Below the pieces are notes generated by a model. The model worked only from the letters and a program-made list of their open reading frames with translations, was not told where the DNA came from and made no database searches. Both the position numbers and the translations under genes were made by a program. From Liquorilactobacillus hordei DSM 19519 (GTDB lineage: Bacteria > Bacillota > Bacilli > Lactobacillales > Lactobacillaceae): 64,000 nucleotides of DNA. Shown here piece by piece: positions 1 through 64,000 of the stretch (its first letter is position 1; every line of letters starts with the position of its first letter). The DNA is taken from positions 1,674,001 to 1,738,000 of the forward strand of contig NZ_CP049303.1 of NCBI RefSeq assembly GCF_019443985.1, given 5' to 3'.

Positions 1-339
1 TGCATTTCTGCGTACTGTATCTTCGAAGAATGTATTTCCACCGTCAATTAATACATCTCCCTGACTCAAATGAGGTAAAAGCTGTTTAATTAGCCCATCT
101 GTCGGTGCACCAGCCTTAACCATCATAATAATTCGTCTAGGGGTTTCAAGAGAAGCAACAAAGTCTTCAATATTATAACTAGGAACGAGTTTTAACTCTG
201 GATGATCAGCAACTACCTTTTCAGTCTTTGACCCAGTTCTATTATAAATTGCAACATTATAACCACGGCTTTCAATATTCAAAGCCAAATTTTTTCCCAT
301 TACAGCCATTCCAACTACACCAATTTGTGGTTTACCCAT
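1..339 (-). CDS. gnd: 6-phosphogluconate dehydrogenase, N-terminal part (cut by window edge)
   Basis: Oxidative pentose phosphate enzyme that decarboxylates 6-phosphogluconate to ribulose 5-phosphate with reduction of NADP. Only the first 113 codons are inside the window. The N-terminus shows the Rossmann dinucleotide motif ([14 protein letters not shown]), and GNTFFEDT lies near residue 105, both characteristic of the family. The ATG at 337-339 is preceded by AGGAGG (347-352) at good spacing, so the start is firm. No -35/-10 pair upstream is clear enough to call. A decarboxylating GntZ-type paralogue cannot be excluded without the C-terminus. Confidence 0.93.
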
Positions 340-481
340 TATTAAACCTCCTACAAGTAATATTCATCTCTAATGTTACCAAAAACAACTTAAAAGATAA
401 AGACGTTGTCACATTTTAAATCTATTAATATTTTAAAAATTTTCCTGGTAGCTTAATATTTTTTTAATTTAAAGCTACAAA

Positions 482-672
482 CACAATATTATGAAAGACA
501 GAGTTTGATATGAGTTTGCAAGGTTCCAAAGCTAATTCAAAATTACGAACATCGTGTGTACTTTGATATAAGCAATTCAAAGTTAGTTGAAACTTTTGAT
601 TTATGAAACACATTTATTCGTAATAAATAGAGGGGTCAAGGTCAGAATTAACTTTTGGCCCAGCCCCCTCTC
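482..672 (-). repeat. Interspersed hairpin/foldback repeat, copy A
   Basis: Non-coding stretch between clpX and gnd. Reading the minus strand, a GC-rich hairpin (629-671, arms AGAGGGG/CCCCTCT) starts just after the clpX stop and probably serves as its terminator. It is followed by an AT-rich body of about 140 bp. The body matches copy B (24922-25095) closely: shared blocks include TTCGTAATAAATAG, TTTTGATTTAT and AATTCAAAGTTAG in the same order. The rest of this 342-bp gene-free interval holds only the gnd leader. Confidence 0.75.
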
Positions 673-681
673 CAATTTATT

Positions 682-1929
682 TTATGAAGCTTGTTTGTCA
701 TCTAAAATAAGTTTTGGCATTTCATTACCATCTACACTTTTTTGATTAATAACTACTTGTGAAACATCAGTACGACTAGGTATTTCGAACATTACATCAC
801 GCATCGTATTCTCAACAATTGAGCGTAAACCACGAGCTCCTGTATTACGTTCGATAGCCAAAGAAGCTATTTTTTTGAGCGCATCTTTATCGAACTTGAG
901 TTTTACATTATCAAGTTCAAGTAATCTGCTATACTGTTTAACTAGTGCATTTTTTGGTTCTGTCAAAATTCTTACCAGATCTTCTTCTGTCAATTTCTCC
1001 AAAGCAGATAAGATTGGTAGACGTCCGATAAATTCAGGAATCAATCCAAATTTTAACAAATCTTCAGGAATAATTCGTTGCATTAAACTTATTTTATCGT
1101 TGTAATCATCCTTTGAATCAACACCAAATCCAATTGTTTTATCTCCTAGACGATTTTTCACCATTGTCTCAATTCCATCGAATGCTCCACCAACAATAAA
1201 CAAAATATTTGTGGTATCAATTTGGATAAACTCCTGTTGTGGGTGCTTACGTCCGCCCTGAGGTGGTACATTAGCAATAGTACCCTCCAATATTTTAAGT
1301 AGAGCCTGTTGAACACCTTCACCTGAAACATCACGTGTGATTGATACATTTTCGCTTTTTTTAGCAATCTTATCGATTTCATCAATATAAATAATTCCAC
1401 GTTCTGCCCGTTCAACATCAAAATCGGCACTTTGAAGTAACTTTAACAAAATGTTTTCAACATCTTCTCCAACATAACCGGCTTCTGTTAATGTTGTAGC
1501 ATCCGCAATAGCAAATGGAACTTGTAATATTTTCGCTAAACTTTGTGCTAAAAATGTTTTACCAGAACCAGTTGGACCTACTAGACAAATGTTACTTTTT
1601 TGTAACTCAGTTTCACTATCATCATCTTCAAGCGAAGCATTAACTCTTTTATAGTGATTATACACTGCAACTGCTAAAGTCTTTTTTGCTTGTTCTTGCC
1701 CAATAACATACTGGTTCAAAATATCAACAATTTCGCGTGGCTTAGGTACATCTGTCAATTCCTCTGTCACTTGGTCTCTGAATTCTTCATCTATAATATC
1801 TTTGCATAAATCTATACATTCATTACAGATATAAACACCAGGTCCCGCAACAATTTTTTTTACCTGATCCTGTGACTTACCACAAAAAGAACACATTACA
1901 GGTTCATTACTATCTGTATTCTCAAACAT
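682..1929 (-). CDS. clpX: ATP-dependent Clp protease ATP-binding subunit ClpX
   Basis: AAA+ unfoldase that recognises substrates and feeds them into ClpP. The N-terminal zinc-binding domain has Cys13, Cys16, Cys35 and Cys38. It is followed by Walker A GPTGSGKT, Walker B IIYIDEID and the IGF tripeptide (DKTIGFG) used for docking on ClpP. The 415-aa length is normal. An in-frame ATG nine codons upstream exists, but the start MFENTD at 1929 is preferred because AGGGGG lies about 7 nt before it and the family begins there. It is a single-gene unit with its own promoter and the hairpin of repeat copy A after the stop. clpP is not in this window. Confidence 0.97.
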
Positions 1930-1984
1930 ATTTAGCCCCCTAAAATTGTAACTCAAGTCTCGCTAGGTCTCTAATCATTCAATC

Positions 1985-2013
1985 ATTATATACGTGCTAT
2001 TGACTTTTGTCGA
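1985..2013 (-). promoter_or_regulatory. clpX promoter
   Basis: On the minus strand -35 TCGACA (2008-2013), 17-bp spacer, -10 TATAAT (1985-1990). Five of six bases match the -35 consensus and the -10 is perfect. Transcription would start near 1978, giving a leader of about 50 nt. No CIRCE or proper CtsR box is seen nearby. Confidence 0.7.
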
Positions 2014-2072
2014 TGACTTTACCTTATCAACAATTATCTTCCTCTTGAAAGAGTTGCACTTATCCGTTAGAC

Positions 2073-2114
2073 ACAAAAGAGCTGTGCCAAAACTATTGTT
2101 TTGGGGCAGCCCCT
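2073..2114 (-). terminator. tig terminator
   Basis: Hairpin with arms GCTGTGCCAAAAC and GTTTTGGGGCAGC (2081-2110), followed on the minus strand by TCTTTTGTG. It lies about 30 bp after the tig stop. The hairpin resembles those at 5985-6024 and 31656-31696. Confidence 0.75.
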
Positions 2115-2141
2115 TGCTAATCATGTATAATTCGTAAAAAG

Positions 2142-3446
2142 TTACTTATCTTCTTTCTTTTCACGAGTTTGTTTAGCAGAATCAGCGATTTCTTCAACCA
2201 CTTTACGTACTGCAATATCATGTTTTAACATTTCATCATTCAATGCTGAACGTACAGCAGTTTCTTCCATTCCGTATTGTTCTGCCAAGCTTTTAACTTC
2301 TTTAGCAACTTCTTCGTCACTAATCTTAATATCTTCTTTAGCCACGATAGCTTCCAAAACTAAATTAGTCTTTACACGTTTTTCAGAATCCTTTTCAAAT
2401 TGCTTATGCAAGTCATCTTCTGAAGAACCTGTAATTTGATAATACATCTCCGGAGTGATCCCTTGTTGTTGCATGCCCGCCATATATTGATCAATTTGAC
2501 GATGTACGTCATCTTCAATCATTTCTGCAGGAATATCACCAATTTTTGAATTGTTAACAGCAATATCAATAGCTTCATCTTGGATCTTTGCCTTTGCATC
2601 GGCAACTTTTTGTTCTTTCAATTCATCTTTAATCTTAGCTTTTAATTCTTCCAAAGTGTCGACTTCTTCATCAACATCCTTAGCAAAATCATCATCTAAT
2701 TCAGGCAGTTGTTTAGCCTTAACTTCGTGAATTTTAACATCAAAAACTGCTTCTTTACCTTGTAAATCTTCAGCTTGATAGTCTTTAGGGAAAGTAACAG
2801 TAACAGTAACTTCCTCACCAGACTTATGACCAACTAATTGATCTTCAAATCCTGGAATGAATGAATTTGATCCTAACTCAAGAGAATGATTTTCTGCTTT
2901 ACCACCATCAAAAGCAACGCCGTCAACCTTACCTTCAAAATCGATAATAACAGTATCACCATTTTCAGCAGCTTCATCTTCTTTGAGAACAAGTTCAGCT
3001 TGTTGTTGACGTAATTCTTCTAACTTGGCATCAATATCTCCAACAAGAACACGTGTAGAATGTGGTGTGACTTCAAGTCCTTTATAATCTCCCACTTCAA
3101 CTTCTGGTTCTACAGAAACTTCAGCTGTTAGTACCCATGGTTGGCCCTTCTCTAAACTCTCAACATCAACATTAGGTTGTCCAACTGGCTTAATAGCTGT
3201 TTCATCAACAGCAGCTGAATATGCATCTTGCAATAAAACATTCAAAGCATCTTGATAAAGTGCTTCTTCACCATACATTCTGTTAAAAATTTGACGAGGA
3301 ACCTTTCCTTTACGGAATCCTGGTACATTTAAATCCTTTTTAACACGAGCAAAGGCTACATCTAAGCCCTCTTTAATTTTATCTTGTGAAATTTCGAAAG
3401 TTAACTTTCCCTTATTTTCACTTTGTTTTTCCCATTTTGCAGACAT
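2142..3446 (-). CDS. tig: Trigger factor, ribosome-associated chaperone and prolyl isomerase
   Basis: Binds ribosomal protein L23 at the exit tunnel and shields nascent chains. The ribosome-binding signature GFRKGKVPR sits at residues 43-51. An FKBP-type PPIase domain follows around residues 160-245, and a long helical, highly charged C-terminal domain completes the 434 aa, the usual length. The ATG is preceded by GGAGGG at about 7 nt. It is a single-gene unit with its own promoter, immediately upstream of clpX, a neighbourhood common in Firmicutes. Confidence 0.97.
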
Positions 3447-3503
3447 TATTTTCCCTCCGCACGATAATTTTGTACAACCAATTTACTAATTGCATACTAA
3501 ATT

Positions 3504-3532
3504 AGTGTACCTTAGTTATATCGAATTGTAAA
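3504..3532 (-). promoter_or_regulatory. tig promoter
   Basis: Minus strand -35 TTTACA (3527-3532), 17-bp spacer, -10 TACACT (3504-3509); the leader to the tig ATG is about 50 nt. Confidence 0.65.
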
Positions 3533-3588
3533 CAATTACACCAAAAAAAGCTTTATATAACAGTTTCTTTTTTTCTAAATTATTTTTC

Positions 3589-3620
3589 TAAAAAAAAAAC
3601 TCGGAAAAATCCGAGTTTTC
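3589..3620 (-). terminator. tuf terminator
   Basis: Minus strand stem AAAACTCGGA / TCCGAGTTTT followed by a run of nine T (A9 at 3591-3599 on the plus strand), starting 11 bp after the tuf stop. A textbook intrinsic terminator. Confidence 0.92.
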
Positions 3621-3630
3621 TTTGTAAAAA

Positions 3631-4818
3631 TTAATCGTCAATTTCTGAAACAACACCAGCACCAACAGTACGTCCACCTTCACGAACCGTGAATTTAAGA
3701 CCTTTTTCAATAGCAACTGGAGCGATCAATTCAACTGTAAATGTAACATTATCACCAGGCATAACCATTTCTACACCTTCTGGCAATTCAATAACACCTG
3801 TAACATCAGTTGTATGGAAGTAGAATTGAGGACGATAATTTGAGAAGAATGGAGTATGACGTCCGCCTTCTTCTTTGCTCAAGACATAAACTTCACCCTT
3901 AAACTTCTTGTGAGTCTCGATAGAACCAGGAGCTGCAAGAACTTGACCACGTTCGATTTGATCGCGGTTAACACCACGAAGCAATGCACCAACGTTATCT
4001 CCAGCTTCACCTTCATCAAGAGTCTTACGGAACATTTCAAGACCAGTAACAGTTGTCTTCAAAGGTGCGTCTCTCAATCCAACGATTTCGATTTCATCAC
4101 CAACTTTAACAACCCCACGGTCAATACGACCAGAAGCAACAGTACCACGTCCTGTAATTGTAAATACATCTTCAACAGGCATCAAGAATGGTTTGTCTGT
4201 AGGACGAACTGGAGTTGGAATATATTCATCAACCGTATTCATCAATTCTTCAATCTTAGCAACTGCATCTGCATCGCCTTCAAGAGCTTTAAGAGCTGAA
4301 CCACGGATAACAGGAATATCATCACCAGGGAAATCATATTCGCTTAATAATTCACGAACTTCCATTTCAACTAAGTCTAACAATTCTTCATCGTCAACCA
4401 AGTCACACTTGTTTAAGAAGACAACAAGATATTCAACACCAACCTGGCGTGCAAGTAAGATATGTTCACGTGTTTGTGGCATAGGACCATCTGTTGCAGC
4501 AACAACAAGGATAGCACCATCCATTTGAGCAGCACCAGTAATCATGTTTTTAACGTAATCAGCATGTCCTGGAGCATCAATATGAGCATAGTGACGCTTT
4601 TCTGTCTCGTACTCGATGTGAGCAGTATTGATTGTAATACCACGTTCACGCTCTTCTGGAGCTGCATCGATTGTTGCAAAGTCTTGTTGTTCAGCCAAAC
4701 CTTTGTCAGCTAAAACTTTTGAAATTGCAGCAGTTAAAGTTGTTTTCCCATGATCAACGTGTCCAATTGTACCGATGTTTACATGGGGTTTTGTTCTTTC
4801 GTAATGTTCTTTTGCCAT
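3631..4818 (-). CDS. tuf: Elongation factor Tu
   Basis: GTPase that delivers aminoacyl-tRNA to the ribosomal A site. GHVDHGKT (G1), DAPGH (G3) and NKCD (G4) are present, followed by the two beta-barrel domains. The 395-aa product starting MAKEHYERT matches the family; an upstream in-frame ATG nine codons earlier lacks a ribosome binding site, whereas AGGAGG (4828-4833) precedes the chosen ATG. It is monocistronic with its own promoter and a strong terminator. Codons look highly biased, as expected for an abundant protein. Confidence 0.98.
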
Positions 4819-4892
4819 TAATACGAACCTCCTGTAGTTTTGCAAGAAAAATCCGCAACAAATATTAGTTTGCCGATAATCCTTTAAGTTTT

Positions 4893-4921
4893 ATTATACT
4901 ACTTCCAAGCAAAAATACCAA
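4893..4921 (-). promoter_or_regulatory. tuf promoter
   Basis: Minus strand -35 TTGGTA (4916-4921), 17-bp spacer, perfect -10 TATAAT (4893-4898). The leader is about 70 nt. Confidence 0.7.
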
Positions 4922-5028
4922 CATTTTTAGTACCCTGCAAAGAAGAATTCTTAAGCTATTATATAGATACCCGCCTAATTTGTAAATAGCTATTCAAAAA
5001 TAAGATTATTTCATTTCCATTTTATTTA

Positions 5029-5919
5029 CTATTGGCTCCATTCAACTAATACTTTTTCAAGTTTTAGTGCTAACTTTTGTTCTTCATTTTCATAAGAATG
5101 AATATTCTCCAACATCAATAATTCTTTCCATTTTTTCGAATTATCAATAATTCTTTCTTCGAATGGGTACAGTAAACTTAATTTTAGTTTAATCTCATTC
5201 CATCTCAACAAATCATTATTATCATTTTGCTCAGAGATTACTTGCTGTTTTAGATCACTGAATAAATTTGTTTCCTCAAATATATGAAGCTCAACAGGTC
5301 TGATACTGTATGTCTTACCATCAATAAAAAGAAATTTTTCCTCACGCTTATCCTGTAGTTGCCTCAAATCATCCAAAATACTGACTTTAATAAGTTGATG
5401 TACGTTTTCATCGCATAATATTTTTGGTGCTGCCTCCTTGAAATCATCTAAAGGCAGACTATAACTGTCCTGTAATGCCTTTCGCTGATGTCTACCTGAA
5501 AATAATCCACAATAAATTAATGCCTTTTTTATCTCTCTAGACTTTTTCTCATCGATTTTATCTTCTTCTTTTTTTATCAAATCAAAAAAATATTTTTTTT
5601 CATTAGCGTTCATATAACTACTAACTTGCAAATATAACTTATACGTTCCAATCACATCTTCGGCCATCATCCGAGCACGAATTAAAAGCTCAAACTTTTT
5701 ATTATCGGTTAAATATTCTATTAAATATTCACCAGCCAGTCTGCTAGCCTCTTTAAAATCATTTTGTCCATAACATGCTTGAAATAAAAAGAAATTAGTT
5801 CTGAAGTTTTTTCTCTTTAAATAACATTCCGCAAATAGCATCTGTGCCTTTTTGTAATTTTTATTCTCTAAGGATTCTACTCCATCAAAGAAAATCATTT
5901 GGTATTCTTTATCATCCAT
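5029..5919 (-). CDS. TPR-like hypothetical protein
   Basis: A 296-aa soluble, helix-rich protein with no signal peptide or membrane segment. The N-terminal third reads as tetratricopeptide-like helices (residues about 10-75, with alternating small and aromatic residues as in KKAQMLFAECYLKRKN). The C-terminal half is charged and unrecognised. The start ATG has AGGAGG at good spacing. It stands alone between the rnjB terminator and tuf. The function is unknown; similar proteins in lactobacilli are annotated only as TPR-containing, and a scaffolding role is the most one can infer. Confidence 0.75.
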   Translation of the reverse strand: MDDKEYQMIFFDGVESLENKNYKKAQMLFAECYLKRKNFRTNFFLFQACYGQNDFKEASRLAGEYLIEYLTDNKKFELLIRARMMAEDVIGTYKLYLQVSSYMNANEKKYFFDLIKKEEDKIDEKKSREIKKALIYCGLFSGRHQRKALQDSYSLPLDDFKEAAPKILCDENVHQLIKVSILDDLRQLQDKREEKFLFIDGKTYSIRPVELHIFEETNLFSDLKQQVISEQNDNNDLLRWNEIKLKLSLLYPFEERIIDNSKKWKELLMLENIHSYENEEQKLALKLEKVLVEWSQ

Positions 5920-5984
5920 ACTAATTACCTCCTAAAAAGGAAGAATAAAAGAGATTCACTTGTTAACTTAAGGTTTAACCACAT

Positions 5985-6024
5985 AAAAAGACTGTACCAA
6001 TCTTTCGTCATGGTCCAGCCTTCT
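5985..6024 (-). terminator. rnjB terminator (asd-dapA-rnjB operon end)
   Basis: Imperfect hairpin AGACTGTACCA / TGGTCCAGCCT (5989-6022), with a short T-rich run after it on the minus strand. It lies 25 bp after the rnjB stop and separates this operon from the TPR-like gene. Confidence 0.6.
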
Positions 6025-6046
6025 AGTCAATGTCTTACAACAGTTT

Positions 6047-7735
6047 TTATTTCTTTTTTGAAAAATGCTTATGCTGATTTATTTCCATGATAACTGGTAA
6101 AATCACAGGATGCCTCTTCGTATGTTCATATAAGAAATGATTGAGCTGATCACGCACATCTTGTTTTAAATGTCCCCAGTCAAATTCCTTGTTGTCTAGA
6201 TTTTTTTGGACGGCTTCTGTTACAATAGTTGCACTCTCTGCAATCAAATCACGACTTGTCTTAACATAAACAAAACCACGAGATGTAATTTGAGGACTAT
6301 CAACAATTTTTTTCTTTCTTCTATCAATTGTTACTACAGCAACAAAGACACCGTCTTCTGAAAGAATTTTACGGTCTCGCAAAACAATATTTCCTATATC
6401 TCCCACACCACTACCATCAATCAGAGTATTACCAACTTCAACCGAACTAGCTAATAATAACTTATCGTGATCATATTCAATAATGTCACCTTTAGACGTA
6501 ATGAAGATATTATCTTTAGAAATGCCAATTTCTTGTGCACATCTACTGTTAGCAGCCAACAGACGATATTCGCCTTGCACAGGAATAACGTACTTTGGCT
6601 TAAGTAAATTCATCATCAGTTGCAAATCATTACGGCTTGCATGACCAGAAGAATTTAACTCATCTGAGATAGCCTTAACATCTGCTCCTGCTCGATAAAT
6701 CATATTTCTAGTTTTAGCAACCGCAGTTTCCATAGCATGTGAAGGAGTTGTCGTAATAAAGACTAAATCTCCTTTTTTCAATGAAACATTTTTGTGCTTA
6801 CCCAAGGCCATTTTTTGCAATGATTTTAAAGGTTCACCTGAACGACCAGTTTCAAGTATAATCAAATTTTCATCAGGGATTTTTTCAATATCGGAAAGTG
6901 GTACCAACAATTCATCATTTGAAAGATGCAACTTTTCTAGCCTCAAAGCAGTATTGATTATTTCTTCAGCATCATGACCAGTTAAAATAATTTTACGATT
7001 GTTCTGTGCAGCTGCATCAAAGACTTGTTGTACACGCATTATATTTGAAGCAACACAGGCAACTACAATTCTGCCCTTCCGATACTCAAAATTCTCGTTA
7101 ATAAATTCATAGATTTCATGCTCAGCAACTGGTGTATTCGGATTTTCCGCATTTGCAGAATCACTTAATAAAGCTAAAACCCTGTTCTTCCCAATTTCAG
7201 CAAGTCTTCCAAAATCCGTACGATATCCGTTAGTTGCAGTTTGATCAAACTTAAAGTCACCAGTATATACGATACTTCCCTTGTCTGTTTTGACAACTAT
7301 TCCACATGATTCAGGTATAGAATGTGTCGTCTTGAAAAAGGAAACAGTTGCATTTTCAAAGTCAATTTCAGTTTGATCATTAACAACGTGAAAATCAGTA
7401 AACTTCTTTGTTTTTTCCTCATCATGTACTGTGATTTTCGCCAATTCAATTGTCAATTCAGTTCCAAAAACAGGAACATCGAACTCACTCAAGAAATATG
7501 GCAAAGCTCCAATTGCATCAGCATGTCCATGTGTTAAAAATACTCCAACAATTTTACTTGCGTTTTCTCTTAAAAAGCTAAAGTCTGGAATAACAGTATC
7601 TATTCCAAGTAATCCATTTTCAGGATACTTCAGCCCACAGTCTAAAATAAATATCTCATCACTCACCACAACAGCGTACATGTTCTTTGCATTTTCACGC
7701 ACACCACCAAGTGGAATGATTTTTATATCACTCAT
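6047..7735 (-). CDS. rnjB: Ribonuclease J2
   Basis: Metallo-beta-lactamase / beta-CASP RNase of 562 aa that in Firmicutes forms a complex with RNase J1. The zinc motif is degenerate: HGHADA at residues 69-74 replaces HxHxDH, and a second ligand is lost (PVQGEYR where the J1 here has PVHGEYR). These losses and the context identify J2, the weaker subunit, rather than J1 (29960-31636). GAGAGGTG precedes the ATG. It is the last gene of an operon, 15 nt after dapA. Confidence 0.93.
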   Translation of the reverse strand: MSDIKIIPLGGVRENAKNMYAVVVSDEIFILDCGLKYPENGLLGIDTVIPDFSFLRENASKIVGVFLTHGHADAIGALPYFLSEFDVPVFGTELTIELAKITVHDEEKTKKFTDFHVVNDQTEIDFENATVSFFKTTHSIPESCGIVVKTDKGSIVYTGDFKFDQTATNGYRTDFGRLAEIGKNRVLALLSDSANAENPNTPVAEHEIYEFINENFEYRKGRIVVACVASNIMRVQQVFDAAAQNNRKIILTGHDAEEIINTALRLEKLHLSNDELLVPLSDIEKIPDENLIILETGRSGEPLKSLQKMALGKHKNVSLKKGDLVFITTTPSHAMETAVAKTRNMIYRAGADVKAISDELNSSGHASRNDLQLMMNLLKPKYVIPVQGEYRLLAANSRCAQEIGISKDNIFITSKGDIIEYDHDKLLLASSVEVGNTLIDGSGVGDIGNIVLRDRKILSEDGVFVAVVTIDRRKKKIVDSPQITSRGFVYVKTSRDLIAESATIVTEAVQKNLDNKEFDWGHLKQDVRDQLNHFLYEHTKRHPVILPVIMEINQHKHFSKKK

Positions 7736-7750
7736 ACTTTCACCTCTCTT

Positions 7751-8623
7751 TTAAATATTTAATATGTTTACTAGTTGTTTAAATTGACTACTAGATAATC
7801 CCAAAATTGGCAACCTACAACCACCTACTTCAATCCCTTTATAGTTAAGAATAGCCTTCACAGGGCTGGGAGATGGTGCACTAAAGATAGCTGCCATCTT
7901 AGGTGTTAATTCACGCATTATAGAACCTGCTTCTTTGTATTTTCCTTGCTCTACAAAATTATACATTTTCTCAATTTTATCGCCATAAAGATGTGCTGCA
8001 ACAGAAATAACGCCTTTAGCACCGACAGTTTTAGCAGCTAAAGCATCTGCATCCTCACCCGTATATGTCAAGAAATTGTCCGGTGTTGCCGCTACAATTC
8101 GGCTTAAATTAACATTTCCAGTACAGTCTTTAATTCCAATAATATTTTTATTTTTTGCTAAAGTAGCAATTGTTGATACTTCCATAGTAACACCTGTTCT
8201 GCCAGGAATATTATAGATAATTATTGGTAACGAACATGCATCAGCAACTGCTGTAAAATGAGCAATCATTCCTCTTTGGTCAGGTTTATTATAATAAGGT
8301 ACCACGACTAATGCTGCATCAACACCGTTGATTTCTGCAACTTCATTGGTAAATTCTATCGTCTGTGCAGTGTTGTTAGACCCTGTACCTGCAATTACAG
8401 GCACTCTACCGTTAACAAACTCTACGGTCTTTTTAATCAATTCAATTTTTTCAGATTTAGTCAAAGTAGGTGCCTCGCCCGTTGTCCCTGAAACAAGCAG
8501 ACCCTTTGTCCCTGAATTCAGTAAATGATCAATTAATTTTTCAAGTCTTTCGTAGCTTACCTTACCCTCCTCATCGAAAGGTGTAACCATCGCTGTAATA
8601 ATTTCAGCATTATCAAATTTCAT
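7751..8623 (-). CDS. dapA: 4-hydroxy-tetrahydrodipicolinate synthase
   Basis: Condenses pyruvate with aspartate semialdehyde, the committed step to diaminopimelate and lysine. The Schiff-base lysine is K165 (IIGIKDCTGN) and the proton-relay tyrosine Y137 (IIYNIPGRTG); GTTGE at 46-50 binds the substrate carboxylate. At 290 aa it has full family length. It follows asd by 15 nt and precedes rnjB by 15 nt, so the three are co-transcribed. An AGGGGTTG ribosome binding site supports the start. Confidence 0.96.
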   Translation of the reverse strand: MKFDNAEIITAMVTPFDEEGKVSYERLEKLIDHLLNSGTKGLLVSGTTGEAPTLTKSEKIELIKKTVEFVNGRVPVIAGTGSNNTAQTIEFTNEVAEINGVDAALVVVPYYNKPDQRGMIAHFTAVADACSLPIIIYNIPGRTGVTMEVSTIATLAKNKNIIGIKDCTGNVNLSRIVAATPDNFLTYTGEDADALAAKTVGAKGVISVAAHLYGDKIEKMYNFVEQGKYKEAGSIMRELTPKMAAIFSAPSPSPVKAILNYKGIEVGGCRLPILGLSSSQFKQLVNILNI

Positions 8624-8638
8624 TATTTCAACCCCTAC

Positions 8639-9688
8639 TTAGTCTGGAACTCGCATTAAATTAAGTGCATGAAGTCTTTCTGCAATTTGTACAGAATTCC
8701 ATGCAGCACCTTTTAATAAATTATCAGAAACACAATATAAATGGAAAGAATTAGCTTGCTCATTATCTGCTCTAATTCTTCCAACGAATGTGTCCTTCTT
8801 GCCCTCAGCATTAACAGCTTGTGGATAAATCTGATTTTTAGGATCATCTTCCAATACAACCCCAGGTGCTTCCTTTAAGATAGATTGTAACTTTGCTACA
8901 TCAGCTCCGGATTTTTCTAATTCAAACCACACTGTTTCAGAGTGCGCAACAGCAACTGGAACACGTACACATGTTGCAGTAACTTGTAAATCTTGATCTG
9001 ACATAATTTTTTTCGTTTCATGAATCATTTTCCATTCTTCATGAGAGTAACCGTCGTCTTCAAAAACATCAATTTGCGCAAGTGGATTAAACGCAATTTG
9101 GTAATGCTTCTTATCACCTGAAACTGGTAAGATTTGTGGCTTATACTCTTCACCATTGAGAATTGCTTTTGTTTCATCATGTAATTCTTGAATCGCACGA
9201 TTACCTGCTCCAGAAACAGCTTGCATAGTTGTAACAATTACTTTCTTTAGTCCATAAACTTTACGTAGTGGCTCCAGAGCTACAACCATCTGAATTGTTG
9301 AACAATTGGGATTTGCAATTAATCCTTTATGTTCATAAAGGGCCTTTTCGTTAACTTCCGGCACAACTAATGGAACTCCCTCTTCCATCCGAAAAGCACT
9401 TGTATTATCAACTACAACTGCTCCACGCTTTATAGCTTCGGGAGCAAACTTCTTCGACACACCACCACCTGCAGAAAAAAGTGCTAAGTTTACATCATTA
9501 AAAGAATCGGGGACAAGTTCTTCAACAACTACATCTTCGTTCTTAAATTTCAAAACTTTTCCTGCTGATCTTTTTGAGGCTAAATACTTAACACTAGCAA
9601 TTGGTAACACTGATTCTTCTAGCATTTGAATCATTCGAGTGCCCACAGCACCTGTTGCACCCACAATAGCAACATTATATCCGTCCAT
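8639..9688 (-). CDS. asd: Aspartate-semialdehyde dehydrogenase
   Basis: Reduces aspartyl phosphate to the semialdehyde, which feeds dapA next door and also threonine and methionine synthesis. The N-terminal NADP motif is GATGAVG (10-16), and the catalytic cysteine is C129 in NPNCST. The 349-aa length is usual. It is the first gene of asd-dapA-rnjB, preceded by an extended -10 promoter. The leader is only about 28 nt, so no lysine riboswitch fits here. Confidence 0.96.
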
Positions 9689-9722
9689 ATGAAAAACCTT
9701 CTTTTTTTCTTATTGAAACATA

Positions 9723-9731
9723 ATTATAACA
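9723..9731 (-). promoter_or_regulatory. asd operon extended -10 promoter
   Basis: Minus strand TGTTATAAT (TGn plus perfect TATAAT). No good -35 is present at 17 bp, which is normal for extended -10 promoters. Confidence 0.55.
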
Positions 9732-9830
9732 TATTTAATGTAATAATTGCGCTTTTATAAAACATACTCATATTTTATTTTTCATTATTTTATCATCAAA
9801 TTAATATTTTCTACTAATTATTTTTTATAT

Positions 9831-9890
9831 AAAAAAAGAAAGTTCCCCAAAATCTTCTGCAAAGTGCAAAGATAGAGGAAACTTTCTTTT
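9831..9890 (-). terminator. rpsO terminator
   Basis: Long stem with arms AAAGAAAGTTCC and GGAAACTTTCTTT, with an inner hairpin between them and a T7 tract on the minus strand, about 30 bp after the rpsO stop. Confidence 0.85.
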
Positions 9891-9920
9891 GAACAAGAAC
9901 TAAATTCTTCTTATTATGAA

Positions 9921-10190
9921 TTAACGACGCAAGCCTAAGCTCTTAATCAATTCACGATAACGTTGTACATCGTTAGCACGTAAATATGCTAATAAGTTAC
10001 GACGGTGACCGATTTTCTTCATCAATCCACGTTGTGAAGCATAATCTTTCTTATGTGAACGAATATGCTCATTAAGTTCATTAATATCAAATGTCAAAAC
10101 TGCAATTTGAACTTCTGCAGAACCTGTATCACCTTCGTGACGAGCATATTTCTGCATAATCTCTGTTTTCTTTTCCTTTGAGATTGCCAT
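9921..10190 (-). CDS. rpsO: 30S ribosomal protein S15
   Basis: Binds the central domain of 16S rRNA early in 30S assembly and forms an intersubunit bridge. The 89-aa protein carries the [11 protein letters not shown] and [13 protein letters not shown] signatures. The ATG is preceded by AGGTGGGG. It is monocistronic, divergent from rpsT, with a consensus promoter and a structured leader of about 95 nt in which S15 may autoregulate. Confidence 0.98.
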
Positions 10191-10286
10191 ATTGTTTCCC
10201 CACCTTTCATAATTTAAGACACCTCTACCCCGGAATAACGTTGGTGAGCATCGTCACTCTGAGACTAGGGTCTGTGTTAAACACTA
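10191..10286 (-). promoter_or_regulatory. rpsO 5' leader, possible S15 autoregulatory RNA
   Basis: The predicted transcript start lies close to 10286. The leader can form a small GTGTTTAACAC hairpin (10274-10284), a GTGA/TCAC hairpin, and a pairing of CCCTAG-type and CCGGGG segments close to the ribosome binding site. S15 binds its own leader in several bacteria through differing structures. This assignment is an inference from length and folding potential, not from a recognised motif. Confidence 0.4.
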
Positions 10287-10292
10287 GTAAAC

Positions 10293-10321
10293 AGTATACA
10301 CATTTTAGAAATCAATTTCAA
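10293..10321 (-). promoter_or_regulatory. rpsO promoter
   Basis: Minus strand -35 TTGAAA (10316-10321), 17-bp spacer, -10 TATACT (10293-10298). Confidence 0.75.
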
Positions 10322-10378
10322 CTACAAGATTAAGAAAATGAGTCAAGGAAATTTGCTTGACACTTTTTCACTTTTTTA

Positions 10379-10407
10379 TTGCAATGTGAACAAAGCTCTT
10401 GTATAAT
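10379..10407 (+). promoter_or_regulatory. rpsT promoter
   Basis: -35 TTGCAA (10379-10384), 17-bp spacer, perfect -10 TATAAT (10402-10407). The transcript leader is about 55 nt. Confidence 0.75.
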
Positions 10408-10467
10408 AGCCTATGTTGAATATTTTATGATACCTGTATGGAATCATGTTATGTGGAGGTGAAATTT

Positions 10468-10722
10468 TTGCCAATTATCAAATCAGCTATTAAACGTGTA
10501 ACTACTAATGAAAAAGCTAGCGCTCGTAATTCTTCTCAATTAAGTTCAATGCGTACTGCTGTTAAAAAGTTCGAAAGTGCTAAGACAGCAGGTGCCGAAA
10601 ATGTAGAAGATTTATACAAAGCAGCTGTTAAGGCTGTCGATCAAGCTAAATCAAAAGGTTTAATCAAAGCAAATAAAGCTGCTCGAGATAAGTCACGTCT
10701 CGCAGCTCGTTTAGCGAAATAA
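10468..10722 (+). CDS. rpsT: 30S ribosomal protein S20 (TTG start)
   Basis: Primary 16S rRNA-binding protein of the small subunit; 84 aa, lysine/alanine-rich and helical throughout. The family begins [10 protein letters not shown], which here corresponds to a TTG codon at 10468 with GGAGGTG (10455-10461) six bases before it. An in-frame ATG at 10438 would add ten unrelated residues and has no ribosome binding site. A UUG start is also known for E. coli rpsT, where it is part of feedback control. It is monocistronic. Confidence 0.96.
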
Positions 10723-10740
10723 TAAAAAAGTAACATGAAT

Positions 10741-10782
10741 AAAAACCTCGATATTGGTTTAATACCAGTATTGGGGTTTTTT
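10741..10782 (+). terminator. rpsT terminator
   Basis: Stem AAACCTCGATATTGG / CCAGTATTGGGGTTT with six T at the end, about 20 bp after the rpsT stop. Confidence 0.88.
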
Positions 10783-10836
10783 CGTGACCAAATTTTCTAA
10801 CATTTAAAAACTGACATTGTAAAAAATATCTACCCT

Positions 10837-10873
10837 ATACTTTTCAAAAAGACATAAGATATTGGAAAAGTAT
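10837..10873. repeat. Inverted repeat between rpsT and holA
   Basis: Nine-bp arms ATACTTTTC (10837-10845) and GAAAAGTAT (10865-10873) in a gene-free spacer between two convergent units. No T-run follows on either strand, so it is not an obvious terminator. Function unknown. Confidence 0.5.
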
Positions 10874-10920
10874 GGCATTAAATTTATGCATTGGTTTTTA
10901 AATAGATCCGTCCATAGTAC

Positions 10921-10949
10921 AAAAAAAGGCATTTTTATTACCTTTTTTC
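10921..10949 (-). terminator. holA / com operon terminator
   Basis: Minus strand AAAAAAGG, 12-nt loop, CCTTTTTTT. The stem overlaps the holA stop codon. Short and AT-rich, so of modest strength. Confidence 0.5.
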
Positions 10950-11963
10950 TGAAAAATATCCTAACATAAATAATTGGAATAATTGTTCCGCGCCCTTTTG
11001 TGAAGATTTCATCTGTTCCTCTAGTCTTACTAGTCCCGCATACTTTTCACTTAATATTTTCTTTGAATACTTCCTATTATTTTGTAAAGCCAACTTAATT
11101 CTATAGGGATGTACTTTCAATGCACTTGCAATATTTCCTTGTGCATATCCATGTTGTTGTAATATTTGTACTTGCAACAATAATCTAACTTGACCAATTA
11201 GAATTGCATTGATTTTTAACGGTTCCTCATGTTGTTCAATCAAATCAGCATACATTTCAATTGCCAATTCTACTTTATCGTTTAATACTAGTTCTCCTAA
11301 ATCAAAAATATTTTGTTCTAATGTTCGAGCAACCATTCTATTTATCATTTCTTCATTAATAATCTTTGTTTTATAGGCTAACAAAAAAAGTTTAGGAAGT
11401 TCATTCATAATTAGTGATAGCTTACCTTCCGTTCTTATCTTCAATAATTCATATGCTTTAGCCTCAATAGTATAACCATTCTTACTAATTATTTTGCTTA
11501 CTTCTTTTAAAGTATCTTGTTCAGAAGAATACCCACTTTCAACCAAAGTTACACTTTTTAATAATTGTTTTGTTATCTTTTTTCGTTCATCAAGTTTTTC
11601 ATATGGAGCAACAAGTAATAATATTGTTCTAGGTTCAGGATTTTTAATATACTTTAAAAGTTCATCCGTATTTTGCTCTAGTTTTGCTTTTTTATTATCA
11701 GCTGTTAAGAAGAGTGGACGTTTGATAATTATTAATTTTTTTTCCCCGAAAAAAGGAGCTGAAAGTGCATCATTTAATGCATCCGTAAGCAAATTAACTT
11801 CCATGTCGTATTGTCCAATATTCATAGCTCTTTCTTCCTCAGGAATGCATTTTACAAACGTTTTTATAACTTTTTCTTGGATATACTCTTCTTTTCCAAG
11901 TATTAAATAAATATTATCAAAAGTATTTTTCTCTATCTTTGTAAATAACTCACTGATCTTCAT
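10938..11963 (-). CDS. holA: DNA polymerase III subunit delta (YqeN)
   Basis: Clamp-loader subunit that opens the beta sliding clamp. The 341-aa protein matches the Firmicute HolA/YqeN family: YLILGKEEYIQEK near residues 18-31, the APFFGEKKLIIIKRP strand region at about 69-83, and a helical C-terminal collar domain. The ATG overlaps the comEC stop (ATGA), indicating translational coupling. The order comEA-comEB-comEC-holA is typical of Bacilli. Confidence 0.93.
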   Translation of the reverse strand: MKISELFTKIEKNTFDNIYLILGKEEYIQEKVIKTFVKCIPEEERAMNIGQYDMEVNLLTDALNDALSAPFFGEKKLIIIKRPLFLTADNKKAKLEQNTDELLKYIKNPEPRTILLLVAPYEKLDERKKITKQLLKSVTLVESGYSSEQDTLKEVSKIISKNGYTIEAKAYELLKIRTEGKLSLIMNELPKLFLLAYKTKIINEEMINRMVARTLEQNIFDLGELVLNDKVELAIEMYADLIEQHEEPLKINAILIGQVRLLLQVQILQQHGYAQGNIASALKVHPYRIKLALQNNRKYSKKILSEKYAGLVRLEEQMKSSQKGAEQLFQLFMLGYFSEKR

Positions 11964-14203
11964 CTAATCTCACCGTTTCCTTTTAAAAAAGTTTCAACTA
12001 TTGCTCTATGATTTTCTGTTGGAATTACTTTAATCATCCCTACATCTGCAGTATTAACATAAGGTACTCCAAATTTATCCAATGTTTTTAAAGTTTCTTT
12101 ATTAGGATGTCCATAATGATTATTTCGCCCTGCAGAAATTACTGCAAATTTTGGTCTTAATTTATCTACATATTCTCTTGCTGTAGATGTCTTACTACCA
12201 TGATGCCCCGTCTTCAAAATATCAACTTGAAGTGTTGTAAAGAGATCAATTACTTTTTTTTCACCCTTCTGGTCTAAATCCCCACTTATAACAAACGTAG
12301 TATTCCTTAATTTGAAATTCAAAGCCACTGAATCCTCATTACTACCTACTCCTTTAGTAAAAGGATGAAGAATTTTAAAAATTCCAATTTTAGCGACCTT
12401 TGCAGTAGAGATTGGATATACCTTATTTGTATCAATTGTCGATTTCGCTAAACGAGTTCGAAATGAGTCAATATTTTCCATACCATCAGGCACAAATAAC
12501 CGGTTAATTTTTATTTTTTTAGCAAGAGACGGAAAGTTTCCAACATGGTCAGTATCCTGATGCGTCAAAAAGAGATTATCAATTTTACTGATTCCTTTAC
12601 TAAGCAGGTAGTTTGCAATAATGGTCTCTCCTGTTGTTTTAGCTTCCCGTTTCTTCCATTTTTCATTATTATTGAATATAACTTTACCACCAGTATCTAC
12701 CAATGTGATACTCCTGTTAAATTGCTCAGTAATTAATGTACTATCGCCTTGACCAATATCAAAATAAATTACTTGGCTTTGTAAAGGAAATTTTACTATT
12801 ACTGCACAAAGAATAAAAGATACAGTTAAACACGAATAGATTTTCCATGAATTTCTATTTTTTTCTAAAAGTAGTAATAAAATAATCCAAAACACTACAA
12901 AAAAAAGCGGTGGTTTCCCATAATTCCATGTAAGTGGCCAGGAACTAAGAAAAGACAATATCTTGGTAAATATTATAAGCACTTGATTACATAAAATATT
13001 TAACACAGGAACAGTTGCACCAATAATAACTGCAGGCATTATTATCCATTCAAAAAAAGGTACTATTGCGACCGATAAAAAAGTAGTCAACCAATTCCAT
13101 TCATATGTATTCCACAACACAATAGGGATACTATACGCCGTTAATTTAAGACCTAAACGAATTGGACCACTTTTTCGATTAATAATTAAAATAAATGTCA
13201 ATAAATAACTCAATTGAGCACCCATTGAGAACACAGTCATGGGACACCAATATAAATTTATTATTAGAACAAGTGACTCAACCGTAATTCCTGAAATTGG
13301 TGTCTTGAAAAAAAATTGAACAAACAAAATTATCCAACTCATCATTACTGAACGTAAGAGACTAGCAGAAAGGCCACCCAAAATTGCATATAATGGTAAT
13401 ATTATTAATAAAAACCAGGAACAAAACTCATCTGTTAGATATAGTTTGGCAAAAAGCCATTTGAATACTGAAGTAATATAAAAAACATGCATTCCCGACA
13501 AGCTGAAAAGATACAATAATCCCAACTTATTAATAATTTCGACTGGATTACTAAAATCAGAATCATAATAACCGAGTAGCAGTAATTGACTGTATCCCGC
13601 AAGTGGTTGTGGCGAATGTCCAAGAAAATTCAACAAATACTTACGTAAATCATGAATATGGGCTAAAAAAGTAGGCGTCCAAATAACTTTAGCCGCTTCT
13701 TTGTCTAATTCATTAAATCTTGTTATATTTACCACATTCGCTATATTTTTTGTTTTCAAAAACACTTGGTAATTAAACTGATTTTCATTTGTCGGTTCAT
13801 CAGACAGCTTAATTGTTCCTGTAAATGAAAATACAGTAGTTTTTTCGTAGTTAAGAAATTTTCTTTTTTCATTTTTCGATTTAAGAATATAAAAGGATTG
13901 AACCTTTTGTTTTCCTTCAAGCCAAAAAGCTGAAAATTTAAGCAAATCACCATCAACTTGTAATTCATCAGGATAAAGAAAAAGATGCTGTTCTTTTATC
14001 TCAGTTTCATTAATTATAGAACGCGATATCATCTCTTTTTGCCACACAAAGAGAACGCATAATGTAAGCACCACGAAGACTAACCAAGACATGAAAATCG
14101 GTATATTTCTTAGTGCAATCATTCTAAATAAGAGAAAAATTAAGAGAGCCAAGACAATCCAATTAAATGAAAATTTTAAAAAGCAGAGAATCAGTGCAGT
14201 CAT
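11960..14203 (-). CDS. comEC: DNA internalization competence protein ComEC/Rec2
   Basis: Membrane channel that passes single-stranded DNA into the cell during transformation. The N-terminal 60 residues hold two membrane segments, residues about 200-460 form the competence-domain helices (LLYLFSLSGMH), and residues about 485-735 are a metallo-beta-lactamase-like domain with THQDTDHVGNF and KTGHHGSKTS. At 747 aa it is complete. It lies 23 nt after comEB. There is no recognisable Shine-Dalgarno before the ATG, unusual in this window. Confidence 0.95.
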   Translation of the reverse strand: MTALILCFLKFSFNWIVLALLIFLLFRMIALRNIPIFMSWLVFVVLTLCVLFVWQKEMISRSIINETEIKEQHLFLYPDELQVDGDLLKFSAFWLEGKQKVQSFYILKSKNEKRKFLNYEKTTVFSFTGTIKLSDEPTNENQFNYQVFLKTKNIANVVNITRFNELDKEAAKVIWTPTFLAHIHDLRKYLLNFLGHSPQPLAGYSQLLLLGYYDSDFSNPVEIINKLGLLYLFSLSGMHVFYITSVFKWLFAKLYLTDEFCSWFLLIILPLYAILGGLSASLLRSVMMSWIILFVQFFFKTPISGITVESLVLIINLYWCPMTVFSMGAQLSYLLTFILIINRKSGPIRLGLKLTAYSIPIVLWNTYEWNWLTTFLSVAIVPFFEWIIMPAVIIGATVPVLNILCNQVLIIFTKILSFLSSWPLTWNYGKPPLFFVVFWIILLLLLEKNRNSWKIYSCLTVSFILCAVIVKFPLQSQVIYFDIGQGDSTLITEQFNRSITLVDTGGKVIFNNNEKWKKREAKTTGETIIANYLLSKGISKIDNLFLTHQDTDHVGNFPSLAKKIKINRLFVPDGMENIDSFRTRLAKSTIDTNKVYPISTAKVAKIGIFKILHPFTKGVGSNEDSVALNFKLRNTTFVISGDLDQKGEKKVIDLFTTLQVDILKTGHHGSKTSTAREYVDKLRPKFAVISAGRNNHYGHPNKETLKTLDKFGVPYVNTADVGMIKVIPTENHRAIVETFLKGNGEIR

Positions 14204-14226
14204 TGCAAAAAGAAAAATATTATTTT

Positions 14227-14724
14227 TTATGAATTAATTTCCTTAATATTTTCAAAAAGCGAATCTGTCGCTACTTTTTGCAAATATGCGGCATCAAGTT
14301 TAACTTGCTCAACTTCAACATTTTTTAATTTCATCAACTTTAATGCATATTCATCGTTATGATAGTTTCTCAAATAACATATTTTTTTAATTCCAGATTG
14401 TAACAGCATTTTTGTACACTGCAAACAAGGAAAATCGGTAACATAAACCTCGGCTCCATCAGTTGCAACACCAAATTTAGCGCATTGTAATACTGCATTC
14501 ATTTCAGCATGAATTGTTCGAACACAATGTCCATCAACCAAATAGCAGCCATGTTCAATACAATGTTCATCTCCAGAAACTGAACCATTATATCCACCTG
14601 CAATAACCCTCTTATCCCGTACAAGTATTGCTCCAACTGAAAGTCTTTCACAAGTACTCCGTAAAGATAATAAGACAGCCTGCATCATAAAATATTGATT
14701 CCATGGAATTCTTTTATCTTTCAT
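14227..14724 (-). CDS. comEB: ComE operon protein 2, dCMP deaminase family
   Basis: Zinc-dependent cytidine/deoxycytidylate deaminase family protein of 165 aa; in Bacillus it sits in the comE operon but is dispensable for DNA uptake. The zinc motifs are HAEMNA and PCLQCTKML, with an N-terminal cysteine/histidine cluster (EHCIEHGC). The start at 14724 (MKDKRIPW) has GAGAGGTGAG just upstream; a TTG six codons earlier lacks one. It lies between comEA and comEC and probably supplies dUMP from dCMP. Confidence 0.93.
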   Translation of the reverse strand: MKDKRIPWNQYFMMQAVLLSLRSTCERLSVGAILVRDKRVIAGGYNGSVSGDEHCIEHGCYLVDGHCVRTIHAEMNAVLQCAKFGVATDGAEVYVTDFPCLQCTKMLLQSGIKKICYLRNYHNDEYALKLMKLKNVEVEQVKLDAAYLQKVATDSLFENIKEINS

Positions 14725-14794
14725 ACTCTCACCTCTCACCAATCAATTATTTTAATAGTATATCAGAATTAATTTTTCAGCAATACTTGTTACA

Positions 14795-15493
14795 TTATGG
14801 GGATACTTCAAGGTACATCTGAAATTTTTCAAATGTCTTATCACCAACACCCGAGATCTCCTTTAATTCATCAAGTTGATTAATTCTTCCATGTTCTGTT
14901 CTGTAAGCAAGTATCTGCTCTGCTTTCTTATCTCCTATTCCTGGGATTGTCTCTAGTTCTTCTTTAGTAACCTCATTAATATCATATTTATGTGTTTCAG
15001 ATTCACTAACGGACTGTCCATTACTTGTTGCTGTCGTGTCAGTAACATTTTTACTACTGCTTTGTACTGTTGTTGTTAGTGAATTAGAAAATTCTCCCTC
15101 AAACGGAATATAAACGACATTTTGATCTTGTAAAATTAGTGCCAGATTTACTTGATTATTATCTGCATTTTCAAGCATTCCACCAGCTTTTTTTACGATT
15201 TCATTTACACGGGCTCCATTTTTCAAAACATAAACACCTGGATACTTTACGGCTCCTTTAATATCTATAGAAATTTCCTGTGATTTTTTTGATTTTACTT
15301 TATCTGCAGTATTTGTATCAGATTTTATTACAGTTTCACTGCTACTCTTTGAAAAGTTGAGCGAATCTTTATTTTCTGTTGACTCTTTTTTCAATATAAA
15401 TACTATAAAAATACTACTTAATCCTAAAAAAATGATTATTACCGTAATGCATAATTTTTTATTATCAATCCATAATTCATAAAGTTTGTCCAC
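14795..15493 (-). CDS. comEA: Competence protein ComEA, DNA receptor
   Basis: Membrane-anchored double-stranded DNA receptor for transformation; 232 aa. A transmembrane anchor covers residues about 15-34, followed by a Ser/Thr/Lys-rich linker, an SLBB domain (IDIKGAVKYPGVYVL, about 75-135), a second Ser-rich linker, and a C-terminal helix-hairpin-helix DNA-binding domain (EELETIPGIGDKKAEQILAYR, about 175-232). The start is GTG with GGAGGGAGG upstream. It is the first gene of the comE operon. No CIN-box-like motif could be made out upstream. Confidence 0.95.
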   Translation of the reverse strand: MDKLYELWIDNKKLCITVIIIFLGLSSIFIVFILKKESTENKDSLNFSKSSSETVIKSDTNTADKVKSKKSQEISIDIKGAVKYPGVYVLKNGARVNEIVKKAGGMLENADNNQVNLALILQDQNVVYIPFEGEFSNSLTTTVQSSSKNVTDTTATSNGQSVSESETHKYDINEVTKEELETIPGIGDKKAEQILAYRTEHGRINQLDELKEISGVGDKTFEKFQMYLEVSP

Positions 15494-15564
15494 AAGTCCT
15501 CCCTCCTTATTAAATAATTACGCAAAAAAATTCTTTTTGTAAAATATAATACAAAGCGGGCAGC

Positions 15565-15716
15565 CGACTTAACTTCGTGAATTCTTGAGTTGTAAACTAC
15601 ATTTGTCCAAAGTAAGTATGATATAAATGAGGATTTTACAAAAATTTGACTTATATCATATTTTTATATGAAATAAATAAATAAGTGAGGTCAAAATTTA
15701 ACTTTTGACCTCACTT
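15565..15716 (-). repeat. Interspersed hairpin/foldback repeat, copy F
   Basis: Fills most of the 300-bp gene-free gap between comEA and the DUF1304 gene. The hairpin (15683-15716) is a perfect 14-bp stem AAGTGAGGTCAAAA / complement with loop TTTAAC, and is followed on the minus strand by TTATTTATTTCATATAA and a more diverged AT-rich body. It is the likely terminator of the ylaN-to-DUF1304 operon. The body is only weakly similar to copies A and B. Confidence 0.65.
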
Positions 15717-15793
15717 CTCTTGTCACTTTGATTACGTGTAAAATTATTTATTTCAGCAGAAAACCTTTACAGCAATAAAGATTATTATTTTTA

Positions 15794-16162
15794 TTAAGTA
15801 AACAATAATGACAAAACAGCCAAAATTGCAAGTAAACCTTGTGAAAAAATAACTTTAGGATTTACTGTTAATGAACCATATATTGCCGCAATGACAACAA
15901 AGCCGACAAAAAGCAATGCTCCATAAAAAACTGCGTTACTAGGGAAAACAAATAATACTACAAGAATTCCCACTCCCACAAATCCATTATATAGTCCTTG
16001 GTTAGCCATAGCAATTTTTGCTTCTTTCTGACTTAAATATTCGGGTGATAAGCCAAAAGCTTTCTGTGACATTTTGCTTTCTACCGCAAACATTTCTAGT
16101 AACATTATAAAAATTGCTTCAAGAGCTACTAAAACAACTAAAATATAACTTAAAATGCTCAT
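15794..16162 (-). CDS. DUF1304 family membrane protein
   Basis: A 122-aa protein with four predicted membrane segments (about 3-23, 53-71, 76-95, 102-121) and the conserved LEMFAVES and NQGLYNGF stretches of the DUF1304 family. No function has been established for it. It is the last gene of the nine-gene ylaN operon, 19 nt after ylbL, and could be a late addition since it is not part of the Bacillus version of this cluster. Confidence 0.85.
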   Translation of the reverse strand: MSILSYILVVLVALEAIFIMLLEMFAVESKMSQKAFGLSPEYLSQKEAKIAMANQGLYNGFVGVGILVVLFVFPSNAVFYGALLFVGFVVIAAIYGSLTVNPKVIFSQGLLAILAVLSLLFT

Positions 16163-16181
16163 TAAACACTCCCCTTTTGAA

Positions 16182-17219
16182 TTATTTATTTTTACTCAAA
16201 TAAGTAACTGCATCTGTAATAACTTTAACAGGAATAATTTTAATCTTCAAATTAGATTTTTTAACAGTATTTTTAGCTTCTTGATAATTTGATATTGCCT
16301 GGGGATCAACTTTTTTTTCATCTTTAGAAACTGGATTGTTTGGTGCAAAGAATACCTTAGCTCCTGCACGATCAGCTGCAATCACCTTTTTATCAATTCC
16401 TCCAATATCACCAATCTTACCATCACTTGAAATTGTACCAGTTCCAGCAATATTACGACCTAGTTTTAGATTAGTTCCAGATAACTGTGAATACATCTGA
16501 AGTGCTAACATCAATCCCGCAGAGGGGCCACCAATTCCATCCATATTAGTTTTTATTTTTGTAGAACTAATTATGCGTGATCTTTCAGCGAGAGAAATAC
16601 CAATCCCGCTCCTATTTGTTCCAGGTAGCTTAACAGTTTTACCAACTACCTTTTTTTGCTTTCCTTTTCTTAAATAGGTTACCTCAAGTGACGTTCCTCT
16701 TTTTTGTGCACGCACATAATTCATAAAATCAGCTGTACTTTTAAAATGTTTATTATTTACAGCTGTGATTGTGTCACCAATTTCAAGTTTGCCCTTAAAA
16801 GTTGAATTTTTAAGAATAGACATTACATATATTCCCAAGTATTCTTGTCGATACTTCTTATGTGCTAAACGTAAAGATACTGCTTTAGCTTGATTTACCG
16901 CATCGTTCATATAATACGTTTGAACTCTATCAAACTCCGAGTCCGACTCATTTCCAGATATTTCTTCTTCAGGAACACGAGATGTATACTTATCCAGATA
17001 ACTAGTCAAATAAAGCAATGGTGTAGCTCTTCCTAAACTGACATAGGTTAACATCAACTTACCTTTTGTTTTATCGGTTTTCCCACTAACTTTAACATAA
17101 TCAGCTACATTAACCGCTTTTCCAACTGTTTCCAAATAAACCGGCAAGGGTAAGAAACACAGGATGGCTAAAATAATAATTCCAACGCATGTTAATACAT
17201 AAACTTTTATTTTTTTCAT
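16182..17219 (-). CDS. ylbL: PDZ / Lon-type membrane serine protease (YlbL, SepM family)
   Basis: A 345-aa membrane-anchored protease. A single N-terminal transmembrane segment (about 5-27) is followed by a PDZ domain (about 125-190) and a Lon-like catalytic domain with the Ser-Lys dyad S233 (GGPSAG) and K278 (GGIDKKVIAA). In streptococci the SepM relative trims the competence pheromone; in Bacillus YlbL is linked to degrading a division inhibitor. The ATG overlaps the coaD stop by 4 nt. Which substrate applies here is unknown. Confidence 0.92.
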   Translation of the reverse strand: MKKIKVYVLTCVGIIILAILCFLPLPVYLETVGKAVNVADYVKVSGKTDKTKGKLMLTYVSLGRATPLLYLTSYLDKYTSRVPEEEISGNESDSEFDRVQTYYMNDAVNQAKAVSLRLAHKKYRQEYLGIYVMSILKNSTFKGKLEIGDTITAVNNKHFKSTADFMNYVRAQKRGTSLEVTYLRKGKQKKVVGKTVKLPGTNRSGIGISLAERSRIISSTKIKTNMDGIGGPSAGLMLALQMYSQLSGTNLKLGRNIAGTGTISSDGKIGDIGGIDKKVIAADRAGAKVFFAPNNPVSKDEKKVDPQAISNYQEAKNTVKKSNLKIKIIPVKVITDAVTYLSKNK

Positions 17220-17692
17220 ATAAGTTTATCCTTCAATGCCGCCTCAACATTTAACGGTACCAATCCATCTAAGTTTCCACCAAACTTCGCTACTTCTTTT
17301 ATCAAACTGGACGAAATATGACCATAGTCCTTATCAGTAGGAATGAAAAGTGTTTCTAACCCCGGACTCAATTTTTTATTAATTGCTGCTATATCTGTCT
17401 CATATAAAAAATCGCGACTACTTCTGAGTCCTCTTAGGATTACTTGTGCCTGTAAATCTTTAGCTGCCTGAACAGTCAAAACATTTTCACGCGACTCTAC
17501 TGCAACATTTTCGATATTCCGAACCTCATTTTCGATCAGTGCTACTCTTTCTACATTTGAAAAAAGCCCAGATTTATTGGTATTGGTCATCACTAATACA
17601 ACGATCTCATCAAAAATTAAAGAAGCTCGCTTAATTAAATCAAGATGTCCACATGTAATTGGATCAAAACTCCCTGGGAAAACTGCCTTCAT
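17216..17692 (-). CDS. coaD: Phosphopantetheine adenylyltransferase
   Basis: Penultimate step of coenzyme A synthesis, transferring AMP to 4'-phosphopantetheine. The nucleotidyltransferase motifs GSFDPITCGHLDL (N-terminus) and ISSSLIKEVA (near residue 130) are intact, and the 158-aa length is normal. It is two bases after rsmD and overlaps ylbL, conserved as a trio in Firmicutes. Confidence 0.97.
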   Translation of the reverse strand: MKAVFPGSFDPITCGHLDLIKRASLIFDEIVVLVMTNTNKSGLFSNVERVALIENEVRNIENVAVESRENVLTVQAAKDLQAQVILRGLRSSRDFLYETDIAAINKKLSPGLETLFIPTDKDYGHISSSLIKEVAKFGGNLDGLVPLNVEAALKDKLI

Positions 17693-17694
17693 AA

Positions 17695-18252
17695 TTATTC
17701 ACCCCTGTATCGGTAAATTACCACTTCTGTAATTCCATAATCAGCACGCCTAGTTAACTCAAAGTTCGGAATAATATCTGGCAACTGGGCAATCTGGTCA
17801 GTCTCACAAATAATAACTGCATTTTTATTAAGTAATTGTAATTCAACAATTTTAGTTAATAACAGTAGGATTTTTTGCTGTTTATATGGTGGATCTAAAA
17901 AAAGGTAGTCCACAGATATTTTCTCGGAATGTAATTTATTCAGTATCTTTTCTGCATCACTCTTAAAAACTGTAAATTTTTCTGGTTCTTTGGTAACCGC
18001 AATATTCTCATTAATTGTTTTAATTGCTTGATATTGACGATCTACCAAATATGCATGTGCAAGTCCTCGAGAAACAGCTTCAATACTCAACCCACCACTT
18101 CCTGCAAACAAATCAAGTCCCGTTCCACCCTCAAAGTATGGACCAATTATATTGAACATGGATTCTTTGACTTTATCAGTTGTTGGCCTCGTCTTCATAC
18201 CTGGAACTGCCTTTAATCTTCTCCCACCATAACTACCGGCTATAATTCTCAT
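17695..18252 (-). CDS. rsmD: 16S rRNA (guanine(966)-N(2))-methyltransferase
   Basis: SAM-dependent rRNA methyltransferase of 185 aa. The SAM-binding motif is GLDLFAGSGGLSIEAVSRG and the catalytic motif LFLDPPY. The start MRIIAGSYGGR at 18252 matches the family; an in-frame ATG 14 codons earlier would run into the end of ylbG. Overlapping or near-overlapping neighbours on both sides suggest tight coupling. Confidence 0.95.
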   Translation of the reverse strand: MRIIAGSYGGRRLKAVPGMKTRPTTDKVKESMFNIIGPYFEGGTGLDLFAGSGGLSIEAVSRGLAHAYLVDRQYQAIKTINENIAVTKEPEKFTVFKSDAEKILNKLHSEKISVDYLFLDPPYKQQKILLLLTKIVELQLLNKNAVIICETDQIAQLPDIIPNFELTRRADYGITEVVIYRYRGE

Positions 18253-18256
18253 AATT

Positions 18257-18559
18257 TCACTCTTTATTATTTTTATATTTTTCTCGATCTTCATCAGTCA
18301 GCTTATACATCTTGCCAACTGTATCTGCAAAACTTATTTCAACATCAGGCAAAGGAGAAACCATTACCTTTCTCACGTAGCGCATCCCCGAAAGCCTAGT
18401 AACAGTCTCAGGGACCTTTATTCTATCAGTATACAAGATTACATATTTCATCTTTCTTGAAACATAATGAATAGTGCCAAATCTGCGTAACTGTCTACTA
18501 TTCTTCAAATGATACAAGTAAACAATGACCCCTTGTCTCTCATTCAATTCTAAACTCAT
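18257..18559 (-). CDS. ylbG: YlbG family protein (DUF2129)
   Basis: A 100-aa cytosolic protein with the DUF2129 features: RQGVIVYLYHLKNSRQLRRFG at the N-terminus and YVILYTD / RYVRKVMVSP in the middle. No biochemical role is established. The start overlaps the preceding stop by one base and it is followed four bases later by rsmD, as in Bacillus. Confidence 0.9.
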   Translation of the reverse strand: MSLELNERQGVIVYLYHLKNSRQLRRFGTIHYVSRKMKYVILYTDRIKVPETVTRLSGMRYVRKVMVSPLPDVEISFADTVGKMYKLTDEDREKYKNNKE

Positions 18560-19704
18560 TAGTTTCCACCTTTGTTAATGATTATCACAAGCAAACCTTG
18601 ATCATAAGCAATTCCTATTTTTTTGGTTTTATTATCAATCAAATTATACCAGACATTTTTTTGTAATTCTGTATTCTCAAAAAAAGTTGTTGCGTTGTAA
18701 AAAGGAAAAATAATATACACCTCAGTATTTTTATTATCTAACCCACTATCCTGATACAATTTCTTCGAAAAGTTACTTGGATTTAAACTCAAGAAATTAT
18801 TTCGCCCAACATTCCCACTCGTAATATCTTTTAATAAATTAGCATAACTTTTCTTTAGATAATGTTTTGGATTCTTTTCTAATAGATTAATTATACTTTG
18901 GGCATTTTGTGTCAGCGAATCACCTATTGGTAATGTTGGATTTTCCACTACTATTCTTTTAGCATTAATCATCTGCATCAAATCATATGGAACCATAATA
19001 TCTAATTGATCCCAATTTGTTTCCCCCTGGTATTGTGAAGGAATTGGCGTTTGTGAAACAATCTGATAAATATTTTTTTTAAGAAGCATACCAGTATCTA
19101 AAAATTCCAGAGCTATTACTTTTTTAGAATCAGGTTGTAAGTAAGGTATTACATAACTTCCATTTTCAAAACCAATTAGGGGATGATTATTCAAATCATT
19201 TTCTGATAATTCAAACTGAAAATTCTCTTCACGATACGAAACTTCAAAATTTGCATATAAAGTTGACAATTTCAAGAGTTGTCTAATAGTCATGCCCACT
19301 TTTATTTTTGAATTGCTATCTGACATATCTCCAGCTAAAACTATCGAACATACCTTTTGTGTATATTGATCAATTCCAACCTTCAAATAATTAGATGAAT
19401 CAAGATTATAGAGTAACCATTTCACATTTATTGCACTATCCATAGTTTCTTGTGGTTGGCCAAACTTTTCTTCAAATTTATTAATGTCCATCCCAATATA
19501 ACTTGCAAACCCTTGTGTTTTAATACGCATTATTTTTGGTGTAGTCAACCTCGAACTTACTTTTTGTACTCTTTCAGTATTTCTTTGATGTTTATCCTTA
19601 GCATTTTTGTCACTATAAACAGCACTGCTGTACATGATAAACAACAAGAAGAGTAATACCAATATAAAATTTCGTATCGTTCTCAAGATAAATTTTATTT
19701 TCAT
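18559..19704 (-). CDS. Membrane-anchored CAP-associated-domain protein (YlbC-like)
   Basis: A 381-aa extracytoplasmic protein: transmembrane anchor about 8-28, then a region resembling the CAP-associated N-terminal domain (GMDINKFEEKFGQP, KVGIDQYTQKVCSIVLAG, about 70-205), then a C-terminal region whose last 40 residues (LQKNVWYNL, KKIGIAYDQG) recall the end of a CAP/SCP fold. The canonical CAP histidines and the GHRxN motif are not visible, so the C-terminal domain may be degenerate. It is in the position of Bacillus ylbC, two bases after pyc. Family placement is tentative. Confidence 0.65.
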   Translation of the reverse strand: MKIKFILRTIRNFILVLLFLLFIMYSSAVYSDKNAKDKHQRNTERVQKVSSRLTTPKIMRIKTQGFASYIGMDINKFEEKFGQPQETMDSAINVKWLLYNLDSSNYLKVGIDQYTQKVCSIVLAGDMSDSNSKIKVGMTIRQLLKLSTLYANFEVSYREENFQFELSENDLNNHPLIGFENGSYVIPYLQPDSKKVIALEFLDTGMLLKKNIYQIVSQTPIPSQYQGETNWDQLDIMVPYDLMQMINAKRIVVENPTLPIGDSLTQNAQSIINLLEKNPKHYLKKSYANLLKDITSGNVGRNNFLSLNPSNFSKKLYQDSGLDNKNTEVYIIFPFYNATTFFENTELQKNVWYNLIDNKTKKIGIAYDQGLLVIIINKGGN

Positions 19705-19706
19705 TT

Positions 19707-22700
19707 TTAGCCTTTTATGGGTTCTATTTCAACCAACAAATCTTGTGTTTCTAAAATATCTCCAGCCTTAACATAAATATGCGTTATTTTGCCATCTGTT
19801 GGTGCTTTGATCGTTGTCTCCATCTTCATCGCTTCGGTTACAATCAAAGGAACACCTTTCTTTACAACTTGCCCCTTTGAAACTAGTACACTTAAGACAG
19901 AGCCACTAAGAGTTGCCCCAATATGCTTTGGATTAGTTGGTTCAGCCTTCAAAATTTTCTTAATTTTGCCTTTTTTACTTTTGTCTTGTATCACAATTTG
20001 CTGATCCTGACCATTTACCACAAAGTATAGAATTCGCTTACCATCTTCATCCGCTTCACCAATTGAAGCTAGCTTAACAATCAAGGTTTGCCCTTTTCCT
20101 CGTTCAATGTGAACAGTTTCTTCCGTTCGCATTCCTTGATAGAACGTTGTCGTATCCAAAGGCGATAAATCTCCAAAGTTTTCTACCGCTTTTGTATAAT
20201 CAACAAACACATCTGGGTATAACAAATAACTCAATAATTCTTCTTCCGTAGGCAAATGCTTTAATTTTTCTCTTAATTCATTATTCTTCTTTGCGAAATC
20301 AATTGGCTCAGCTAAACTGCCAGGTCGGACTGTAATCGGTTTACGATCCTTTAGAACAACTTTTTGTAATTCTTTTGGAAATCCACCAACTGGTTGACCT
20401 AAGTCACCCGCAAAAAAGTTGACAACAGATTCTGGAAAATCCAAAGTCTTTCCACGTTCAAAAATATTCTCTGAATCTAATTTGTTTTGAATCATAAATA
20501 TTGCAAAATCTCCAACAACCTTTGAACTCGGTGTTACTTTTACAATATCACCTAACAACGCATTAACTTCTTTATAAGTTTTCTTAACTTCTTCAAAGTC
20601 TTTAATTCCTAAAGCTTTTGCCTGCTGTTGTAGATTTGAATATTGCCCACCTGGCATTTCTGTTTCATAAATATCTGTTTGTGGTGCTGTGATTCCGTTC
20701 ATGAAATCTTGATAAAAAGGCTTAACGCCTAACCAGTAGCGATTAATCTTCTCAACATTTTCAATATTAAGCTCAGGCTGTCGCTTATTTCCCGCCAACG
20801 CATAATACAAACTGCTCATACTTGGCTGACTTGTCGTTCCTGAAAGCGCACTTGCAGCAACATCTACAATATCAACTCCGGCTTTTGTAGCCTGCAAGTA
20901 TGTTGCTATCCCATTTCCAGTTGTATCATGCGTGTGCAAATGGATTGGAACATCTAAGTCTTCCTTCAATGTTGAAATCAATTCATAGGCTGCCTGTGGT
21001 TTAAGTAACCCAGCCATATCTTTAATTCCGATTATCTGTGAGCCCGCAGATACTAAATCTTTTGCCAATGTCCGATAATACTGTAAATCATATTTATGTT
21101 CTGCTGGATTTAAGACATCACCTGTATAACACATTGTTCCTTCGGCAATTTTGCCAGTGTCTCGAACAAACTGAATACTCTTTTCCATCTGTGTTACCCA
21201 ATTTAAACTATCAAAAATACGAAAAACATCGATTCCGTCTGTAGCACTCTTTTTAATAAAACGTTGCAACACATTATCTGGATAGTTTTTGTACCCAACG
21301 GCATTAGAACCCCTAAACAACATTTGTAATAAAGTATTTGGCATCACCTTACGAATTTTTTTAAGTCTTTCCCATGGGTCTTCATCCAAGAAACGATAAG
21401 CAACATCAAAGGTCGCTCCGCCCCAGACTTCTGCAGAAAATACATTAGGTAGTGCATTATCAAATGCTCTTGCAACTGGCATCATATCTTTTGTCCGCAT
21501 TCTCGTTGCAAAAAGGCTTTGATGTGCATCACGCATCGAGGTATCCGTCAACAATAATTTATTCTGTTGTCTTACCCAACTCATTGCTTCAGTTGCACCT
21601 TCATTGTCCAACACAGTTTTTGCATTTTTATGTTTGCTAGCAGCATCAAAATCATCTGTGATTTGAATTTTAGGAACAAAAATCTTTTCATGTCTTTCAG
21701 TACCTGGAAAACCATTGACCGTAATATCCGCAATATACTTTAATAATTGATTTGGTGTATTTTTAGGATGCGTCAAATGGAACAACTCGGGAGTTGAATC
21801 AATAAATGTTGTATGTGCTTTTCCAGAAATGAAATCTGGATGATTAATCACATTGCGCATAAAAGGAATATTAGTTTTAATACCTCTGATCCTAAATTCA
21901 TCTAAGACACGATTCATCTTCAAAACTGCACCGTTAAAGGTTCGCGCCTGAACACAAGCCTTAACTAACAATGAGTCAAAGTAAGGACTAATTACAGCGC
22001 CGGCATAGGCATTGCCACCATCCAAGCGCACTCCAAAACCACCTGGAGAACGGTAAGTTTCGATCTTACCTGTATCAGGCATAAAGTTATTCTCGGGATC
22101 TTCAGTCGTTACTCTGCACTGAATAGCGTGTCCGTGAAAATTTAATTTATCTTGTCTTGGAATTTCCAAATCGTTAAACAGATCTGCACCTGCAGCAATT
22201 AAAATTTGTGACTGAACGATATCAATACCTGTTATCATCTCAGTGATTGTATGTTCAACTTGGACACGTGGATTGACCTCAATAAAATAAAAGTCTGTAG
22301 CAGTAACTAAAAACTCAACAGTCCCTGCATTTTGATAATGCACGCTCTTCATCAAAGAAACAGCTGCTTCACAAATTTCTAATCTACGTTCATTACTTAA
22401 CGAACTTGGTGCTACTTCAATGACTTTTTGATGCCTTCTTTGGACCGAGCAATCACGTTCAAACAAGTGAACAACATTTCCGTGCTGATCAGCCAAAACT
22501 TGAACCTCAATATGTTTAGGATTCTTTAAATATTTTTCAATATATAACTCTTCATCCCCAAATGATTGCTTTGCTTCACTCTGTGCTCTGCTAAAACTTT
22601 CCTTAATTTCTGATTCATCATTTATAATTCTCATTCCACGTCCACCGCCGCCTAAAGCAGCTTTAACCATAATAGGATATCCGTGCTTCTTGGTGAACTC

Positions 22701-23135
22701 TTGAACTTCTTCTAAACTATAAACTGGTCCATCACTACCTGGAATTGTCTGTAACCCAGCATCGTGTGCAGCCTTTTTGGCTTTAACCTTGTCTCCAAAA
22801 ATTGCCAATTGCTCCTTAGTAGGACCAATGAATATTATGCCTGCCTCTTCACATTTTTGTGCAAAAGTCTCATTCTCAGCCAAAAAACCATACCCAGGAT
22901 GAACTGCATCCGCACCTGTTTCTTTTGCAACTCTGATAATATCATCTATATCTAAATAAGCTTCAATTGGTTTTTTACCCGCACCAATTTGGTAAGCTTC
23001 ATCTGCCTTAAATCGATGAACAGAAAACTCATCTTCTTTAGCATATACAGCAACAGTTTTCATCTTAAGTTCTTGACATGCACGAATTATCCGAATTGCA
23101 ATTTCGCCACGGTTTGCAATTAATATTTTTTTCAT
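19707..23135 (-). CDS. pyc: Pyruvate carboxylase
   Basis: Biotin enzyme that carboxylates pyruvate to oxaloacetate, giving aspartate for the DAP route in an organism without a full TCA cycle. The 1142 aa read in order: biotin carboxylase (1-455; GGGGRGMR ATP loop, EVNPRVQVEHTITE), carboxyltransferase (about 520-800; DTSMRDAHQSLFATR), tetramerisation region, and BCCP with the biotinylation site EAMKMET near the C-terminus. The ATG at 23135 (MKKILIANRGE) fits the family; the upstream in-frame extension is not conserved. It follows ftsW by about 70 bp. Confidence 0.97.
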   Translation of the reverse strand: MKKILIANRGEIAIRIIRACQELKMKTVAVYAKEDEFSVHRFKADEAYQIGAGKKPIEAYLDIDDIIRVAKETGADAVHPGYGFLAENETFAQKCEEAGIIFIGPTKEQLAIFGDKVKAKKAAHDAGLQTIPGSDGPVYSLEEVQEFTKKHGYPIMVKAALGGGGRGMRIINDESEIKESFSRAQSEAKQSFGDEELYIEKYLKNPKHIEVQVLADQHGNVVHLFERDCSVQRRHQKVIEVAPSSLSNERRLEICEAAVSLMKSVHYQNAGTVEFLVTATDFYFIEVNPRVQVEHTITEMITGIDIVQSQILIAAGADLFNDLEIPRQDKLNFHGHAIQCRVTTEDPENNFMPDTGKIETYRSPGGFGVRLDGGNAYAGAVISPYFDSLLVKACVQARTFNGAVLKMNRVLDEFRIRGIKTNIPFMRNVINHPDFISGKAHTTFIDSTPELFHLTHPKNTPNQLLKYIADITVNGFPGTERHEKIFVPKIQITDDFDAASKHKNAKTVLDNEGATEAMSWVRQQNKLLLTDTSMRDAHQSLFATRMRTKDMMPVARAFDNALPNVFSAEVWGGATFDVAYRFLDEDPWERLKKIRKVMPNTLLQMLFRGSNAVGYKNYPDNVLQRFIKKSATDGIDVFRIFDSLNWVTQMEKSIQFVRDTGKIAEGTMCYTGDVLNPAEHKYDLQYYRTLAKDLVSAGSQIIGIKDMAGLLKPQAAYELISTLKEDLDVPIHLHTHDTTGNGIATYLQATKAGVDIVDVAASALSGTTSQPSMSSLYYALAGNKRQPELNIENVEKINRYWLGVKPFYQDFMNGITAPQTDIYETEMPGGQYSNLQQQAKALGIKDFEEVKKTYKEVNALLGDIVKVTPSSKVVGDFAIFMIQNKLDSENIFERGKTLDFPESVVNFFAGDLGQPVGGFPKELQKVVLKDRKPITVRPGSLAEPIDFAKKNNELREKLKHLPTEEELLSYLLYPDVFVDYTKAVENFGDLSPLDTTTFYQGMRTEETVHIERGKGQTLIVKLASIGEADEDGKRILYFVVNGQDQQIVIQDKSKKGKIKKILKAEPTNPKHIGATLSGSVLSVLVSKGQVVKKGVPLIVTEAMKMETTIKAPTDGKITHIYVKAGDILETQDLLVEIEPIKG

Positions 23136-23208
23136 TAGAATCCCACTTTCTTGAATTGAATAATGAATCTCTGAGATCACAAAAAATGCTATTAATAAAT
23201 TAGACCTT

Positions 23209-24369
23209 TTATTTTCGATTTTTCTTTTGATTAATCGAAATATTTATTACTATTCCTAATGCAAGTGATAAAACAATCATACTTGAACCACCATAAGATA
23301 CGAATGGAAAAGTAACCCCTGTAATTGGCAATAATCCATTAACTGCACCAATATTAAACAAGGTTTCAACTCCCATGAAGGTTCCAATTCCATAACAAAT
23401 CATCGTTTCATATGAACTATTTGCCCTAATTCCAATTAGGAAAATCCGCAAAATAATCCAAGTAATCAAAAGTAAAACAACCATAACACCTATTGCTCCA
23501 AGCTCTTCACTAATAATTGCTATAATAAAATCTGTATATGGTTCAGGTAGGTAACCCCTTTTTTGAACACTATTACCAAGCCCTACTCCAAATAAGCCTC
23601 CATTACTTATTGCATAATAAGAATTAATTAATTGCTGTCCACTCGTTGAGGAAACCTTAAAGGGATTATAAAATGCGGTTAATCTAGCATACATATACTC
23701 GATTTTTGTTCCTTTTAAGGGAGCTGGATCCCAAAAACGTAAAAGTTGAACCACAACTATTATTGAGCCCAAAATTCCTGACAAGTAAAGTAATGACTTG
23801 CGATAATCTCTGCCACTTGCAAAATACATTAACAAAACAATAAAGGCATTGATTGAAAAGCCACCCAAATCAGGTTCTATCAAAACGAGACACAGCAAGA
23901 TGACAACTAAAACAGCTGGCTTTCGACTAGGCTTGATATTCAGAGTACTTACTGAGTACTCACGATTAGACACAAGTTGTGCCATAAATAATACTAAATA
24001 TAATTTACAAAGCTCTGCTGGTTGAAAACTAAACAATTTTAAGTTAATCCAGCCATTAGCGCCATTAACTGCAGTTGTAAAAAATTTGGCATACAGCAGC
24101 AAGATTACCAGCGCAAAAAAACCAATCATTATAAAGTTACGGTGAGCTAACTTCTTAGTTGGAATCATTATTGAAAAGAAAATGCAACCTAAACCCATCA
24201 CCACATAAATTAGTTGTTTCATTAGGTACGTATTAGTAGACGCACCAGCATACGAGAGATTTATTGAACTGGCAGAATACACCATAACTGCACCAATACA
24301 ACACAAAACTATGTAAGGTACAAATAAATAAAAATCAAAATACCTCATCTTATCTCTAAATTTTCTCAT
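23209..24369 (-). CDS. ftsW: Peptidoglycan glycosyltransferase FtsW
   Basis: SEDS-family polymerase that works with the septal transpeptidase; 386 aa with about ten membrane segments. Diagnostic stretches are VMVYSASS, FQPAELCKL and GVTFPFVSYGGSSM. It is assigned to FtsW rather than RodA because of the ylaN-ftsW-pyc order seen in Bacillus; the dcw cluster itself (42-60 kb) has no SEDS gene. It lies 12 nt after ylaN. The ribosome binding site before its ATG is weak (AGGATCT), suggesting translation coupled to ylaN. Confidence 0.92.
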   Translation of the reverse strand: MRKFRDKMRYFDFYLFVPYIVLCCIGAVMVYSASSINLSYAGASTNTYLMKQLIYVVMGLGCIFFSIMIPTKKLAHRNFIMIGFFALVILLLYAKFFTTAVNGANGWINLKLFSFQPAELCKLYLVLFMAQLVSNREYSVSTLNIKPSRKPAVLVVILLCLVLIEPDLGGFSINAFIVLLMYFASGRDYRKSLLYLSGILGSIIVVVQLLRFWDPAPLKGTKIEYMYARLTAFYNPFKVSSTSGQQLINSYYAISNGGLFGVGLGNSVQKRGYLPEPYTDFIIAIISEELGAIGVMVVLLLITWIILRIFLIGIRANSSYETMICYGIGTFMGVETLFNIGAVNGLLPITGVTFPFVSYGGSSMIVLSLALGIVINISINQKKNRK

Positions 24370-24381
24370 GACATTCAGATC

Positions 24382-24657
24382 CTATTCATCCTCTCCCACT
24401 GAAACATAAATGCTTGAAAGTAGATGTTCTAAATCCTGAATCATTTGTTGAGCTTCATTCAGAGTGATCAAGCCACAGCGTTCAGCTAAATGAACTTCTT
24501 TTGAAAATCCAAAAAGTTGTGTATCTGCGACTTCTTCAAAAGCAGGGCACTGAGACAAGCACAACAAATTTCGTTGTTTATCTAGTAACACCCGAATTTT
24601 CTCAGAATCAGCTTGCAGAATTTTCAGCATTTCCTGTCTCGTTACAATTTCCTGCAA
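24382..24657 (-). CDS. ylaN: YlaN family protein (DUF1507), TTG start
   Basis: A 91-aa helical protein with the family hallmarks (DSEKIRVLLDKQRNLLCLSQCPAFEEV). Bacillus and Staphylococcus YlaN binds iron and acts on Fur, and the gene is essential or conditionally essential; whether that holds here is inference. The start is a TTG with AAGGGGG eight bases upstream. It is the first gene of the ylaN-ftsW-pyc-ylbC-ylbG-rsmD-coaD-ylbL-DUF1304 operon, which has no internal gap above about 75 bp. Confidence 0.9.
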   Translation of the reverse strand: MQEIVTRQEMLKILQADSEKIRVLLDKQRNLLCLSQCPAFEEVADTQLFGFSKEVHLAERCGLITLNEAQQMIQDLEHLLSSIYVSVGEDE

Positions 24658-24687
24658 TATTGCTGCCCCCTTCCTAAATATAGGGTA

Positions 24688-24716
24688 ATTATAGCATACT
24701 AGTTTTTTTCTTGAAA
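24688..24716 (-). promoter_or_regulatory. ylaN operon promoter
   Basis: Minus strand -35 TTTCAA (24711-24716), 17-bp spacer, extended -10 TGCTATAAT (TATAAT at 24688-24693). Confidence 0.65.
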
Positions 24717-24921
24717 TATACTGGCAGAACTAAGTGTTAAATTGGACTCTGCCTCTGTGTTTTATTATGTAACCAAAATTCGTATTTTTCAATTAATTTA
24801 TATCAAAAACATCATTATTTGCTTTGTTTTACGAACTCTATTATTTTATTAGAGACATTTATGAAATAAAAAGAAACATTCTTCATTATTTATTTTGCTA
24901 AAGGTCCAACATATCAACCCA

Positions 24922-25095
24922 TAATAAATAGCGAGGCTAAATCAAAATTAACTTTTGATCCAGCCTCGCTATTTATTACGAATGAATGTATTTTATAAAT
25001 CAAAATTCTCTGTCTAACTTTGAATTACTCATAGCAAAACAATCACTATGTTCGTAATTTTAAGTTGATACTCAAAATTCTAACCCTGATTACAT
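24922..25095 (+). repeat. Interspersed hairpin/foldback repeat, copy B
   Basis: Lies in a 455-bp gene-free interval between ylaN and typA. A perfect 17-bp outer stem (24922-24938 with 24962-24978) encloses TCAAAATTAACTTTTGA; the body then contains TTCATAAATC-like sequence and a second foldback with CATAGC/GCTATG and AATTAC/GTAATT arms (about 25025-25062). In reverse orientation the body matches copy A over roughly 110 bp. The 3' end is adjacent to the typA stop. The left half of the interval (24720-24920) holds a diverged hairpin (GGCAGA/TCTGCC, 24723-24752) and otherwise nothing recognisable. Confidence 0.78.
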
Positions 25096-25112
25096 TCTCA
25101 TCCGTTATTTAA

Positions 25113-26960
25113 TTAATCTTTGCGTGTAGCAATTTTCTTTTGTTTTGCAGCCTTTTCACGGGCATTGGTTTCAAGAATTCTTTTACGCAAACGAATATTT
25201 TCAGGAGTAATCTCTAATAATTCATCTTCATTCAAGAATTCAAGTGATTCTTCTAACGTAAAATGAGTTGGTTTCTTAATCGACGCAGTTTGATCTTTAT
25301 TAGAAGAACGAACATTAGTCATATTCTTACCCTTTGTAACGTTAACAGAAATATCGCGTTCACGTGAACTAGCACCAACAATCATGCCTTCATAGATTTC
25401 AGTTCCTGGATCAACGAAAATCGTTCCACGATCTTCAACACCCATGACAGCATATGTTGTAACTTTGCCACGGTTAATTGATACCAAAGCACCATTACGA
25501 CGACCAGGTTCCCAGTTACGGATAACAGGCTTGTATTCTGAGAAAGTATGGTTAAAAATACCATAACCACGTGTCATGGAAAGAAATTGTGAATCGTAAC
25601 CAATTAATCCACGGGTAGGAGCAGAGAATGTTAAACGTGTCTGTCCATTTGCATTTGTTTCCATATTAACCATTTCGCCCTTACGTTGAGCCAATGAATC
25701 AATAACCGCACCAGAATATTCATCAGGTGTATCAATAATAACATTTTCGTATGGTTCACATGTTTGACCATCAAAATCACGATAAATAACTTGTGGTCTT
25801 GAAACCGCGAGTTCAAACCCTTCACGACGCAATGTCTCAATTAAAATTGAGAGATGAAGTTCCCCACGTCCCGAAACAACCCAAGCATCTGGTGAATCAG
25901 TATCCTCAACGCGTAAAGAAACATCCGTATGCAATTGCATTTTGAGACGATCTTCTAACTTACGAGCAGTAACTGAATCTCCTTCATTACCAACAAATGG
26001 AGAATCGTTAGTTCTGAAAGTCATCTGCAAAGTAGGAGGATCAATACGTAAAACAGGTAATGCTTCTGGTGCATCTACTGGGCAAACTGTTTCACCAACG
26101 AAAATATCTTCCATTCCAGAAATTGCTATTAAGTCCCCTGCTTGCGCATTTTCAATCTCTAAACGTTTTAACCCGAAGAAACCAAAGAGCTTAGTAACAC
26201 GGAAGTTCTTCTTTGAGCCATCAAGTTTCAAAACAGTAACTTGATCTCCGACCTTAATTTTCCCACGAAATACACGTCCAATTCCGATACGTCCAACAAA
26301 TTCATTATAGTCAAGCATTGAAACTTGGAATTGTAATGGTTCATCAGAATTATCAACTGGAGCAGGAATTGTTTCGATAATTGAATTGAAAATTGGGTCC
26401 ATCGTATGTTCTTGTGTTGCCACATCTGAATCCAATGACGATGTTCCGTTAACAGCAGAAGCATAGATAACAGGAAATTCTAGTTGATCTTCTTCAGCAC
26501 CCAATTCAATAAATAAATCTAAGACTTCATCCACAACTTCTTCGGGACGAGCACCAGGGCGATCGATTTTATTAATAACAACAATTGGTGTTAAATGCTG
26601 TTCCAATGCTTTTTTCAAAACGAAACGTGTCTGAGGCATTGTACCTTCAAACGCATCAACAATCAGCAACACACCATCAACCATTTTCATGATACGTTCA
26701 ACTTCACCACCAAAATCGGCATGTCCTGGTGTATCTAAAATGTTAATTTGTTTGCCATTATATTTAACAGCTGTGTTCTTAGAGAGGATTGTGATTCCAC
26801 GTTCCTTTTCAATTGCATTTGAATCAAGAGCACGATCATCAATTTCAGTATGTTCATCTAAAGTATCCGATTGTTTCAATAACTCATTAACCAAAGTTGT
26901 TTTACCATGGTCAACATGGGCAATAATAGCAACGTTACGGATATCATCACGTGTTTTCAA
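25113..26960 (-). CDS. typA: Translational GTPase TypA/BipA (TTG start)
   Basis: Ribosome-binding GTPase of the EF-G family involved in 50S assembly and stress or cold growth. G1 [10 protein letters not shown]3 DTPGHADFGGEVERI and G4 NKIDRPGARPEEV are intact, with EF-G-like domains and a BipA-specific C-terminal region rich in lysine and arginine. 615 aa is the family length. The start is a TTG (MKTRDD) with AAGGGAAG upstream. It is an apparently monocistronic gene, and the region after its stop is filled by repeat copy B. Confidence 0.96.
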   Translation of the reverse strand: MKTRDDIRNVAIIAHVDHGKTTLVNELLKQSDTLDEHTEIDDRALDSNAIEKERGITILSKNTAVKYNGKQINILDTPGHADFGGEVERIMKMVDGVLLIVDAFEGTMPQTRFVLKKALEQHLTPIVVINKIDRPGARPEEVVDEVLDLFIELGAEEDQLEFPVIYASAVNGTSSLDSDVATQEHTMDPIFNSIIETIPAPVDNSDEPLQFQVSMLDYNEFVGRIGIGRVFRGKIKVGDQVTVLKLDGSKKNFRVTKLFGFFGLKRLEIENAQAGDLIAISGMEDIFVGETVCPVDAPEALPVLRIDPPTLQMTFRTNDSPFVGNEGDSVTARKLEDRLKMQLHTDVSLRVEDTDSPDAWVVSGRGELHLSILIETLRREGFELAVSRPQVIYRDFDGQTCEPYENVIIDTPDEYSGAVIDSLAQRKGEMVNMETNANGQTRLTFSAPTRGLIGYDSQFLSMTRGYGIFNHTFSEYKPVIRNWEPGRRNGALVSINRGKVTTYAVMGVEDRGTIFVDPGTEIYEGMIVGASSRERDISVNVTKGKNMTNVRSSNKDQTASIKKPTHFTLEESLEFLNEDELLEITPENIRLRKRILETNAREKAAKQKKIATRKD

Positions 26961-27079
26961 ATTTTTTTCTTCCCTTCAAATTTATATCTCTGTTTACAAA
27001 TTACTTACTCATTACTTACTAGCATCTTTAGGTCAAGGCAAATGAAAATAAGTAAAAACAAATTTTCATTGTTTAGCAT

Positions 27080-27104
27080 AAAAAAACTGTGACCTCAGTC
27101 ACAG
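27080..27104 (-). terminator. Terminator of the yktA / inositol phosphatase unit
   Basis: Minus strand CTGTGACtgaGGTCACAG-type 7-bp stem (27087-27104) followed by seven T, 11 bp after the stop codon. Confidence 0.88.
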
Positions 27105-27115
27105 CCCATGACCAG

Positions 27116-27895
27116 CTAACTTTTTTTGGTAAGTTTTGCTATGTCCTTTTGAGCATTCTTTGTAGCTACTAGTACATCACTAGATACTAGCATATTTAAG
27201 GGGGTTCCGTCAATCTTTTTCATACTTAATCCAAGAGTCTCTGCTAAAACTCTCCCAGCTGCAAAATCCCATGGTCTTAAATAAGATACATACCCAACAC
27301 ATTTTCCCTCAATCACATGTATAATCTGAATTCCTGCACTCCCATACATTCGTGTACCGCTACTTGCTAAAGCAACTGCTTGTAAGTTGCAAAAGTTATG
27401 AATAAGGTATGGTGCTCCAATTCCAATTAGTCCATCCCTTAAAACAGTATTACTGGGGTCCTTCATTTTCTCGTTATTGCAAAATACACCCACGTCAGGG
27501 CCACCCCAATATAATTTATCCCCAACAACATCGTAAATATACCCTCTTACGCCCTTGCCATTTTCATAAATTGCTAACATACTAGCAAAATGACAATGTT
27601 GCTTGACAAAATTCATTGTTCCATCAATTGGGTCAATAAACCATGTCATTCCATTCATATTCAGATCACCTTGTGTAAAAGATTCTTCACCGATGATATT
27701 AGCTTCAGGAAACAACAAGCGGATGTTTTTGCTATAAATTTTTTCAATTTCTTTGTCGATATTTGTAACTAAATCATTTCTTCCACTTTTAGTCCACACG
27801 TCTAAATCCTTATTAAAAGCTGCTAGTATTTTGTTTCGAGCATCATGCATCCAGCCCCTAACAACTATATCCAGATATTCAAGTGATTCCATCAC
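27116..27895 (-). CDS. Inositol monophosphatase family protein
   Basis: Mg-dependent phosphatase of the IMPase/SuhB/CysQ superfamily, 259 aa. Metal-binding motifs are GEES (about 68-71), DPIDGTMNF (about 88-96) and RPWDFAAG (about 204-211). Substrate is not determined by sequence; Bacillus YktC is the positional equivalent. The start is a GTG or the next-codon ATG, both behind AGGAGG. It follows yktA by 11 nt and the two form an operon. Confidence 0.92.
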   Translation of the reverse strand: MMESLEYLDIVVRGWMHDARNKILAAFNKDLDVWTKSGRNDLVTNIDKEIEKIYSKNIRLLFPEANIIGEESFTQGDLNMNGMTWFIDPIDGTMNFVKQHCHFASMLAIYENGKGVRGYIYDVVGDKLYWGGPDVGVFCNNEKMKDPSNTVLRDGLIGIGAPYLIHNFCNLQAVALASSGTRMYGSAGIQIIHVIEGKCVGYVSYLRPWDFAAGRVLAETLGLSMKKIDGTPLNMLVSSDVLVATKNAQKDIAKLTKKS

Positions 27896-27906
27896 CTCAA
27901 AACCTC

Positions 27907-28200
27907 CTACCTAGCAACAACATCAAGATGTAAAAATTTTTTATTATTACTTAGGACAAACTTAGTTGCTTGATATATACTCATTCCAGTTTCATCACAA
28001 AAAGCGCGATCAATTTTTTTTTGATTCATTTTCATAGGAACAGCTTTTTGATAAGCTTGATATTTTTTCAAAAAATCTTCACGTTCAACCTTAGCAGTAT
28101 ATAGCTTTTCAACTATTTGATAAAAATCTGTTACTGCAACAATTTCATTTGTACTCCACTCAGGTAATAAAGGGTATTCAAAATTATTTGGTATTTGCAT
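27907..28200 (-). CDS. UPF0223 family protein (YktA)
   Basis: A 97-aa cytosolic protein of the UPF0223 family ([27 protein letters not shown] helical C-terminus). Its function is unknown. It is paired with the IMPase-family gene as yktA-yktC are in Bacillus. A -10 TATAAT lies about 35 bp upstream of the ATG on the minus strand, without a convincing -35. Confidence 0.88.
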
Positions 28201-28356
28201 AATAAATGTATCCTTCCATTAGTCTATATCCTCTTTACATTATACACATACATCGAACTTAAAAATATATATACACAACTTTTAGCAAAAGTGTTTCATT
28301 ATCAGTTTCAAATAAGCTATAATAGAAGGCGATTAGAAAAAACGGAGGCTTTTATT

Positions 28357-28911
28357 TTGATAACCATGGAAAATATTATTCGCGAAGGTAACCCAACGTT
28401 GCGTGCTCGTGCAAAAGCAGTAACTTTCCCGATGAATGCTGAAAACAAAGAACTTGCAGGAAAAATGATGGAATTTCTTGAAAATAGCCAAGATCCTGAA
28501 ATTGCTGAAAAATACAAATTGCGTGCTGGAGTTGGTTTAGCTGCTCCACAAGTGGATGTTTCACTTCGAATGACAGCAGTCCTTGTTCCTGATGAGAATG
28601 GTGCCCCTCTTTTCAAACATGTTTTAGTTAATCCGACCATCTTAAGTGAATCAGTCAGAATGGCTGCACTCTCAGAAGGAGAAGGCTGTCTCTCAGTTGA
28701 CCGTGAAGTTCCTGGATATGTTCCTAGACATGATCGTATCACTTTACGCTGGTACGATTTAGATGGAAATAAACATGTCGAAAAACTACGTGATTATGTT
28801 GCTATTGTATGTCAACATGAGATCGATCATCTCAATGGAATACTTTTTTACGATCATATCAATAAGAAAAATCCATTTGAAACAGATCCTTCAACTATTT
28901 TAATTGGCTAA
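28357..28911 (+). CDS. def: Peptide deformylase (TTG start)
   Basis: Metalloenzyme that removes the N-formyl group from nascent proteins. The three motifs are all present: [13 protein letters not shown] and QHEIDH. The start is taken as TTG at 28357, giving MITMENI, because GGAGG (28344-28348) sits eight bases before it while the ATG at 28366 would be 17 bases away; Bacillus Def/YkrB also begins MITMEN. 184 aa is the length of the longer Gram-positive type. It is a single gene divergent from yktA, with a possible -10 TATAAT at 28318. Confidence 0.95.
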
Positions 28912-28946
28912 TTAGAAACCTTTACTTGCAACATAACAAAATTATT

Positions 28947-29020
28947 AAAAACCACCATAAATGCAAAACTGTCTACTGCTTATAACAGCATAGACGACAA
29001 GTATTTGTGGTGGTTTTGTT
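28947..29020 (+). terminator. def terminator
   Basis: Long hairpin: outer arms AAAACCACCA and TGGTGGTTTT, inner arms GTCTACTGCT and AGCATAGAC, with a T-rich tail. It lies between convergent genes and could also serve the minus-strand hypothetical gene at 29038. Confidence 0.85.
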
Positions 29021-29037
29021 TTGTAATTTGTTTTTTC

Positions 29038-29505
29038 TTAATCTACCCTACGAATATCTCTTAAATAATTAACTGTCCTCGCATTTATAGCATACGTAAT
29101 ATCAACTCTCAAAAGGTTACCTTCTTGCCATAAATCTGATACTACAAACACAGGAAAATTATCATATCTCTCTAAGTCTTTTTTTTGAGCATACTCCTGC
29201 ATATATTGTGTGAGCTCTGCTCGAAACTCATCATCAATTAACTTATGACTAACATCAACCTCATATTCATAAGCCATTACACCACTACCCCAGACATCTG
29301 AAAGCCTAGAAGTGCTAATTTCCAATTTAATTTCATTTTTCATAAGTCCCAGACGTTCAAGACTTGCAGCAAAGGCAGCATCTGTTATATCTTTATTTTT
29401 CTTTTGTAATTTAGCATTTGTTTTTGTCTTAATATTACGCATAATCGCTAATATACTAAACAAAATAACTAAAACCACTATCATCCAAGTTGTAATGTGT
29501 AACAC
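29038..29505 (-). CDS. Hypothetical membrane-anchored protein
   Basis: About 155 aa: one N-terminal membrane segment (residues about 5-24, MIVVLVILFSILAIM), then a charged extracytoplasmic or cytoplasmic domain with mixed helix and strand. No known motif is recognised. The start is uncertain: GTG at 29514 overlaps GGGGTGAG, so the next GTG at 29505, with that sequence as ribosome binding site, is preferred. It stands alone between def and rpoY. No function proposed. Confidence 0.7.
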   Translation of the reverse strand: MLHITTWMIVVLVILFSILAIMRNIKTKTNAKLQKKNKDITDAAFAASLERLGLMKNEIKLEISTSRLSDVWGSGVMAYEYEVDVSHKLIDDEFRAELTQYMQEYAQKKDLERYDNFPVFVVSDLWQEGNLLRVDITYAINARTVNYLRDIRRVD

Positions 29506-29745
29506 TTGTCTCACCCCGACTTTCGAAACAATTATAACACGTGTATTTAGAAAACATTATTAACTAACTGTTAATTTCAAAAGTTAAAGCCTACTTTATA
29601 TACTTCTAGATAAGTCTATGCTAAAATAGATACAATTATTGTGTATACAATCCATGTTCGGAATTGCAGATAGAAGTTACAACCTATTGTGTTCTACTAA
29701 AGGTAGAAGCAACAGAATTTAATATATTTAAGGAGTTATTATTTT

Positions 29746-29973
29746 ATGATTTACAAAGTATTTTATCAACCAACTACAAAATTTAATCCACGTCGTGAAA
29801 ACACTCAATCACTTTACATTGAGTCGGTTTCCGAAGTCATTGCGAGAAGTACAGTTGAAGAACAAACTGACTATAATATTGAATACCTTGAAGAGCTAAG
29901 CCCCAAAGCTCTTGAATATGAGCAACAAAACCCTGATTTTAAAATAACGGAGTTCAATAATGAAGAAGCCTAG
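29746..29973 (+). CDS. rpoY: DNA-dependent RNA polymerase epsilon subunit
   Basis: Small auxiliary RNA polymerase subunit of Firmicutes (formerly YkzG, DUF1447); 75 aa, beginning MIYKVFYQ and containing [12 protein letters not shown], both typical. It binds near the beta' jaw and has a fold like phage Gp2. AGGAG precedes the ATG. It overlaps rnjA by 14 nt, and the rpoY-rnjA pair is a strong Firmicute synteny marker. Confidence 0.95.
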
Positions 29974-31636
29974 TGTCAAAAACAACGAGACTGCGGTTTT
30001 TGCTGTTGGTGGCTTAGGGGAAATTGGGAAGAACACTTATGGTGTTCAATTTCAAGATGAGATTATTGTTGTCGATGCTGGAATAAAATTTCCAGAAGAT
30101 GAATTATTAGGTATAGACTATGTTATACCCGACTACCAATATCTTGTTGCCAATCAGCAAAAAATCAAAGCTCTTGTTATTACGCATGGTCATGAAGACC
30201 ATATTGGCGGTATCCCTTATTTACTAAAACAAGTTAATGTACCTATTTATGCCGGTCCTTTAGCACTTGCACTCATCAAAGGAAAACTTGAAGAACATGG
30301 ATTGTTAAGAACTACTGAGCTACATGAAATTGATGAAGATACAGTGCTAAAATTCCGGAAGACAAGTGTTTCATTTTTTAGAACTACTCATTCAATTCCT
30401 GATACATTAGGTGTGGCTGTTAAAACACCTAGTGGGACAGTTGTAGTTACTGGTGACTATAAATTCGACTTAACACCTGTGACGAATCAGCCACCTAATT
30501 TACAAAGGATGGCCAAATTAGGTAGCGATGGTGTCTTGTGTCTTTTATCTGATAGCACAAATGCTGAAATTCCTAATTTTACCAAGTCTGAACGCTGGGT
30601 AGGTAAGTCTATTAGACATATCTTTGAAAAGGTTGAAGGACGTATTATCTTTGCAACCTTTGCCTCCAACATTTCGCGTGTTCAACAGGCTGCTGAAGCT
30701 GCACTAGCAAAAGGACGTAAAATTGCTGTTTTTGGAAGAAGTATGGAGGCAGCAATTGTCAATGGACGAGAACTAGGCTACCTTAATATTCCTGATGATG
30801 CACTCGTTGATGCACGAGAAATTAATAGTCTTCCTGCAAATAAGGTCATGATTCTTTGTACTGGTTCCCAAGGTGAACCTATGGCAGCGTTAAGCCGAAT
30901 TGCTAATGGAACGCACAGACAAGTTGCAATCCAGCCCGGTGATACTGTTATTTTCTCAAGTTCACCTATTCCAGGAAACACCTTGAGTGTTAATCATGTT
31001 ATCAATGAATTAGAGGAAGCAGGAGCTGAAGTTATTCATGGTAAAGTAAATAATATTCATGCTTCTGGTCATGGTGGTCAAGAAGAGCAAAAATTAATGC
31101 TACGTTTGATGAAACCAAAATATTTTGTACCTGTTCATGGTGAGTATCGAATGTTAAAAATTCACACGGAACTTGCTGAAAAATGTGATGTCCCTCTCGA
31201 CAATTCATTTATTATGGAAAACGGGGATGTTTTAGCACTCACAAAAGATTCTGCTCGCATGGCTGGACACTTCAATGCAAATGATGTTTACGTTGATGGC
31301 TCAGGCGTTGGTGATATCGGTAATGTTGTATTACGTGATCGTAAGGTCCTCTCTGAGGAAGGTTTAGTAATTGTTGTTGCAACACTTGATCTTTCGAAAA
31401 AAGAAATCTTAGCTGGTCCTGATTTATTATCTCGTGGATTCATTTATATGCGTGAATCTGGTGAATTAATAGAACGTGGCCGAAAACGTCTTTTTCATGT
31501 AATTCGCAAAAATTTAGGGAAACCAAATTTGAGTGAGTTAATGTTGAAAGATGCAATCATTGAGGACTTAAGGGCATTCTTATTTGAACAAACTGAACGT
31601 TATCCAATGATTATACCAATGCTTGTAATTGTGTAG
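29960..31636 (+). CDS. rnjA: Ribonuclease J1
   Basis: Essential 5'-3' exo- and endoribonuclease for mRNA decay and rRNA maturation in Firmicutes. The 558-aa beta-CASP protein has the intact metal motif HGHEDH (residues 76-81), TGDYKFD and the later PVHGEYR ligand, unlike the J2 paralogue at 6047-7735. The start overlaps rpoY, so translation is probably coupled. It ends in a hairpin terminator. Confidence 0.96.
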
Positions 31637-31655
31637 TTGTTATTTTATCAACTAA

Positions 31656-31696
31656 AGGGGCTGTAACAAAACAATTGTTTTGTGGCAGCCTCTTTG
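31656..31696 (+). terminator. rnjA terminator
   Basis: Stem GGCTGTAACAAAACA / TGTTTTGTGGCAGCC (31659-31690) followed by TCTTT, 20 bp after the rnjA stop. It is similar in sequence to the tig terminator hairpin at 2081-2110, including the flanking TTGCTA. Confidence 0.78.
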
Positions 31697-31731
31697 CTAG
31701 TTATAAATATTGTTTTGTTCTAACATTCATG

Positions 31732-31766
31732 AATAATTATTATTTTTATAAAAAATAATAATTATT
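31732..31766. repeat. Perfect AT-only palindrome
   Basis: Arms of 16 bp (AATAATTATTATTTTT and complement, 31732-31747 and 31751-31766) with a 3-nt loop, just upstream of a TATAAT at 31790-31795 that may drive the kinase-like gene. It could be a protein-binding site or a weak extra terminator of rnjA. Confidence 0.6.
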
Positions 31767-31830
31767 ACACAGAATACTCTCTAGACGGTTATAATATCTT
31801 GGGTGAACAAAAATAGGAAGGAGGATTACT

Positions 31831-32787
31831 TTGAAGAACTTTCTTTTCTTCATTGACAATCACTTTCTAAAAAGTGATTCCAACAGTGTTTGGGGCACCT
31901 TGGAAAGCGAATTACAACGTCAAGCAATTAATTATAAAGCTGTATTTATCAGTGATAACCGTCACATTGGGAATCTTTTGAAAAAAGCACTAAATAATAC
32001 CGAGGACAAAGATAATATCGTCGTAGTTTCAGTTGGACCTTCGACTCTCTTTCTGGATATCCTTGCAAAATTACGTAAGAATAATAAAAAACAGGTCCCA
32101 ATCGCATTTATCTTGATTAATGAAAAAAATAACTTTGCTACTAAAATTGGAGTTTCATCTAATCCAGTAACTGCATTAAAACAAATCTTAAATTCTGTGC
32201 ACCCTACTTCTTATAATTTAGGGTTAGTCGAAAACGCACAGGGCACAAATGAACAAATTTTTACTGATGAACTTATTGTTGGTTTTAGTGCTTATGTGAC
32301 AAGTCTTATCAAAAGTTCAAAATTCTATAGTCTACTTGTCAAATATCATTTGACATTTATTGCAGAATTTTGTGCAATGACAGATGCATTCATTAATCAA
32401 GAAGCTTTTTCTGTTACCACAAGACTCTCGCAAAAGTATAACTTCTTTAAAAGCTCTTTTTCAATTCATGTTAAAAATCAGCCTTTTTTGGATGACGAAA
32501 ATTCAGCAGAGCCAAATAATCTTCAGCTTGAAATAATAACTAATTTAAATCCATTTTCTTATTGGTTTGTCATTCTTGCTAGGAAATTTAAATTAACGTC
32601 AAAAGTTCCTTTCGTTCATTCTTTTGAGCAAAAAAAGATTCATCTCGTAATAAATTCACTTGAATTTAGCCAAATTGATAATCGACAACTTATTAATAAA
32701 TTTTATGATGCATATCTTAAATCTTTTTCTTACCCATTCTGGTTTGATGTCGACAGTGTTTCTATCTCAGAAAAAAGTAATTCATAA
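31831..32787 (+). CDS. Degenerate diacylglycerol-kinase-like protein (TTG start)
   Basis: A 318-aa protein whose layout resembles the DagK/LCB5/YegS lipid kinases: an N-terminal Rossmann-like half with FIDNHF at the position of the usual NP motif, VVVSVGPSTLFLDIL where the family has GGDGT, then a beta-rich C-terminal half. The nucleotide-binding GGDGT motif is missing, so kinase activity is doubtful. The start is TTG with GGAAGGAGG seven bases upstream. It has its own unit after rnjA. The assignment rests on fold-like pattern only and may be wrong. Confidence 0.5.
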   Translation: MKNFLFFIDNHFLKSDSNSVWGTLESELQRQAINYKAVFISDNRHIGNLLKKALNNTEDKDNIVVVSVGPSTLFLDILAKLRKNNKKQVPIAFILINEKNNFATKIGVSSNPVTALKQILNSVHPTSYNLGLVENAQGTNEQIFTDELIVGFSAYVTSLIKSSKFYSLLVKYHLTFIAEFCAMTDAFINQEAFSVTTRLSQKYNFFKSSFSIHVKNQPFLDDENSAEPNNLQLEIITNLNPFSYWFVILARKFKLTSKVPFVHSFEQKKIHLVINSLEFSQIDNRQLINKFYDAYLKSFSYPFWFDVDSVSISEKSNS

Positions 32788-32790
32788 TAA

Positions 32791-32841
32791 AAAAAATAAG
32801 AAGAAGCAGCTTCAATCTTGAAGTTACTCTTCTTATTTTTT
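32791..32841. terminator. Bidirectional terminator between the kinase-like gene and recD2
   Basis: Stem AAAAAATAAGAAGA ... TCTTCTTATTTTTT with an inner CTTCA/TGAAG pairing; A-runs and T-runs on both sides suit both converging genes. Confidence 0.88.
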
Positions 32842-32848
32842 AAATTAT

Positions 32849-35260
32849 TCAAAAAGAGGCTGGTGTAATTTCACCCATTCCAATCATTGGGTCAATCTTC
32901 CCGCTATTTATTAAATCCACTGTTAAAATGGTATTAGTTACATAATCTTCTCTTTTTTCTGAAACACTTTCTTCTGCTTTACTATCGTTATTGCCTTCTG
33001 ATGGACTAAAAACAGCTGTTAACCGTTTAACAAGTGTCGTTTCTCGATTAATTGCAACTTGTTTAACACTACTCATATACGCAGCTGGCTCACCCAATAG
33101 AATCAAAAAATCTTTGGCTCGTGTGACTGCAGTATATAAAAGATTACGATTAAGCATCCTAGTATATTGCTGGACCATTGGCAAAATAACCATTTTAAAC
33201 TCACTGCCCTGTGCTTTATGAATTGATATACAATAGGCTAAACGGATTTTTATCCAATCTTTACGCTTAAATTCAACCTCATTATCATCAAAATCAATTA
33301 TCAAAGACTCCTGATGATCCTTGCTTTCCTTAGCAGTAACAATCCCCACAATTTCACCAATGTCTCCATTAAATATATTATTTTCAGGTGAATTTACGAG
33401 ATGCAACACCTTATCACCAATTCTAAAATGCAGTTTGTTAAACTCAACTTGTTTCTTTCCTGTAACATGGGGATTTAAGATTTCTTGTAACATCTCATTT
33501 AACTTGTCAATTCCAGCAGGTCCTCGATACATAGGAGCCAGTATTTGAAAATCTCGTGTTTTGAATCCCTTAGACTTGGCCTTTTCAACCACTTGGCGGA
33601 CTACATTCTCAATCTGATAAGCATTGCATTCAATGAACGAGCGATCACTCTTACCTTGTTTGATATCAGTCGGCAAAGTTCCATTCTTAATTGCATGTGC
33701 CAAAGTAATAACTGAAGATTCATTTTCTTGACGATAGATTGCTTTCAATTCAATCTTAGGCAAATCTGGACTTGCCAACAAATCGGCAAATACTTGCCCT
33801 GGTCCCACTGAAGGTAATTGGTCTTTATCACCAACAAAGATAACCTGCATATTTGTTGGAATGGCATCCATTAAGGTATCGAATAATCCTGTATCCACCA
33901 TAGACATTTCATCAACAATCAATAAACTTCCTTCCAATTGATTGTGCTCACGTTCGTCTTCATCACCACTGCTCAATCCTAATAAACGATGAATCGTGCT
34001 AGCAGGCAGTCCTGTTGTTTCATTCATTCTTTTAGATGCTCTACCTGTTGGTGCAGCTAAAAGAATTGGAAATTGTTCATTCTTATATTCATTGATGTCT
34101 AACGAAATGTCTTTCAATGCAGCATAAATCGCTACAATACCATTAATAATAGTTGTCTTTCCTGTTCCAGGCCCGCCCGTCAGCAAATAGATTTTGGATT
34201 GGAGTGCTTCTTTGATTGCCTTAATCTGATCAATCCCATATTTTATCCCAAGCTGTTCTTCAACTTTTTCTATCAATTGTGCAAATTCATTTTCAAAACC
34301 ACTGTCAATTTTAATTTTTGTTTCCTTAATCTCTTTAATTCTCTCAGCAATTCGCCACTCGGACTCATAATATTTTCTCAAGTATATTCTATTTTCTTCT
34401 GCAACTACAATCCCATCATTTGCTAATTCCAAAAGTTGATCGGCAAGTAAATCTGGTGAGAGTTGAACTCTTCGGCTATTACTCAATAGAACCATTGTTT
34501 GATTCAATAATTGCTCTGCATTTGTATATGTATCGCCCTTTTCCTGACAAATATCATATATTCCCTGAAGAAGTCCTGCCTTAATTCTTTGTGGTGTATC
34601 AGCCGCTAAACCAATTTTTTCCGCAATTTGATCAGCACGTTTGAACCCGATCCCTGGAATTTCTCGTGCTAATTTATATGGATCTTCATGAATAACTTCA
34701 ATTGTTTTTTCACGATAGCGATTATAAATCGATGATGCCATTTGGCTACCAAATCCGAAACCATTGAGCTCGATAATGATTTGCTGTGTTCCGTTATTAG
34801 CCTTTAAATTTTCAATTAAAGTTGCTTGTTGTTTTTGACTGAGTCCCAATTTTTTTACTTTTTTTTCGTCAGCAATAATCTGTTCAATTGCGTCCATGCC
34901 CAATATTTCAACGATTTTTGCAGCTGACTTCTCACCAATTCCAACAAAAGCATCGCTTGACAAATAAGTAATTAATCCTGCTTTACTAGAAGGCATTTCA
35001 TTTTGGTAGTTAAAAACTTGAAACTGTTGTCCATATCGTGGATGAGTTACTAATTTACCTACAAATCGATATTCGATTCCTTCATTAATATCAGCAAAGC
35101 TACCTGTTGCAACAATCTCTTTTTCATCCCAATTAAAATTAGCTTGTGCAATTTTAACTTGTACTACTTTATAGAAAGTCTCTGGGCTCTCAAAGAAAAT
35201 GGCATCTACACTACCAACCATATACTTTTCAGTCTCATCATTCGTATTTAGCAAATCCAA
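32849..35260 (-). CDS. recD2: ATP-dependent DNA helicase RecD2 (YrrC)
   Basis: 5'-3' helicase of the RecD2 type, not part of RecBCD, implicated in replication and recombination repair. It has an N-terminal OB-like extension, helix-hairpin-helix motifs (GIGEKSAAKIVE, GIGFKRADQIAE, about 105-215), Walker A GGPGTGKTT, VDEMSMVD and the UvrD C-terminal motif CISIHKAQGSEF. About 803 aa. The start is set at TTG 35260: a GTG three codons earlier overlaps the ribosome binding site AAGGGTGAG, which is correctly spaced for the TTG. The TPR gene 20 nt upstream is co-transcribed. Confidence 0.94.
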   Translation of the reverse strand: MDLLNTNDETEKYMVGSVDAIFFESPETFYKVVQVKIAQANFNWDEKEIVATGSFADINEGIEYRFVGKLVTHPRYGQQFQVFNYQNEMPSSKAGLITYLSSDAFVGIGEKSAAKIVEILGMDAIEQIIADEKKVKKLGLSQKQQATLIENLKANNGTQQIIIELNGFGFGSQMASSIYNRYREKTIEVIHEDPYKLAREIPGIGFKRADQIAEKIGLAADTPQRIKAGLLQGIYDICQEKGDTYTNAEQLLNQTMVLLSNSRRVQLSPDLLADQLLELANDGIVVAEENRIYLRKYYESEWRIAERIKEIKETKIKIDSGFENEFAQLIEKVEEQLGIKYGIDQIKAIKEALQSKIYLLTGGPGTGKTTIINGIVAIYAALKDISLDINEYKNEQFPILLAAPTGRASKRMNETTGLPASTIHRLLGLSSGDEDEREHNQLEGSLLIVDEMSMVDTGLFDTLMDAIPTNMQVIFVGDKDQLPSVGPGQVFADLLASPDLPKIELKAIYRQENESSVITLAHAIKNGTLPTDIKQGKSDRSFIECNAYQIENVVRQVVEKAKSKGFKTRDFQILAPMYRGPAGIDKLNEMLQEILNPHVTGKKQVEFNKLHFRIGDKVLHLVNSPENNIFNGDIGEIVGIVTAKESKDHQESLIIDFDDNEVEFKRKDWIKIRLAYCISIHKAQGSEFKMVILPMVQQYTRMLNRNLLYTAVTRAKDFLILLGEPAAYMSSVKQVAINRETTLVKRLTAVFSPSEGNNDSKAEESVSEKREDYVTNTILTVDLINSGKIDPMIGMGEITPASF

Positions 35261-35280
35261 TTGACTCACCCTTCTGTTTC

Positions 35281-35928
35281 TTATTTCTTCTGTTTTGCAA
35301 TTATTGTCTTTTGAATATCTATTATCTGCCCTTTCATTTTAATAAAGGATTTATAATCTATTTTTTGCGCTATTTCAAAATAACTATCGGCTTGTTCTTT
35401 TCCATCAAGAATTAAGGCAATTATCCCTCTTTGAAAGATTGCATCAAAATTACGTGGTTCATTTGCTAAAACCTCATCGAAATATTTTCTTGCATTTTGA
35501 AAATCACCTAAAGCCAAAAAGTTGCTGGCAATTAGTTGCTTTGCCCCCACATTTCTAGTTGTAAGTGCATAAGCTAACGATCTTTTGTAATCTCCTAAAG
35601 CATATTCGCACTGGGCAATCATCAAAATTGCATTATCATTGAGTTTTGTTCCTTTGACTACTCTAAAATAGTTAATTGCCTTTTGAAAGTCCCCTGCGCT
35701 ATATAAAACATTACCTAAGCCATAATTCAACAAATCAAGTTCAGTTTTTCCACTAAATAATCCTGAGGTTTTTAATAATAATTGTTTTGCCTGTTCATAA
35801 TCTTTTAGTTCAGTTAGTAATACACTCAATTCATAATATGATCTAACTTCATTTGGATTATCATCAATCTTTTCAACCGCTTTTTGAACTAATTTTTGTG
35901 CCTCAGCGTTCATTTGCTTTCTATTCAT
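35281..35928 (-). CDS. Tetratricopeptide repeat protein
   Basis: A 215-aa soluble protein made almost wholly of TPR helices; clear repeat units are YELSVLLTELKDYEQAKQLL, NYGLGNVLYSAGDFQKAINYF, IAQCEYALGDYKRSLAYAL and ASNFLALGDFQNARKYF. It probably mediates protein contacts. It lies between recD2 and the histidine phosphatase, like yrrB next to yrrC (recD2) and trmU (mnmA) in Bacillus. AAGGAAG precedes the ATG. Confidence 0.88.
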   Translation of the reverse strand: MNRKQMNAEAQKLVQKAVEKIDDNPNEVRSYYELSVLLTELKDYEQAKQLLLKTSGLFSGKTELDLLNYGLGNVLYSAGDFQKAINYFRVVKGTKLNDNAILMIAQCEYALGDYKRSLAYALTTRNVGAKQLIASNFLALGDFQNARKYFDEVLANEPRNFDAIFQRGIIALILDGKEQADSYFEIAQKIDYKSFIKMKGQIIDIQKTIIAKQKK

Positions 35929-35945
35929 TCACTCACTTCCTTGTA

Positions 35946-36599
35946 CTATACTGTATCACTTTGATCAAGCTTTCTATTCAGATAATCCGTCTTATTCCAT
36001 TCTAAACAATCAAAGTTCACTGCGTCATTTGTCTTAAGTATTGTAGTACTAGTATTGGATAAACCACCCGCTTTTCGCAGATCCTCAAGTGAATACCCTA
36101 ATAAATGTCTGATTTCTGCACAAAGAGCTGCTCCATGACTGACAATGATTACATTTCCATTTGGATGTTCTTTACATATCCTTTGAATAATTGGTGTCAT
36201 TCTTGAAAAAAGCTCTTGAAAACTCTCACCCGAAATATTTTTTGCATTATATAAATCTGGATGATTTCGAAAAGCATCTAATTCTCTGGGAAACTTCTTG
36301 GCAACATCTGTAAACAACATTCCCTCCATTTCACCGAGATTAAACTCACTTAAACCTATATTTTTTTCTACAGCTAATTCTTGTGGCAAGGCCCTGGCTA
36401 ACTCAGAAGCCGTTACAAAAGCACGTTTAATCGGACTACAATATATTTTTTCAAATTTTTCATTTTTGAGATAATTCGCCAACATCTTTATTTCAGTATG
36501 ACTCTCTGGTAATAACTCTGAGTCACCCTTTGCACCTTGATATCTACCTTCTAAATTCCAAATAGTTTTCCCATGCCTAATAAAAAATAATCTAGTCAT
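35946..36599 (-). CDS. Histidine phosphatase (phosphoglycerate-mutase-like) family protein
   Basis: A 217-aa member of histidine phosphatase clan 1. The catalytic loop is FIRHGKT (His about 9) and the second histidine is VSHGAAL near residue 155; the general acid region ELNLGEMEG (SEFNLGEMEG) is present. The substrate is not predictable; such enzymes in lactobacilli are often called GpmB-like but are rarely true mutases. The ATG has AGGAGG six bases upstream; a TTG two codons earlier is rejected. It is the first gene of the unit with the TPR gene and recD2. Confidence 0.88.
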   Translation of the reverse strand: MTRLFFIRHGKTIWNLEGRYQGAKGDSELLPESHTEIKMLANYLKNEKFEKIYCSPIKRAFVTASELARALPQELAVEKNIGLSEFNLGEMEGMLFTDVAKKFPRELDAFRNHPDLYNAKNISGESFQELFSRMTPIIQRICKEHPNGNVIIVSHGAALCAEIRHLLGYSLEDLRKAGGLSNTSTTILKTNDAVNFDCLEWNKTDYLNRKLDQSDTV

Positions 36600-36765
36600 G
36601 CTCAACCTCCTTTTATGTCACCTTTAATTATGCCATTCTTTTTGGTTATTATCATTATTTTTTCATTACTTTGTTTCAATTAGTTATGAAAATTACATCT
36701 CAAATGTATCAAAAAAGTTGTGAGACATCAGCATTTCTATTTAATGGGTAAAAATGTACAGAACT

Positions 36766-36885
36766 TAAAAAGGCTGAAGCAAAATTTAACTTTTGCTTCA
36801 ACCTCGTTAATTATTCCGTATAAACATGTTTTGTAAGTTAAGGAAGAACTGATAATTTTTATCATCCATTGATTTTACATTCAAT
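36766..36885 (+). repeat. Interspersed hairpin/foldback repeat, copy E (short)
   Basis: Hairpin AGGCTGAAGCAAAA / TTTTGCTTCAACCT (36771-36804) followed by TTATTCCGTATAAACATGTTT, which parallels the start of the body in copies C and D. The foldback half is missing or too diverged. It ends next to the mnmA stop. Reading leftward from mnmA it could act as the terminator. The rest of the 288-bp gap shows nothing. Confidence 0.6.
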
Positions 36886-36887
36886 TT

Positions 36888-38033
<1,146 letters not shown>

Positions 38034-38089
38034 TCAATATAGATTCTGAATCTCTACGAGTTGAAGGTCGTATTATTTCAGTAAGATTC

Positions 38090-38118
38090 ATTATAGCTAG
38101 TTCATTAATCTTTGACAA
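38090..38118 (-). promoter_or_regulatory. mnmA promoter
   Basis: Minus strand -35 TTGTCA (38113-38118), 17-bp spacer, perfect -10 TATAAT (38090-38095). Confidence 0.7.
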
Positions 38119-38128
38119 GTCAAGTTGA

Positions 38129-38470
38129 CTATTTCTCACTTAATATAGAACGTTCTTTTAAATTATCGATTACAAAATTGAGTTGTTCGATATGTTTTTC
38201 GATATCTGTTCCTTTAAAAATATTAATTTCTTTTAAGCCATTGGCACTTGTCACACCTATTTTAAAGGTTTGTAAATCACTGCTAATTGTAACTTTTAAT
38301 TTTATACTTGCATTGTATGGAGAAGATGGATCTAAAGGTCTTTCAAGTATAAACTTACCTCCTTTGCTCTCCATAAAACCTACGTCGCGCAAGGTATATT
38401 TCTTAATTTCATCACTTAATACAAAAGTGCGCTTATCGCCCAAAATCTTAGCTTCTTTAGTATATGCCAT
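38129..38470 (-). CDS. DUF1831 domain protein
   Basis: A 113-aa cytosolic protein of the DUF1831 family, found mainly in lactobacilli and next to cysteine desulfurase genes. Characteristic stretches are YTLRDVGFMESKGGKF and GGKFILERPLDPSSPYNAS. It follows iscS by three bases, so a role connected with sulfur transfer is a reasonable but unproven inference. Confidence 0.85.
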   Translation of the reverse strand: MAYTKEAKILGDKRTFVLSDEIKKYTLRDVGFMESKGGKFILERPLDPSSPYNASIKLKVTISSDLQTFKIGVTSANGLKEINIFKGTDIEKHIEQLNFVIDNLKERSILSEK

Positions 38471-38473
38471 TAG

Positions 38474-39628
38474 TTATATTCCCCTGTTCTTTTTTATTAT
38501 TTTGGTCAGCTGTGCAATCAAGTAATCAATGTCCTCAGATGTATTTTCAACTCCAAAGCTAAATCTTAGAGACTCTTCAATTCGTGGGCTGTCTTCACCA
38601 TACATTGCAGTTAAAACATGAGAAGGCTCAACGCTACCAGCAGTACAAGCAGATCCCGCAGAAGCTGAAATGCCATTTAAATCTAAATTGGTTAATAATG
38701 CATCTCTTTTACAGCCCTTAAACCATATATTGATTACATGCTGTAGATTATTTTTTGTAATCTCGCCATTTACTTCAAATTCAATTTCAGCTTTTTGCAG
38801 CCCTTTAATTATTTGCTGCTTAAATCCATAATATTTTTCTTGGCGTATCTTCTTTTCGTTTGCATTAACTATTTCAACAGCCTCAGCAAAGCCTGCAATT
38901 GCTGGAATATTCTCAGTACCCGCACGTCGTTTTAATTCTTGATCTCCACCCTTTAATAATGATGGAATTTTAACTTCTTCAGAACGATATAAGAATCCTA
39001 AAAACTTTGGCCCATTAAGCTTGTGTGCTGAAGTTGATAGCAAATCAATTTTATCTGCCTGGACATCAATATCAATTAGTCCATATGCTTGAACTGCATC
39101 CGTGTGAAACCAAGCATTAGTTGGCTCTACTAATTCACCAATTTCATGAATTGGCAGATGACTGCCAACTTCATTATTTCCAGTCATAATAGATACTAAA
39201 ATCGTATCTGGTCTGAGTGCGTCTTTCAAGTCATTCAGGTCGATTAAACCACGTTGATCTACTGGCAAATACGTAATTTCAAAACCTAGTGTTTCAAGGT
39301 ACTCCATTGACTTCAAAACAGCCTCATGCTCGATTGCCGTCGTAATTAAGTGTTTTCCTTCTGATTTTCTAGCCAAAGCAGTTTCAATAATTGCAGTATT
39401 GTCACTTTCCGTACCACCACTTGTAAAAACAATCTCATCATCTTTTTTCGCATTAATCGACTGAGCAATCACATGTCTGCTGTTATCCAAAATAGCTCGT
39501 GCTTGTCGGCCGTGGAAATGTGTACTAGACGCATTCCCAAAAACATTACTCATTGCCTCGGTCATGGTCTCAATAACCGGCTTAACCATAGGCGTTGTTG
39601 CTGCGTTATCTAAATAAATGTGTCTCAC
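38474..39628 (-). CDS. Cysteine desulfurase (NifS/IscS type, GTG start)
   Basis: PLP enzyme that mobilises sulfur from cysteine; 384 aa. The PLP lysine lies in STSAHKLNGPKFLGF and the sulfur-accepting cysteine in GSACTAGSVEPSHVL. Since mnmA is the next unit downstream, supplying MnmA for tRNA thiolation is the likely job; a general Fe-S role is possible but no iscU is in the window. The start is GTG with GGAG eight bases upstream. It is part of the dapF-to-DUF1831 operon. Confidence 0.94.
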   Translation of the reverse strand: MRHIYLDNAATTPMVKPVIETMTEAMSNVFGNASSTHFHGRQARAILDNSRHVIAQSINAKKDDEIVFTSGGTESDNTAIIETALARKSEGKHLITTAIEHEAVLKSMEYLETLGFEITYLPVDQRGLIDLNDLKDALRPDTILVSIMTGNNEVGSHLPIHEIGELVEPTNAWFHTDAVQAYGLIDIDVQADKIDLLSTSAHKLNGPKFLGFLYRSEEVKIPSLLKGGDQELKRRAGTENIPAIAGFAEAVEIVNANEKKIRQEKYYGFKQQIIKGLQKAEIEFEVNGEITKNNLQHVINIWFKGCKRDALLTNLDLNGISASAGSACTAGSVEPSHVLTAMYGEDSPRIEESLRFSFGVENTSEDIDYLIAQLTKIIKKNRGI

Positions 39629-39639
39629 TTTTATCGCTC

Positions 39640-40326
39640 CTATTTTGCTAAAACATTTAAAATCATCTGTGCGGACTTCTTACCTGCCTCAATGATAAAT
39701 TCATCAAATGAAACTCCTGCTTCCTCATCCCCAGTATCTGACATTGCGCGCACAATTACAAATGGCACTTTAAACTGTGCTGCGACTTGCGCAATTGCTG
39801 CCCCTTCCATTTCACAACATAAAACATCAGGATAAATGGCTTTAATTGTATTTATTTTCTCAGAAGATGCAACAAACTGATCACCAGTCACTATCAAACC
39901 TGTTTCAACATGTTGCTGATTTTGTTCCGCAGCCTTCTTCAATGTCTCAATAAGTTGTAAATCAGCTTCAAATTTTTGTGGTTGCTGTGGTAACTGACCT
40001 GGAAGGTAACCAAAGACAGTCGCATCGACATCATGGTAAGCAGCAGCTGTCGACAAAACAACATCGCCAACATGTAACCCTTCTCCGATTCCACCTGCCG
40101 AGCCCGAATTTATAACAGCTTCAACTTCAAATTGTGCAATTAGTAATCCAGTCGTCATTCCAGCTTGAACTTTACCAATTCCAGATTGTACAAGCACAAC
40201 CTCATTGTTATTAATTTTTCCTTCAAAAAAAGTAATCCCAGCTATCTCAGTTTGTCTTGCTTTCTTTAATTCTGTTTTCAGGGCCTTTATTTCCTCGTCC
40301 ATTGCACACAAAATTCCATATTTCAT
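39640..40326 (-). CDS. mtnN: 5'-methylthioadenosine/S-adenosylhomocysteine nucleosidase
   Basis: Cleaves adenine from MTA and SAH, clearing products of SAM reactions and feeding LuxS. 228 aa with NSGSAGGIGEGLHVGD, CCEMEGAAIAQVA and VRAMSDTGDEEA; the catalytic aspartate and glutamate positions are preserved. It lies 11 nt upstream of the cysteine desulfurase. Confidence 0.95.
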   Translation of the reverse strand: MKYGILCAMDEEIKALKTELKKARQTEIAGITFFEGKINNNEVVLVQSGIGKVQAGMTTGLLIAQFEVEAVINSGSAGGIGEGLHVGDVVLSTAAAYHDVDATVFGYLPGQLPQQPQKFEADLQLIETLKKAAEQNQQHVETGLIVTGDQFVASSEKINTIKAIYPDVLCCEMEGAAIAQVAAQFKVPFVIVRAMSDTGDEEAGVSFDEFIIEAGKKSAQMILNVLAK

Positions 40327-40349
40327 TTTTTATTTACCATTCCTTTTAA

Positions 40350-40613
40350 TTAAAAATTTACAAAAATCATAAAACAATAAACACAAATAATCGCCACAAA
40401 CAAACCTGCAATTATCCAATTTAATTTTTTTATTAGCTTTCGTTTTTTTTCAGCTGCAATTTCATTTTTTTCATTTTGACGTTGTTGTGTTCGGCTGGGA
40501 CTCTCTTCTTGTGTATCCTTTTCAGTATACCTAGCTCTTTTATTGTTCTCTTCTACTTCCTGTTGCTGGGAATGACGCCCAACATTACCGAAAACTTTAT
40601 CTTTTAATCTCAA
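40350..40613 (-). CDS. Hypothetical small protein with C-terminal membrane segment (TTG start)
   Basis: An 87-aa protein. Residues 1-65 are very polar (Gln, Glu, Lys and Arg rich, probably disordered); residues about 66-86 are one membrane helix (LNWIIAGLFVAIICVYCFMIF). It is likely a tail-anchored protein with its charged part in the cytoplasm. The start is TTG with AGGAG eight bases upstream, inside the end of the NUDIX gene. It lies between nudF and mtnN in the same operon. No family recognised. Confidence 0.75.
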   Translation of the reverse strand: MRLKDKVFGNVGRHSQQQEVEENNKRARYTEKDTQEESPSRTQQRQNEKNEIAAEKKRKLIKKLNWIIAGLFVAIICVYCFMIFVNF

Positions 40614-40614
40614 A

Positions 40615-41166
40615 TTAACTTCTCCTTAATTCAAGCAGCTCCCATTTCCAGACAGCCATAATTGTCTTACTATCACAAATTAGGCCTGCATCAATCTGCT
40701 TTTTTGCCTCCGTCAGTGTCAATTCAACTGTATTTAGAAATTCATCTGCATCTTGTGGTAACTCTTTTGATACAGGCTGCAGATTATGAGCAAAATACAT
40801 TAACATCCTTTCATCCGCAAAACCTGGTGACGTATAAAAATCCGCAATCAAATCCAGACTCTCAGGTTGTAGCCTAACTTCTTCATTAAGTTCACGAATT
40901 GCAGTCTTTTTGGGATTTTTTTCATTTGCTTCTATCTTACCCGCAGGAATCTCTAAGGTTATACGTTGCAGTGGTTCACGCCATTGTTTGACAAATATCA
41001 TTTTATCATCATCTGTTACACACATAATAGCTACCGCACCATGATGTCTTACAATTTCTCTCTTTGCTTTTTCACCATTTGGTAGCCTAACTTCTTCTTC
41101 TTCAACCCTGATGATTTTACCTTGGTATATTTTTTTAGTACTGATTAACTCTTCTTCATACTTCAT
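40615..41166 (-). CDS. NUDIX hydrolase, probable ADP-ribose pyrophosphatase
   Basis: Hydrolyses nucleoside diphosphates linked to another moiety; the ADP-ribose pyrophosphatase (NudF) subfamily fits the order and 183-aa length. The Nudix box is G-K-I-E-A-N-E ... RELNEE, but has eight residues instead of seven between the first Glu and Arg-Glu, and the usual glycine after EE is replaced (EEVRL). It starts one base after dapF. Activity is likely but the atypical box lowers certainty on substrate. Confidence 0.88.
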   Translation of the reverse strand: MKYEEELISTKKIYQGKIIRVEEEEVRLPNGEKAKREIVRHHGAVAIMCVTDDDKMIFVKQWREPLQRITLEIPAGKIEANEKNPKKTAIRELNEEVRLQPESLDLIADFYTSPGFADERMLMYFAHNLQPVSKELPQDADEFLNTVELTLTEAKKQIDAGLICDSKTIMAVWKWELLELRRS

Positions 41167-41167
41167 T

Positions 41168-42145
41168 TTACAAACTCCCTACAAAATCTTCATATGCACT
41201 TTGCTCTGCTGTCGCAATCCATTTGGCATCAGTAAAATCACCCGTAAGTGCCTTTTCTTGTTCCAATTCAACTTCTGCAACAAATGTCGCATTTCCAATT
41301 AAGGACATCCAGTATGACTTGTTCTCTCTTTGATGAACTTTTGTATTAACCATTCCACCTGGATTATGCACCGCTATTAAATCTTCTAAATTTGTGTGTC
41401 TTGCATAAAGTAACGAATAAATTAAAGACGAGGCTGACATTGCCGTTCCACAGGCATTTGTGAAACCCACACCTCTCTCAAAGGTCCTAACAAAAATATT
41501 GTTGTTTGCAAGAACTTCAACAAAACTGACATTAACGCCATCAGGAAAAATTGGATTTTTTCCGTTGTTCAAATAAGTCGCAATTCTTCCTAATTCAGGA
41601 CCAATCAGTTCTTCATGATTGACAAAAGTAATCATATGCGGGTTAGGTACAGCCACTGCCGAAAACTTCAAAGTTTTGGATAATTCAGGGACTACTTCGT
41701 CAAATAATTTTGTTTTGCCATCAATATGCATTTTTAAATCATTAGCAGCAAAACTAACTGGTGATATTTCTGCATCAAATGCTACTACATTTGGTGCAAA
41801 GTCCTTTGCTTTTTTCACCTCAAGGTCAGCATACATTGTCTCAATCTTAAAATCTGTTAAATTATTTTGTTCACTCAAATATCTTGCAACTGTCCGAATT
41901 CCATTCCCACACATACTAGCTTCACTACCATCAGCGTTAATAACACGCATTTTACCGACCACAGAATCATCATGTCCTTTTGTAACATACAATATTCCAT
42001 CAGATCCACCATGCAATCCATTTCTTCGATCACATACATGTCTAGCCAATTGCTTTAACTCTTCTTCAGATAAACTCTTATCTAATTGTTTCTCATCTAA
42101 AATAAAAAAATCATTTCCCGAACCGTGAACTTTAATCATCTTCAT
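41168..42145 (-). CDS. dapF: Diaminopimelate epimerase
   Basis: Converts LL-DAP to meso-DAP, the form used in peptidoglycan and for lysine. Both catalytic cysteines are visible: SMCGNGIRTVARY and TNACGTAMSAS. GSGNDFF at the N-terminus binds substrate. 325 aa is slightly longer than many homologues. It is the first gene of a six-gene operon, with AGGGGGT upstream and an extended -10 (TGCTATTAT) in the leader. Together with dapA, asd and the aspartokinase it completes most of the DAP route within this window. Confidence 0.95.
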   Translation of the reverse strand: MKMIKVHGSGNDFFILDEKQLDKSLSEEELKQLARHVCDRRNGLHGGSDGILYVTKGHDDSVVGKMRVINADGSEASMCGNGIRTVARYLSEQNNLTDFKIETMYADLEVKKAKDFAPNVVAFDAEISPVSFAANDLKMHIDGKTKLFDEVVPELSKTLKFSAVAVPNPHMITFVNHEELIGPELGRIATYLNNGKNPIFPDGVNVSFVEVLANNNIFVRTFERGVGFTNACGTAMSASSLIYSLLYARHTNLEDLIAVHNPGGMVNTKVHQRENKSYWMSLIGNATFVAEVELEQEKALTGDFTDAKWIATAEQSAYEDFVGSL

Positions 42146-42332
42146 CAGAGTGACCCCCTATTAGTCTAACAATATCTTACAACTATAATAGCAGAATTTA
42201 TTCCATTTAGTTCCTTATCCTGTCATTATTCAAACTTTATTTATTTTTTAAATCTTACTTTTCCGTAAACAAATAATTTCACCAAAAAAAAACCAGATCA
42301 AATTTTCTTTCAATCTAGTTCTTTATTAGTCA

Positions 42333-42525
42333 GGAGATGAGTCAAAAGTTAAATCTTGATCCCATCTTCTTCTATTTATTCTGCATAAGCATGTTCCATA
42401 AGCCAAAATTATCCGGCTAATTTCTCATCACCCTTAGCAAAGTACTCGCAATGTTCAATGTTCATAGCTTTGAATTAGCACTCAAATTTTTCGACTTATA
42501 TCACTTTTTCAAAAACAACTTGTTC
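42333..42525 (+). repeat. Interspersed hairpin/foldback repeat, copy D
   Basis: In a 397-bp gene-free interval between ileS and dapF. The hairpin AGATGAGTCAAAAG ... CTTGATCCCATCT (42335-42367) is followed by CTATTTATTCTGCATAAGCATGTT-like sequence, then TAGCAAAGTACTCGC and CAATGTTC, and the end motif TTTTTCGACTTATATCAC, each matching copy C in order. Loop orientation is opposite to copies A, B, E and F. It ends beside the ileS stop. The remainder of the interval is the dapF leader. Confidence 0.68.
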
Positions 42526-42542
42526 TCTCTGTGTTACACTTC

Positions 42543-45341
42543 TTATTCTTCTAATCCAACAGATGCTGCTTCTGGATAATCCGCCTTGACGATTGCTGCA
42601 CAATTTACACAAAGTGTTGGAAAATCCTTATCTACCCCAACATCTTCTTTAATCATCCGGCAACGTGGACAAACAACCCCTTTAGCATGTCCAACAGCAA
42701 TTGCTAATTCATCAGTATATTTCTCTGCCTCTGTTGGCGCATTTTCCAATGGCTTAACTTCCAAAGCGGAAACAATCAATGCTTGACGGACGTCAATATG
42801 AAGTTTTTCCAATAACTGCACAACATTATCTGAAGCATACAACACAATCCGTGCTTCAAATGACTTACCAATTAACTTCTCATTACGTGCTTTTTCTAAT
42901 GCTTTGAATACTTCTGAACGAATTTCCATAAATTCTGCGAAGTTCTTACTTGTTTCAAGCTCATTATTATAATGGTTTACTGAAGGCATTTCAGATAACT
43001 GTACAAATTCCTCAGGTTCTTTCAAGTATTCCCAGATTTCTTCAGTTGTATGTGGTAAGACAGGAGTTAAAAGTTTAGTCAAACGGACGGCTACATCATA
43101 CAAAACAGTTTGCATTGAACGACGTTTGTGACTATTTTCTCCCTCAATATAAACAACATCTTTTGCAATATCCAGATAAAAGGCTGAAAGATCAACGGTA
43201 ACAAAATTAATTAGTTTCTTGTAAATATCCATAAAGTTATAGGTCGCATATGCATCCAAAACATCTTTGGTAAACTTATTAATTCTGATTTCCATATATT
43301 GATCTAAAGCTTCCATTTCATCGAATGTAACTGTATTTTCAGCTGGATCAAAATCAGTTGTATTAGCAAGCAAGAAACGGACAGTGTTTCTAATTTTACG
43401 ATATGATTCAGAAATCTGTTTAAAACTATCCATTGAAACACGTACATCAGCAGATGTATCCACACTTAAAACCCATAAACGAATAATTTCGGCACCCATT
43501 TGTTTAATTACCTTTTCAGGAACAATCGTGTTACCGAGAGATTTACTCATCTTGCGTCCTTCACCATCAAGCGTAAACCCTTGTGAAAGAACTTGTTTAT
43601 ATGGTGCTTTACCTGATACAGCAACACTTGTGATCAAACTAGAATTAAACCAACCACGGTATTGATCTGAACCTTCAAGATACATGTCACTTGGATAATT
43701 TAAGTTTTCACGGGCTGCCAAAACGCCCTGATGTGAAGATCCTGAATCAAACCAAACATCCATAATATCAGTTTCTTTGGTAAATGTACCATTTGGTGAA
43801 TGCTCACTTGTAAATCCTTCAGGTAGTAATTCTTTTGCTTCTTTTTGGAACCAAATGTTAGAACCATTCTTTTCAAATAAATCTGCCACATGCTCAACTG
43901 TTTCTTTAGTGATAATTGCTTCCCCATCTTCACCATAGAAAATTGGCAATGGAACACCCCAGACACGTTGTCTTGAAATTACCCAATCACCACGATCACG
44001 AATCATATTATGCAGACGTTTTTGTCCCCAATCAGGGAAGAACTTAACGTCATCAATTGCGCTCAGAATTTCAGAACGAATTTTATCTACTGAGGCAAAC
44101 CACTGTGGCGTAGCTCTAAAGATAATTGGCTTTTTAGTACGCCAATCAAATGGATAACTATGTTCAAGTGGCATGTACTTGAGAAGAAGATTGGCAGCCT
44201 TTAATTTATCCAATGAAATTTGATTAGCATCTTCATAAAAGACACCCTCAAAATCACTGCCCGCCTCTGCTGTTAAATACCCTTTGTCATCAACAGGCAC
44301 AAGAATATCAAGATCATATTGCATACCAACGTTAAAATCATCTTCACCAAAGCCTGGTGCCGTGTGAACAAGCCCTGTACCTGAATCTAATGTTACAAAA
44401 TCACCAATCATTGTAACTAATTTACGATCTGGATAGAAAGGATGTTCTGTTAATACATACTCTAGATCTGAACCCTTGACAGTTTTTACTATCTCATATT
44501 TTTCCCAGCCAAAACGTTCCGCATTAACTTCAACAAGTTCCGTGGCAATCACAAATTTACGTTGCTCACCTTCTGGCTGTACAACTGAATAATCGAAATC
44601 CTTATCAACTGTAATTCCTTCAGAACCAGGAATTGTCCATGGTGTTGTTGTCCAGACAACCATATATGTATCTTCATCCAAAACACCTTTACCATCAACA
44701 ACATGTTCACCATAAAAAGCAGAAGGCGATGTCACATCATGATACTCAACTTCTGCCTCTGCCAAAGCAGATTCAGATGACCATGACCAAAATACTGGTT
44801 TCTTACCTTTATAAATTAACCCGCGTTCCGCCATTTTACCAAAGACTCGAACTTCTTGTGCTTCAAATGTTGGATCAAGTGTAACATATGGATTATCCCA
44901 TTCTCCGGCAACTCCAAGCCTCTTAAAGTCCTTACGCTGTTTATCTACCTGTTCTAATGCATATTTTCGACATTCTTCACGAAACTCAGCAATAGACAAT
45001 GCTTTACGATCAACCCCAGCCTTTTTTAATTGCTGCTCAATTGGTAGACCATGAGTATCCCATCCTGGAACATAAGGTGAGCGAAAACCCATCATTGATT
45101 TAGAACGTACAATAAAATCTTTTGAAATTTTATTCATTGCATGTCCCATATGAATATTTCCATTTGCATATGGAGGACCATCATGTAACACAAAGGAAGG
45201 TTTACCTTCATTTAATTTTTGTCTTTTTTCATAAACCTTATTTTCTTCCCAAACATTTTGTCGCTCTAATTCACGAACTGGCAAATTTCCTCGCATTGGA
45301 AACTTAGTTTTACCTAAATTTAATGTTTCTTTGATTCTCAT
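42543..45341 (-). CDS. ileS: Isoleucine-tRNA ligase
   Basis: Class I aminoacyl-tRNA synthetase, 932 aa. Signature HMGH (ANGNIHMGH), the KMSKS loop ([10 protein letters not shown]), the large CP1 editing domain, and a C-terminal zinc finger (CPRC ... CVNC) are all present; this is the bacterial IleS1 type. The start is set to the second of two nearby ATGs because AAGGAG lies only 2 nt from the first but 8 nt from the second. Expression is controlled by a T-box leader. Confidence 0.97.
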
Positions 45342-45374
45342 TACCATCTCTCCTTACCAAATATTATTTTAAAC

Positions 45375-45600
45375 AAAAAAAAGACCTCATCCCAAGGGAC
45401 GAAAATCTTTCGCGGTACCACCCAATTTAGAAAAATATAAATTATTTTTCTCTCTCAAATAGCTAATTAACGATTGCCAACCGGATAAACTTACTACTAA
45501 GTTCAGTCTATCTGCAAAAAGATGATAAACATCAAAGAATTGAATGTCAAACTTTCACCACACATTGACTCGCTATCTCAGGAACTTCGATGTTCGTATT
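45375..45600 (-). promoter_or_regulatory. T-box riboswitch of ileS
   Basis: Between divIVA and ileS the minus strand carries the T-box core GGGTGGTACCGCG (45411-45423), then a terminator stem CGTCCC/GGGATG (about 45387-45402) with eight T. A stem I region lies upstream; ATCATC at 45521-45526 offers an isoleucine specifier codon (ATC) at a plausible place. Uncharged tRNA-Ile should favour the antiterminator and raise ileS expression. The motif is certain; the exact 5' end and specifier are inferred. Confidence 0.9.
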
Positions 45601-45607
45601 CTTTTTA

Positions 45608-46321
45608 TTACTTAAGGTTTTCGGAAGATGAATTCTCATCGAAATGCTGACCTTCGTCATCTTCAGGAAAAATAACCACAGCCTTTTTCTCACTAACTGT
45701 TTCTTCAACCTTATCATCTTCAACCTCAATATTTGAAAATGATTGTACTTCTTTAGCAGCAGCTTTGTCAAGTTCAGAATCTCTCCTGATTGCTTCTTGA
45801 ATCTCTTCATAACTACTTGTATCACCTTGACGTAAAATTTCGTCCCACTCGCTGCCTTTAACAACTTCGAGTTGTGACTCCATCATAACTTGCAACTTTT
45901 GTCTGAAAATTCGTGCTTGTTTTTTCAAATCATCAGTCTCAAATATTAACCTTTTAGCTTTTTGCGAAGCATCTTCAACAATTCTTCTCGCCTTCTCATT
46001 TGCTTCATCAACAATATCCTTAGCTTGTTTTTGAGCTTCATGATTAATAATTTCAGCTTCACGTTGAGAATTTGCCTTAACTTTGTCAGCTGCTTCTTGT
46101 GCCACAATAATCGACTGATTAAGAGAATCCTTTAAATCATTAAAATACTTCAGTTTCTCTTCGTTTTGCTTTAGTCCATCAGCTAATTTTTCATTTTCTT
46201 TAAGATTCAGTTCATAATCTTTAATGATTTGATCCAGAAAATCATTTACCTCATCTTGATCGTAACCACGCAATTTAACACGAAACTCTTTGTTATGAAT
46301 ATCTAATGGGGTCAAAGTCAT
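45608..46321 (-). CDS. divIVA: Cell division initiation protein DivIVA
   Basis: Coiled-coil protein that recognises curved membranes at septum and poles. The N-terminal membrane-binding domain is MTLTPLDIHNKEFRVKLRGYDQDEVNDFLDQI, here seen at residues 1-32, followed by a long coiled coil (about 33-160) and an acidic, low-complexity tail (about 175-237). It is the last gene of the division cluster, ahead of the ileS T-box. Confidence 0.96.
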   Translation of the reverse strand: MTLTPLDIHNKEFRVKLRGYDQDEVNDFLDQIIKDYELNLKENEKLADGLKQNEEKLKYFNDLKDSLNQSIIVAQEAADKVKANSQREAEIINHEAQKQAKDIVDEANEKARRIVEDASQKAKRLIFETDDLKKQARIFRQKLQVMMESQLEVVKGSEWDEILRQGDTSSYEEIQEAIRRDSELDKAAAKEVQSFSNIEVEDDKVEETVSEKKAVVIFPEDDEGQHFDENSSSENLK

Positions 46322-46345
46322 ATCCCCAACACCTCCATGTATGTA

Positions 46346-47131
46346 TTATTTTTTTAAAACATCCGTTTTCACTCGTATCTTTCCTTTTTTTGAAACACCT
46401 TGAAGCTCATTTAATCTAAATCTTCCATAGCCTCGCACAGAAACAATATCATGCTCAGCAACTTCTACATCAGGTTTTTCAATATTCATCCAATTAAGAA
46501 CCACTTTACCTGATCCCAATAGATCCTTAACGTGCTTCCTAGATAGATTATAAACCCCCGCAATCAGAGTATCCAATCTTAACGAACTAACTGTTAGTTG
46601 ATAATTTTGCCACCCATCAATTGGTGCTATAATTTCAGCTTTATCTACCTCTTCAAGATGAACTTTTACCTTCCCAATACTTTCAACTTGAAGCTTTAAG
46701 AAATTAACCATATTAGTGGCCGTAACAAATTGCCACCGTTCACTGTCAGTGACAATATCACCAATTAAGCTACGCCTAATTCCAATATTAGTTAGCGCTC
46801 CTAAAACTTGACTATGCTTTAAAGTTGCAAACTTAGTCGGATATTTTACCAAAATGAGTGAAAATTCAAAATCAGCATCATTAGGTTCATAGTATCTTGG
46901 ATAAAAAAGAGCTCTACGCCTCTCTGCCTTATGAAATAGACCAGATGTTTTCATTCTTAAATCAGGTTCAGTGTTCAAGAGTGTTTGTGCAATGTAAACT
47001 TCGCGCGGATTTAGAAAATCTGTTAATATTGGTCGATATTCGGTTGCTGCTTGTGTCATTAAACTACTGAGTTCATCAATAATTGGTGATTCTTCACTTC
47101 TAAAATGTTGATATATTGTTTGCTTATCCAT
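46346..47131 (-). CDS. ylmH: YlmH family S4-domain RNA-binding protein
   Basis: A 261-aa protein with a central region (FLNPREVYIAQTLL, about 40-90) and a C-terminal S4 RNA-binding domain (about 180-250; LDTLIAGVYNLSRKHVKDLLGSGKVVLNW). YlmH relatives bind stalled large ribosomal subunits or act in translation quality control and are also tied to division. It lies between yggT and divIVA as in Bacillus and streptococci. Confidence 0.93.
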   Translation of the reverse strand: MDKQTIYQHFRSEESPIIDELSSLMTQAATEYRPILTDFLNPREVYIAQTLLNTEPDLRMKTSGLFHKAERRRALFYPRYYEPNDADFEFSLILVKYPTKFATLKHSQVLGALTNIGIRRSLIGDIVTDSERWQFVTATNMVNFLKLQVESIGKVKVHLEEVDKAEIIAPIDGWQNYQLTVSSLRLDTLIAGVYNLSRKHVKDLLGSGKVVLNWMNIEKPDVEVAEHDIVSVRGYGRFRLNELQGVSKKGKIRVKTDVLKK

Positions 47132-47141
47132 AGCTACATAA

Positions 47142-47420
47142 TCACACTAAAATTGTTAAAAAACCAAAAGCCAAACTAAATACAAAATTAAAACCACTCT
47201 GAATAAAGCGCAGGGCAATCAATGCAACGATTGGAGCAAAACTTATTCCACCAATTAGGGGTACAAATCTATCAAAAAAGGATAAATATGGTTCACATAT
47301 TCTGCCCAAAATCTCAGATAATTTTGAACCTTGAGCCATTGGGAACCAGCTCATTAATACATAAACTATAATTGCAAATGAGTAAAGTTCAAAAAGGCGA
47401 TTAACAATTGTTAAAATCAT
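47142..47420 (-). CDS. YggT family membrane protein (YlmG)
   Basis: A 92-aa integral membrane protein with two membrane spans (about 5-25 and 65-90) and the family stretch YVLMSWFPMAQGSKL. Homologues sit in the division cluster and are linked to nucleoid or septum organisation; function is not settled. It follows sepF by about 20 bp and precedes ylmH. Confidence 0.9.
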   Translation of the reverse strand: MILTIVNRLFELYSFAIIVYVLMSWFPMAQGSKLSEILGRICEPYLSFFDRFVPLIGGISFAPIVALIALRFIQSGFNFVFSLAFGFLTILV

Positions 47421-47441
47421 ATATATACATAACTCCTTGAA

Positions 47442-47861
47442 TTAATTGAAATCCGAATCTGTAAATTCTGTTGTAACATTTCCTTCAACAACAAAACCAG
47501 CCGGTGTGCAAAGAAAAATTTGATCACCAATTCTTTGAATCTCACCATTGATTGCAAAAATGGTACCCGTCAAGAAATCAACAATCCGTTTGGACTGCTG
47601 TTCCTCCATACGTTGAAAATTCACAACAGCAGCCTGATCACTCAGTAACCGAGTGGCTATAGCTTTGACATCAGAATAAACTCTTGGTTCAAAAAGTGCA
47701 ATTTTCTTTTCAGACATTGCTCGCCTCTTTCCATCAAGTGAAACTACTTTTTTATTAGTATCAACTTGCGGACTTTCCTGATCCTCATATTGATAGTTTT
47801 CATCATCAAACTGATCTTCAGATATTCCAAAAAATTTGCCAAATTTTGCTCCTAAGGCCAT
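47442..47861 (-). CDS. sepF: Cell division protein SepF
   Basis: FtsZ membrane anchor and bundling protein. The N-terminal amphipathic helix (MALGAKFGKFFGI) is the membrane anchor; an acidic linker follows, then the SepF core (about 50-135; EPRVYSDVKAIATRLLSDQAAVVNF). 139 aa. The ATG at 47861 is chosen because GGAGGTGATAGGG precedes it; the GTG three codons earlier is within that site. It is directly downstream of ftsZ. Confidence 0.95.
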   Translation of the reverse strand: MALGAKFGKFFGISEDQFDDENYQYEDQESPQVDTNKKVVSLDGKRRAMSEKKIALFEPRVYSDVKAIATRLLSDQAAVVNFQRMEEQQSKRIVDFLTGTIFAINGEIQRIGDQIFLCTPAGFVVEGNVTTEFTDSDFN

Positions 47862-47894
47862 CCCTATCACCTCCTAATCCCAACAGTACTGTTT

Positions 47895-49145
47895 TTATTT
47901 ACGACGATGACGGAAAAACGGAGGTGTATTTAAACCATCCTCATCGTTATCATCTTTTTCCTTTTCTGTATCCATCTTGAATATATCAAATTTTTTCTTT
48001 TCAACATTTCTAAACTCATCAGTTTTTACATCGTCAACTGGTCGTTCCTCAGTAGTTTCACGACGTAAATCCCAATCTTTTAACGGGTCATTATTCTCAG
48101 TTTCTCTTACCGTTTCAACATTATCATTTTTTCTAAGATTGTTATAATTATCTTGAGTAAGTCTAGTAGATCTTTTATTGTCCAAATTTTTCTTATCAAT
48201 TCCAGTTGCAATAACAGTTACAACTACAGTGTCTTCAAGATCTTCGTTAATTGACGTACCAAAAATAATATTGACATCGCTCGTTGCAGCTTGAGCAACA
48301 ATATCTGAGGCATCTTGTGCTTCAAAAAGACTCAAATCAGGTCCACCAGTAATATTAAGCAATACCTGTTCAGCTCCATCAATCGAAACTTCCAACAAAG
48401 GTGAAGAAATTGCCTTCTTTGTTGCGTCAGCAGTTCTATTTTCACCATTTGCTGAACCAATTCCCATTAAAGCAGAACCTTGATTTTCCATAACCGTTTT
48501 TACATCAGCAAAATCCAAATTAACATATCCAGGAGAAGTAATTAAATCTGAGATTCCTTGAACACCTTGTCTTAAAACATTATCGGCTTCTTTAAAAGCC
48601 TCCATCATTGGTGTCTTCTTATCTACAATCTCAAGTAACCTGTTATTTGCAATAATTACTAACGTATCAACATGTTCTTTCATTTGAGCGACGCCTTCTG
48701 CCGCAAAACGAGCACGTTTTGGCCCTTCAAAACTAAAAGGTCTTGTGACCACGCCGACTGTCAAAGCGCCTTGTTCTTTAGCGACTTTGGCAATAATAGG
48801 AGCAGCACCGGTTCCTGTTCCACCACCCATTCCAGCAGTAACAAAAATCATATCTGCTCCTTTAAGTGCTTCAGCCAAAGCTTCTTCACTCTCTTGAGCT
48901 GCCTTATCACCGACTTCAGGATTTGAACCTGCCCCTAATCCTCGAGTTAATTTTGGCCCAAGTTGAATTTTTGTTTCAGCTTTTGAGCTAGCTAGGGCTT
49001 GTACATCTGTATTAGCAACAATAAATTCAACACCTTTTACATCATCAGCAATCATGCGATTTACAGCATTCCCGCCAGCACCACCAACACCAATAACTTT
49101 GATTGTTGCTCCTTTGTTTTCATTTGCATCCAGTGAAAATTCCAT
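47895..49145 (-). CDS. ftsZ: Cell division protein FtsZ
   Basis: Tubulin-like GTPase that forms the division ring. The tubulin signature GGGTGTG is at residues 107-113, with the T7 loop region [11 protein letters not shown] later. After the globular core comes an acidic linker (about 320-400) and a conserved C-terminal peptide ([11 protein letters not shown]) that binds FtsA and SepF. 416 aa. It follows ftsA by 21 bp. Confidence 0.98.
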
Positions 49146-49166
49146 TGCATTCCCTCCAAATTATTT

Positions 49167-50486
49167 TCAGTCAAAAAAGGTATTGAAAAAGTTCTTAATT
49201 CCCTCAAAAGAACTGTTCTTTTTTACTTTTTGCTTTTTCTGTTCCGTATTTTTGTTATAATCTACCTGCTGTTCATGTGTATCATCTTCAACATTATCCT
49301 CGATTACTGAAATATCACCTTCCAGTGAGGCCTTCACAACTTTTTCAATCTCACTTTGCTTAGTCATATATGCTACCAAGCCGATTGACTGTGTGAACGA
49401 GGGATGTCTCAACCCCATTTGTTGTGGAATAAATAATTTAATATTTGTCTCAAAAATATCTTCTGCTAACTCTTTAATACCGGGGAGAGCAGAAACACCA
49501 CCTGTAATAATAATCCCCCCAGGAAGTTGCAATGCGTCAATCTCTTCTAAAACAGTTTTTAATTTCGTGAATATTTGTGTCAAACGCGCTTCAATAATTT
49601 CACTTAGATATTCACCACTAATTTGCACCGTATCAGCCTTTCCAACCACTTCTACAGGAAAAACGTCATCTTTAGATGCTAGATAACTAGCAGCGTATCC
49701 AAAATTACGCTTAATTTTTTCAGCATTCTCGAGTGAAGTATTTAGAACAACGGAAATATCTTTAGTAACAAATTTTCCGCCTTCTTGATCAACATATGTA
49801 TATTTTAACTTATGATCATGTACGACAGCTGCTGTTGTCTGACCGCCGCCTAAATCAATTAAAACCGCTCCAAAATCCTGTTCCCCATCACTAAGCGCTT
49901 GTGTTGCAAGTGCTAGGGGTGCAACAATCGTATCTTTCACTACAAGACCTGCACGTTCAACACACTTAACTGTATTATGCAGAACAGTCCTGGGACCAGT
50001 ATACAAGACACCATTCATTTCAAGACGTACACCAACCATTCCACGCGGATCTTTAATACCATCAAACCCATCAACTGTAAATTCGTTGGGAATAACATCA
50101 ATAATATCTCGTTCTGGTGGTAATTTCTGTACAAGCGCTGCCTTTGTCACATGATAAACATCAGTACTATCAATTTCTTTTGACTTTCCACTGCCATCAC
50201 CAACCGCTATCATTCCATTACATGGAACAATTTCTAAAAAATTAGCTGGGATGCCTACTGTTACTTCCGAAATTTGAATATTTGCTTTTTGCTCTGCCTG
50301 ATCAACGGCAGCCTTAATTGCATCAACAGCTCTGTCGATATCAACAATGACTCCGCGGCTCAATCCATCGGAGCGCTCACTTCCTACCCCAATAATATTA
50401 AGCTGTCCCTTGACAAATTCCGCTACGATTACTTTAATCGAAGTAGTCCCAATATCAAGTCCAACATAAATTCCTGAATTATCCAT
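49167..50486 (-). CDS. ftsA: Cell division protein FtsA
   Basis: Actin-fold protein that tethers FtsZ to the membrane. Phosphate-binding motifs YVGLDIGTTSIKV (7-19) and VLIDLGGGQTTAAV (about 208), plus GGIIITGGVSALPG, are present. The C-terminal amphipathic membrane helix is FEGIKNFFNTFFD. 439 aa. A 136-bp gap separates it from divIB, so it may have an additional promoter. Confidence 0.97.
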   Translation of the reverse strand: MDNSGIYVGLDIGTTSIKVIVAEFVKGQLNIIGVGSERSDGLSRGVIVDIDRAVDAIKAAVDQAEQKANIQISEVTVGIPANFLEIVPCNGMIAVGDGSGKSKEIDSTDVYHVTKAALVQKLPPERDIIDVIPNEFTVDGFDGIKDPRGMVGVRLEMNGVLYTGPRTVLHNTVKCVERAGLVVKDTIVAPLALATQALSDGEQDFGAVLIDLGGGQTTAAVVHDHKLKYTYVDQEGGKFVTKDISVVLNTSLENAEKIKRNFGYAASYLASKDDVFPVEVVGKADTVQISGEYLSEIIEARLTQIFTKLKTVLEEIDALQLPGGIIITGGVSALPGIKELAEDIFETNIKLFIPQQMGLRHPSFTQSIGLVAYMTKQSEIEKVVKASLEGDISVIEDNVEDDTHEQQVDYNKNTEQKKQKVKKNSSFEGIKNFFNTFFD

Positions 50487-50556
50487 TGGTTGAGCTCCCT
50501 TCTAAAAAATAAATTAAAAAAACATTACTAATTTTTTATTCAAACTAACAACTAGA

Positions 50557-50565
50557 ATTTTACCA
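50557..50565 (-). promoter_or_regulatory. Possible extended -10 promoter for ftsA-ftsZ
   Basis: Minus strand TGGTAAAAT (TGn plus TAAAAT) about 70 bp before the ftsA ATG, in the only sizeable gap inside the division cluster. No clear -35 is present. Confidence 0.35.
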
Positions 50566-50622
50566 CAACACGTGGCATTTATACACTTTTCAAGAATTTT
50601 TATTGTACAAATTATTAAATTT

Positions 50623-51471
50623 TTATTTTAATTCTGTTGAATAGGCGCCAACTTCAAAATCTATTCTAATTTTACCAGAAGCCTTAGCTTTAATCTGTGA
50701 ATAATATTGCATTTTTCTTGCAAAAGTAGATAAAGTTGCAATAATTTCATTGCCATCATTCATATAAACCTTAATTCGTTCGGGATTAACAGAATCCGGC
50801 GTTGCATGAATCTCTGAAATACCCGTTAATACACTTGATGACAGTTTGTTCATTTGCTTTGCTAATAACTTAGTTTCAGTAGAATTCTTGAAATTTGAAA
50901 AGACAGGCAAGTTCCCCTCGGGTGATGTATGCTTTACTGTTGATACATTGCCTGCACTATTCAAAGCATAGTAATTATCACTTTTTAACAAGTATCCCAC
51001 AATCGTTTCCTTAGAAATCCGTATATTAACCGTTCTGTTACTCAAAATGAACCGTGCATTTCTAACCTCACTAATATTTTTTTTAATCAAGTTAGATGAC
51101 TCTTTTTTTCTCAGATATACCTGCATCATATAATCATTTGTTCTAATACCACTAACATTCTTAATTGCTTCTTGGGTGACTTGATCTACGCCTGTAACTT
51201 TTATCTCTTTAACCTTACTAATTGGCAAGATAAAATAAAGTGAAATCAGAGTGATACATCCAAAAAATAATAAATTAATTAGCATTCTTCTACGCAGAAA
51301 TAAGTTTCTTTGTTTCGATAGTTTGGGTAGTTTATTACCCATTCTATTTTTAGCAAGTTTATTTTTTTTCAGAATTTTTTTATGCCTTTTTTTTTGAGCT
51401 TGTTCCCATGGTGTGAGAGGTTGGTTACTATTTTTTTCTCTACCAAAAAAATTACTGAATTTAAATTTCAT
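50623..51471 (-). CDS. divIB: Cell division protein DivIB/FtsQ
   Basis: Bitopic septal protein linking FtsL and DivIC. A basic cytoplasmic tail (about 1-85) is followed by a membrane segment (about 86-107), a POTRA domain (SKVKEIKVTGVDQVTQEAIKN, about 110-175), and the FtsQ beta domain. The 282-aa start at 51471 is chosen because GAGG sits 5 nt before that ATG; a GTG five codons earlier lacks a site. It follows murG by 22 bp. Confidence 0.94.
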   Translation of the reverse strand: MKFKFSNFFGREKNSNQPLTPWEQAQKKRHKKILKKNKLAKNRMGNKLPKLSKQRNLFLRRRMLINLLFFGCITLISLYFILPISKVKEIKVTGVDQVTQEAIKNVSGIRTNDYMMQVYLRKKESSNLIKKNISEVRNARFILSNRTVNIRISKETIVGYLLKSDNYYALNSAGNVSTVKHTSPEGNLPVFSNFKNSTETKLLAKQMNKLSSSVLTGISEIHATPDSVNPERIKVYMNDGNEIIATLSTFARKMQYYSQIKAKASGKIRIDFEVGAYSTELK

Positions 51472-51493
51472 ACCAACCTCAATCACTTTCTAA

Positions 51494-52585
51494 TTATTTA
51501 TTAATTAACTCTGTCAAAACCTTTTCAATGCGTTTGGAAGAATCTGGAATACCTGCCTTCTTAGCTTCTTTTGCAATTTTACTTCTTCTTTCATCATCTT
51601 TCATCAGTTTATTGACTTCAGCTGATAGTGTTTTACCACTTAATGAATCTTCTTTAATCATAATTGCTGCATCTATATCAGCTAGACTACGAGCATTATA
51701 AGTCTGATGATCATGTGTCACATTAGGACTTGGAATCAATATTGAAGGAATTCCTAGGACCGTTATTTCAGCTAAACTTGTTGCACCAGAGCGACCAACA
51801 ATTAAATCAATTTCAGGTAAGATTGCTGGCATATCTTGAATATACGGCTTAATTACAATATTTTTTAATTCTTTTTCTCCAAGTTCATTTTTTATTTTCT
51901 CATAATAAATACTACCTGTCACAAATAATACCTGGAATTCATCTGTGTTAAACAAAGAGAATGCTTCTATTGTTGCTTCATTAATTCGTCTTGCGCCTCT
52001 TGATCCGCCAAATACCAAAACCGTCTTTTTGTTCTCTGATAAACCTAACTCTGCCAATCTCCCTGTTGGTTTAATATTAGCTACTTGTTGGGCTCTGGGA
52101 TTTCCGGTAAAAACAACTTTTTGGCTGGGAAATTCCTTCCTAGCTGCCTCAAAACATATACCAATTTTATCCACAAAATGACTTAAGAATTTATTTGTAA
52201 CTCCTGCAATGCTATTTTGTTCATGAATAAATGTTGGAATATGCATCTGTGACGCAGCGTAAACAACAGCACCGCAAACATATCCACCTGTGCCAACTAC
52301 AACATCAGGTTTGAATTCTTTGATTATTTTTTTTGCCTCATGAACACTTTTTAGAAATAAATAAATAGTCTTAAAATTTTGCAATGACAAGGAACGCTTA
52401 AATCCCTGAATCTCAATTGTTTTAAAATCAATTCCCGCATTTGGAACAATTTTACTTTCAAGTCCCCTATTTGTTCCAACATACAAAAAAGTACTGCTAT
52501 CATCATCTTTTTTTAAAGTATCAATTAATGCCAGTGCTGGGTAGATATGTCCACCTGTACCACCGCCAGATATTAGCAAACGCAA
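51494..52585 (-). CDS. murG: UDP-N-acetylglucosamine--undecaprenyl-PP-MurNAc-peptide GlcNAc transferase (TTG start)
   Basis: Transfers GlcNAc to lipid I to make lipid II on the cytoplasmic face. GT-B fold with [14 protein letters not shown] at the N-terminus and the UDP-binding region [12 protein letters not shown] and TYNARSL. 363 aa. The start is TTG with GGAG upstream; it lies four bases after murD. Confidence 0.97.
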
Positions 52586-52589
52586 TATA

Positions 52590-53957
52590 CTACATCTCCA
52601 ATTCTTTTTTTAAATCTTCGACTGCTTCAATAAACAGGTCTCCACGAACTTCGAAAGTTGGATACTGATCCCAGCTTGCACAAGCTGGCGATAGTAAAAC
52701 TACATCATTTTCCTCGCTTATCTCATATGCAATCGGAACTGCTGTCTTAACATTTTCAGTTTTTATTATTTGTTTTACTCCTGCCTGCTTAGCTGCTTGT
52801 GCTACTAGGTCGCCAGTTTCACCAAATACAATTATTCCTCTAAGGTTCTTAAAATATGGAATTAATCGCTCAAACGTAAAACCACGATCAAGTCCACCAG
52901 CTAATAACACTACCGGATTATTAAAACCAGCTAACGCTTTTTCTGTTGCCTCCATATTAGTTGCCTTTGAATCATTGTAGAATTTACGCTTTTTAACTGT
53001 AGTAACATATTGTGTACGATGTCTAACACCTGAGAAGGTTTTTAAAACCTCCACAATATTTTTACTTTCTTGACCCAATAGTTTTACAACCGAAATTGCT
53101 GCCAAAGCATTTTCCACGTTATGTTCCCCAGGAATTTTAATTTCAGAAGCAAGCATAATTTTTTCTTCTCTAAAATAAAGCCAGCCATCTTTTTCATAAG
53201 CACCTGCTGTACTATTTCCTTTTCGGGAAAAAGGAACAATTGTTGCCTTTGATTGTTCACTTAGTTTGCGCCATTCTTCTGAATCCCAATTAACCACAAA
53301 ATAATCTTCTTTTGTCTGATTCTTTGTAATATTCATCTTTGCTTTAATGTAATTTTCACGCGTGCCATGATAATCTGTATGGGCCTCATAAATATTAGTT
53401 AATACTGCTATATGTGGGCGTAGTTTTGTCGTGCCCATCAATTGAAAACTCGACAATTCAGTAACCATCACATCATCTTTAGTCGCCTCTTGTGCAACTA
53501 AAGATGCAGGTATACCAATATTACCTGCAACATATGCCTCACCATTTTGTCTTCCTTGATTAAGCATTAATGAAATAAGTGTGGTAGTTGTTGTTTTACC
53601 ATTTGTTCCTGTTACACCAATCATCTGCGCATCTAAAATTTCATATGCTAATTCAGGTTCAGTGATAATTGTTAGTCCGCGTCTTAGCGCCTCAGCAATT
53701 AATACATTGCTATAAGGAATTCCAGGATTCTTAACAAGCAAATCTGTTTCGTCTAAGAGTGAAAGCGGATGCCCTCCTGTCACTACCTTGATTCCTTCAG
53801 CATGTAACTTATCTAGTATTTTTTGTGGAGCCTCCTTCAAATCGTTCACCGTCACTGTTGAACCTAATTTACGGAGAAGTTTCGCAGAATTAACCCCACT
53901 TTTTCCCAAACCAACAACCAGTACATTTTTGCCCCTGTAAGTTGTTATTTTTTTCAT
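52590..53957 (-). CDS. murD: UDP-N-acetylmuramoylalanine--D-glutamate ligase
   Basis: Adds D-glutamate to UDP-MurNAc-L-Ala. It has an N-terminal Rossmann-like domain ([17 protein letters not shown]), ATP loop [14 protein letters not shown], and a C-terminal ligase domain with FYNDSKATN and [18 protein letters not shown]. 455 aa. The second in-frame ATG is the likely start, since the sequence AGAG ATG itself contains the site for it. It follows mraY by 27 bp. Confidence 0.97.
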
Positions 53958-53984
53958 AATGGACATCTCTTTTCAAATAAATAT

Positions 53985-54947
53985 TTAAAGTATCACTATC
54001 AGGCTCAAAATACTTGCAACAAGACCTATTAACCAAAAAGTTATATCTATGCGCCATTCACTCCAACCACACATTTCAAAATGATGATGAATCGGACTCA
54101 TTTTAAAAATGCGTTTACCAGTTAACTTAAATGAGGCAACTTGCAACATTACACTTGCAGTCTCAACCACGAATATAATTCCAATTACAAGCAATGACAA
54201 TTCATGATGTAGTAACAATGAAACAGCAGCTAAAGCCCCACCTAAAGCCAATGATCCCATATCTCCCATAAAAATTTTAGCAGGTTTATGATTAAATATT
54301 AGGAAAGCAATGAGCGCTCCAATGACGGCAAGGCAAAAAAGTAACACATCTCCCTGTCTTTGAGCAGCCGCAATCACAGCATATGTTCCGAACGCTATAA
54401 TAGCCTGCCCAGCTACAAGCCCATCAATTCCATCTGTAAGATTTACTGCATTTGAAAATCCAACGAGCCAAAAAATTACAAAAAACACAAAAAGAAACCC
54501 GATATTGATCTCGTTTCCAAAGAAATGCAGAGCAAGAGGGAATCTCTCATTCCAGTAGACAAACGTAAAAATCAGGCCACCTGCTATCTGTCCAAGTAGT
54601 TTCTGCCAAGCTTTCAATCCTTCATTTTGTTTTTTCCATAGTTTTATAGAATCATCCCAGAACCCTAATATTCCATAAAGTAATAAAATAAATTCCAATA
54701 CTAATAACCTAGCACTTAATTGTCTATAGATTACGGGAATAATAATCGCTGTCACCAATATTGCAATATTAAAAACAAATCCACCCATTGTCGGTGTTCC
54801 AGACTTCTTTTCGTGCCATTTTGGGCCTTCTTCACGAATCATCTGTCCTTGTTTTTTCTTATGTGCATAATTAATAAAGACTGGTAAAAAAGACAACGTT
54901 AATAAAAAACTAACTACTATGGTAAGAATCATTTCTATTGAATTCAT
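53985..54947 (-). CDS. mraY: Phospho-N-acetylmuramoyl-pentapeptide-transferase
   Basis: Integral membrane enzyme making lipid I. 320 aa with about ten membrane spans; catalytic loops [17 protein letters not shown] and [19 protein letters not shown], and PIHHHFE near the C-terminus. The ATG follows the murE stop with no gap. Confidence 0.97.
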
Positions 54948-56435
54948 CTAATCTCCTTGCTCCTTCAAGTCGAGTGCTTTTTTTGCTTCTTCAACATCAT
55001 CAAAATGGTGTTTTGTATCCCCAATTATTTGATAATCTTCGTGTCCTTTTCCTGCAATTAAAACAATATCTGTTGGCTTTGCCATTGCAACGGCAAAATT
55101 AATTGCTTCTCTTCTATCGACAAATGTCGGAATTTCTAACATTTCAGGTACGCCTACAAGCATTTCATCAATTATTGTCTGTGGATTCTCTGATCGTGGA
55201 TTATCGGATGTAAAAATAGGATAATCACTGTGTTCCACAGCAATTTTAGCCATCTTAGGCCTTTTTAATTTATCTCGATCGCCACCACAACCAACTACAC
55301 AGAAAACTTTTCCTTGGGCAAAATCATTTATTGTTTCTAAAGCATTCAATAAACCATCAGGCGTATGTGAGTAATCTACGATTGCAGACACTTTACTTGC
55401 AGAGGTAACTAACTGCAATCTACCTCTAACACCAGGAAATTGTTCAAGAGCAGCAATTATGTCCGCAGGATCAACTCCACATGCATAAGCAGCTGAAAAT
55501 GCAGCTAAGATATTATATACGTTAAACAAACCAACCATTTTAACATCTAGATGGAAAATTTCACCAAAAACAACTAAATCAAAGCTTGTTCCCTCACCGT
55601 GAATTTCAATATTCGCTGCCTTAATCATTGCCTCTTTTTTAATTCCATAAGTAAGAATCTCAGCAGCAGTATCAGCCTCAAACTGTTCCCCAATTGGATC
55701 ATCAATATTCAAAACAGCTACTTTGGGATCTCCAGAATGTGTATATCTATTTCCGAGTTGTGAAAATAACAGACTTTTTGCGTGCGCATAATTTGCCATC
55801 GTTTTATGGTAATCTAGATGATCTTGCGTCAAATTAGTAAAGACCGCAACATCAAAATCAACTCCCCACACTCTTCCTTGAATCAGCGCGATTGATGAAA
55901 CTTCCATCGCAACCGTACTTACACCTTTTTCTACCATTTTGTTTAATGTCCGTTGTAAAGTGATAATATCTGGAGTTGTATTTTTAGTTTTCAAAACTTC
56001 AGTATCAATCTTACGGTACATCGTACCAATTAATCCGGTTTTTTCACCTAAATTGCGAAAAATTGCTTCAATAATGTGCGTAACTGTAGTTTTCCCATTG
56101 GTTCCCGTTACTCCAATCACACGAAGTGCTTGACTTGATGTTTCATAAAAAAAGCTACTTAAAATTGCCATTGCTTTATTTGTATTTTGTACATATACAA
56201 CAGGCACTGCAATTGCTGGCAATTCTTCTTGAGCAATAATCATTGCTGCCCCTTTTTCTATCGCCTCATGTACTAATTTATGACCGTCAACCTTTGCTCC
56301 CTTAATTGCTATAAAAATACTTCCAAGGGTAACTTCACGGGTATCTTGCGTTACCAGTGAGACTGAAAAATCTTCGAAATTCTTGGGTACTATTTTTTTA
56401 AACCTTAAACTTTTAATTAATTTACTTGCTTGCAT
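54948..56435 (-). CDS. murE: UDP-MurNAc-tripeptide ligase MurE, meso-DAP type
   Basis: Adds the third residue of the peptidoglycan stem peptide. ATP loop [13 protein letters not shown] (about 109-121). The amino-acid specificity motif reads TSDNPRSENP; DNPR marks meso-DAP-adding enzymes, whereas L-lysine enzymes differ here. 495 aa. Its placement between the PBP gene and mraY is as in Bacillus. The DAP assignment agrees with dapA and dapF in this window. Confidence 0.94.
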   Translation of the reverse strand: MQASKLIKSLRFKKIVPKNFEDFSVSLVTQDTREVTLGSIFIAIKGAKVDGHKLVHEAIEKGAAMIIAQEELPAIAVPVVYVQNTNKAMAILSSFFYETSSQALRVIGVTGTNGKTTVTHIIEAIFRNLGEKTGLIGTMYRKIDTEVLKTKNTTPDIITLQRTLNKMVEKGVSTVAMEVSSIALIQGRVWGVDFDVAVFTNLTQDHLDYHKTMANYAHAKSLLFSQLGNRYTHSGDPKVAVLNIDDPIGEQFEADTAAEILTYGIKKEAMIKAANIEIHGEGTSFDLVVFGEIFHLDVKMVGLFNVYNILAAFSAAYACGVDPADIIAALEQFPGVRGRLQLVTSASKVSAIVDYSHTPDGLLNALETINDFAQGKVFCVVGCGGDRDKLKRPKMAKIAVEHSDYPIFTSDNPRSENPQTIIDEMLVGVPEMLEIPTFVDRREAINFAVAMAKPTDIVLIAGKGHEDYQIIGDTKHHFDDVEEAKKALDLKEQGD

Positions 56436-56453
56436 AAATTCACCATACTATTC

Positions 56454-58601
56454 CTATTTAAGCTTTACTGTAATATCAGTAATTCCATCTAACGATTTAT
56501 TAGCAGCCAGACTTTGCTCGCTGACATAACCGGATCCCTCAATATTAAAAGTGATTCCCAGCAGTTTACCGAGTTTGACAACATCACCTCTAGACCATCC
56601 AGTTAAATCTGGCATAACTTTTTCTCCGTTTGTTATCAAAATTATCCGTTCCCCGGATAAAGAAGTACTTCCAGTTGTTTCTGATTGTGCCATAATTTTA
56701 TTTCCACTGCCAATTGCCGTAACTAACAATCCATTATTTCTTAATTTAGTCTTTACACTCGTTGCATTTTTACCTACATAATTTTTTATCGCAACTTGTG
56801 TATTGCTTGCCGTTTGTCCAGAGTTTTCATCTAGTGCTCGTTTTAGGAGCGGATTAAATACACTGGCCAACATCTGACCCGAAGTCCCACCTGCAAAAGT
56901 TGTTGGCTGCTTCATAGTGATGTATAAAATATATTTTGGATTATTTGCAGGTGCCACCCCCGCAACAGAGAAAATATAATTCATTTCGCCTTTGAGATAT
57001 CCTGTTCCCGTGCTATTACTAATCTGCGCAGTCCCAGTTTTCACCCCTATCCGGTATCCATCTATTTTAAAGGCACTCCCTGTACCATTTTGATTATAGA
57101 CAACATCTTGCATCATACTCAATACCTTTTTAGCAGTTGAAGACTTAATAGGATGTCCTACAACCTTTTTATTAAATTTATAGACTGTTTTTCCATTATT
57201 AGGATTTACAATTTTTCGAACTAACTGTGGCTTTACCATTTTACCATTATTAGTAACCGCTGAAAATGCCTGAAGCATTTGAAATACAGTTACGGTTATT
57301 CCTTGACCATATGCTGTATTTGCTTGTTCAATTGGGTATTTGTATTCTATGCTTCCTTTCACTTCATTTGAAAGTCCAGAATTTGTTGATTTCAACAACC
57401 CAAAACGTTTAATGTAGTTCAACCATTTTTTAGCTCCCATTGTCTGCTCTAAGTGAGCCATTCCAACATTAGAAGAACGAATAAAGGCATCTCGATACGT
57501 AATATCTCCCCATCCACTTGGATACCAATCGCTTACTGTTTGTCCATTAATTTTGTATGTTCCAGACTTATAAGTTGCATTTGCATTATAATTGCCACTA
57601 TTAATTGCTGCGGCCATCGTCAAAATTTTCATAGTAGACCCTGGTTCAAAACTATCTTCAACTAATGTATTCCGCCACATATCACTCAATCCAACCTTAG
57701 TTTGTGCATTAAAAGTCGGACGTTGTGTTGCAGCAACAATTGCACCCGTTTTTGCATTCATCAAAACTGCATTCATTTCTTTTACATGGTACGTACTTTG
57801 AGCTTGTGACATCAAAGTTTCGAGATAAGTCTGTAACCTTGAATCAAGGGTGGTATAAACATTGTCTCCATTTTTCGCTTTTCTAGACTTTATTTTAGAA
57901 CCAGGAATAGGCGTTCCTTTGATATCCTTCTCAAATTTTTTCACACCATTTACACCAGTTAATAGTTTATTATACTGGCTTTCAAGGCCCATAACTCCAA
58001 CCATCTTACCATTGTTATTTTCAGCAATCCCAATTAATTGAGAAGCAAAAGTTCCATTAGGATAGAGTCTCGCCTGTGATTCTGTAAAGTTGATTCCCTT
58101 TATGTTTGCAGCTTCTATTTTATTCTTAGTTTCGAGTGAAATATTTTTGCCAGCTGTTCCTAATTCAACTTGATAAGTATCTTGATTCTCTGGATTCAAG
58201 ACTTTCTTAACCTGATCATATGAAATTGATAAGTTTTTACTCAAAACTTTTGCTGCTTTATCCTTATCCTTATCAGCCAAATATTCTCTTTTTCCAAATG
58301 CTACAGCTGTCTTTGATAAAACTATGTAAATTGTATAAGTTGACGTATCTTCTGCAATTGGTTGGTTATCAGCATCATAAATTGTTCCGCGCTGTGCCTT
58401 TATTTCTGTCTTACTAGCATATAATTTTGCAACGCTTTTTTTCAAATTAACATGATCCACAGATTGGAAAACTGCAATATAAAAAAAACGACCGATAAAC
58501 ATTGCGAAAATGATTGCAACGCTAAAGAAAATCCATCGACCGAATCGTTTTCTATTTTGCTGTCTTCGCTTCTTTGTTTCTCGTCCATTTTTTTTAATCA
58601 T
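56454..58601 (-). CDS. Septal penicillin-binding protein 2 (FtsI / PBP2X type) with PASTA domains
   Basis: Class B transpeptidase for septal cross-linking. Short basic cytoplasmic tail, membrane anchor (about 22-44), dimerisation domain, then transpeptidase domain with SXXK at S322 (STMK), SXN at S376-N378 and KTG at 521-523; two PASTA-like domains occupy about 590-715. 715 aa. The start overlaps the ftsL stop by 4 nt. It partners FtsW (23209). Confidence 0.95.
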   Translation of the reverse strand: MIKKNGRETKKRRQQNRKRFGRWIFFSVAIIFAMFIGRFFYIAVFQSVDHVNLKKSVAKLYASKTEIKAQRGTIYDADNQPIAEDTSTYTIYIVLSKTAVAFGKREYLADKDKDKAAKVLSKNLSISYDQVKKVLNPENQDTYQVELGTAGKNISLETKNKIEAANIKGINFTESQARLYPNGTFASQLIGIAENNNGKMVGVMGLESQYNKLLTGVNGVKKFEKDIKGTPIPGSKIKSRKAKNGDNVYTTLDSRLQTYLETLMSQAQSTYHVKEMNAVLMNAKTGAIVAATQRPTFNAQTKVGLSDMWRNTLVEDSFEPGSTMKILTMAAAINSGNYNANATYKSGTYKINGQTVSDWYPSGWGDITYRDAFIRSSNVGMAHLEQTMGAKKWLNYIKRFGLLKSTNSGLSNEVKGSIEYKYPIEQANTAYGQGITVTVFQMLQAFSAVTNNGKMVKPQLVRKIVNPNNGKTVYKFNKKVVGHPIKSSTAKKVLSMMQDVVYNQNGTGSAFKIDGYRIGVKTGTAQISNSTGTGYLKGEMNYIFSVAGVAPANNPKYILYITMKQPTTFAGGTSGQMLASVFNPLLKRALDENSGQTASNTQVAIKNYVGKNATSVKTKLRNNGLLVTAIGSGNKIMAQSETTGSTSLSGERIILITNGEKVMPDLTGWSRGDVVKLGKLLGITFNIEGSGYVSEQSLAANKSLDGITDITVKLK

Positions 58602-58969
58602 TTTGAAACATTCCTTATTGAATTATCATTCATACTTAAACCGGCATCTTGAGCAAACTTCATTAGTCTGCTTTTATTTGAAAGTTCACTAACTTCCTGT
58701 TTTGTATTAACGTTATCATTTTGAATCTCAACAATTTTTTGATTGATATTTTGTAATTTGTACTGTGTACTTGAAAGATTGACTTTAGAAGATATCACAA
58801 GAATCATCATTCCCATAAATAACAAGCTTAACAATGTGACACTCATAATTTCAAATCCTGAAAATGGTACACGAGTATTTTTTACTTTTGGTGATGCTTT
58901 ATGTATTGGAGCCGTTTTCTCTTGTCTCTTTGGAACTGCTTCTAATTGCCTTGCAGTATTTTGTGCCAT
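58598..58969 (-). CDS. ftsL: Cell division protein FtsL
   Basis: Small bitopic protein that forms a complex with DivIB and DivIC. 123 aa: basic N-terminal tail, membrane segment (about 42-62), and an extracytoplasmic leucine-zipper-like coiled coil (about 65-120). The start is ambiguous: the ATG at 58969 (MAQNTARQ) or a GTG three codons earlier; the ATG is preferred. It lies between rsmH and the PBP gene, as usual. Confidence 0.92.
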   Translation of the reverse strand: MAQNTARQLEAVPKRQEKTAPIHKASPKVKNTRVPFSGFEIMSVTLLSLLFMGMMILVISSKVNLSSTQYKLQNINQKIVEIQNDNVNTKQEVSELSNKSRLMKFAQDAGLSMNDNSIRNVSK

Positions 58970-58987
58970 TTCCTTCACATCCTTCTG

Positions 58988-59938
58988 TTATTTTTTTATT
59001 CTTTCAATCACTCTCAATTTTGCCGAATGCGCACGATGATTATTAAGCAATTCCTCTTCACTTGGTAAAATAGGCTTTCTTGAAACTAACTTAAATTTTG
59101 GTTGAAATTCATCAGGTATTATAGGAAGCCCTTGTGGCAGATCTTGTATTTCACTCTTTTCTTTGAACAGTGACTTGACCAATCGATCTTCAAGTGATTG
59201 GAAGGTAATAACACTTATTCTTCCACCAACGTTAATTAACTCTAAGGCTTCCTCCAATGATTGCTCCAATGCTCCGAGCTCATCATTGACAGCTATCCTA
59301 ATTGCTTGAAAAACCTTTTTGGCAGGATGACCACCTGTTCGTCTTGCCCTAGCAGGAATCACCTCCTTAATCAACTCGACCAGTTGTCCTGTCGTTTCAA
59401 TCCGTACACTTTGTCGCTCTTTCTCAATTCTCCTAGCAATCGACTTAGCATACTTTTCTTCACCATATCTAAAGAAAATTCGCACTAATTTTTCATAGGG
59501 CCATTCATTAACAACTTTTTCGGCATTTAATTCCTGTGTTTGGTCCATCCGCATGTCAAGTTTAGAATCATAGCGATAACTAAAGCCGCGTTCTGCATTA
59601 TCGAACTGTGGTGATGAAACCCCTAAATCATATAGAACTCCATCTACACCAGTAATGTCTTTTTCTGTTAATTTTTCTTCTAAAAATCTAAAATTTGATT
59701 TTATAAAAGTAATTTTCCCAGATTCCAGCTCATTTTTAAATCTATCACTATTGTATGTAATCGCCGTTTGGTCTTGATCAAAGGACAAAAGATGGCCTTT
59801 CTCAGATAGCTTAGAAATAATTAATCCACTATGTCCGCCGCCACCTAAAGTGCAATCAACATATGTCCCATCTTTTTTAATTGCTAACCCTTCCACCGCT
59901 TCATTCAACAAAACGGTTGTATGTTCAAAATCTGCCAC
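58988..59938 (-). CDS. rsmH: 16S rRNA (cytosine(1402)-N(4))-methyltransferase (GTG start)
   Basis: SAM-dependent methyltransferase at the start of the division cluster. Motifs: [40 protein letters not shown] and [15 protein letters not shown]. 316 aa. GTG start with GGAGG upstream, 15 bp after mraZ. Confidence 0.97.
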
Positions 59939-59953
59939 ATTTATCCTCCATTA

Positions 59954-60385
59954 TTAAAGACCAAAATCAATCATATTTTCAGCAATTTCATCAAAGTTGG
60001 TTTCCGCTTCTGTTGAAAAATCATCCCAACGTTCTTCAGACCAAATTTCAAATCTGTTAGAAACACCAACAACAACACATTTTTTTTCAAGTGCAGCATG
60101 TGTACGTAATGATTTTGGAATACTCACTCTTCCTTGTTTATCAAATTCACATTCAGTAGCAGCCGAGTAAAAAAATCTTACAAATGAACGGGCATCTTTT
60201 TTGGTGAGTGGAAGTTTTTGCAATTTTTCTTGTAAAATATTCCATTCAGACTCAGGGTATCCAAATAAACATCCATCCATTCCACGAGTTATTACAAATA
60301 ATTCACCTAAATCTTCACGGAATTTAGAAGGGATGATTAATCTTCCTTTTTCATCAATCGCATGTCTATATTCGCCCATAAACAT
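59954..60385 (-). CDS. mraZ: Transcriptional regulator MraZ
   Basis: First gene of the division and cell-wall operon and its DNA-binding regulator. The 143-aa protein has two SpoVT/AbrB-like motifs: [20 protein letters not shown] (about 4-23) and [19 protein letters not shown] (about 75-93). The start ATG has AGGGGG eight bases upstream; the GTG in frame three codons earlier is part of that site. The promoter region carries repeats that match a MraZ operator. Confidence 0.96.
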
Positions 60386-60422
60386 GTAAGACACCCCCTG
60401 ACACTGCTATATTTTGATACTA

Positions 60423-60467
60423 CCACATTTCCCCACTTCACACCACTTTTTCACCATTAATTTACCA
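60423..60467 (-). promoter_or_regulatory. Probable MraZ operator in the mra promoter
   Basis: Five TGG triplets on the minus strand (CCA at 60423, 60433, 60443, 60454 and 60465 on the plus strand), spaced 10, 10, 11 and 11 bp, i.e. one helical turn each. MraZ binds tandem GTGG/TGGG-type repeats in mra promoters of several bacteria. No good -35 could be assigned here; a -10 candidate lies between the repeats and mraZ. Confidence 0.75.
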
Positions 60468-60560
60468 CTTATTTATTAAATTTAATTTTTTCTCTTCAAG
60501 CATTCTTTTACAATTAATAAATAATCCATACTCAAACCGCTTTCAACCGGTTATACTACT

Positions 60561-60730
60561 AAAAAAGGTAGGACCAAAATTTAAATTTTGGCTCTACCTT
60601 TTTATTTATTTCATATAAATGTGTTTCACAAGTCAAAATTCTCCATCTAACTTCGAATTACTCATAGCAAAACACTCGCTATGTTTGCAATTCGAGTTAA
60701 TACTCAAAATTTCTCGACTTATGTCACGCT
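60561..60730 (+). repeat. Interspersed hairpin/foldback repeat, copy C
   Basis: In the 355-bp gap between mraZ and DUF3397. Hairpin AAAAAGGTAG(ga)CCAAAATTT and complement (60562-60603), then TTTATTTCATATAAATGTGTTTCA, then a long foldback: TAACTTCGAATTACTCATAGC pairs with GCTATGTTTGCAATTCGAGTTA around a 9-nt loop, with outer AAGTC/GACTT arms ending in TTATGTCAC. It shows the element's secondary structure most clearly. It ends beside the DUF3397 stop. Confidence 0.75.
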
Positions 60731-60749
60731 ATCCTTTTAAAACATATCC

Positions 60750-61091
60750 TCAGATGCTAAAGATAAATAGTGGTATAAATAAAACATATATTACAAGTTC
60801 ACAAAAATGAAAATACGATCTAAAAAAGGTACGATAAATTATTTCACCTTCAATGAACGCATATACTAAGGTCATCATAATCCCTAACAATCCTAATCCA
60901 AAAAATAAAAAAGGAATAACTGATAATTCCAACTGTGTCAATGAAGTCATAAAAATGCAATACAACACGGGAATAACCATTAACTCAGATATTCTAAATT
61001 TTCTTCGTATTCTTATCGGGAGAAACTTCTTCAAGACCATTAAAAATAAGAATACACCTAAAGTCAGCAGTATCTGGTAATACCAAGACAT
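60750..61091 (-). CDS. DUF3397 family membrane protein
   Basis: A 113-aa hydrophobic protein with about four membrane spans (about 5-22, 37-55, 60-80, 92-112). It belongs to the DUF3397 family, commonly next to mraZ in lactobacilli. Role unknown. Two adjacent ATGs are possible starts; the second has the better spacing from AGGTG. It follows aspartokinase by about 17 bp and is probably co-transcribed. Confidence 0.85.
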   Translation of the reverse strand: MSWYYQILLTLGVFLFLMVLKKFLPIRIRRKFRISELMVIPVLYCIFMTSLTQLELSVIPFLFFGLGLLGIMMTLVYAFIEGEIIYRTFFRSYFHFCELVIYVLFIPLFIFSI

Positions 61092-61108
61092 CATAATCAC
61101 CTATATCC

Positions 61109-62308
61109 TTAATTTTGTAACAAAAAAGTGTCGTGCAAAGCATTTACTGCTACTTCTAAATCAGTGACTTTAACTAGCACCCAGATTGTAGTATAACTAT
61201 CCGTTGTTTGCAAAATCTCAATACTGTGTTTGGCAAGTGCGGTTACAATTTTTGCAGTTATTCCAGGTGTCCCCATAATACCAGCGCCTACAATCGACAC
61301 CTTTGCACATTCTTCTACTAAAGTATATGTAATATTTTTGCTTTTAAGAAGTTCCTTAGCAACTGCAGATTCCTCATGATTTAAATTGAAGACCACTTTT
61401 TCAGGCAAAATATTAATAAAATCAACACTCAAATGATTATCAGCTAACAAATTAAATACTTGATCAGCAGAGAGATTCTTTGTTAAAACACTGAATTGTG
61501 TCAATCCAACTTGATGAGCAATTCCCGTAACACCACGATAATGTTGGAGCGCAAGATTCTTGTCAGAGATTAGTGTTCCTAATTCATCCACTCCATCCCA
61601 AGTTGAGCGAATTCTTAACGGAACATGGGCTTGCTGTGCAATTTCAACAGCACGTGGATGGATAACCTTTGCACCTTCATGAGCCATATTCGCAACTTCT
61701 TCATAACTAACATTCTTTAAAAACTTGGCTTTCTTAACAAGTCTTGGATCACCCGTCATCATTCCAGAAACATCAGTAAAGATATCGACTCTTTTGGCTG
61801 ATAAGGCTGCTCCCAAAAGTGCAGCTGAGGTATCACTTCCACCTCTTCCCAGTGTTGACATATGGCCTTCTCTTGAAAGTCCCTGGAAACCAGCAACAAC
61901 CACAACATCATTTTCAGAAAAAGCTTTATTAATACTATCAGTTTTTACATCTAGAACCTTAGCATTTTGATAGTCATTATTAGTTCTAAAGCCTGCATCT
62001 GGACCAGTCATTGCAACTGCAGAAATACCTTCTTTTTTTAGTAACTGAGTGAATACAGCCGTTGAAATAATTTCGCCCACGGAAACAATCATATCCAATT
62101 CACGCGCTGATAAAGCTGTATGATCCGCGTCTACAAGCTTCAAGAGTGAATCAGTTGCATAAGGTGCCCCTTTTCGACCGATTGCAGAAACAACCACAAC
62201 AACTTTATATCCTTGATCTAAAGCATAACGAACATGATCAAGTGCCTTATGTCTCGCCTTATCATCTTGAACTGATGTTCCACCAAATTTTTGTACCATA
62301 ATTTCCAT
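61109..62308 (-). CDS. Aspartokinase
   Basis: Phosphorylates aspartate, the first step toward DAP, lysine, threonine and methionine. The kinase domain has KFGGTSV at the N-terminus and the GRGGSDTSAALLGAAL and DVSGMMTGDPRLV regions; the C-terminal third has two ACT-like regulatory repeats (about 260-395). At 399 aa it resembles the single-chain DapG/LysC class. Which end product inhibits it is not apparent. It has its own promoter and about a 78-nt leader with no visible riboswitch. Confidence 0.94.
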   Translation of the reverse strand: MEIMVQKFGGTSVQDDKARHKALDHVRYALDQGYKVVVVVSAIGRKGAPYATDSLLKLVDADHTALSARELDMIVSVGEIISTAVFTQLLKKEGISAVAMTGPDAGFRTNNDYQNAKVLDVKTDSINKAFSENDVVVVAGFQGLSREGHMSTLGRGGSDTSAALLGAALSAKRVDIFTDVSGMMTGDPRLVKKAKFLKNVSYEEVANMAHEGAKVIHPRAVEIAQQAHVPLRIRSTWDGVDELGTLISDKNLALQHYRGVTGIAHQVGLTQFSVLTKNLSADQVFNLLADNHLSVDFINILPEKVVFNLNHEESAVAKELLKSKNITYTLVEECAKVSIVGAGIMGTPGITAKIVTALAKHSIEILQTTDSYTTIWVLVKVTDLEVAVNALHDTFLLQN

Positions 62309-62392
62309 TAATATTTACCCCTTTTCACTTCAGTCTATTTCGCTATTAAAATTATAAATAAATGAAATTTCATTGCTAGATTTACTCATTCA

Positions 62393-62421
62393 ATTATAAT
62401 TGTTAGTTTATATAAATTCAA
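62393..62421 (-). promoter_or_regulatory. Aspartokinase promoter
   Basis: Minus strand -35 TTGAAT (62416-62421), 17-bp spacer, perfect -10 TATAAT (62393-62398). Confidence 0.72.
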
Positions 62422-62435
62422 TTTGTTTTGAAAAG

Positions 62436-62451
62436 ACTTTGTATACAAAGT
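62436..62451. promoter_or_regulatory. Perfect 16-bp palindrome between divergent promoters
   Basis: ACTTTGTATACAAAGT, located 15 bp from each -35 box of the aspartokinase and DUF4044 promoters. It is a candidate operator for a dimeric regulator; no matching regulator is identified. Confidence 0.55.
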
Positions 62452-62465
62452 TTCATTAAATGAGT

Positions 62466-62494
62466 TTGACACAAATCACTGTAAAAAGTATAGT
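62466..62494 (+). promoter_or_regulatory. DUF4044 gene promoter
   Basis: Perfect -35 TTGACA (62466-62471), 17-bp spacer, -10 TATAGT (62489-62494). It is the best consensus promoter seen in the window. Confidence 0.85.
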
Positions 62495-62529
62495 ATATCG
62501 TAAAGCTTATATGAAAGGTGAATTTTGTT

Positions 62530-62649
62530 GTGGCAAAAAAGAAAAAAACACGTTTTCAAAAAATTACAATGGTAGTTGTTTGGCTGATGATTATTGTTAC
62601 CCTAGGTACCGTAGTACTGAGTGCTGTCTTCTCAGCAATGGGATATTAA
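62530..62649 (+). CDS. DUF4044 membrane microprotein (GTG start, 39 aa)
   Basis: A small gene: GTG start with AAGGTG (62515-62520) nine bases upstream. The 39 residues begin MAKKKKTRFQKIT, a strongly basic stretch, followed by one membrane helix (VVVWLMIIVTLGTVVLSAVFSAM). This is the DUF4044 family of lactobacilli. The basic N-terminus predicts an N-in topology. Its own strong promoter and strong terminator mark it as a single-gene, probably highly expressed unit. Function unknown. Confidence 0.9.
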   Translation: MAKKKKTRFQKITMVVVWLMIIVTLGTVVLSAVFSAMGY

Positions 62650-62682
62650 TTCTCTATTTTTTCACCACGGTGATATGTTAGT

Positions 62683-62723
62683 ACACACAAAAAAGCGCGC
62701 GTAATGCGCGCTTTTTTGTGTGT
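62683..62723. terminator. Strong terminator after the DUF4044 gene
   Basis: Perfect 18-bp stem (ACACACAAAAAAGCGCGC and complement) with a GTAAT loop; it is flanked by A6 and T6, so it works on both strands and separates this gene from the minus-strand XRE gene. Confidence 0.95.
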
Positions 62724-62780
62724 AAATAAAATCAAATTAATTAGCTCTTCAACTGATTTTAAGAATTTATTTTTGTAATT

Positions 62781-62990
62781 TTAAGAACCAATTCCCACGT
62801 ACAAACAGATCTTTTTAATCCACTCATCTGTATTTTCTGTCGGCGCTACCCTTCCGTTAATCAACTGGTTCACATAAGGTTTAGAAAGGCCAAAATGATC
62901 AGCTATATCAGATTGTGAACTTGGTTTTAACTTCATCCGTTTATTTCTTTTTAGACCTAATAATATTGCGTCCGTAAGATCATACTCCAC
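62781..62990 (-). CDS. Small XRE-family HTH regulator (Cro-like, GTG start)
   Basis: A 69-aa DNA-binding protein with a helix-turn-helix (SQSDIADHFGLSKPYVNQLINGR, about 29-51). It resembles phage Cro or small auxiliary regulators. The start is set to a GTG with GGGGTGG six bases upstream rather than the TTG five codons earlier. It is divergent from the repressor at 63212. A -10 TATAAT lies at 63050-63055 on the minus strand. Confidence 0.8.
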   Translation of the reverse strand: MEYDLTDAILLGLKRNKRMKLKPSSQSDIADHFGLSKPYVNQLINGRVAPTENTDEWIKKICLYVGIGS

Positions 62991-63111
62991 TTTAAACCAC
63001 CCCAATTTGCTAATAAATTACCTAACTTATTTGACGACTACTGAATCTTATTATAGAATCAATCCAGTAATACCAAAATAATTTTCCTTAACCAATGCAA
63101 TGTATTACTTT

Positions 63112-63187
63112 TTTACATTATGTTAATAGGTAAATTATACTAACTTATACGTTAGATTTCAATCTTTTATTCTAACTTTTTAGTTAG
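63112..63187 (+). promoter_or_regulatory. Repressor promoter with two CTAAC-N6-GTTAG operators
   Basis: -35 TTTACA (63112-63117), 18-bp spacer, -10 TATACT (63136-63141). Two operators share the pattern CTAAC-N6-GTTAG: 63140-63155, overlapping the -10 and start point, and 63172-63187, inside ATTCTAACT/AGTTAGAAT. Their centres are 32 bp apart, three helical turns. A half-site CTAACTTAT at 63022 lies in the leader of the divergent gene. This suggests autorepression by the gene at 63212. Confidence 0.7.
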
Positions 63188-63211
63188 AATAACTCTAGTA
63201 GGAGTCTTAAA

Positions 63212-63535
63212 ATGAATACATTAGAAGTAATCAAACAACTTGCTAAAGAAAGAAACATGTCTGTTTATGAACTTGAAGAAACCTTAGGCTTTGGTAAAAA
63301 TACTATCTACCAGTGGTCTCATCGCACACCTTCTATTGAACGCGTTAAAAAAGTAGCTGATTATTTTGGCGTTTCATTAGATTATTTAACTGGTCGAACT
63401 TCCAGAAAAAATATAAGTAAAATTGATTTAGCAAATGTTCCCGATGGCGTACTTACATTTGAAGGAAAAACAATCCCTGAAGACGAACTTGAAATAATTC
63501 GCCATCTATTACGGAATAAACCATCAAACAAATGA
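63212..63535 (+). CDS. XRE-family transcriptional repressor (CI/ImmR-like)
   Basis: A 107-aa protein with an N-terminal HTH_XRE domain (about 3-60; MSVYELEETLGFGKNTIYQWSHR, YFGVSLDYLTGR) and a short C-terminal segment (TFEGKTIPEDELEIIRHLL) typical of small repressors of Gram-positive prophages and integrative elements. It overlaps the ribosome binding site of the ImmA-like gene after it. Autoregulation through the upstream operators is inferred. Confidence 0.9.
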   Translation: MNTLEVIKQLAKERNMSVYELEETLGFGKNTIYQWSHRTPSIERVKKVADYFGVSLDYLTGRTSRKNISKIDLANVPDGVLTFEGKTIPEDELEIIRHLLRNKPSNK

Positions 63536-63548
63536 GGTGCTCGTCTTA

Positions 63549-63941
63549 ATGGAGAGGTTATTAAAACTGGCAGAAAAAGAACATATTGAAATTATTTGGA
63601 GCCAAGAACTTTCTCCCACTACACCACCCATAGCTGCTTATAATTTAAGATGCATCATTATGAATTCAAATTGGTATAATCCTAATCAATTTATTTTCCA
63701 ATTAGCTCATGAGCTGTCACATCTGATTTATGGTGATCCACTTGATCTTTATTTATACAATCAGACTCCTGCCCAAAAATTCAAAATTGAAGCTCAAACC
63801 AATGACTATGCAATTCAAATCATACTCCACTTATATAATGAGAGTCCTTATAATAGGATAAACATTGTATCTTTTATGCAAGAATATGCAATTCCAACTC
63901 ATTTAGAAAGTCGTGTTCGTTTTCTAATTAACACACTCTAA
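63549..63941 (+). CDS. ImmA/IrrE family metallopeptidase
   Basis: A 130-aa protein with the zinc-protease motif HELSH (QLAHELSHLIYGD, about 56-68). Such proteins cleave the repressor encoded next to them in ICEBs1-type elements and phages, switching the element on. The ATG at 63549 has GAGGTG, overlapping the repressor stop, nine bases upstream; a GTG within that site is rejected. It is co-transcribed with the repressor. The rest of the putative element lies beyond the window edge. Confidence 0.9.
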   Translation: MERLLKLAEKEHIEIIWSQELSPTTPPIAAYNLRCIIMNSNWYNPNQFIFQLAHELSHLIYGDPLDLYLYNQTPAQKFKIEAQTNDYAIQIILHLYNESPYNRINIVSFMQEYAIPTHLESRVRFLINTL

Positions 63942-64000
63942 TATTAAAAAAATCATAAATCCACTGATACATGCATAAGCTACAAAAAAATTAATTCTGC

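Follow-up and report, generated by a model that had tools for sequence, protein, structure and literature searches.

The window analyzed here, a 64-kb stretch of the Liquorilactobacillus hordei DSM 19519 genome, carries two copies (A and B) of an intergenic repeat 3′ of clpX and typA (Table 1). A sequence-only reading had described them as near-duplicates on opposite strands, and alignment of the reverse complement of A with B bears this out: the local score was 111, whereas 1000 first-order Markov randomizations of B reached at most 32. The top BLAST piece (ungapped type) joining the two within the window spans 93 bp at 83% (E 1e-21). The shared blocks quoted for the pair were all found in the order given, neither copy overlaps a listed open reading frame of 90 or more amino acids, and one end of each forms a hairpin, all as that reading had it. 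The repeat it recognized is real; the extent it gave for the family covered only part of it, with more copies present both in the genome and in the window, where we placed them with a covariance model (R1).

Table 1. Copies of the element and neighboring features in the 64-kb window.
Feature	Position	Strand	Evidence or context
Copy A	497..667	-	R1 112 bits; 3′ of clpX
Copy A, hairpin	632-667	-
Copy A, palindromic unit	497-631	-
clpX	682-1956	-
Decayed copy (hairpin and unit start, inner part gone)	15610..15717	-	R1 54 bits, 65 model positions skipped
Copy B	24933..25103	+	R1 137 bits; 3′ of typA
Copy B, hairpin	about 24933-24967	+
Copy B, palindromic unit	about 24968-25103	+
typA	25113-26960	-
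Decayed copy (hairpin and unit start, inner part gone)	36771..36880	+	R1 61 bits, 75 model positions skipped
Diverged copy	42333..42512	+	R1 95.7 bits
Third copy, most intact	60565..60735	+	R1 170.5 bits; between mraZ and its upstream gene
CTT in GA-CTT-ATG, IS entry point in other copies, unoccupied here	60718..60720	+	R1 alignment, IS flanks

A complete copy measures about 170 bp (about 160–180 bp among full-length R1 matches) and consists of a terminator-like hairpin followed by an imperfect palindrome. Folds of copies from this genome and of enterococcal copies contain two independent stem-loops. The RNA fold is stable (z -4.9 and, for the copy at 60565-60735, -7.4). Changes on both sides of a pair were found at 7 of 15 hairpin pairs and 6 of 38 palindrome pairs. 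Sliding the proposed structure by two columns gave equally many both-side changes (13), additional pair types were in no excess over shuffles in the covariation test, and the unit folded as DNA was only weakly better than shuffles (z -1.5, 19/200); these results count against the interpretation favored below. Rfam at gathering thresholds, applied to the window and to loci L281, L023, L441 and L439, returned T-box leaders only and nothing at the element. We also considered the TACGAATA-like end as a ComX box or riboregulator but dropped this reading, since the copies do not conserve the motif.

A profile search of the genome recovered many loci rather than the window copies alone. The 115 loci fetched contain at least 86 copies of the element, and none of these lies in an open reading frame. 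Convergent spacers hold 35 of the 86 copies, a clear excess over the background (20 of 134, p 2.6e-5). Terminator-type T-runs flank 18 of 46 copies on one side and 5 of 46 on the other, which also counts against the favored interpretation. DNA matches to the element occur in 10 of the 13 congeneric genomes. Its presence at orthologous sites differs between species, as expected of the dispersed mobile-type family suspected earlier and not of ancestral spacers conserved in all relatives. For example, of the 14 genus genomes, 4 have the typA site occupied, each in the same position, and the mraZ site is occupied in the window genome and L. satsumensis and lacks the element in two L. mali, sp. UCMA15818 and L. 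cacaonum. The clpX site also lacks it in some genus genomes; in G006 and G007 the hairpin persists and the unit is lost. Across syntenic regions of 64–68 kb in five genomes, 7 of 13 element sites are confined to a single genome. Similarly, when 264 kb were compared with G012, no counterpart existed for 17 of the 20 strong copies that could be compared.

The two best-resolved insertions both lie inside tnpB-like genes and replaced the target without duplicating it. The first replaced about 26 bp, and the missing bases form TGCCTAAATTAGGCA in two of five paralogues; the second replaced about 20 bp, which form CACGAACTAGATATTCGTG in two of four. We propose, with a probability of roughly 0.7, that the repeat is a mobile but non-autonomous element, about 170 bp long and with two stem-loops, that, like EFAR, replaces small stem-loops, and that an IS3-type insertion sequence (IS) lands in its palindrome. 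Against this, 3/5 and 2/4 of the tnpB paralogues have a weaker target stem or none, and what the actual targets looked like can therefore only be inferred. Furthermore, among 14 empty sites (one of which, a tnpB copy, is not a proper empty site), only two had a fold better than that of 95% of random spacers, which was not significant overall.

An insertion that leaves a target duplication would fit a MITE of the classical kind, with terminal inverted repeats and an 8-bp duplication, that a DDE transposase mobilizes in trans. The two ends of the element do resemble each other, the hairpin arm GRGGCTGTGACAAAAGTY being similar to the right end GAGAGTGTGACATAAGTC once the latter is reverse-complemented, and at one G012 site the hairpin and unit were inserted whole, as one block, with a copy of CTTCCTCG on either side. 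The G012 insertion with the 8-bp direct repeat has no clear target hairpin and counts against stem-loop replacement. However, target duplications, one of the signs of mobility to be looked for after the first reading, proved exceptional: a survey of 28 rows, one of them an empty match (L104), gave one convincing 8-bp direct repeat among the 27 copies that have both ends. Another 8-bp repeat, in a tandem array of L289, lies away from the element ends. With 26 of 27 copies lacking a convincing duplication and the target lost in both tnpB-like insertions, we consider a DDE-mobilized MITE unlikely.

Spread of the unit by recombination (gene conversion) between similar terminator hairpins, with no transposition, is more doubtful still. 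It is consistent with the resemblance of native hairpins to the element's own at some empty sites (mraZ and position 3237 of the joined G012 sequence) and with the frequent survival of the hairpin after loss of the unit, as at clpX in G006 and G007. Yet the tnpB coding-sequence targets have no evident similarity to the hairpin, and the G012 block was inserted where no terminator stood. A REP-like element with a Y1 transposase (RAYT or IS200/IS605) as its mover seems highly improbable: the element is palindromic, dispersed and intergenic and PF01797 is matched in 8 of the 14 genus genomes, but the many-copy genomes G013, G006, G009 and G010 have none. An immobile regulatory RNA or compound terminator held in place by selection would account for the stable RNA fold and the hairpin covariation but can hardly be reconciled with sister species that differ, with typA, clpX and mraZ sites each empty in some of them, or with a palindrome that decays.

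If replacement of stem-loops is the rule, the element would swap in for a small pre-existing stem-loop, and copies would gather at the 3′ ends of genes because terminators are the commonest stem-loops in the genome. The element's hairpin could then substitute for the lost terminator and be retained while the palindrome decays. By inference, the element generally targets stem-loops, its hairpin acts as a transcription terminator, and its movement depends on structure. The mover may act on single strands; a hairpin nuclease could, for example, cut the target and the break be repaired with the element. Searches outside the DDE families found no mover and no autonomous partner. If correct, the proposal would explain why such repeats are located at the ends of genes and do little harm there, and would make hairpin-for-hairpin replacement testable in harmless food bacteria whose genomes each hold many copies.

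Diverged relatives of the element are present in other Lactobacillaceae and in enterococci, with the same architecture, and Enterococcus records contain probably homologous 163-bp copies. R1 scored 44–48 bits on L. plantarum and E. faecium copies (G202 and G237). It did not match the E. faecalis copy L439, which is tied to the family solely via BLAST of L433 (81% over 110 bp). Among viral contigs, one scan gave seven loci, of which R1 confirmed one (L401), and the other scan gave none; the phage collection had no match to a Liquorilactobacillus copy. The EFAR repeats of Enterococcus faecalis, reportedly described by Venditti et al. in 2007, are said to be about 170 bp long with two independent stem-loops and to integrate at stem-loop sequences of 24–37 bp, which are mostly deleted. 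The element shares with EFAR the length, the two independent stem-loops, the dispersed intergenic placement and, probably, the loss of stem-loop targets; it differs in host genus and in the diverged sequence of the central palindrome. The kind of repeat that the sequence-only reading thought might be undescribed is probably known: length, two-stem architecture, insertion behavior and enterococcal relatives all point to EFAR. The element is probably EFAR-type by this description. We found no report of it from Liquorilactobacillus in an open-access literature collection. One paper lists EFAR among MITEs (PMC3733652) and another gives 163 bp for Efa-1 (PMC2267715); the two are perhaps the same repeat.

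REP, BIME and REPIN sequences are likewise many, short, palindromic and intergenic and attract IS elements. The unit of the element is much longer, however, it has a separate hairpin, and several many-copy genomes here lack a Y1 transposase. BOX has a repeatable inner module, which the element's own recalls. By description, BOX and RUP of Streptococcus pneumoniae, whose sizes are given in PMC2267715, are also short, structured, dispersed and intergenic, whereas the element lacks a constant target duplication.

We also identified a 1.47-kb IS3-type IS with HTH_21, rve and rve_2 transposase domains, whose plasmid relatives are labelled IS3-family. All 16 copies in this genome touch the element, and 15 have it on both sides, at one exact site and in one orientation. 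The left flank is GACTT in 15 of 16 copies, and the right flank is CTT in 14, TTT in one and CTC in one. A diverged IS copy in the sister species G008 likewise lies in the element (1/1). We rejected the reading of the repeat as a mere IS tail because IS-free copies are intact at their ends and the IS is nested within the repeat, where CTT is duplicated. A different IS (49% identity, three copies) has R1 matches of 21–36 bits nearby, none of them seen at the GACTT site. The IS is a dedicated one for which the palindrome serves as a site-specific landing pad, like IS1397, which together with ISKpn1 targets palindromic units and stands alongside other REP-targeting IS (PMC1525189). As with IS1397 and ISKpn1, an IS3-type IS interrupts a palindromic repeat at a single position, the same in all copies; here, in contrast, the host is Gram-positive, the IS sequence is another one and the target is the terminal stem of a long EFAR-type palindrome. 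If right, this would make available, for a Gram-positive host, a natural IS whose target is both precise and near-neutral. It is about an even bet that a stem-loop-replacing superfamily swaps for terminators across Lactobacillales, with the Liquorilactobacillus IS almost confined to it. The range proposed for such a superfamily is Lactobacillaceae and Enterococcaceae, and the IS would be a Gram-positive counterpart of E. coli IS1397 in palindromic units.

The two repeats that the sequence-only reading had called near-duplicates on opposite strands, copy A in the clpX 3' spacer and copy B in the typA 3' spacer, are indeed related: with A reverse-complemented, their local alignment scored 111, and the best of 1000 randomised sequences reached 32. 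For searches, we trained a covariance model (R1) on 23 copies out of an initial set of 30 from the same genome, leaving out four that carry an insertion sequence (IS), one internally deleted copy, one without the hairpin and one with a poor hairpin. The genome-wide profile search proposed by that reading found many loci beyond A and B (window copies are tabulated below). At least 58 own-genome matches were listed by DNA search and at least 150 by the model, counts that also take in matches to the reverse strand of the same hairpin. Stretches were fetched around 138 of the 150 listed model matches, which excludes the 12 weakest, and two stretches close to the contig end were left out. The resulting 115 loci hold at least 86 copies with a palindromic-unit score of ≥30 bits, which is a lower bound. 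Two places at the start and end of the main contig (C3) were counted as one because they agree at 99.9% over 3,165 bp; the contig's end (about 2,209,600 onward) seems to duplicate its first ~30 kb, probably because a circular overlap was left untrimmed. The sole Rfam match in the window at the gathering threshold is a T-box leader (RF00230, 96 bits; 45392-45617, minus strand).

Copies of the dispersed repeat in the window, as located by the covariance model
Copy	Position	Strand	Source
Copy A	497-667	-	R1
Copy B	24933-25103	+	R1
Intact copy	60565-60735		R1
Diverged copy	42333-42512		R1
Decayed copy	36771-36880		R1
Decayed copy	15610-15717		R1

A full copy consists of a hairpin of the GAGGCTGGGTCAAAAGTTAAATTTTGACCCAGCCTC type, ~20 AT-rich bases and an imperfect palindrome ending in GACTTATGTCACACTC. 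RNA folding of two own-genome copies gave z-scores of -4.9 and -7.4, and the DNA fold of the unit from one of them was only weakly better than shuffles (z -1.5). In the 23 aligned copies, both-side changes affected 7 of the 15 hairpin pairs and 6 of the 38 palindrome pairs, and the covariation score exceeded 499 of 500 shuffles. We read these changes as a hairpin under selection and a decaying palindrome, with the caveat that the number of further pair types in the same copies does not exceed shuffles and that a structure slid by two columns yields as many both-side-change pairs (13) as the proposed one. Units can also occur in tandem, as in one congener (G013, loci L286-L291), with a period of 133-137 bp and mostly two units behind one hairpin.

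Empty orthologous sites in relatives, suggested earlier as a sign of mobility, were found at the mraZ, typA and clpX spacers. The closest named relatives of the window MraZ are those of Liquorilactobacillus mali (97%), Lactobacillus sp. UCMA15818 (96%) and L. cacaonum (92%). R1 had no match in the mraZ spacer of two L. mali and L. cacaonum, and sp. UCMA15818 gave just a 26-bit match at a plain terminator. The window genome and L. satsumensis (184 bits) carry the element in this spacer, apparently through independent insertions. Four of the 14 Liquorilactobacillus genomes compared (G000, G006, G007 and G012) have it at the identical place 3' of typA; G013 has a separate insertion elsewhere in that spacer, and G004 and G008 score 23-27 bits at native terminators. 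The clpX 3' spacer scored 112 bits in G000, 64 in G013 (internally deleted) and 52 in G012; the 33-34 bits of G006 and G007 reflect a terminator hairpin beside which little of the unit is present, and the other nine genomes had no match. Across 64-68 kb of synteny in five genomes, 22 model matches (3 more, on the opposite strand of hairpins, were dropped) define 13 sites, one common to four genomes, 7 in a single genome and none in G002. Over 264 kb compared between the own genome and G012, 22 strong copies were considered; 20 have flanks that are collinear in the other genome, where 17 of them lack a counterpart.

Target duplications, another proposed mark of mobility, did not materialise as a pattern: a single one of the 27 copies that have both ends, located in G012, is flanked by a convincing direct repeat (CTTCCTCG). 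Two G012 copies lie inside tnpB-like genes with paralogues at 90-95%. In locus L394 the element replaced ~26 bp, corresponding to TGCCTAAATTAGGCA in L395 and L397 and to bases with one change each in L396, L398 and L399. In L396 it replaced ~20 bp, corresponding to CACGAACTAGATATTCGTG in L395 and L399, and this target stem is missing in L397 and L398. Stem-loops of ≥6 bp with loops ≤10 number 4, 4, 2 and 8 per 1,380 bp in L395, L397, L398 and L399, respectively, and two of the four in L395 are the two element targets. A coarser fold test covering 14 empty sites gave no positive result overall (2 of 14 beat 95% of random spacers). Replacement of stem-loops is thus well supported in these two cases and a candidate mechanism in general.

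The EFAR repeats of Enterococcus faecalis, attributed to Venditti and colleagues in 2007, are reportedly ~170 bp long, form two stem-loops, and integrate at stem-loops and delete them. R1 scored copies from L. plantarum and E. faecium at 47 bits and had no match on an E. faecalis copy (L439); the E. faecium and E. faecalis copies each fold into two stem-loops. EFAR is counted among the enterococcal MITEs (PMC3733652), and a length of 163 bp is given for Efa-1 of E. faecalis (PMC2267715). The element may be called EFAR-type by behaviour and architecture, not by proven homology to these named sequences. The best explanation, to which we give a probability of roughly 0.7, is a non-autonomous EFAR-type element that replaces pre-existing stem-loops; our confidence is slightly reduced, since the target stem occurs in some tnpB paralogues but not in others and R1 misses the E. 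faecalis copy. Most likely, if tentatively, one folded hairpin would be exchanged for another in a structure-dependent manner, possibly on single-stranded DNA or where a hairpin nuclease has cut an extruded cruciform that is then repaired with the element. Movement by a dedicated trans-acting enzyme is about as probable as structure-dependent exchange.

The element is itself the target of an IS3-type IS (1,473 bp, rve-type transposase), whose 16 distinct own-genome copies all touch it. The left flank is GACTT in 15 of them, in one orientation throughout, and the right flank is CTT (14 copies), TTT (1) or CTC (1), followed by the element's end. The sixteenth copy (C3:432663) has a hairpin piece on its left, apparently through deletion. 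Six short IS-end remnants likewise adjoin the element's end, and one IS copy in G008 (88% protein identity) occupies the equivalent site. The opposite arm of the palindrome carries the identical eight bases, inverted, but none of the 16 insertions whose left flank was read (15 in the own genome, one in G008) lies in that arm. G012 has IS-end scars in three units and no IS match at the search threshold. In one of the 16 copies (L281 375-2477), an unrelated DDE transposase gene (DDE_Tnp_1, DUF772) splits the IS and yields a fused 700-aa frame. In behaviour the IS resembles IS1397 and ISKpn1, which target palindromic units (PMC1525189), but its target differs.

The 86 copies occupy 35 convergent, 44 tandem and 7 divergent spacers, versus 20, 92 and 22 background spacers under the same simple ORF caller (convergent excess, p 2.6e-5; divergent deficit, p 0.10). 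Copies in tandem spacers are mostly closer to the 3' end of the upstream gene (34/44). A-runs precede the hairpin in 18 of 46 copies (a gene on the other side reads them as T-runs) and T-runs follow it in 5 of 46, which makes terminator activity plausible for many copies.

Among 13 same-genus genomes, 10 have DNA matches to the element, the exceptions being G001, G005 and G011; a further match comes from a genome of another genus. R1 at E≤1e-6 detected it in 29 of 151 Lactobacillaceae genomes, 23 of them outside Liquorilactobacillus, and in 14 of 40 genera in all; under stricter filters, at E≤1e-5, R1 matched 6 of 295 order-level genomes, including its own. All 20 loci fetched outside the genus match R1 (44-83 bits), and the 13 read have hairpin and palindrome, and the ends of most resemble GAGGCTGTGACAAAAGT and ACTTATGGCACACTC. 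Two mobilizable water-kefir plasmids (L356, L357), from L. hordei TMW 1.1822 and L. nagelii TMW 1.1827, share one copy on matching stretches, next to an IS1182-family transposase and a SIS-domain gene; such plasmids might carry the element between species. BLAST with 163-bp copies from two genomes outside the genus (G202, G237) returned 121 plasmid records, 98 of them from Enterococcus and 12 covering ≥80% of the query. Of 133 matching records in the phages collection, 20 are labelled Enterococcus and 113 Listeria phage; the latter (OR846783-OR849275 and others), which lack annotation or are short, could be mislabelled contigs of bacterial origin. An intact copy (186 bits) also lies in the viral_contigs record IMGVR_UViG_2728369706_000002 (L401), perhaps at a prophage-host border.
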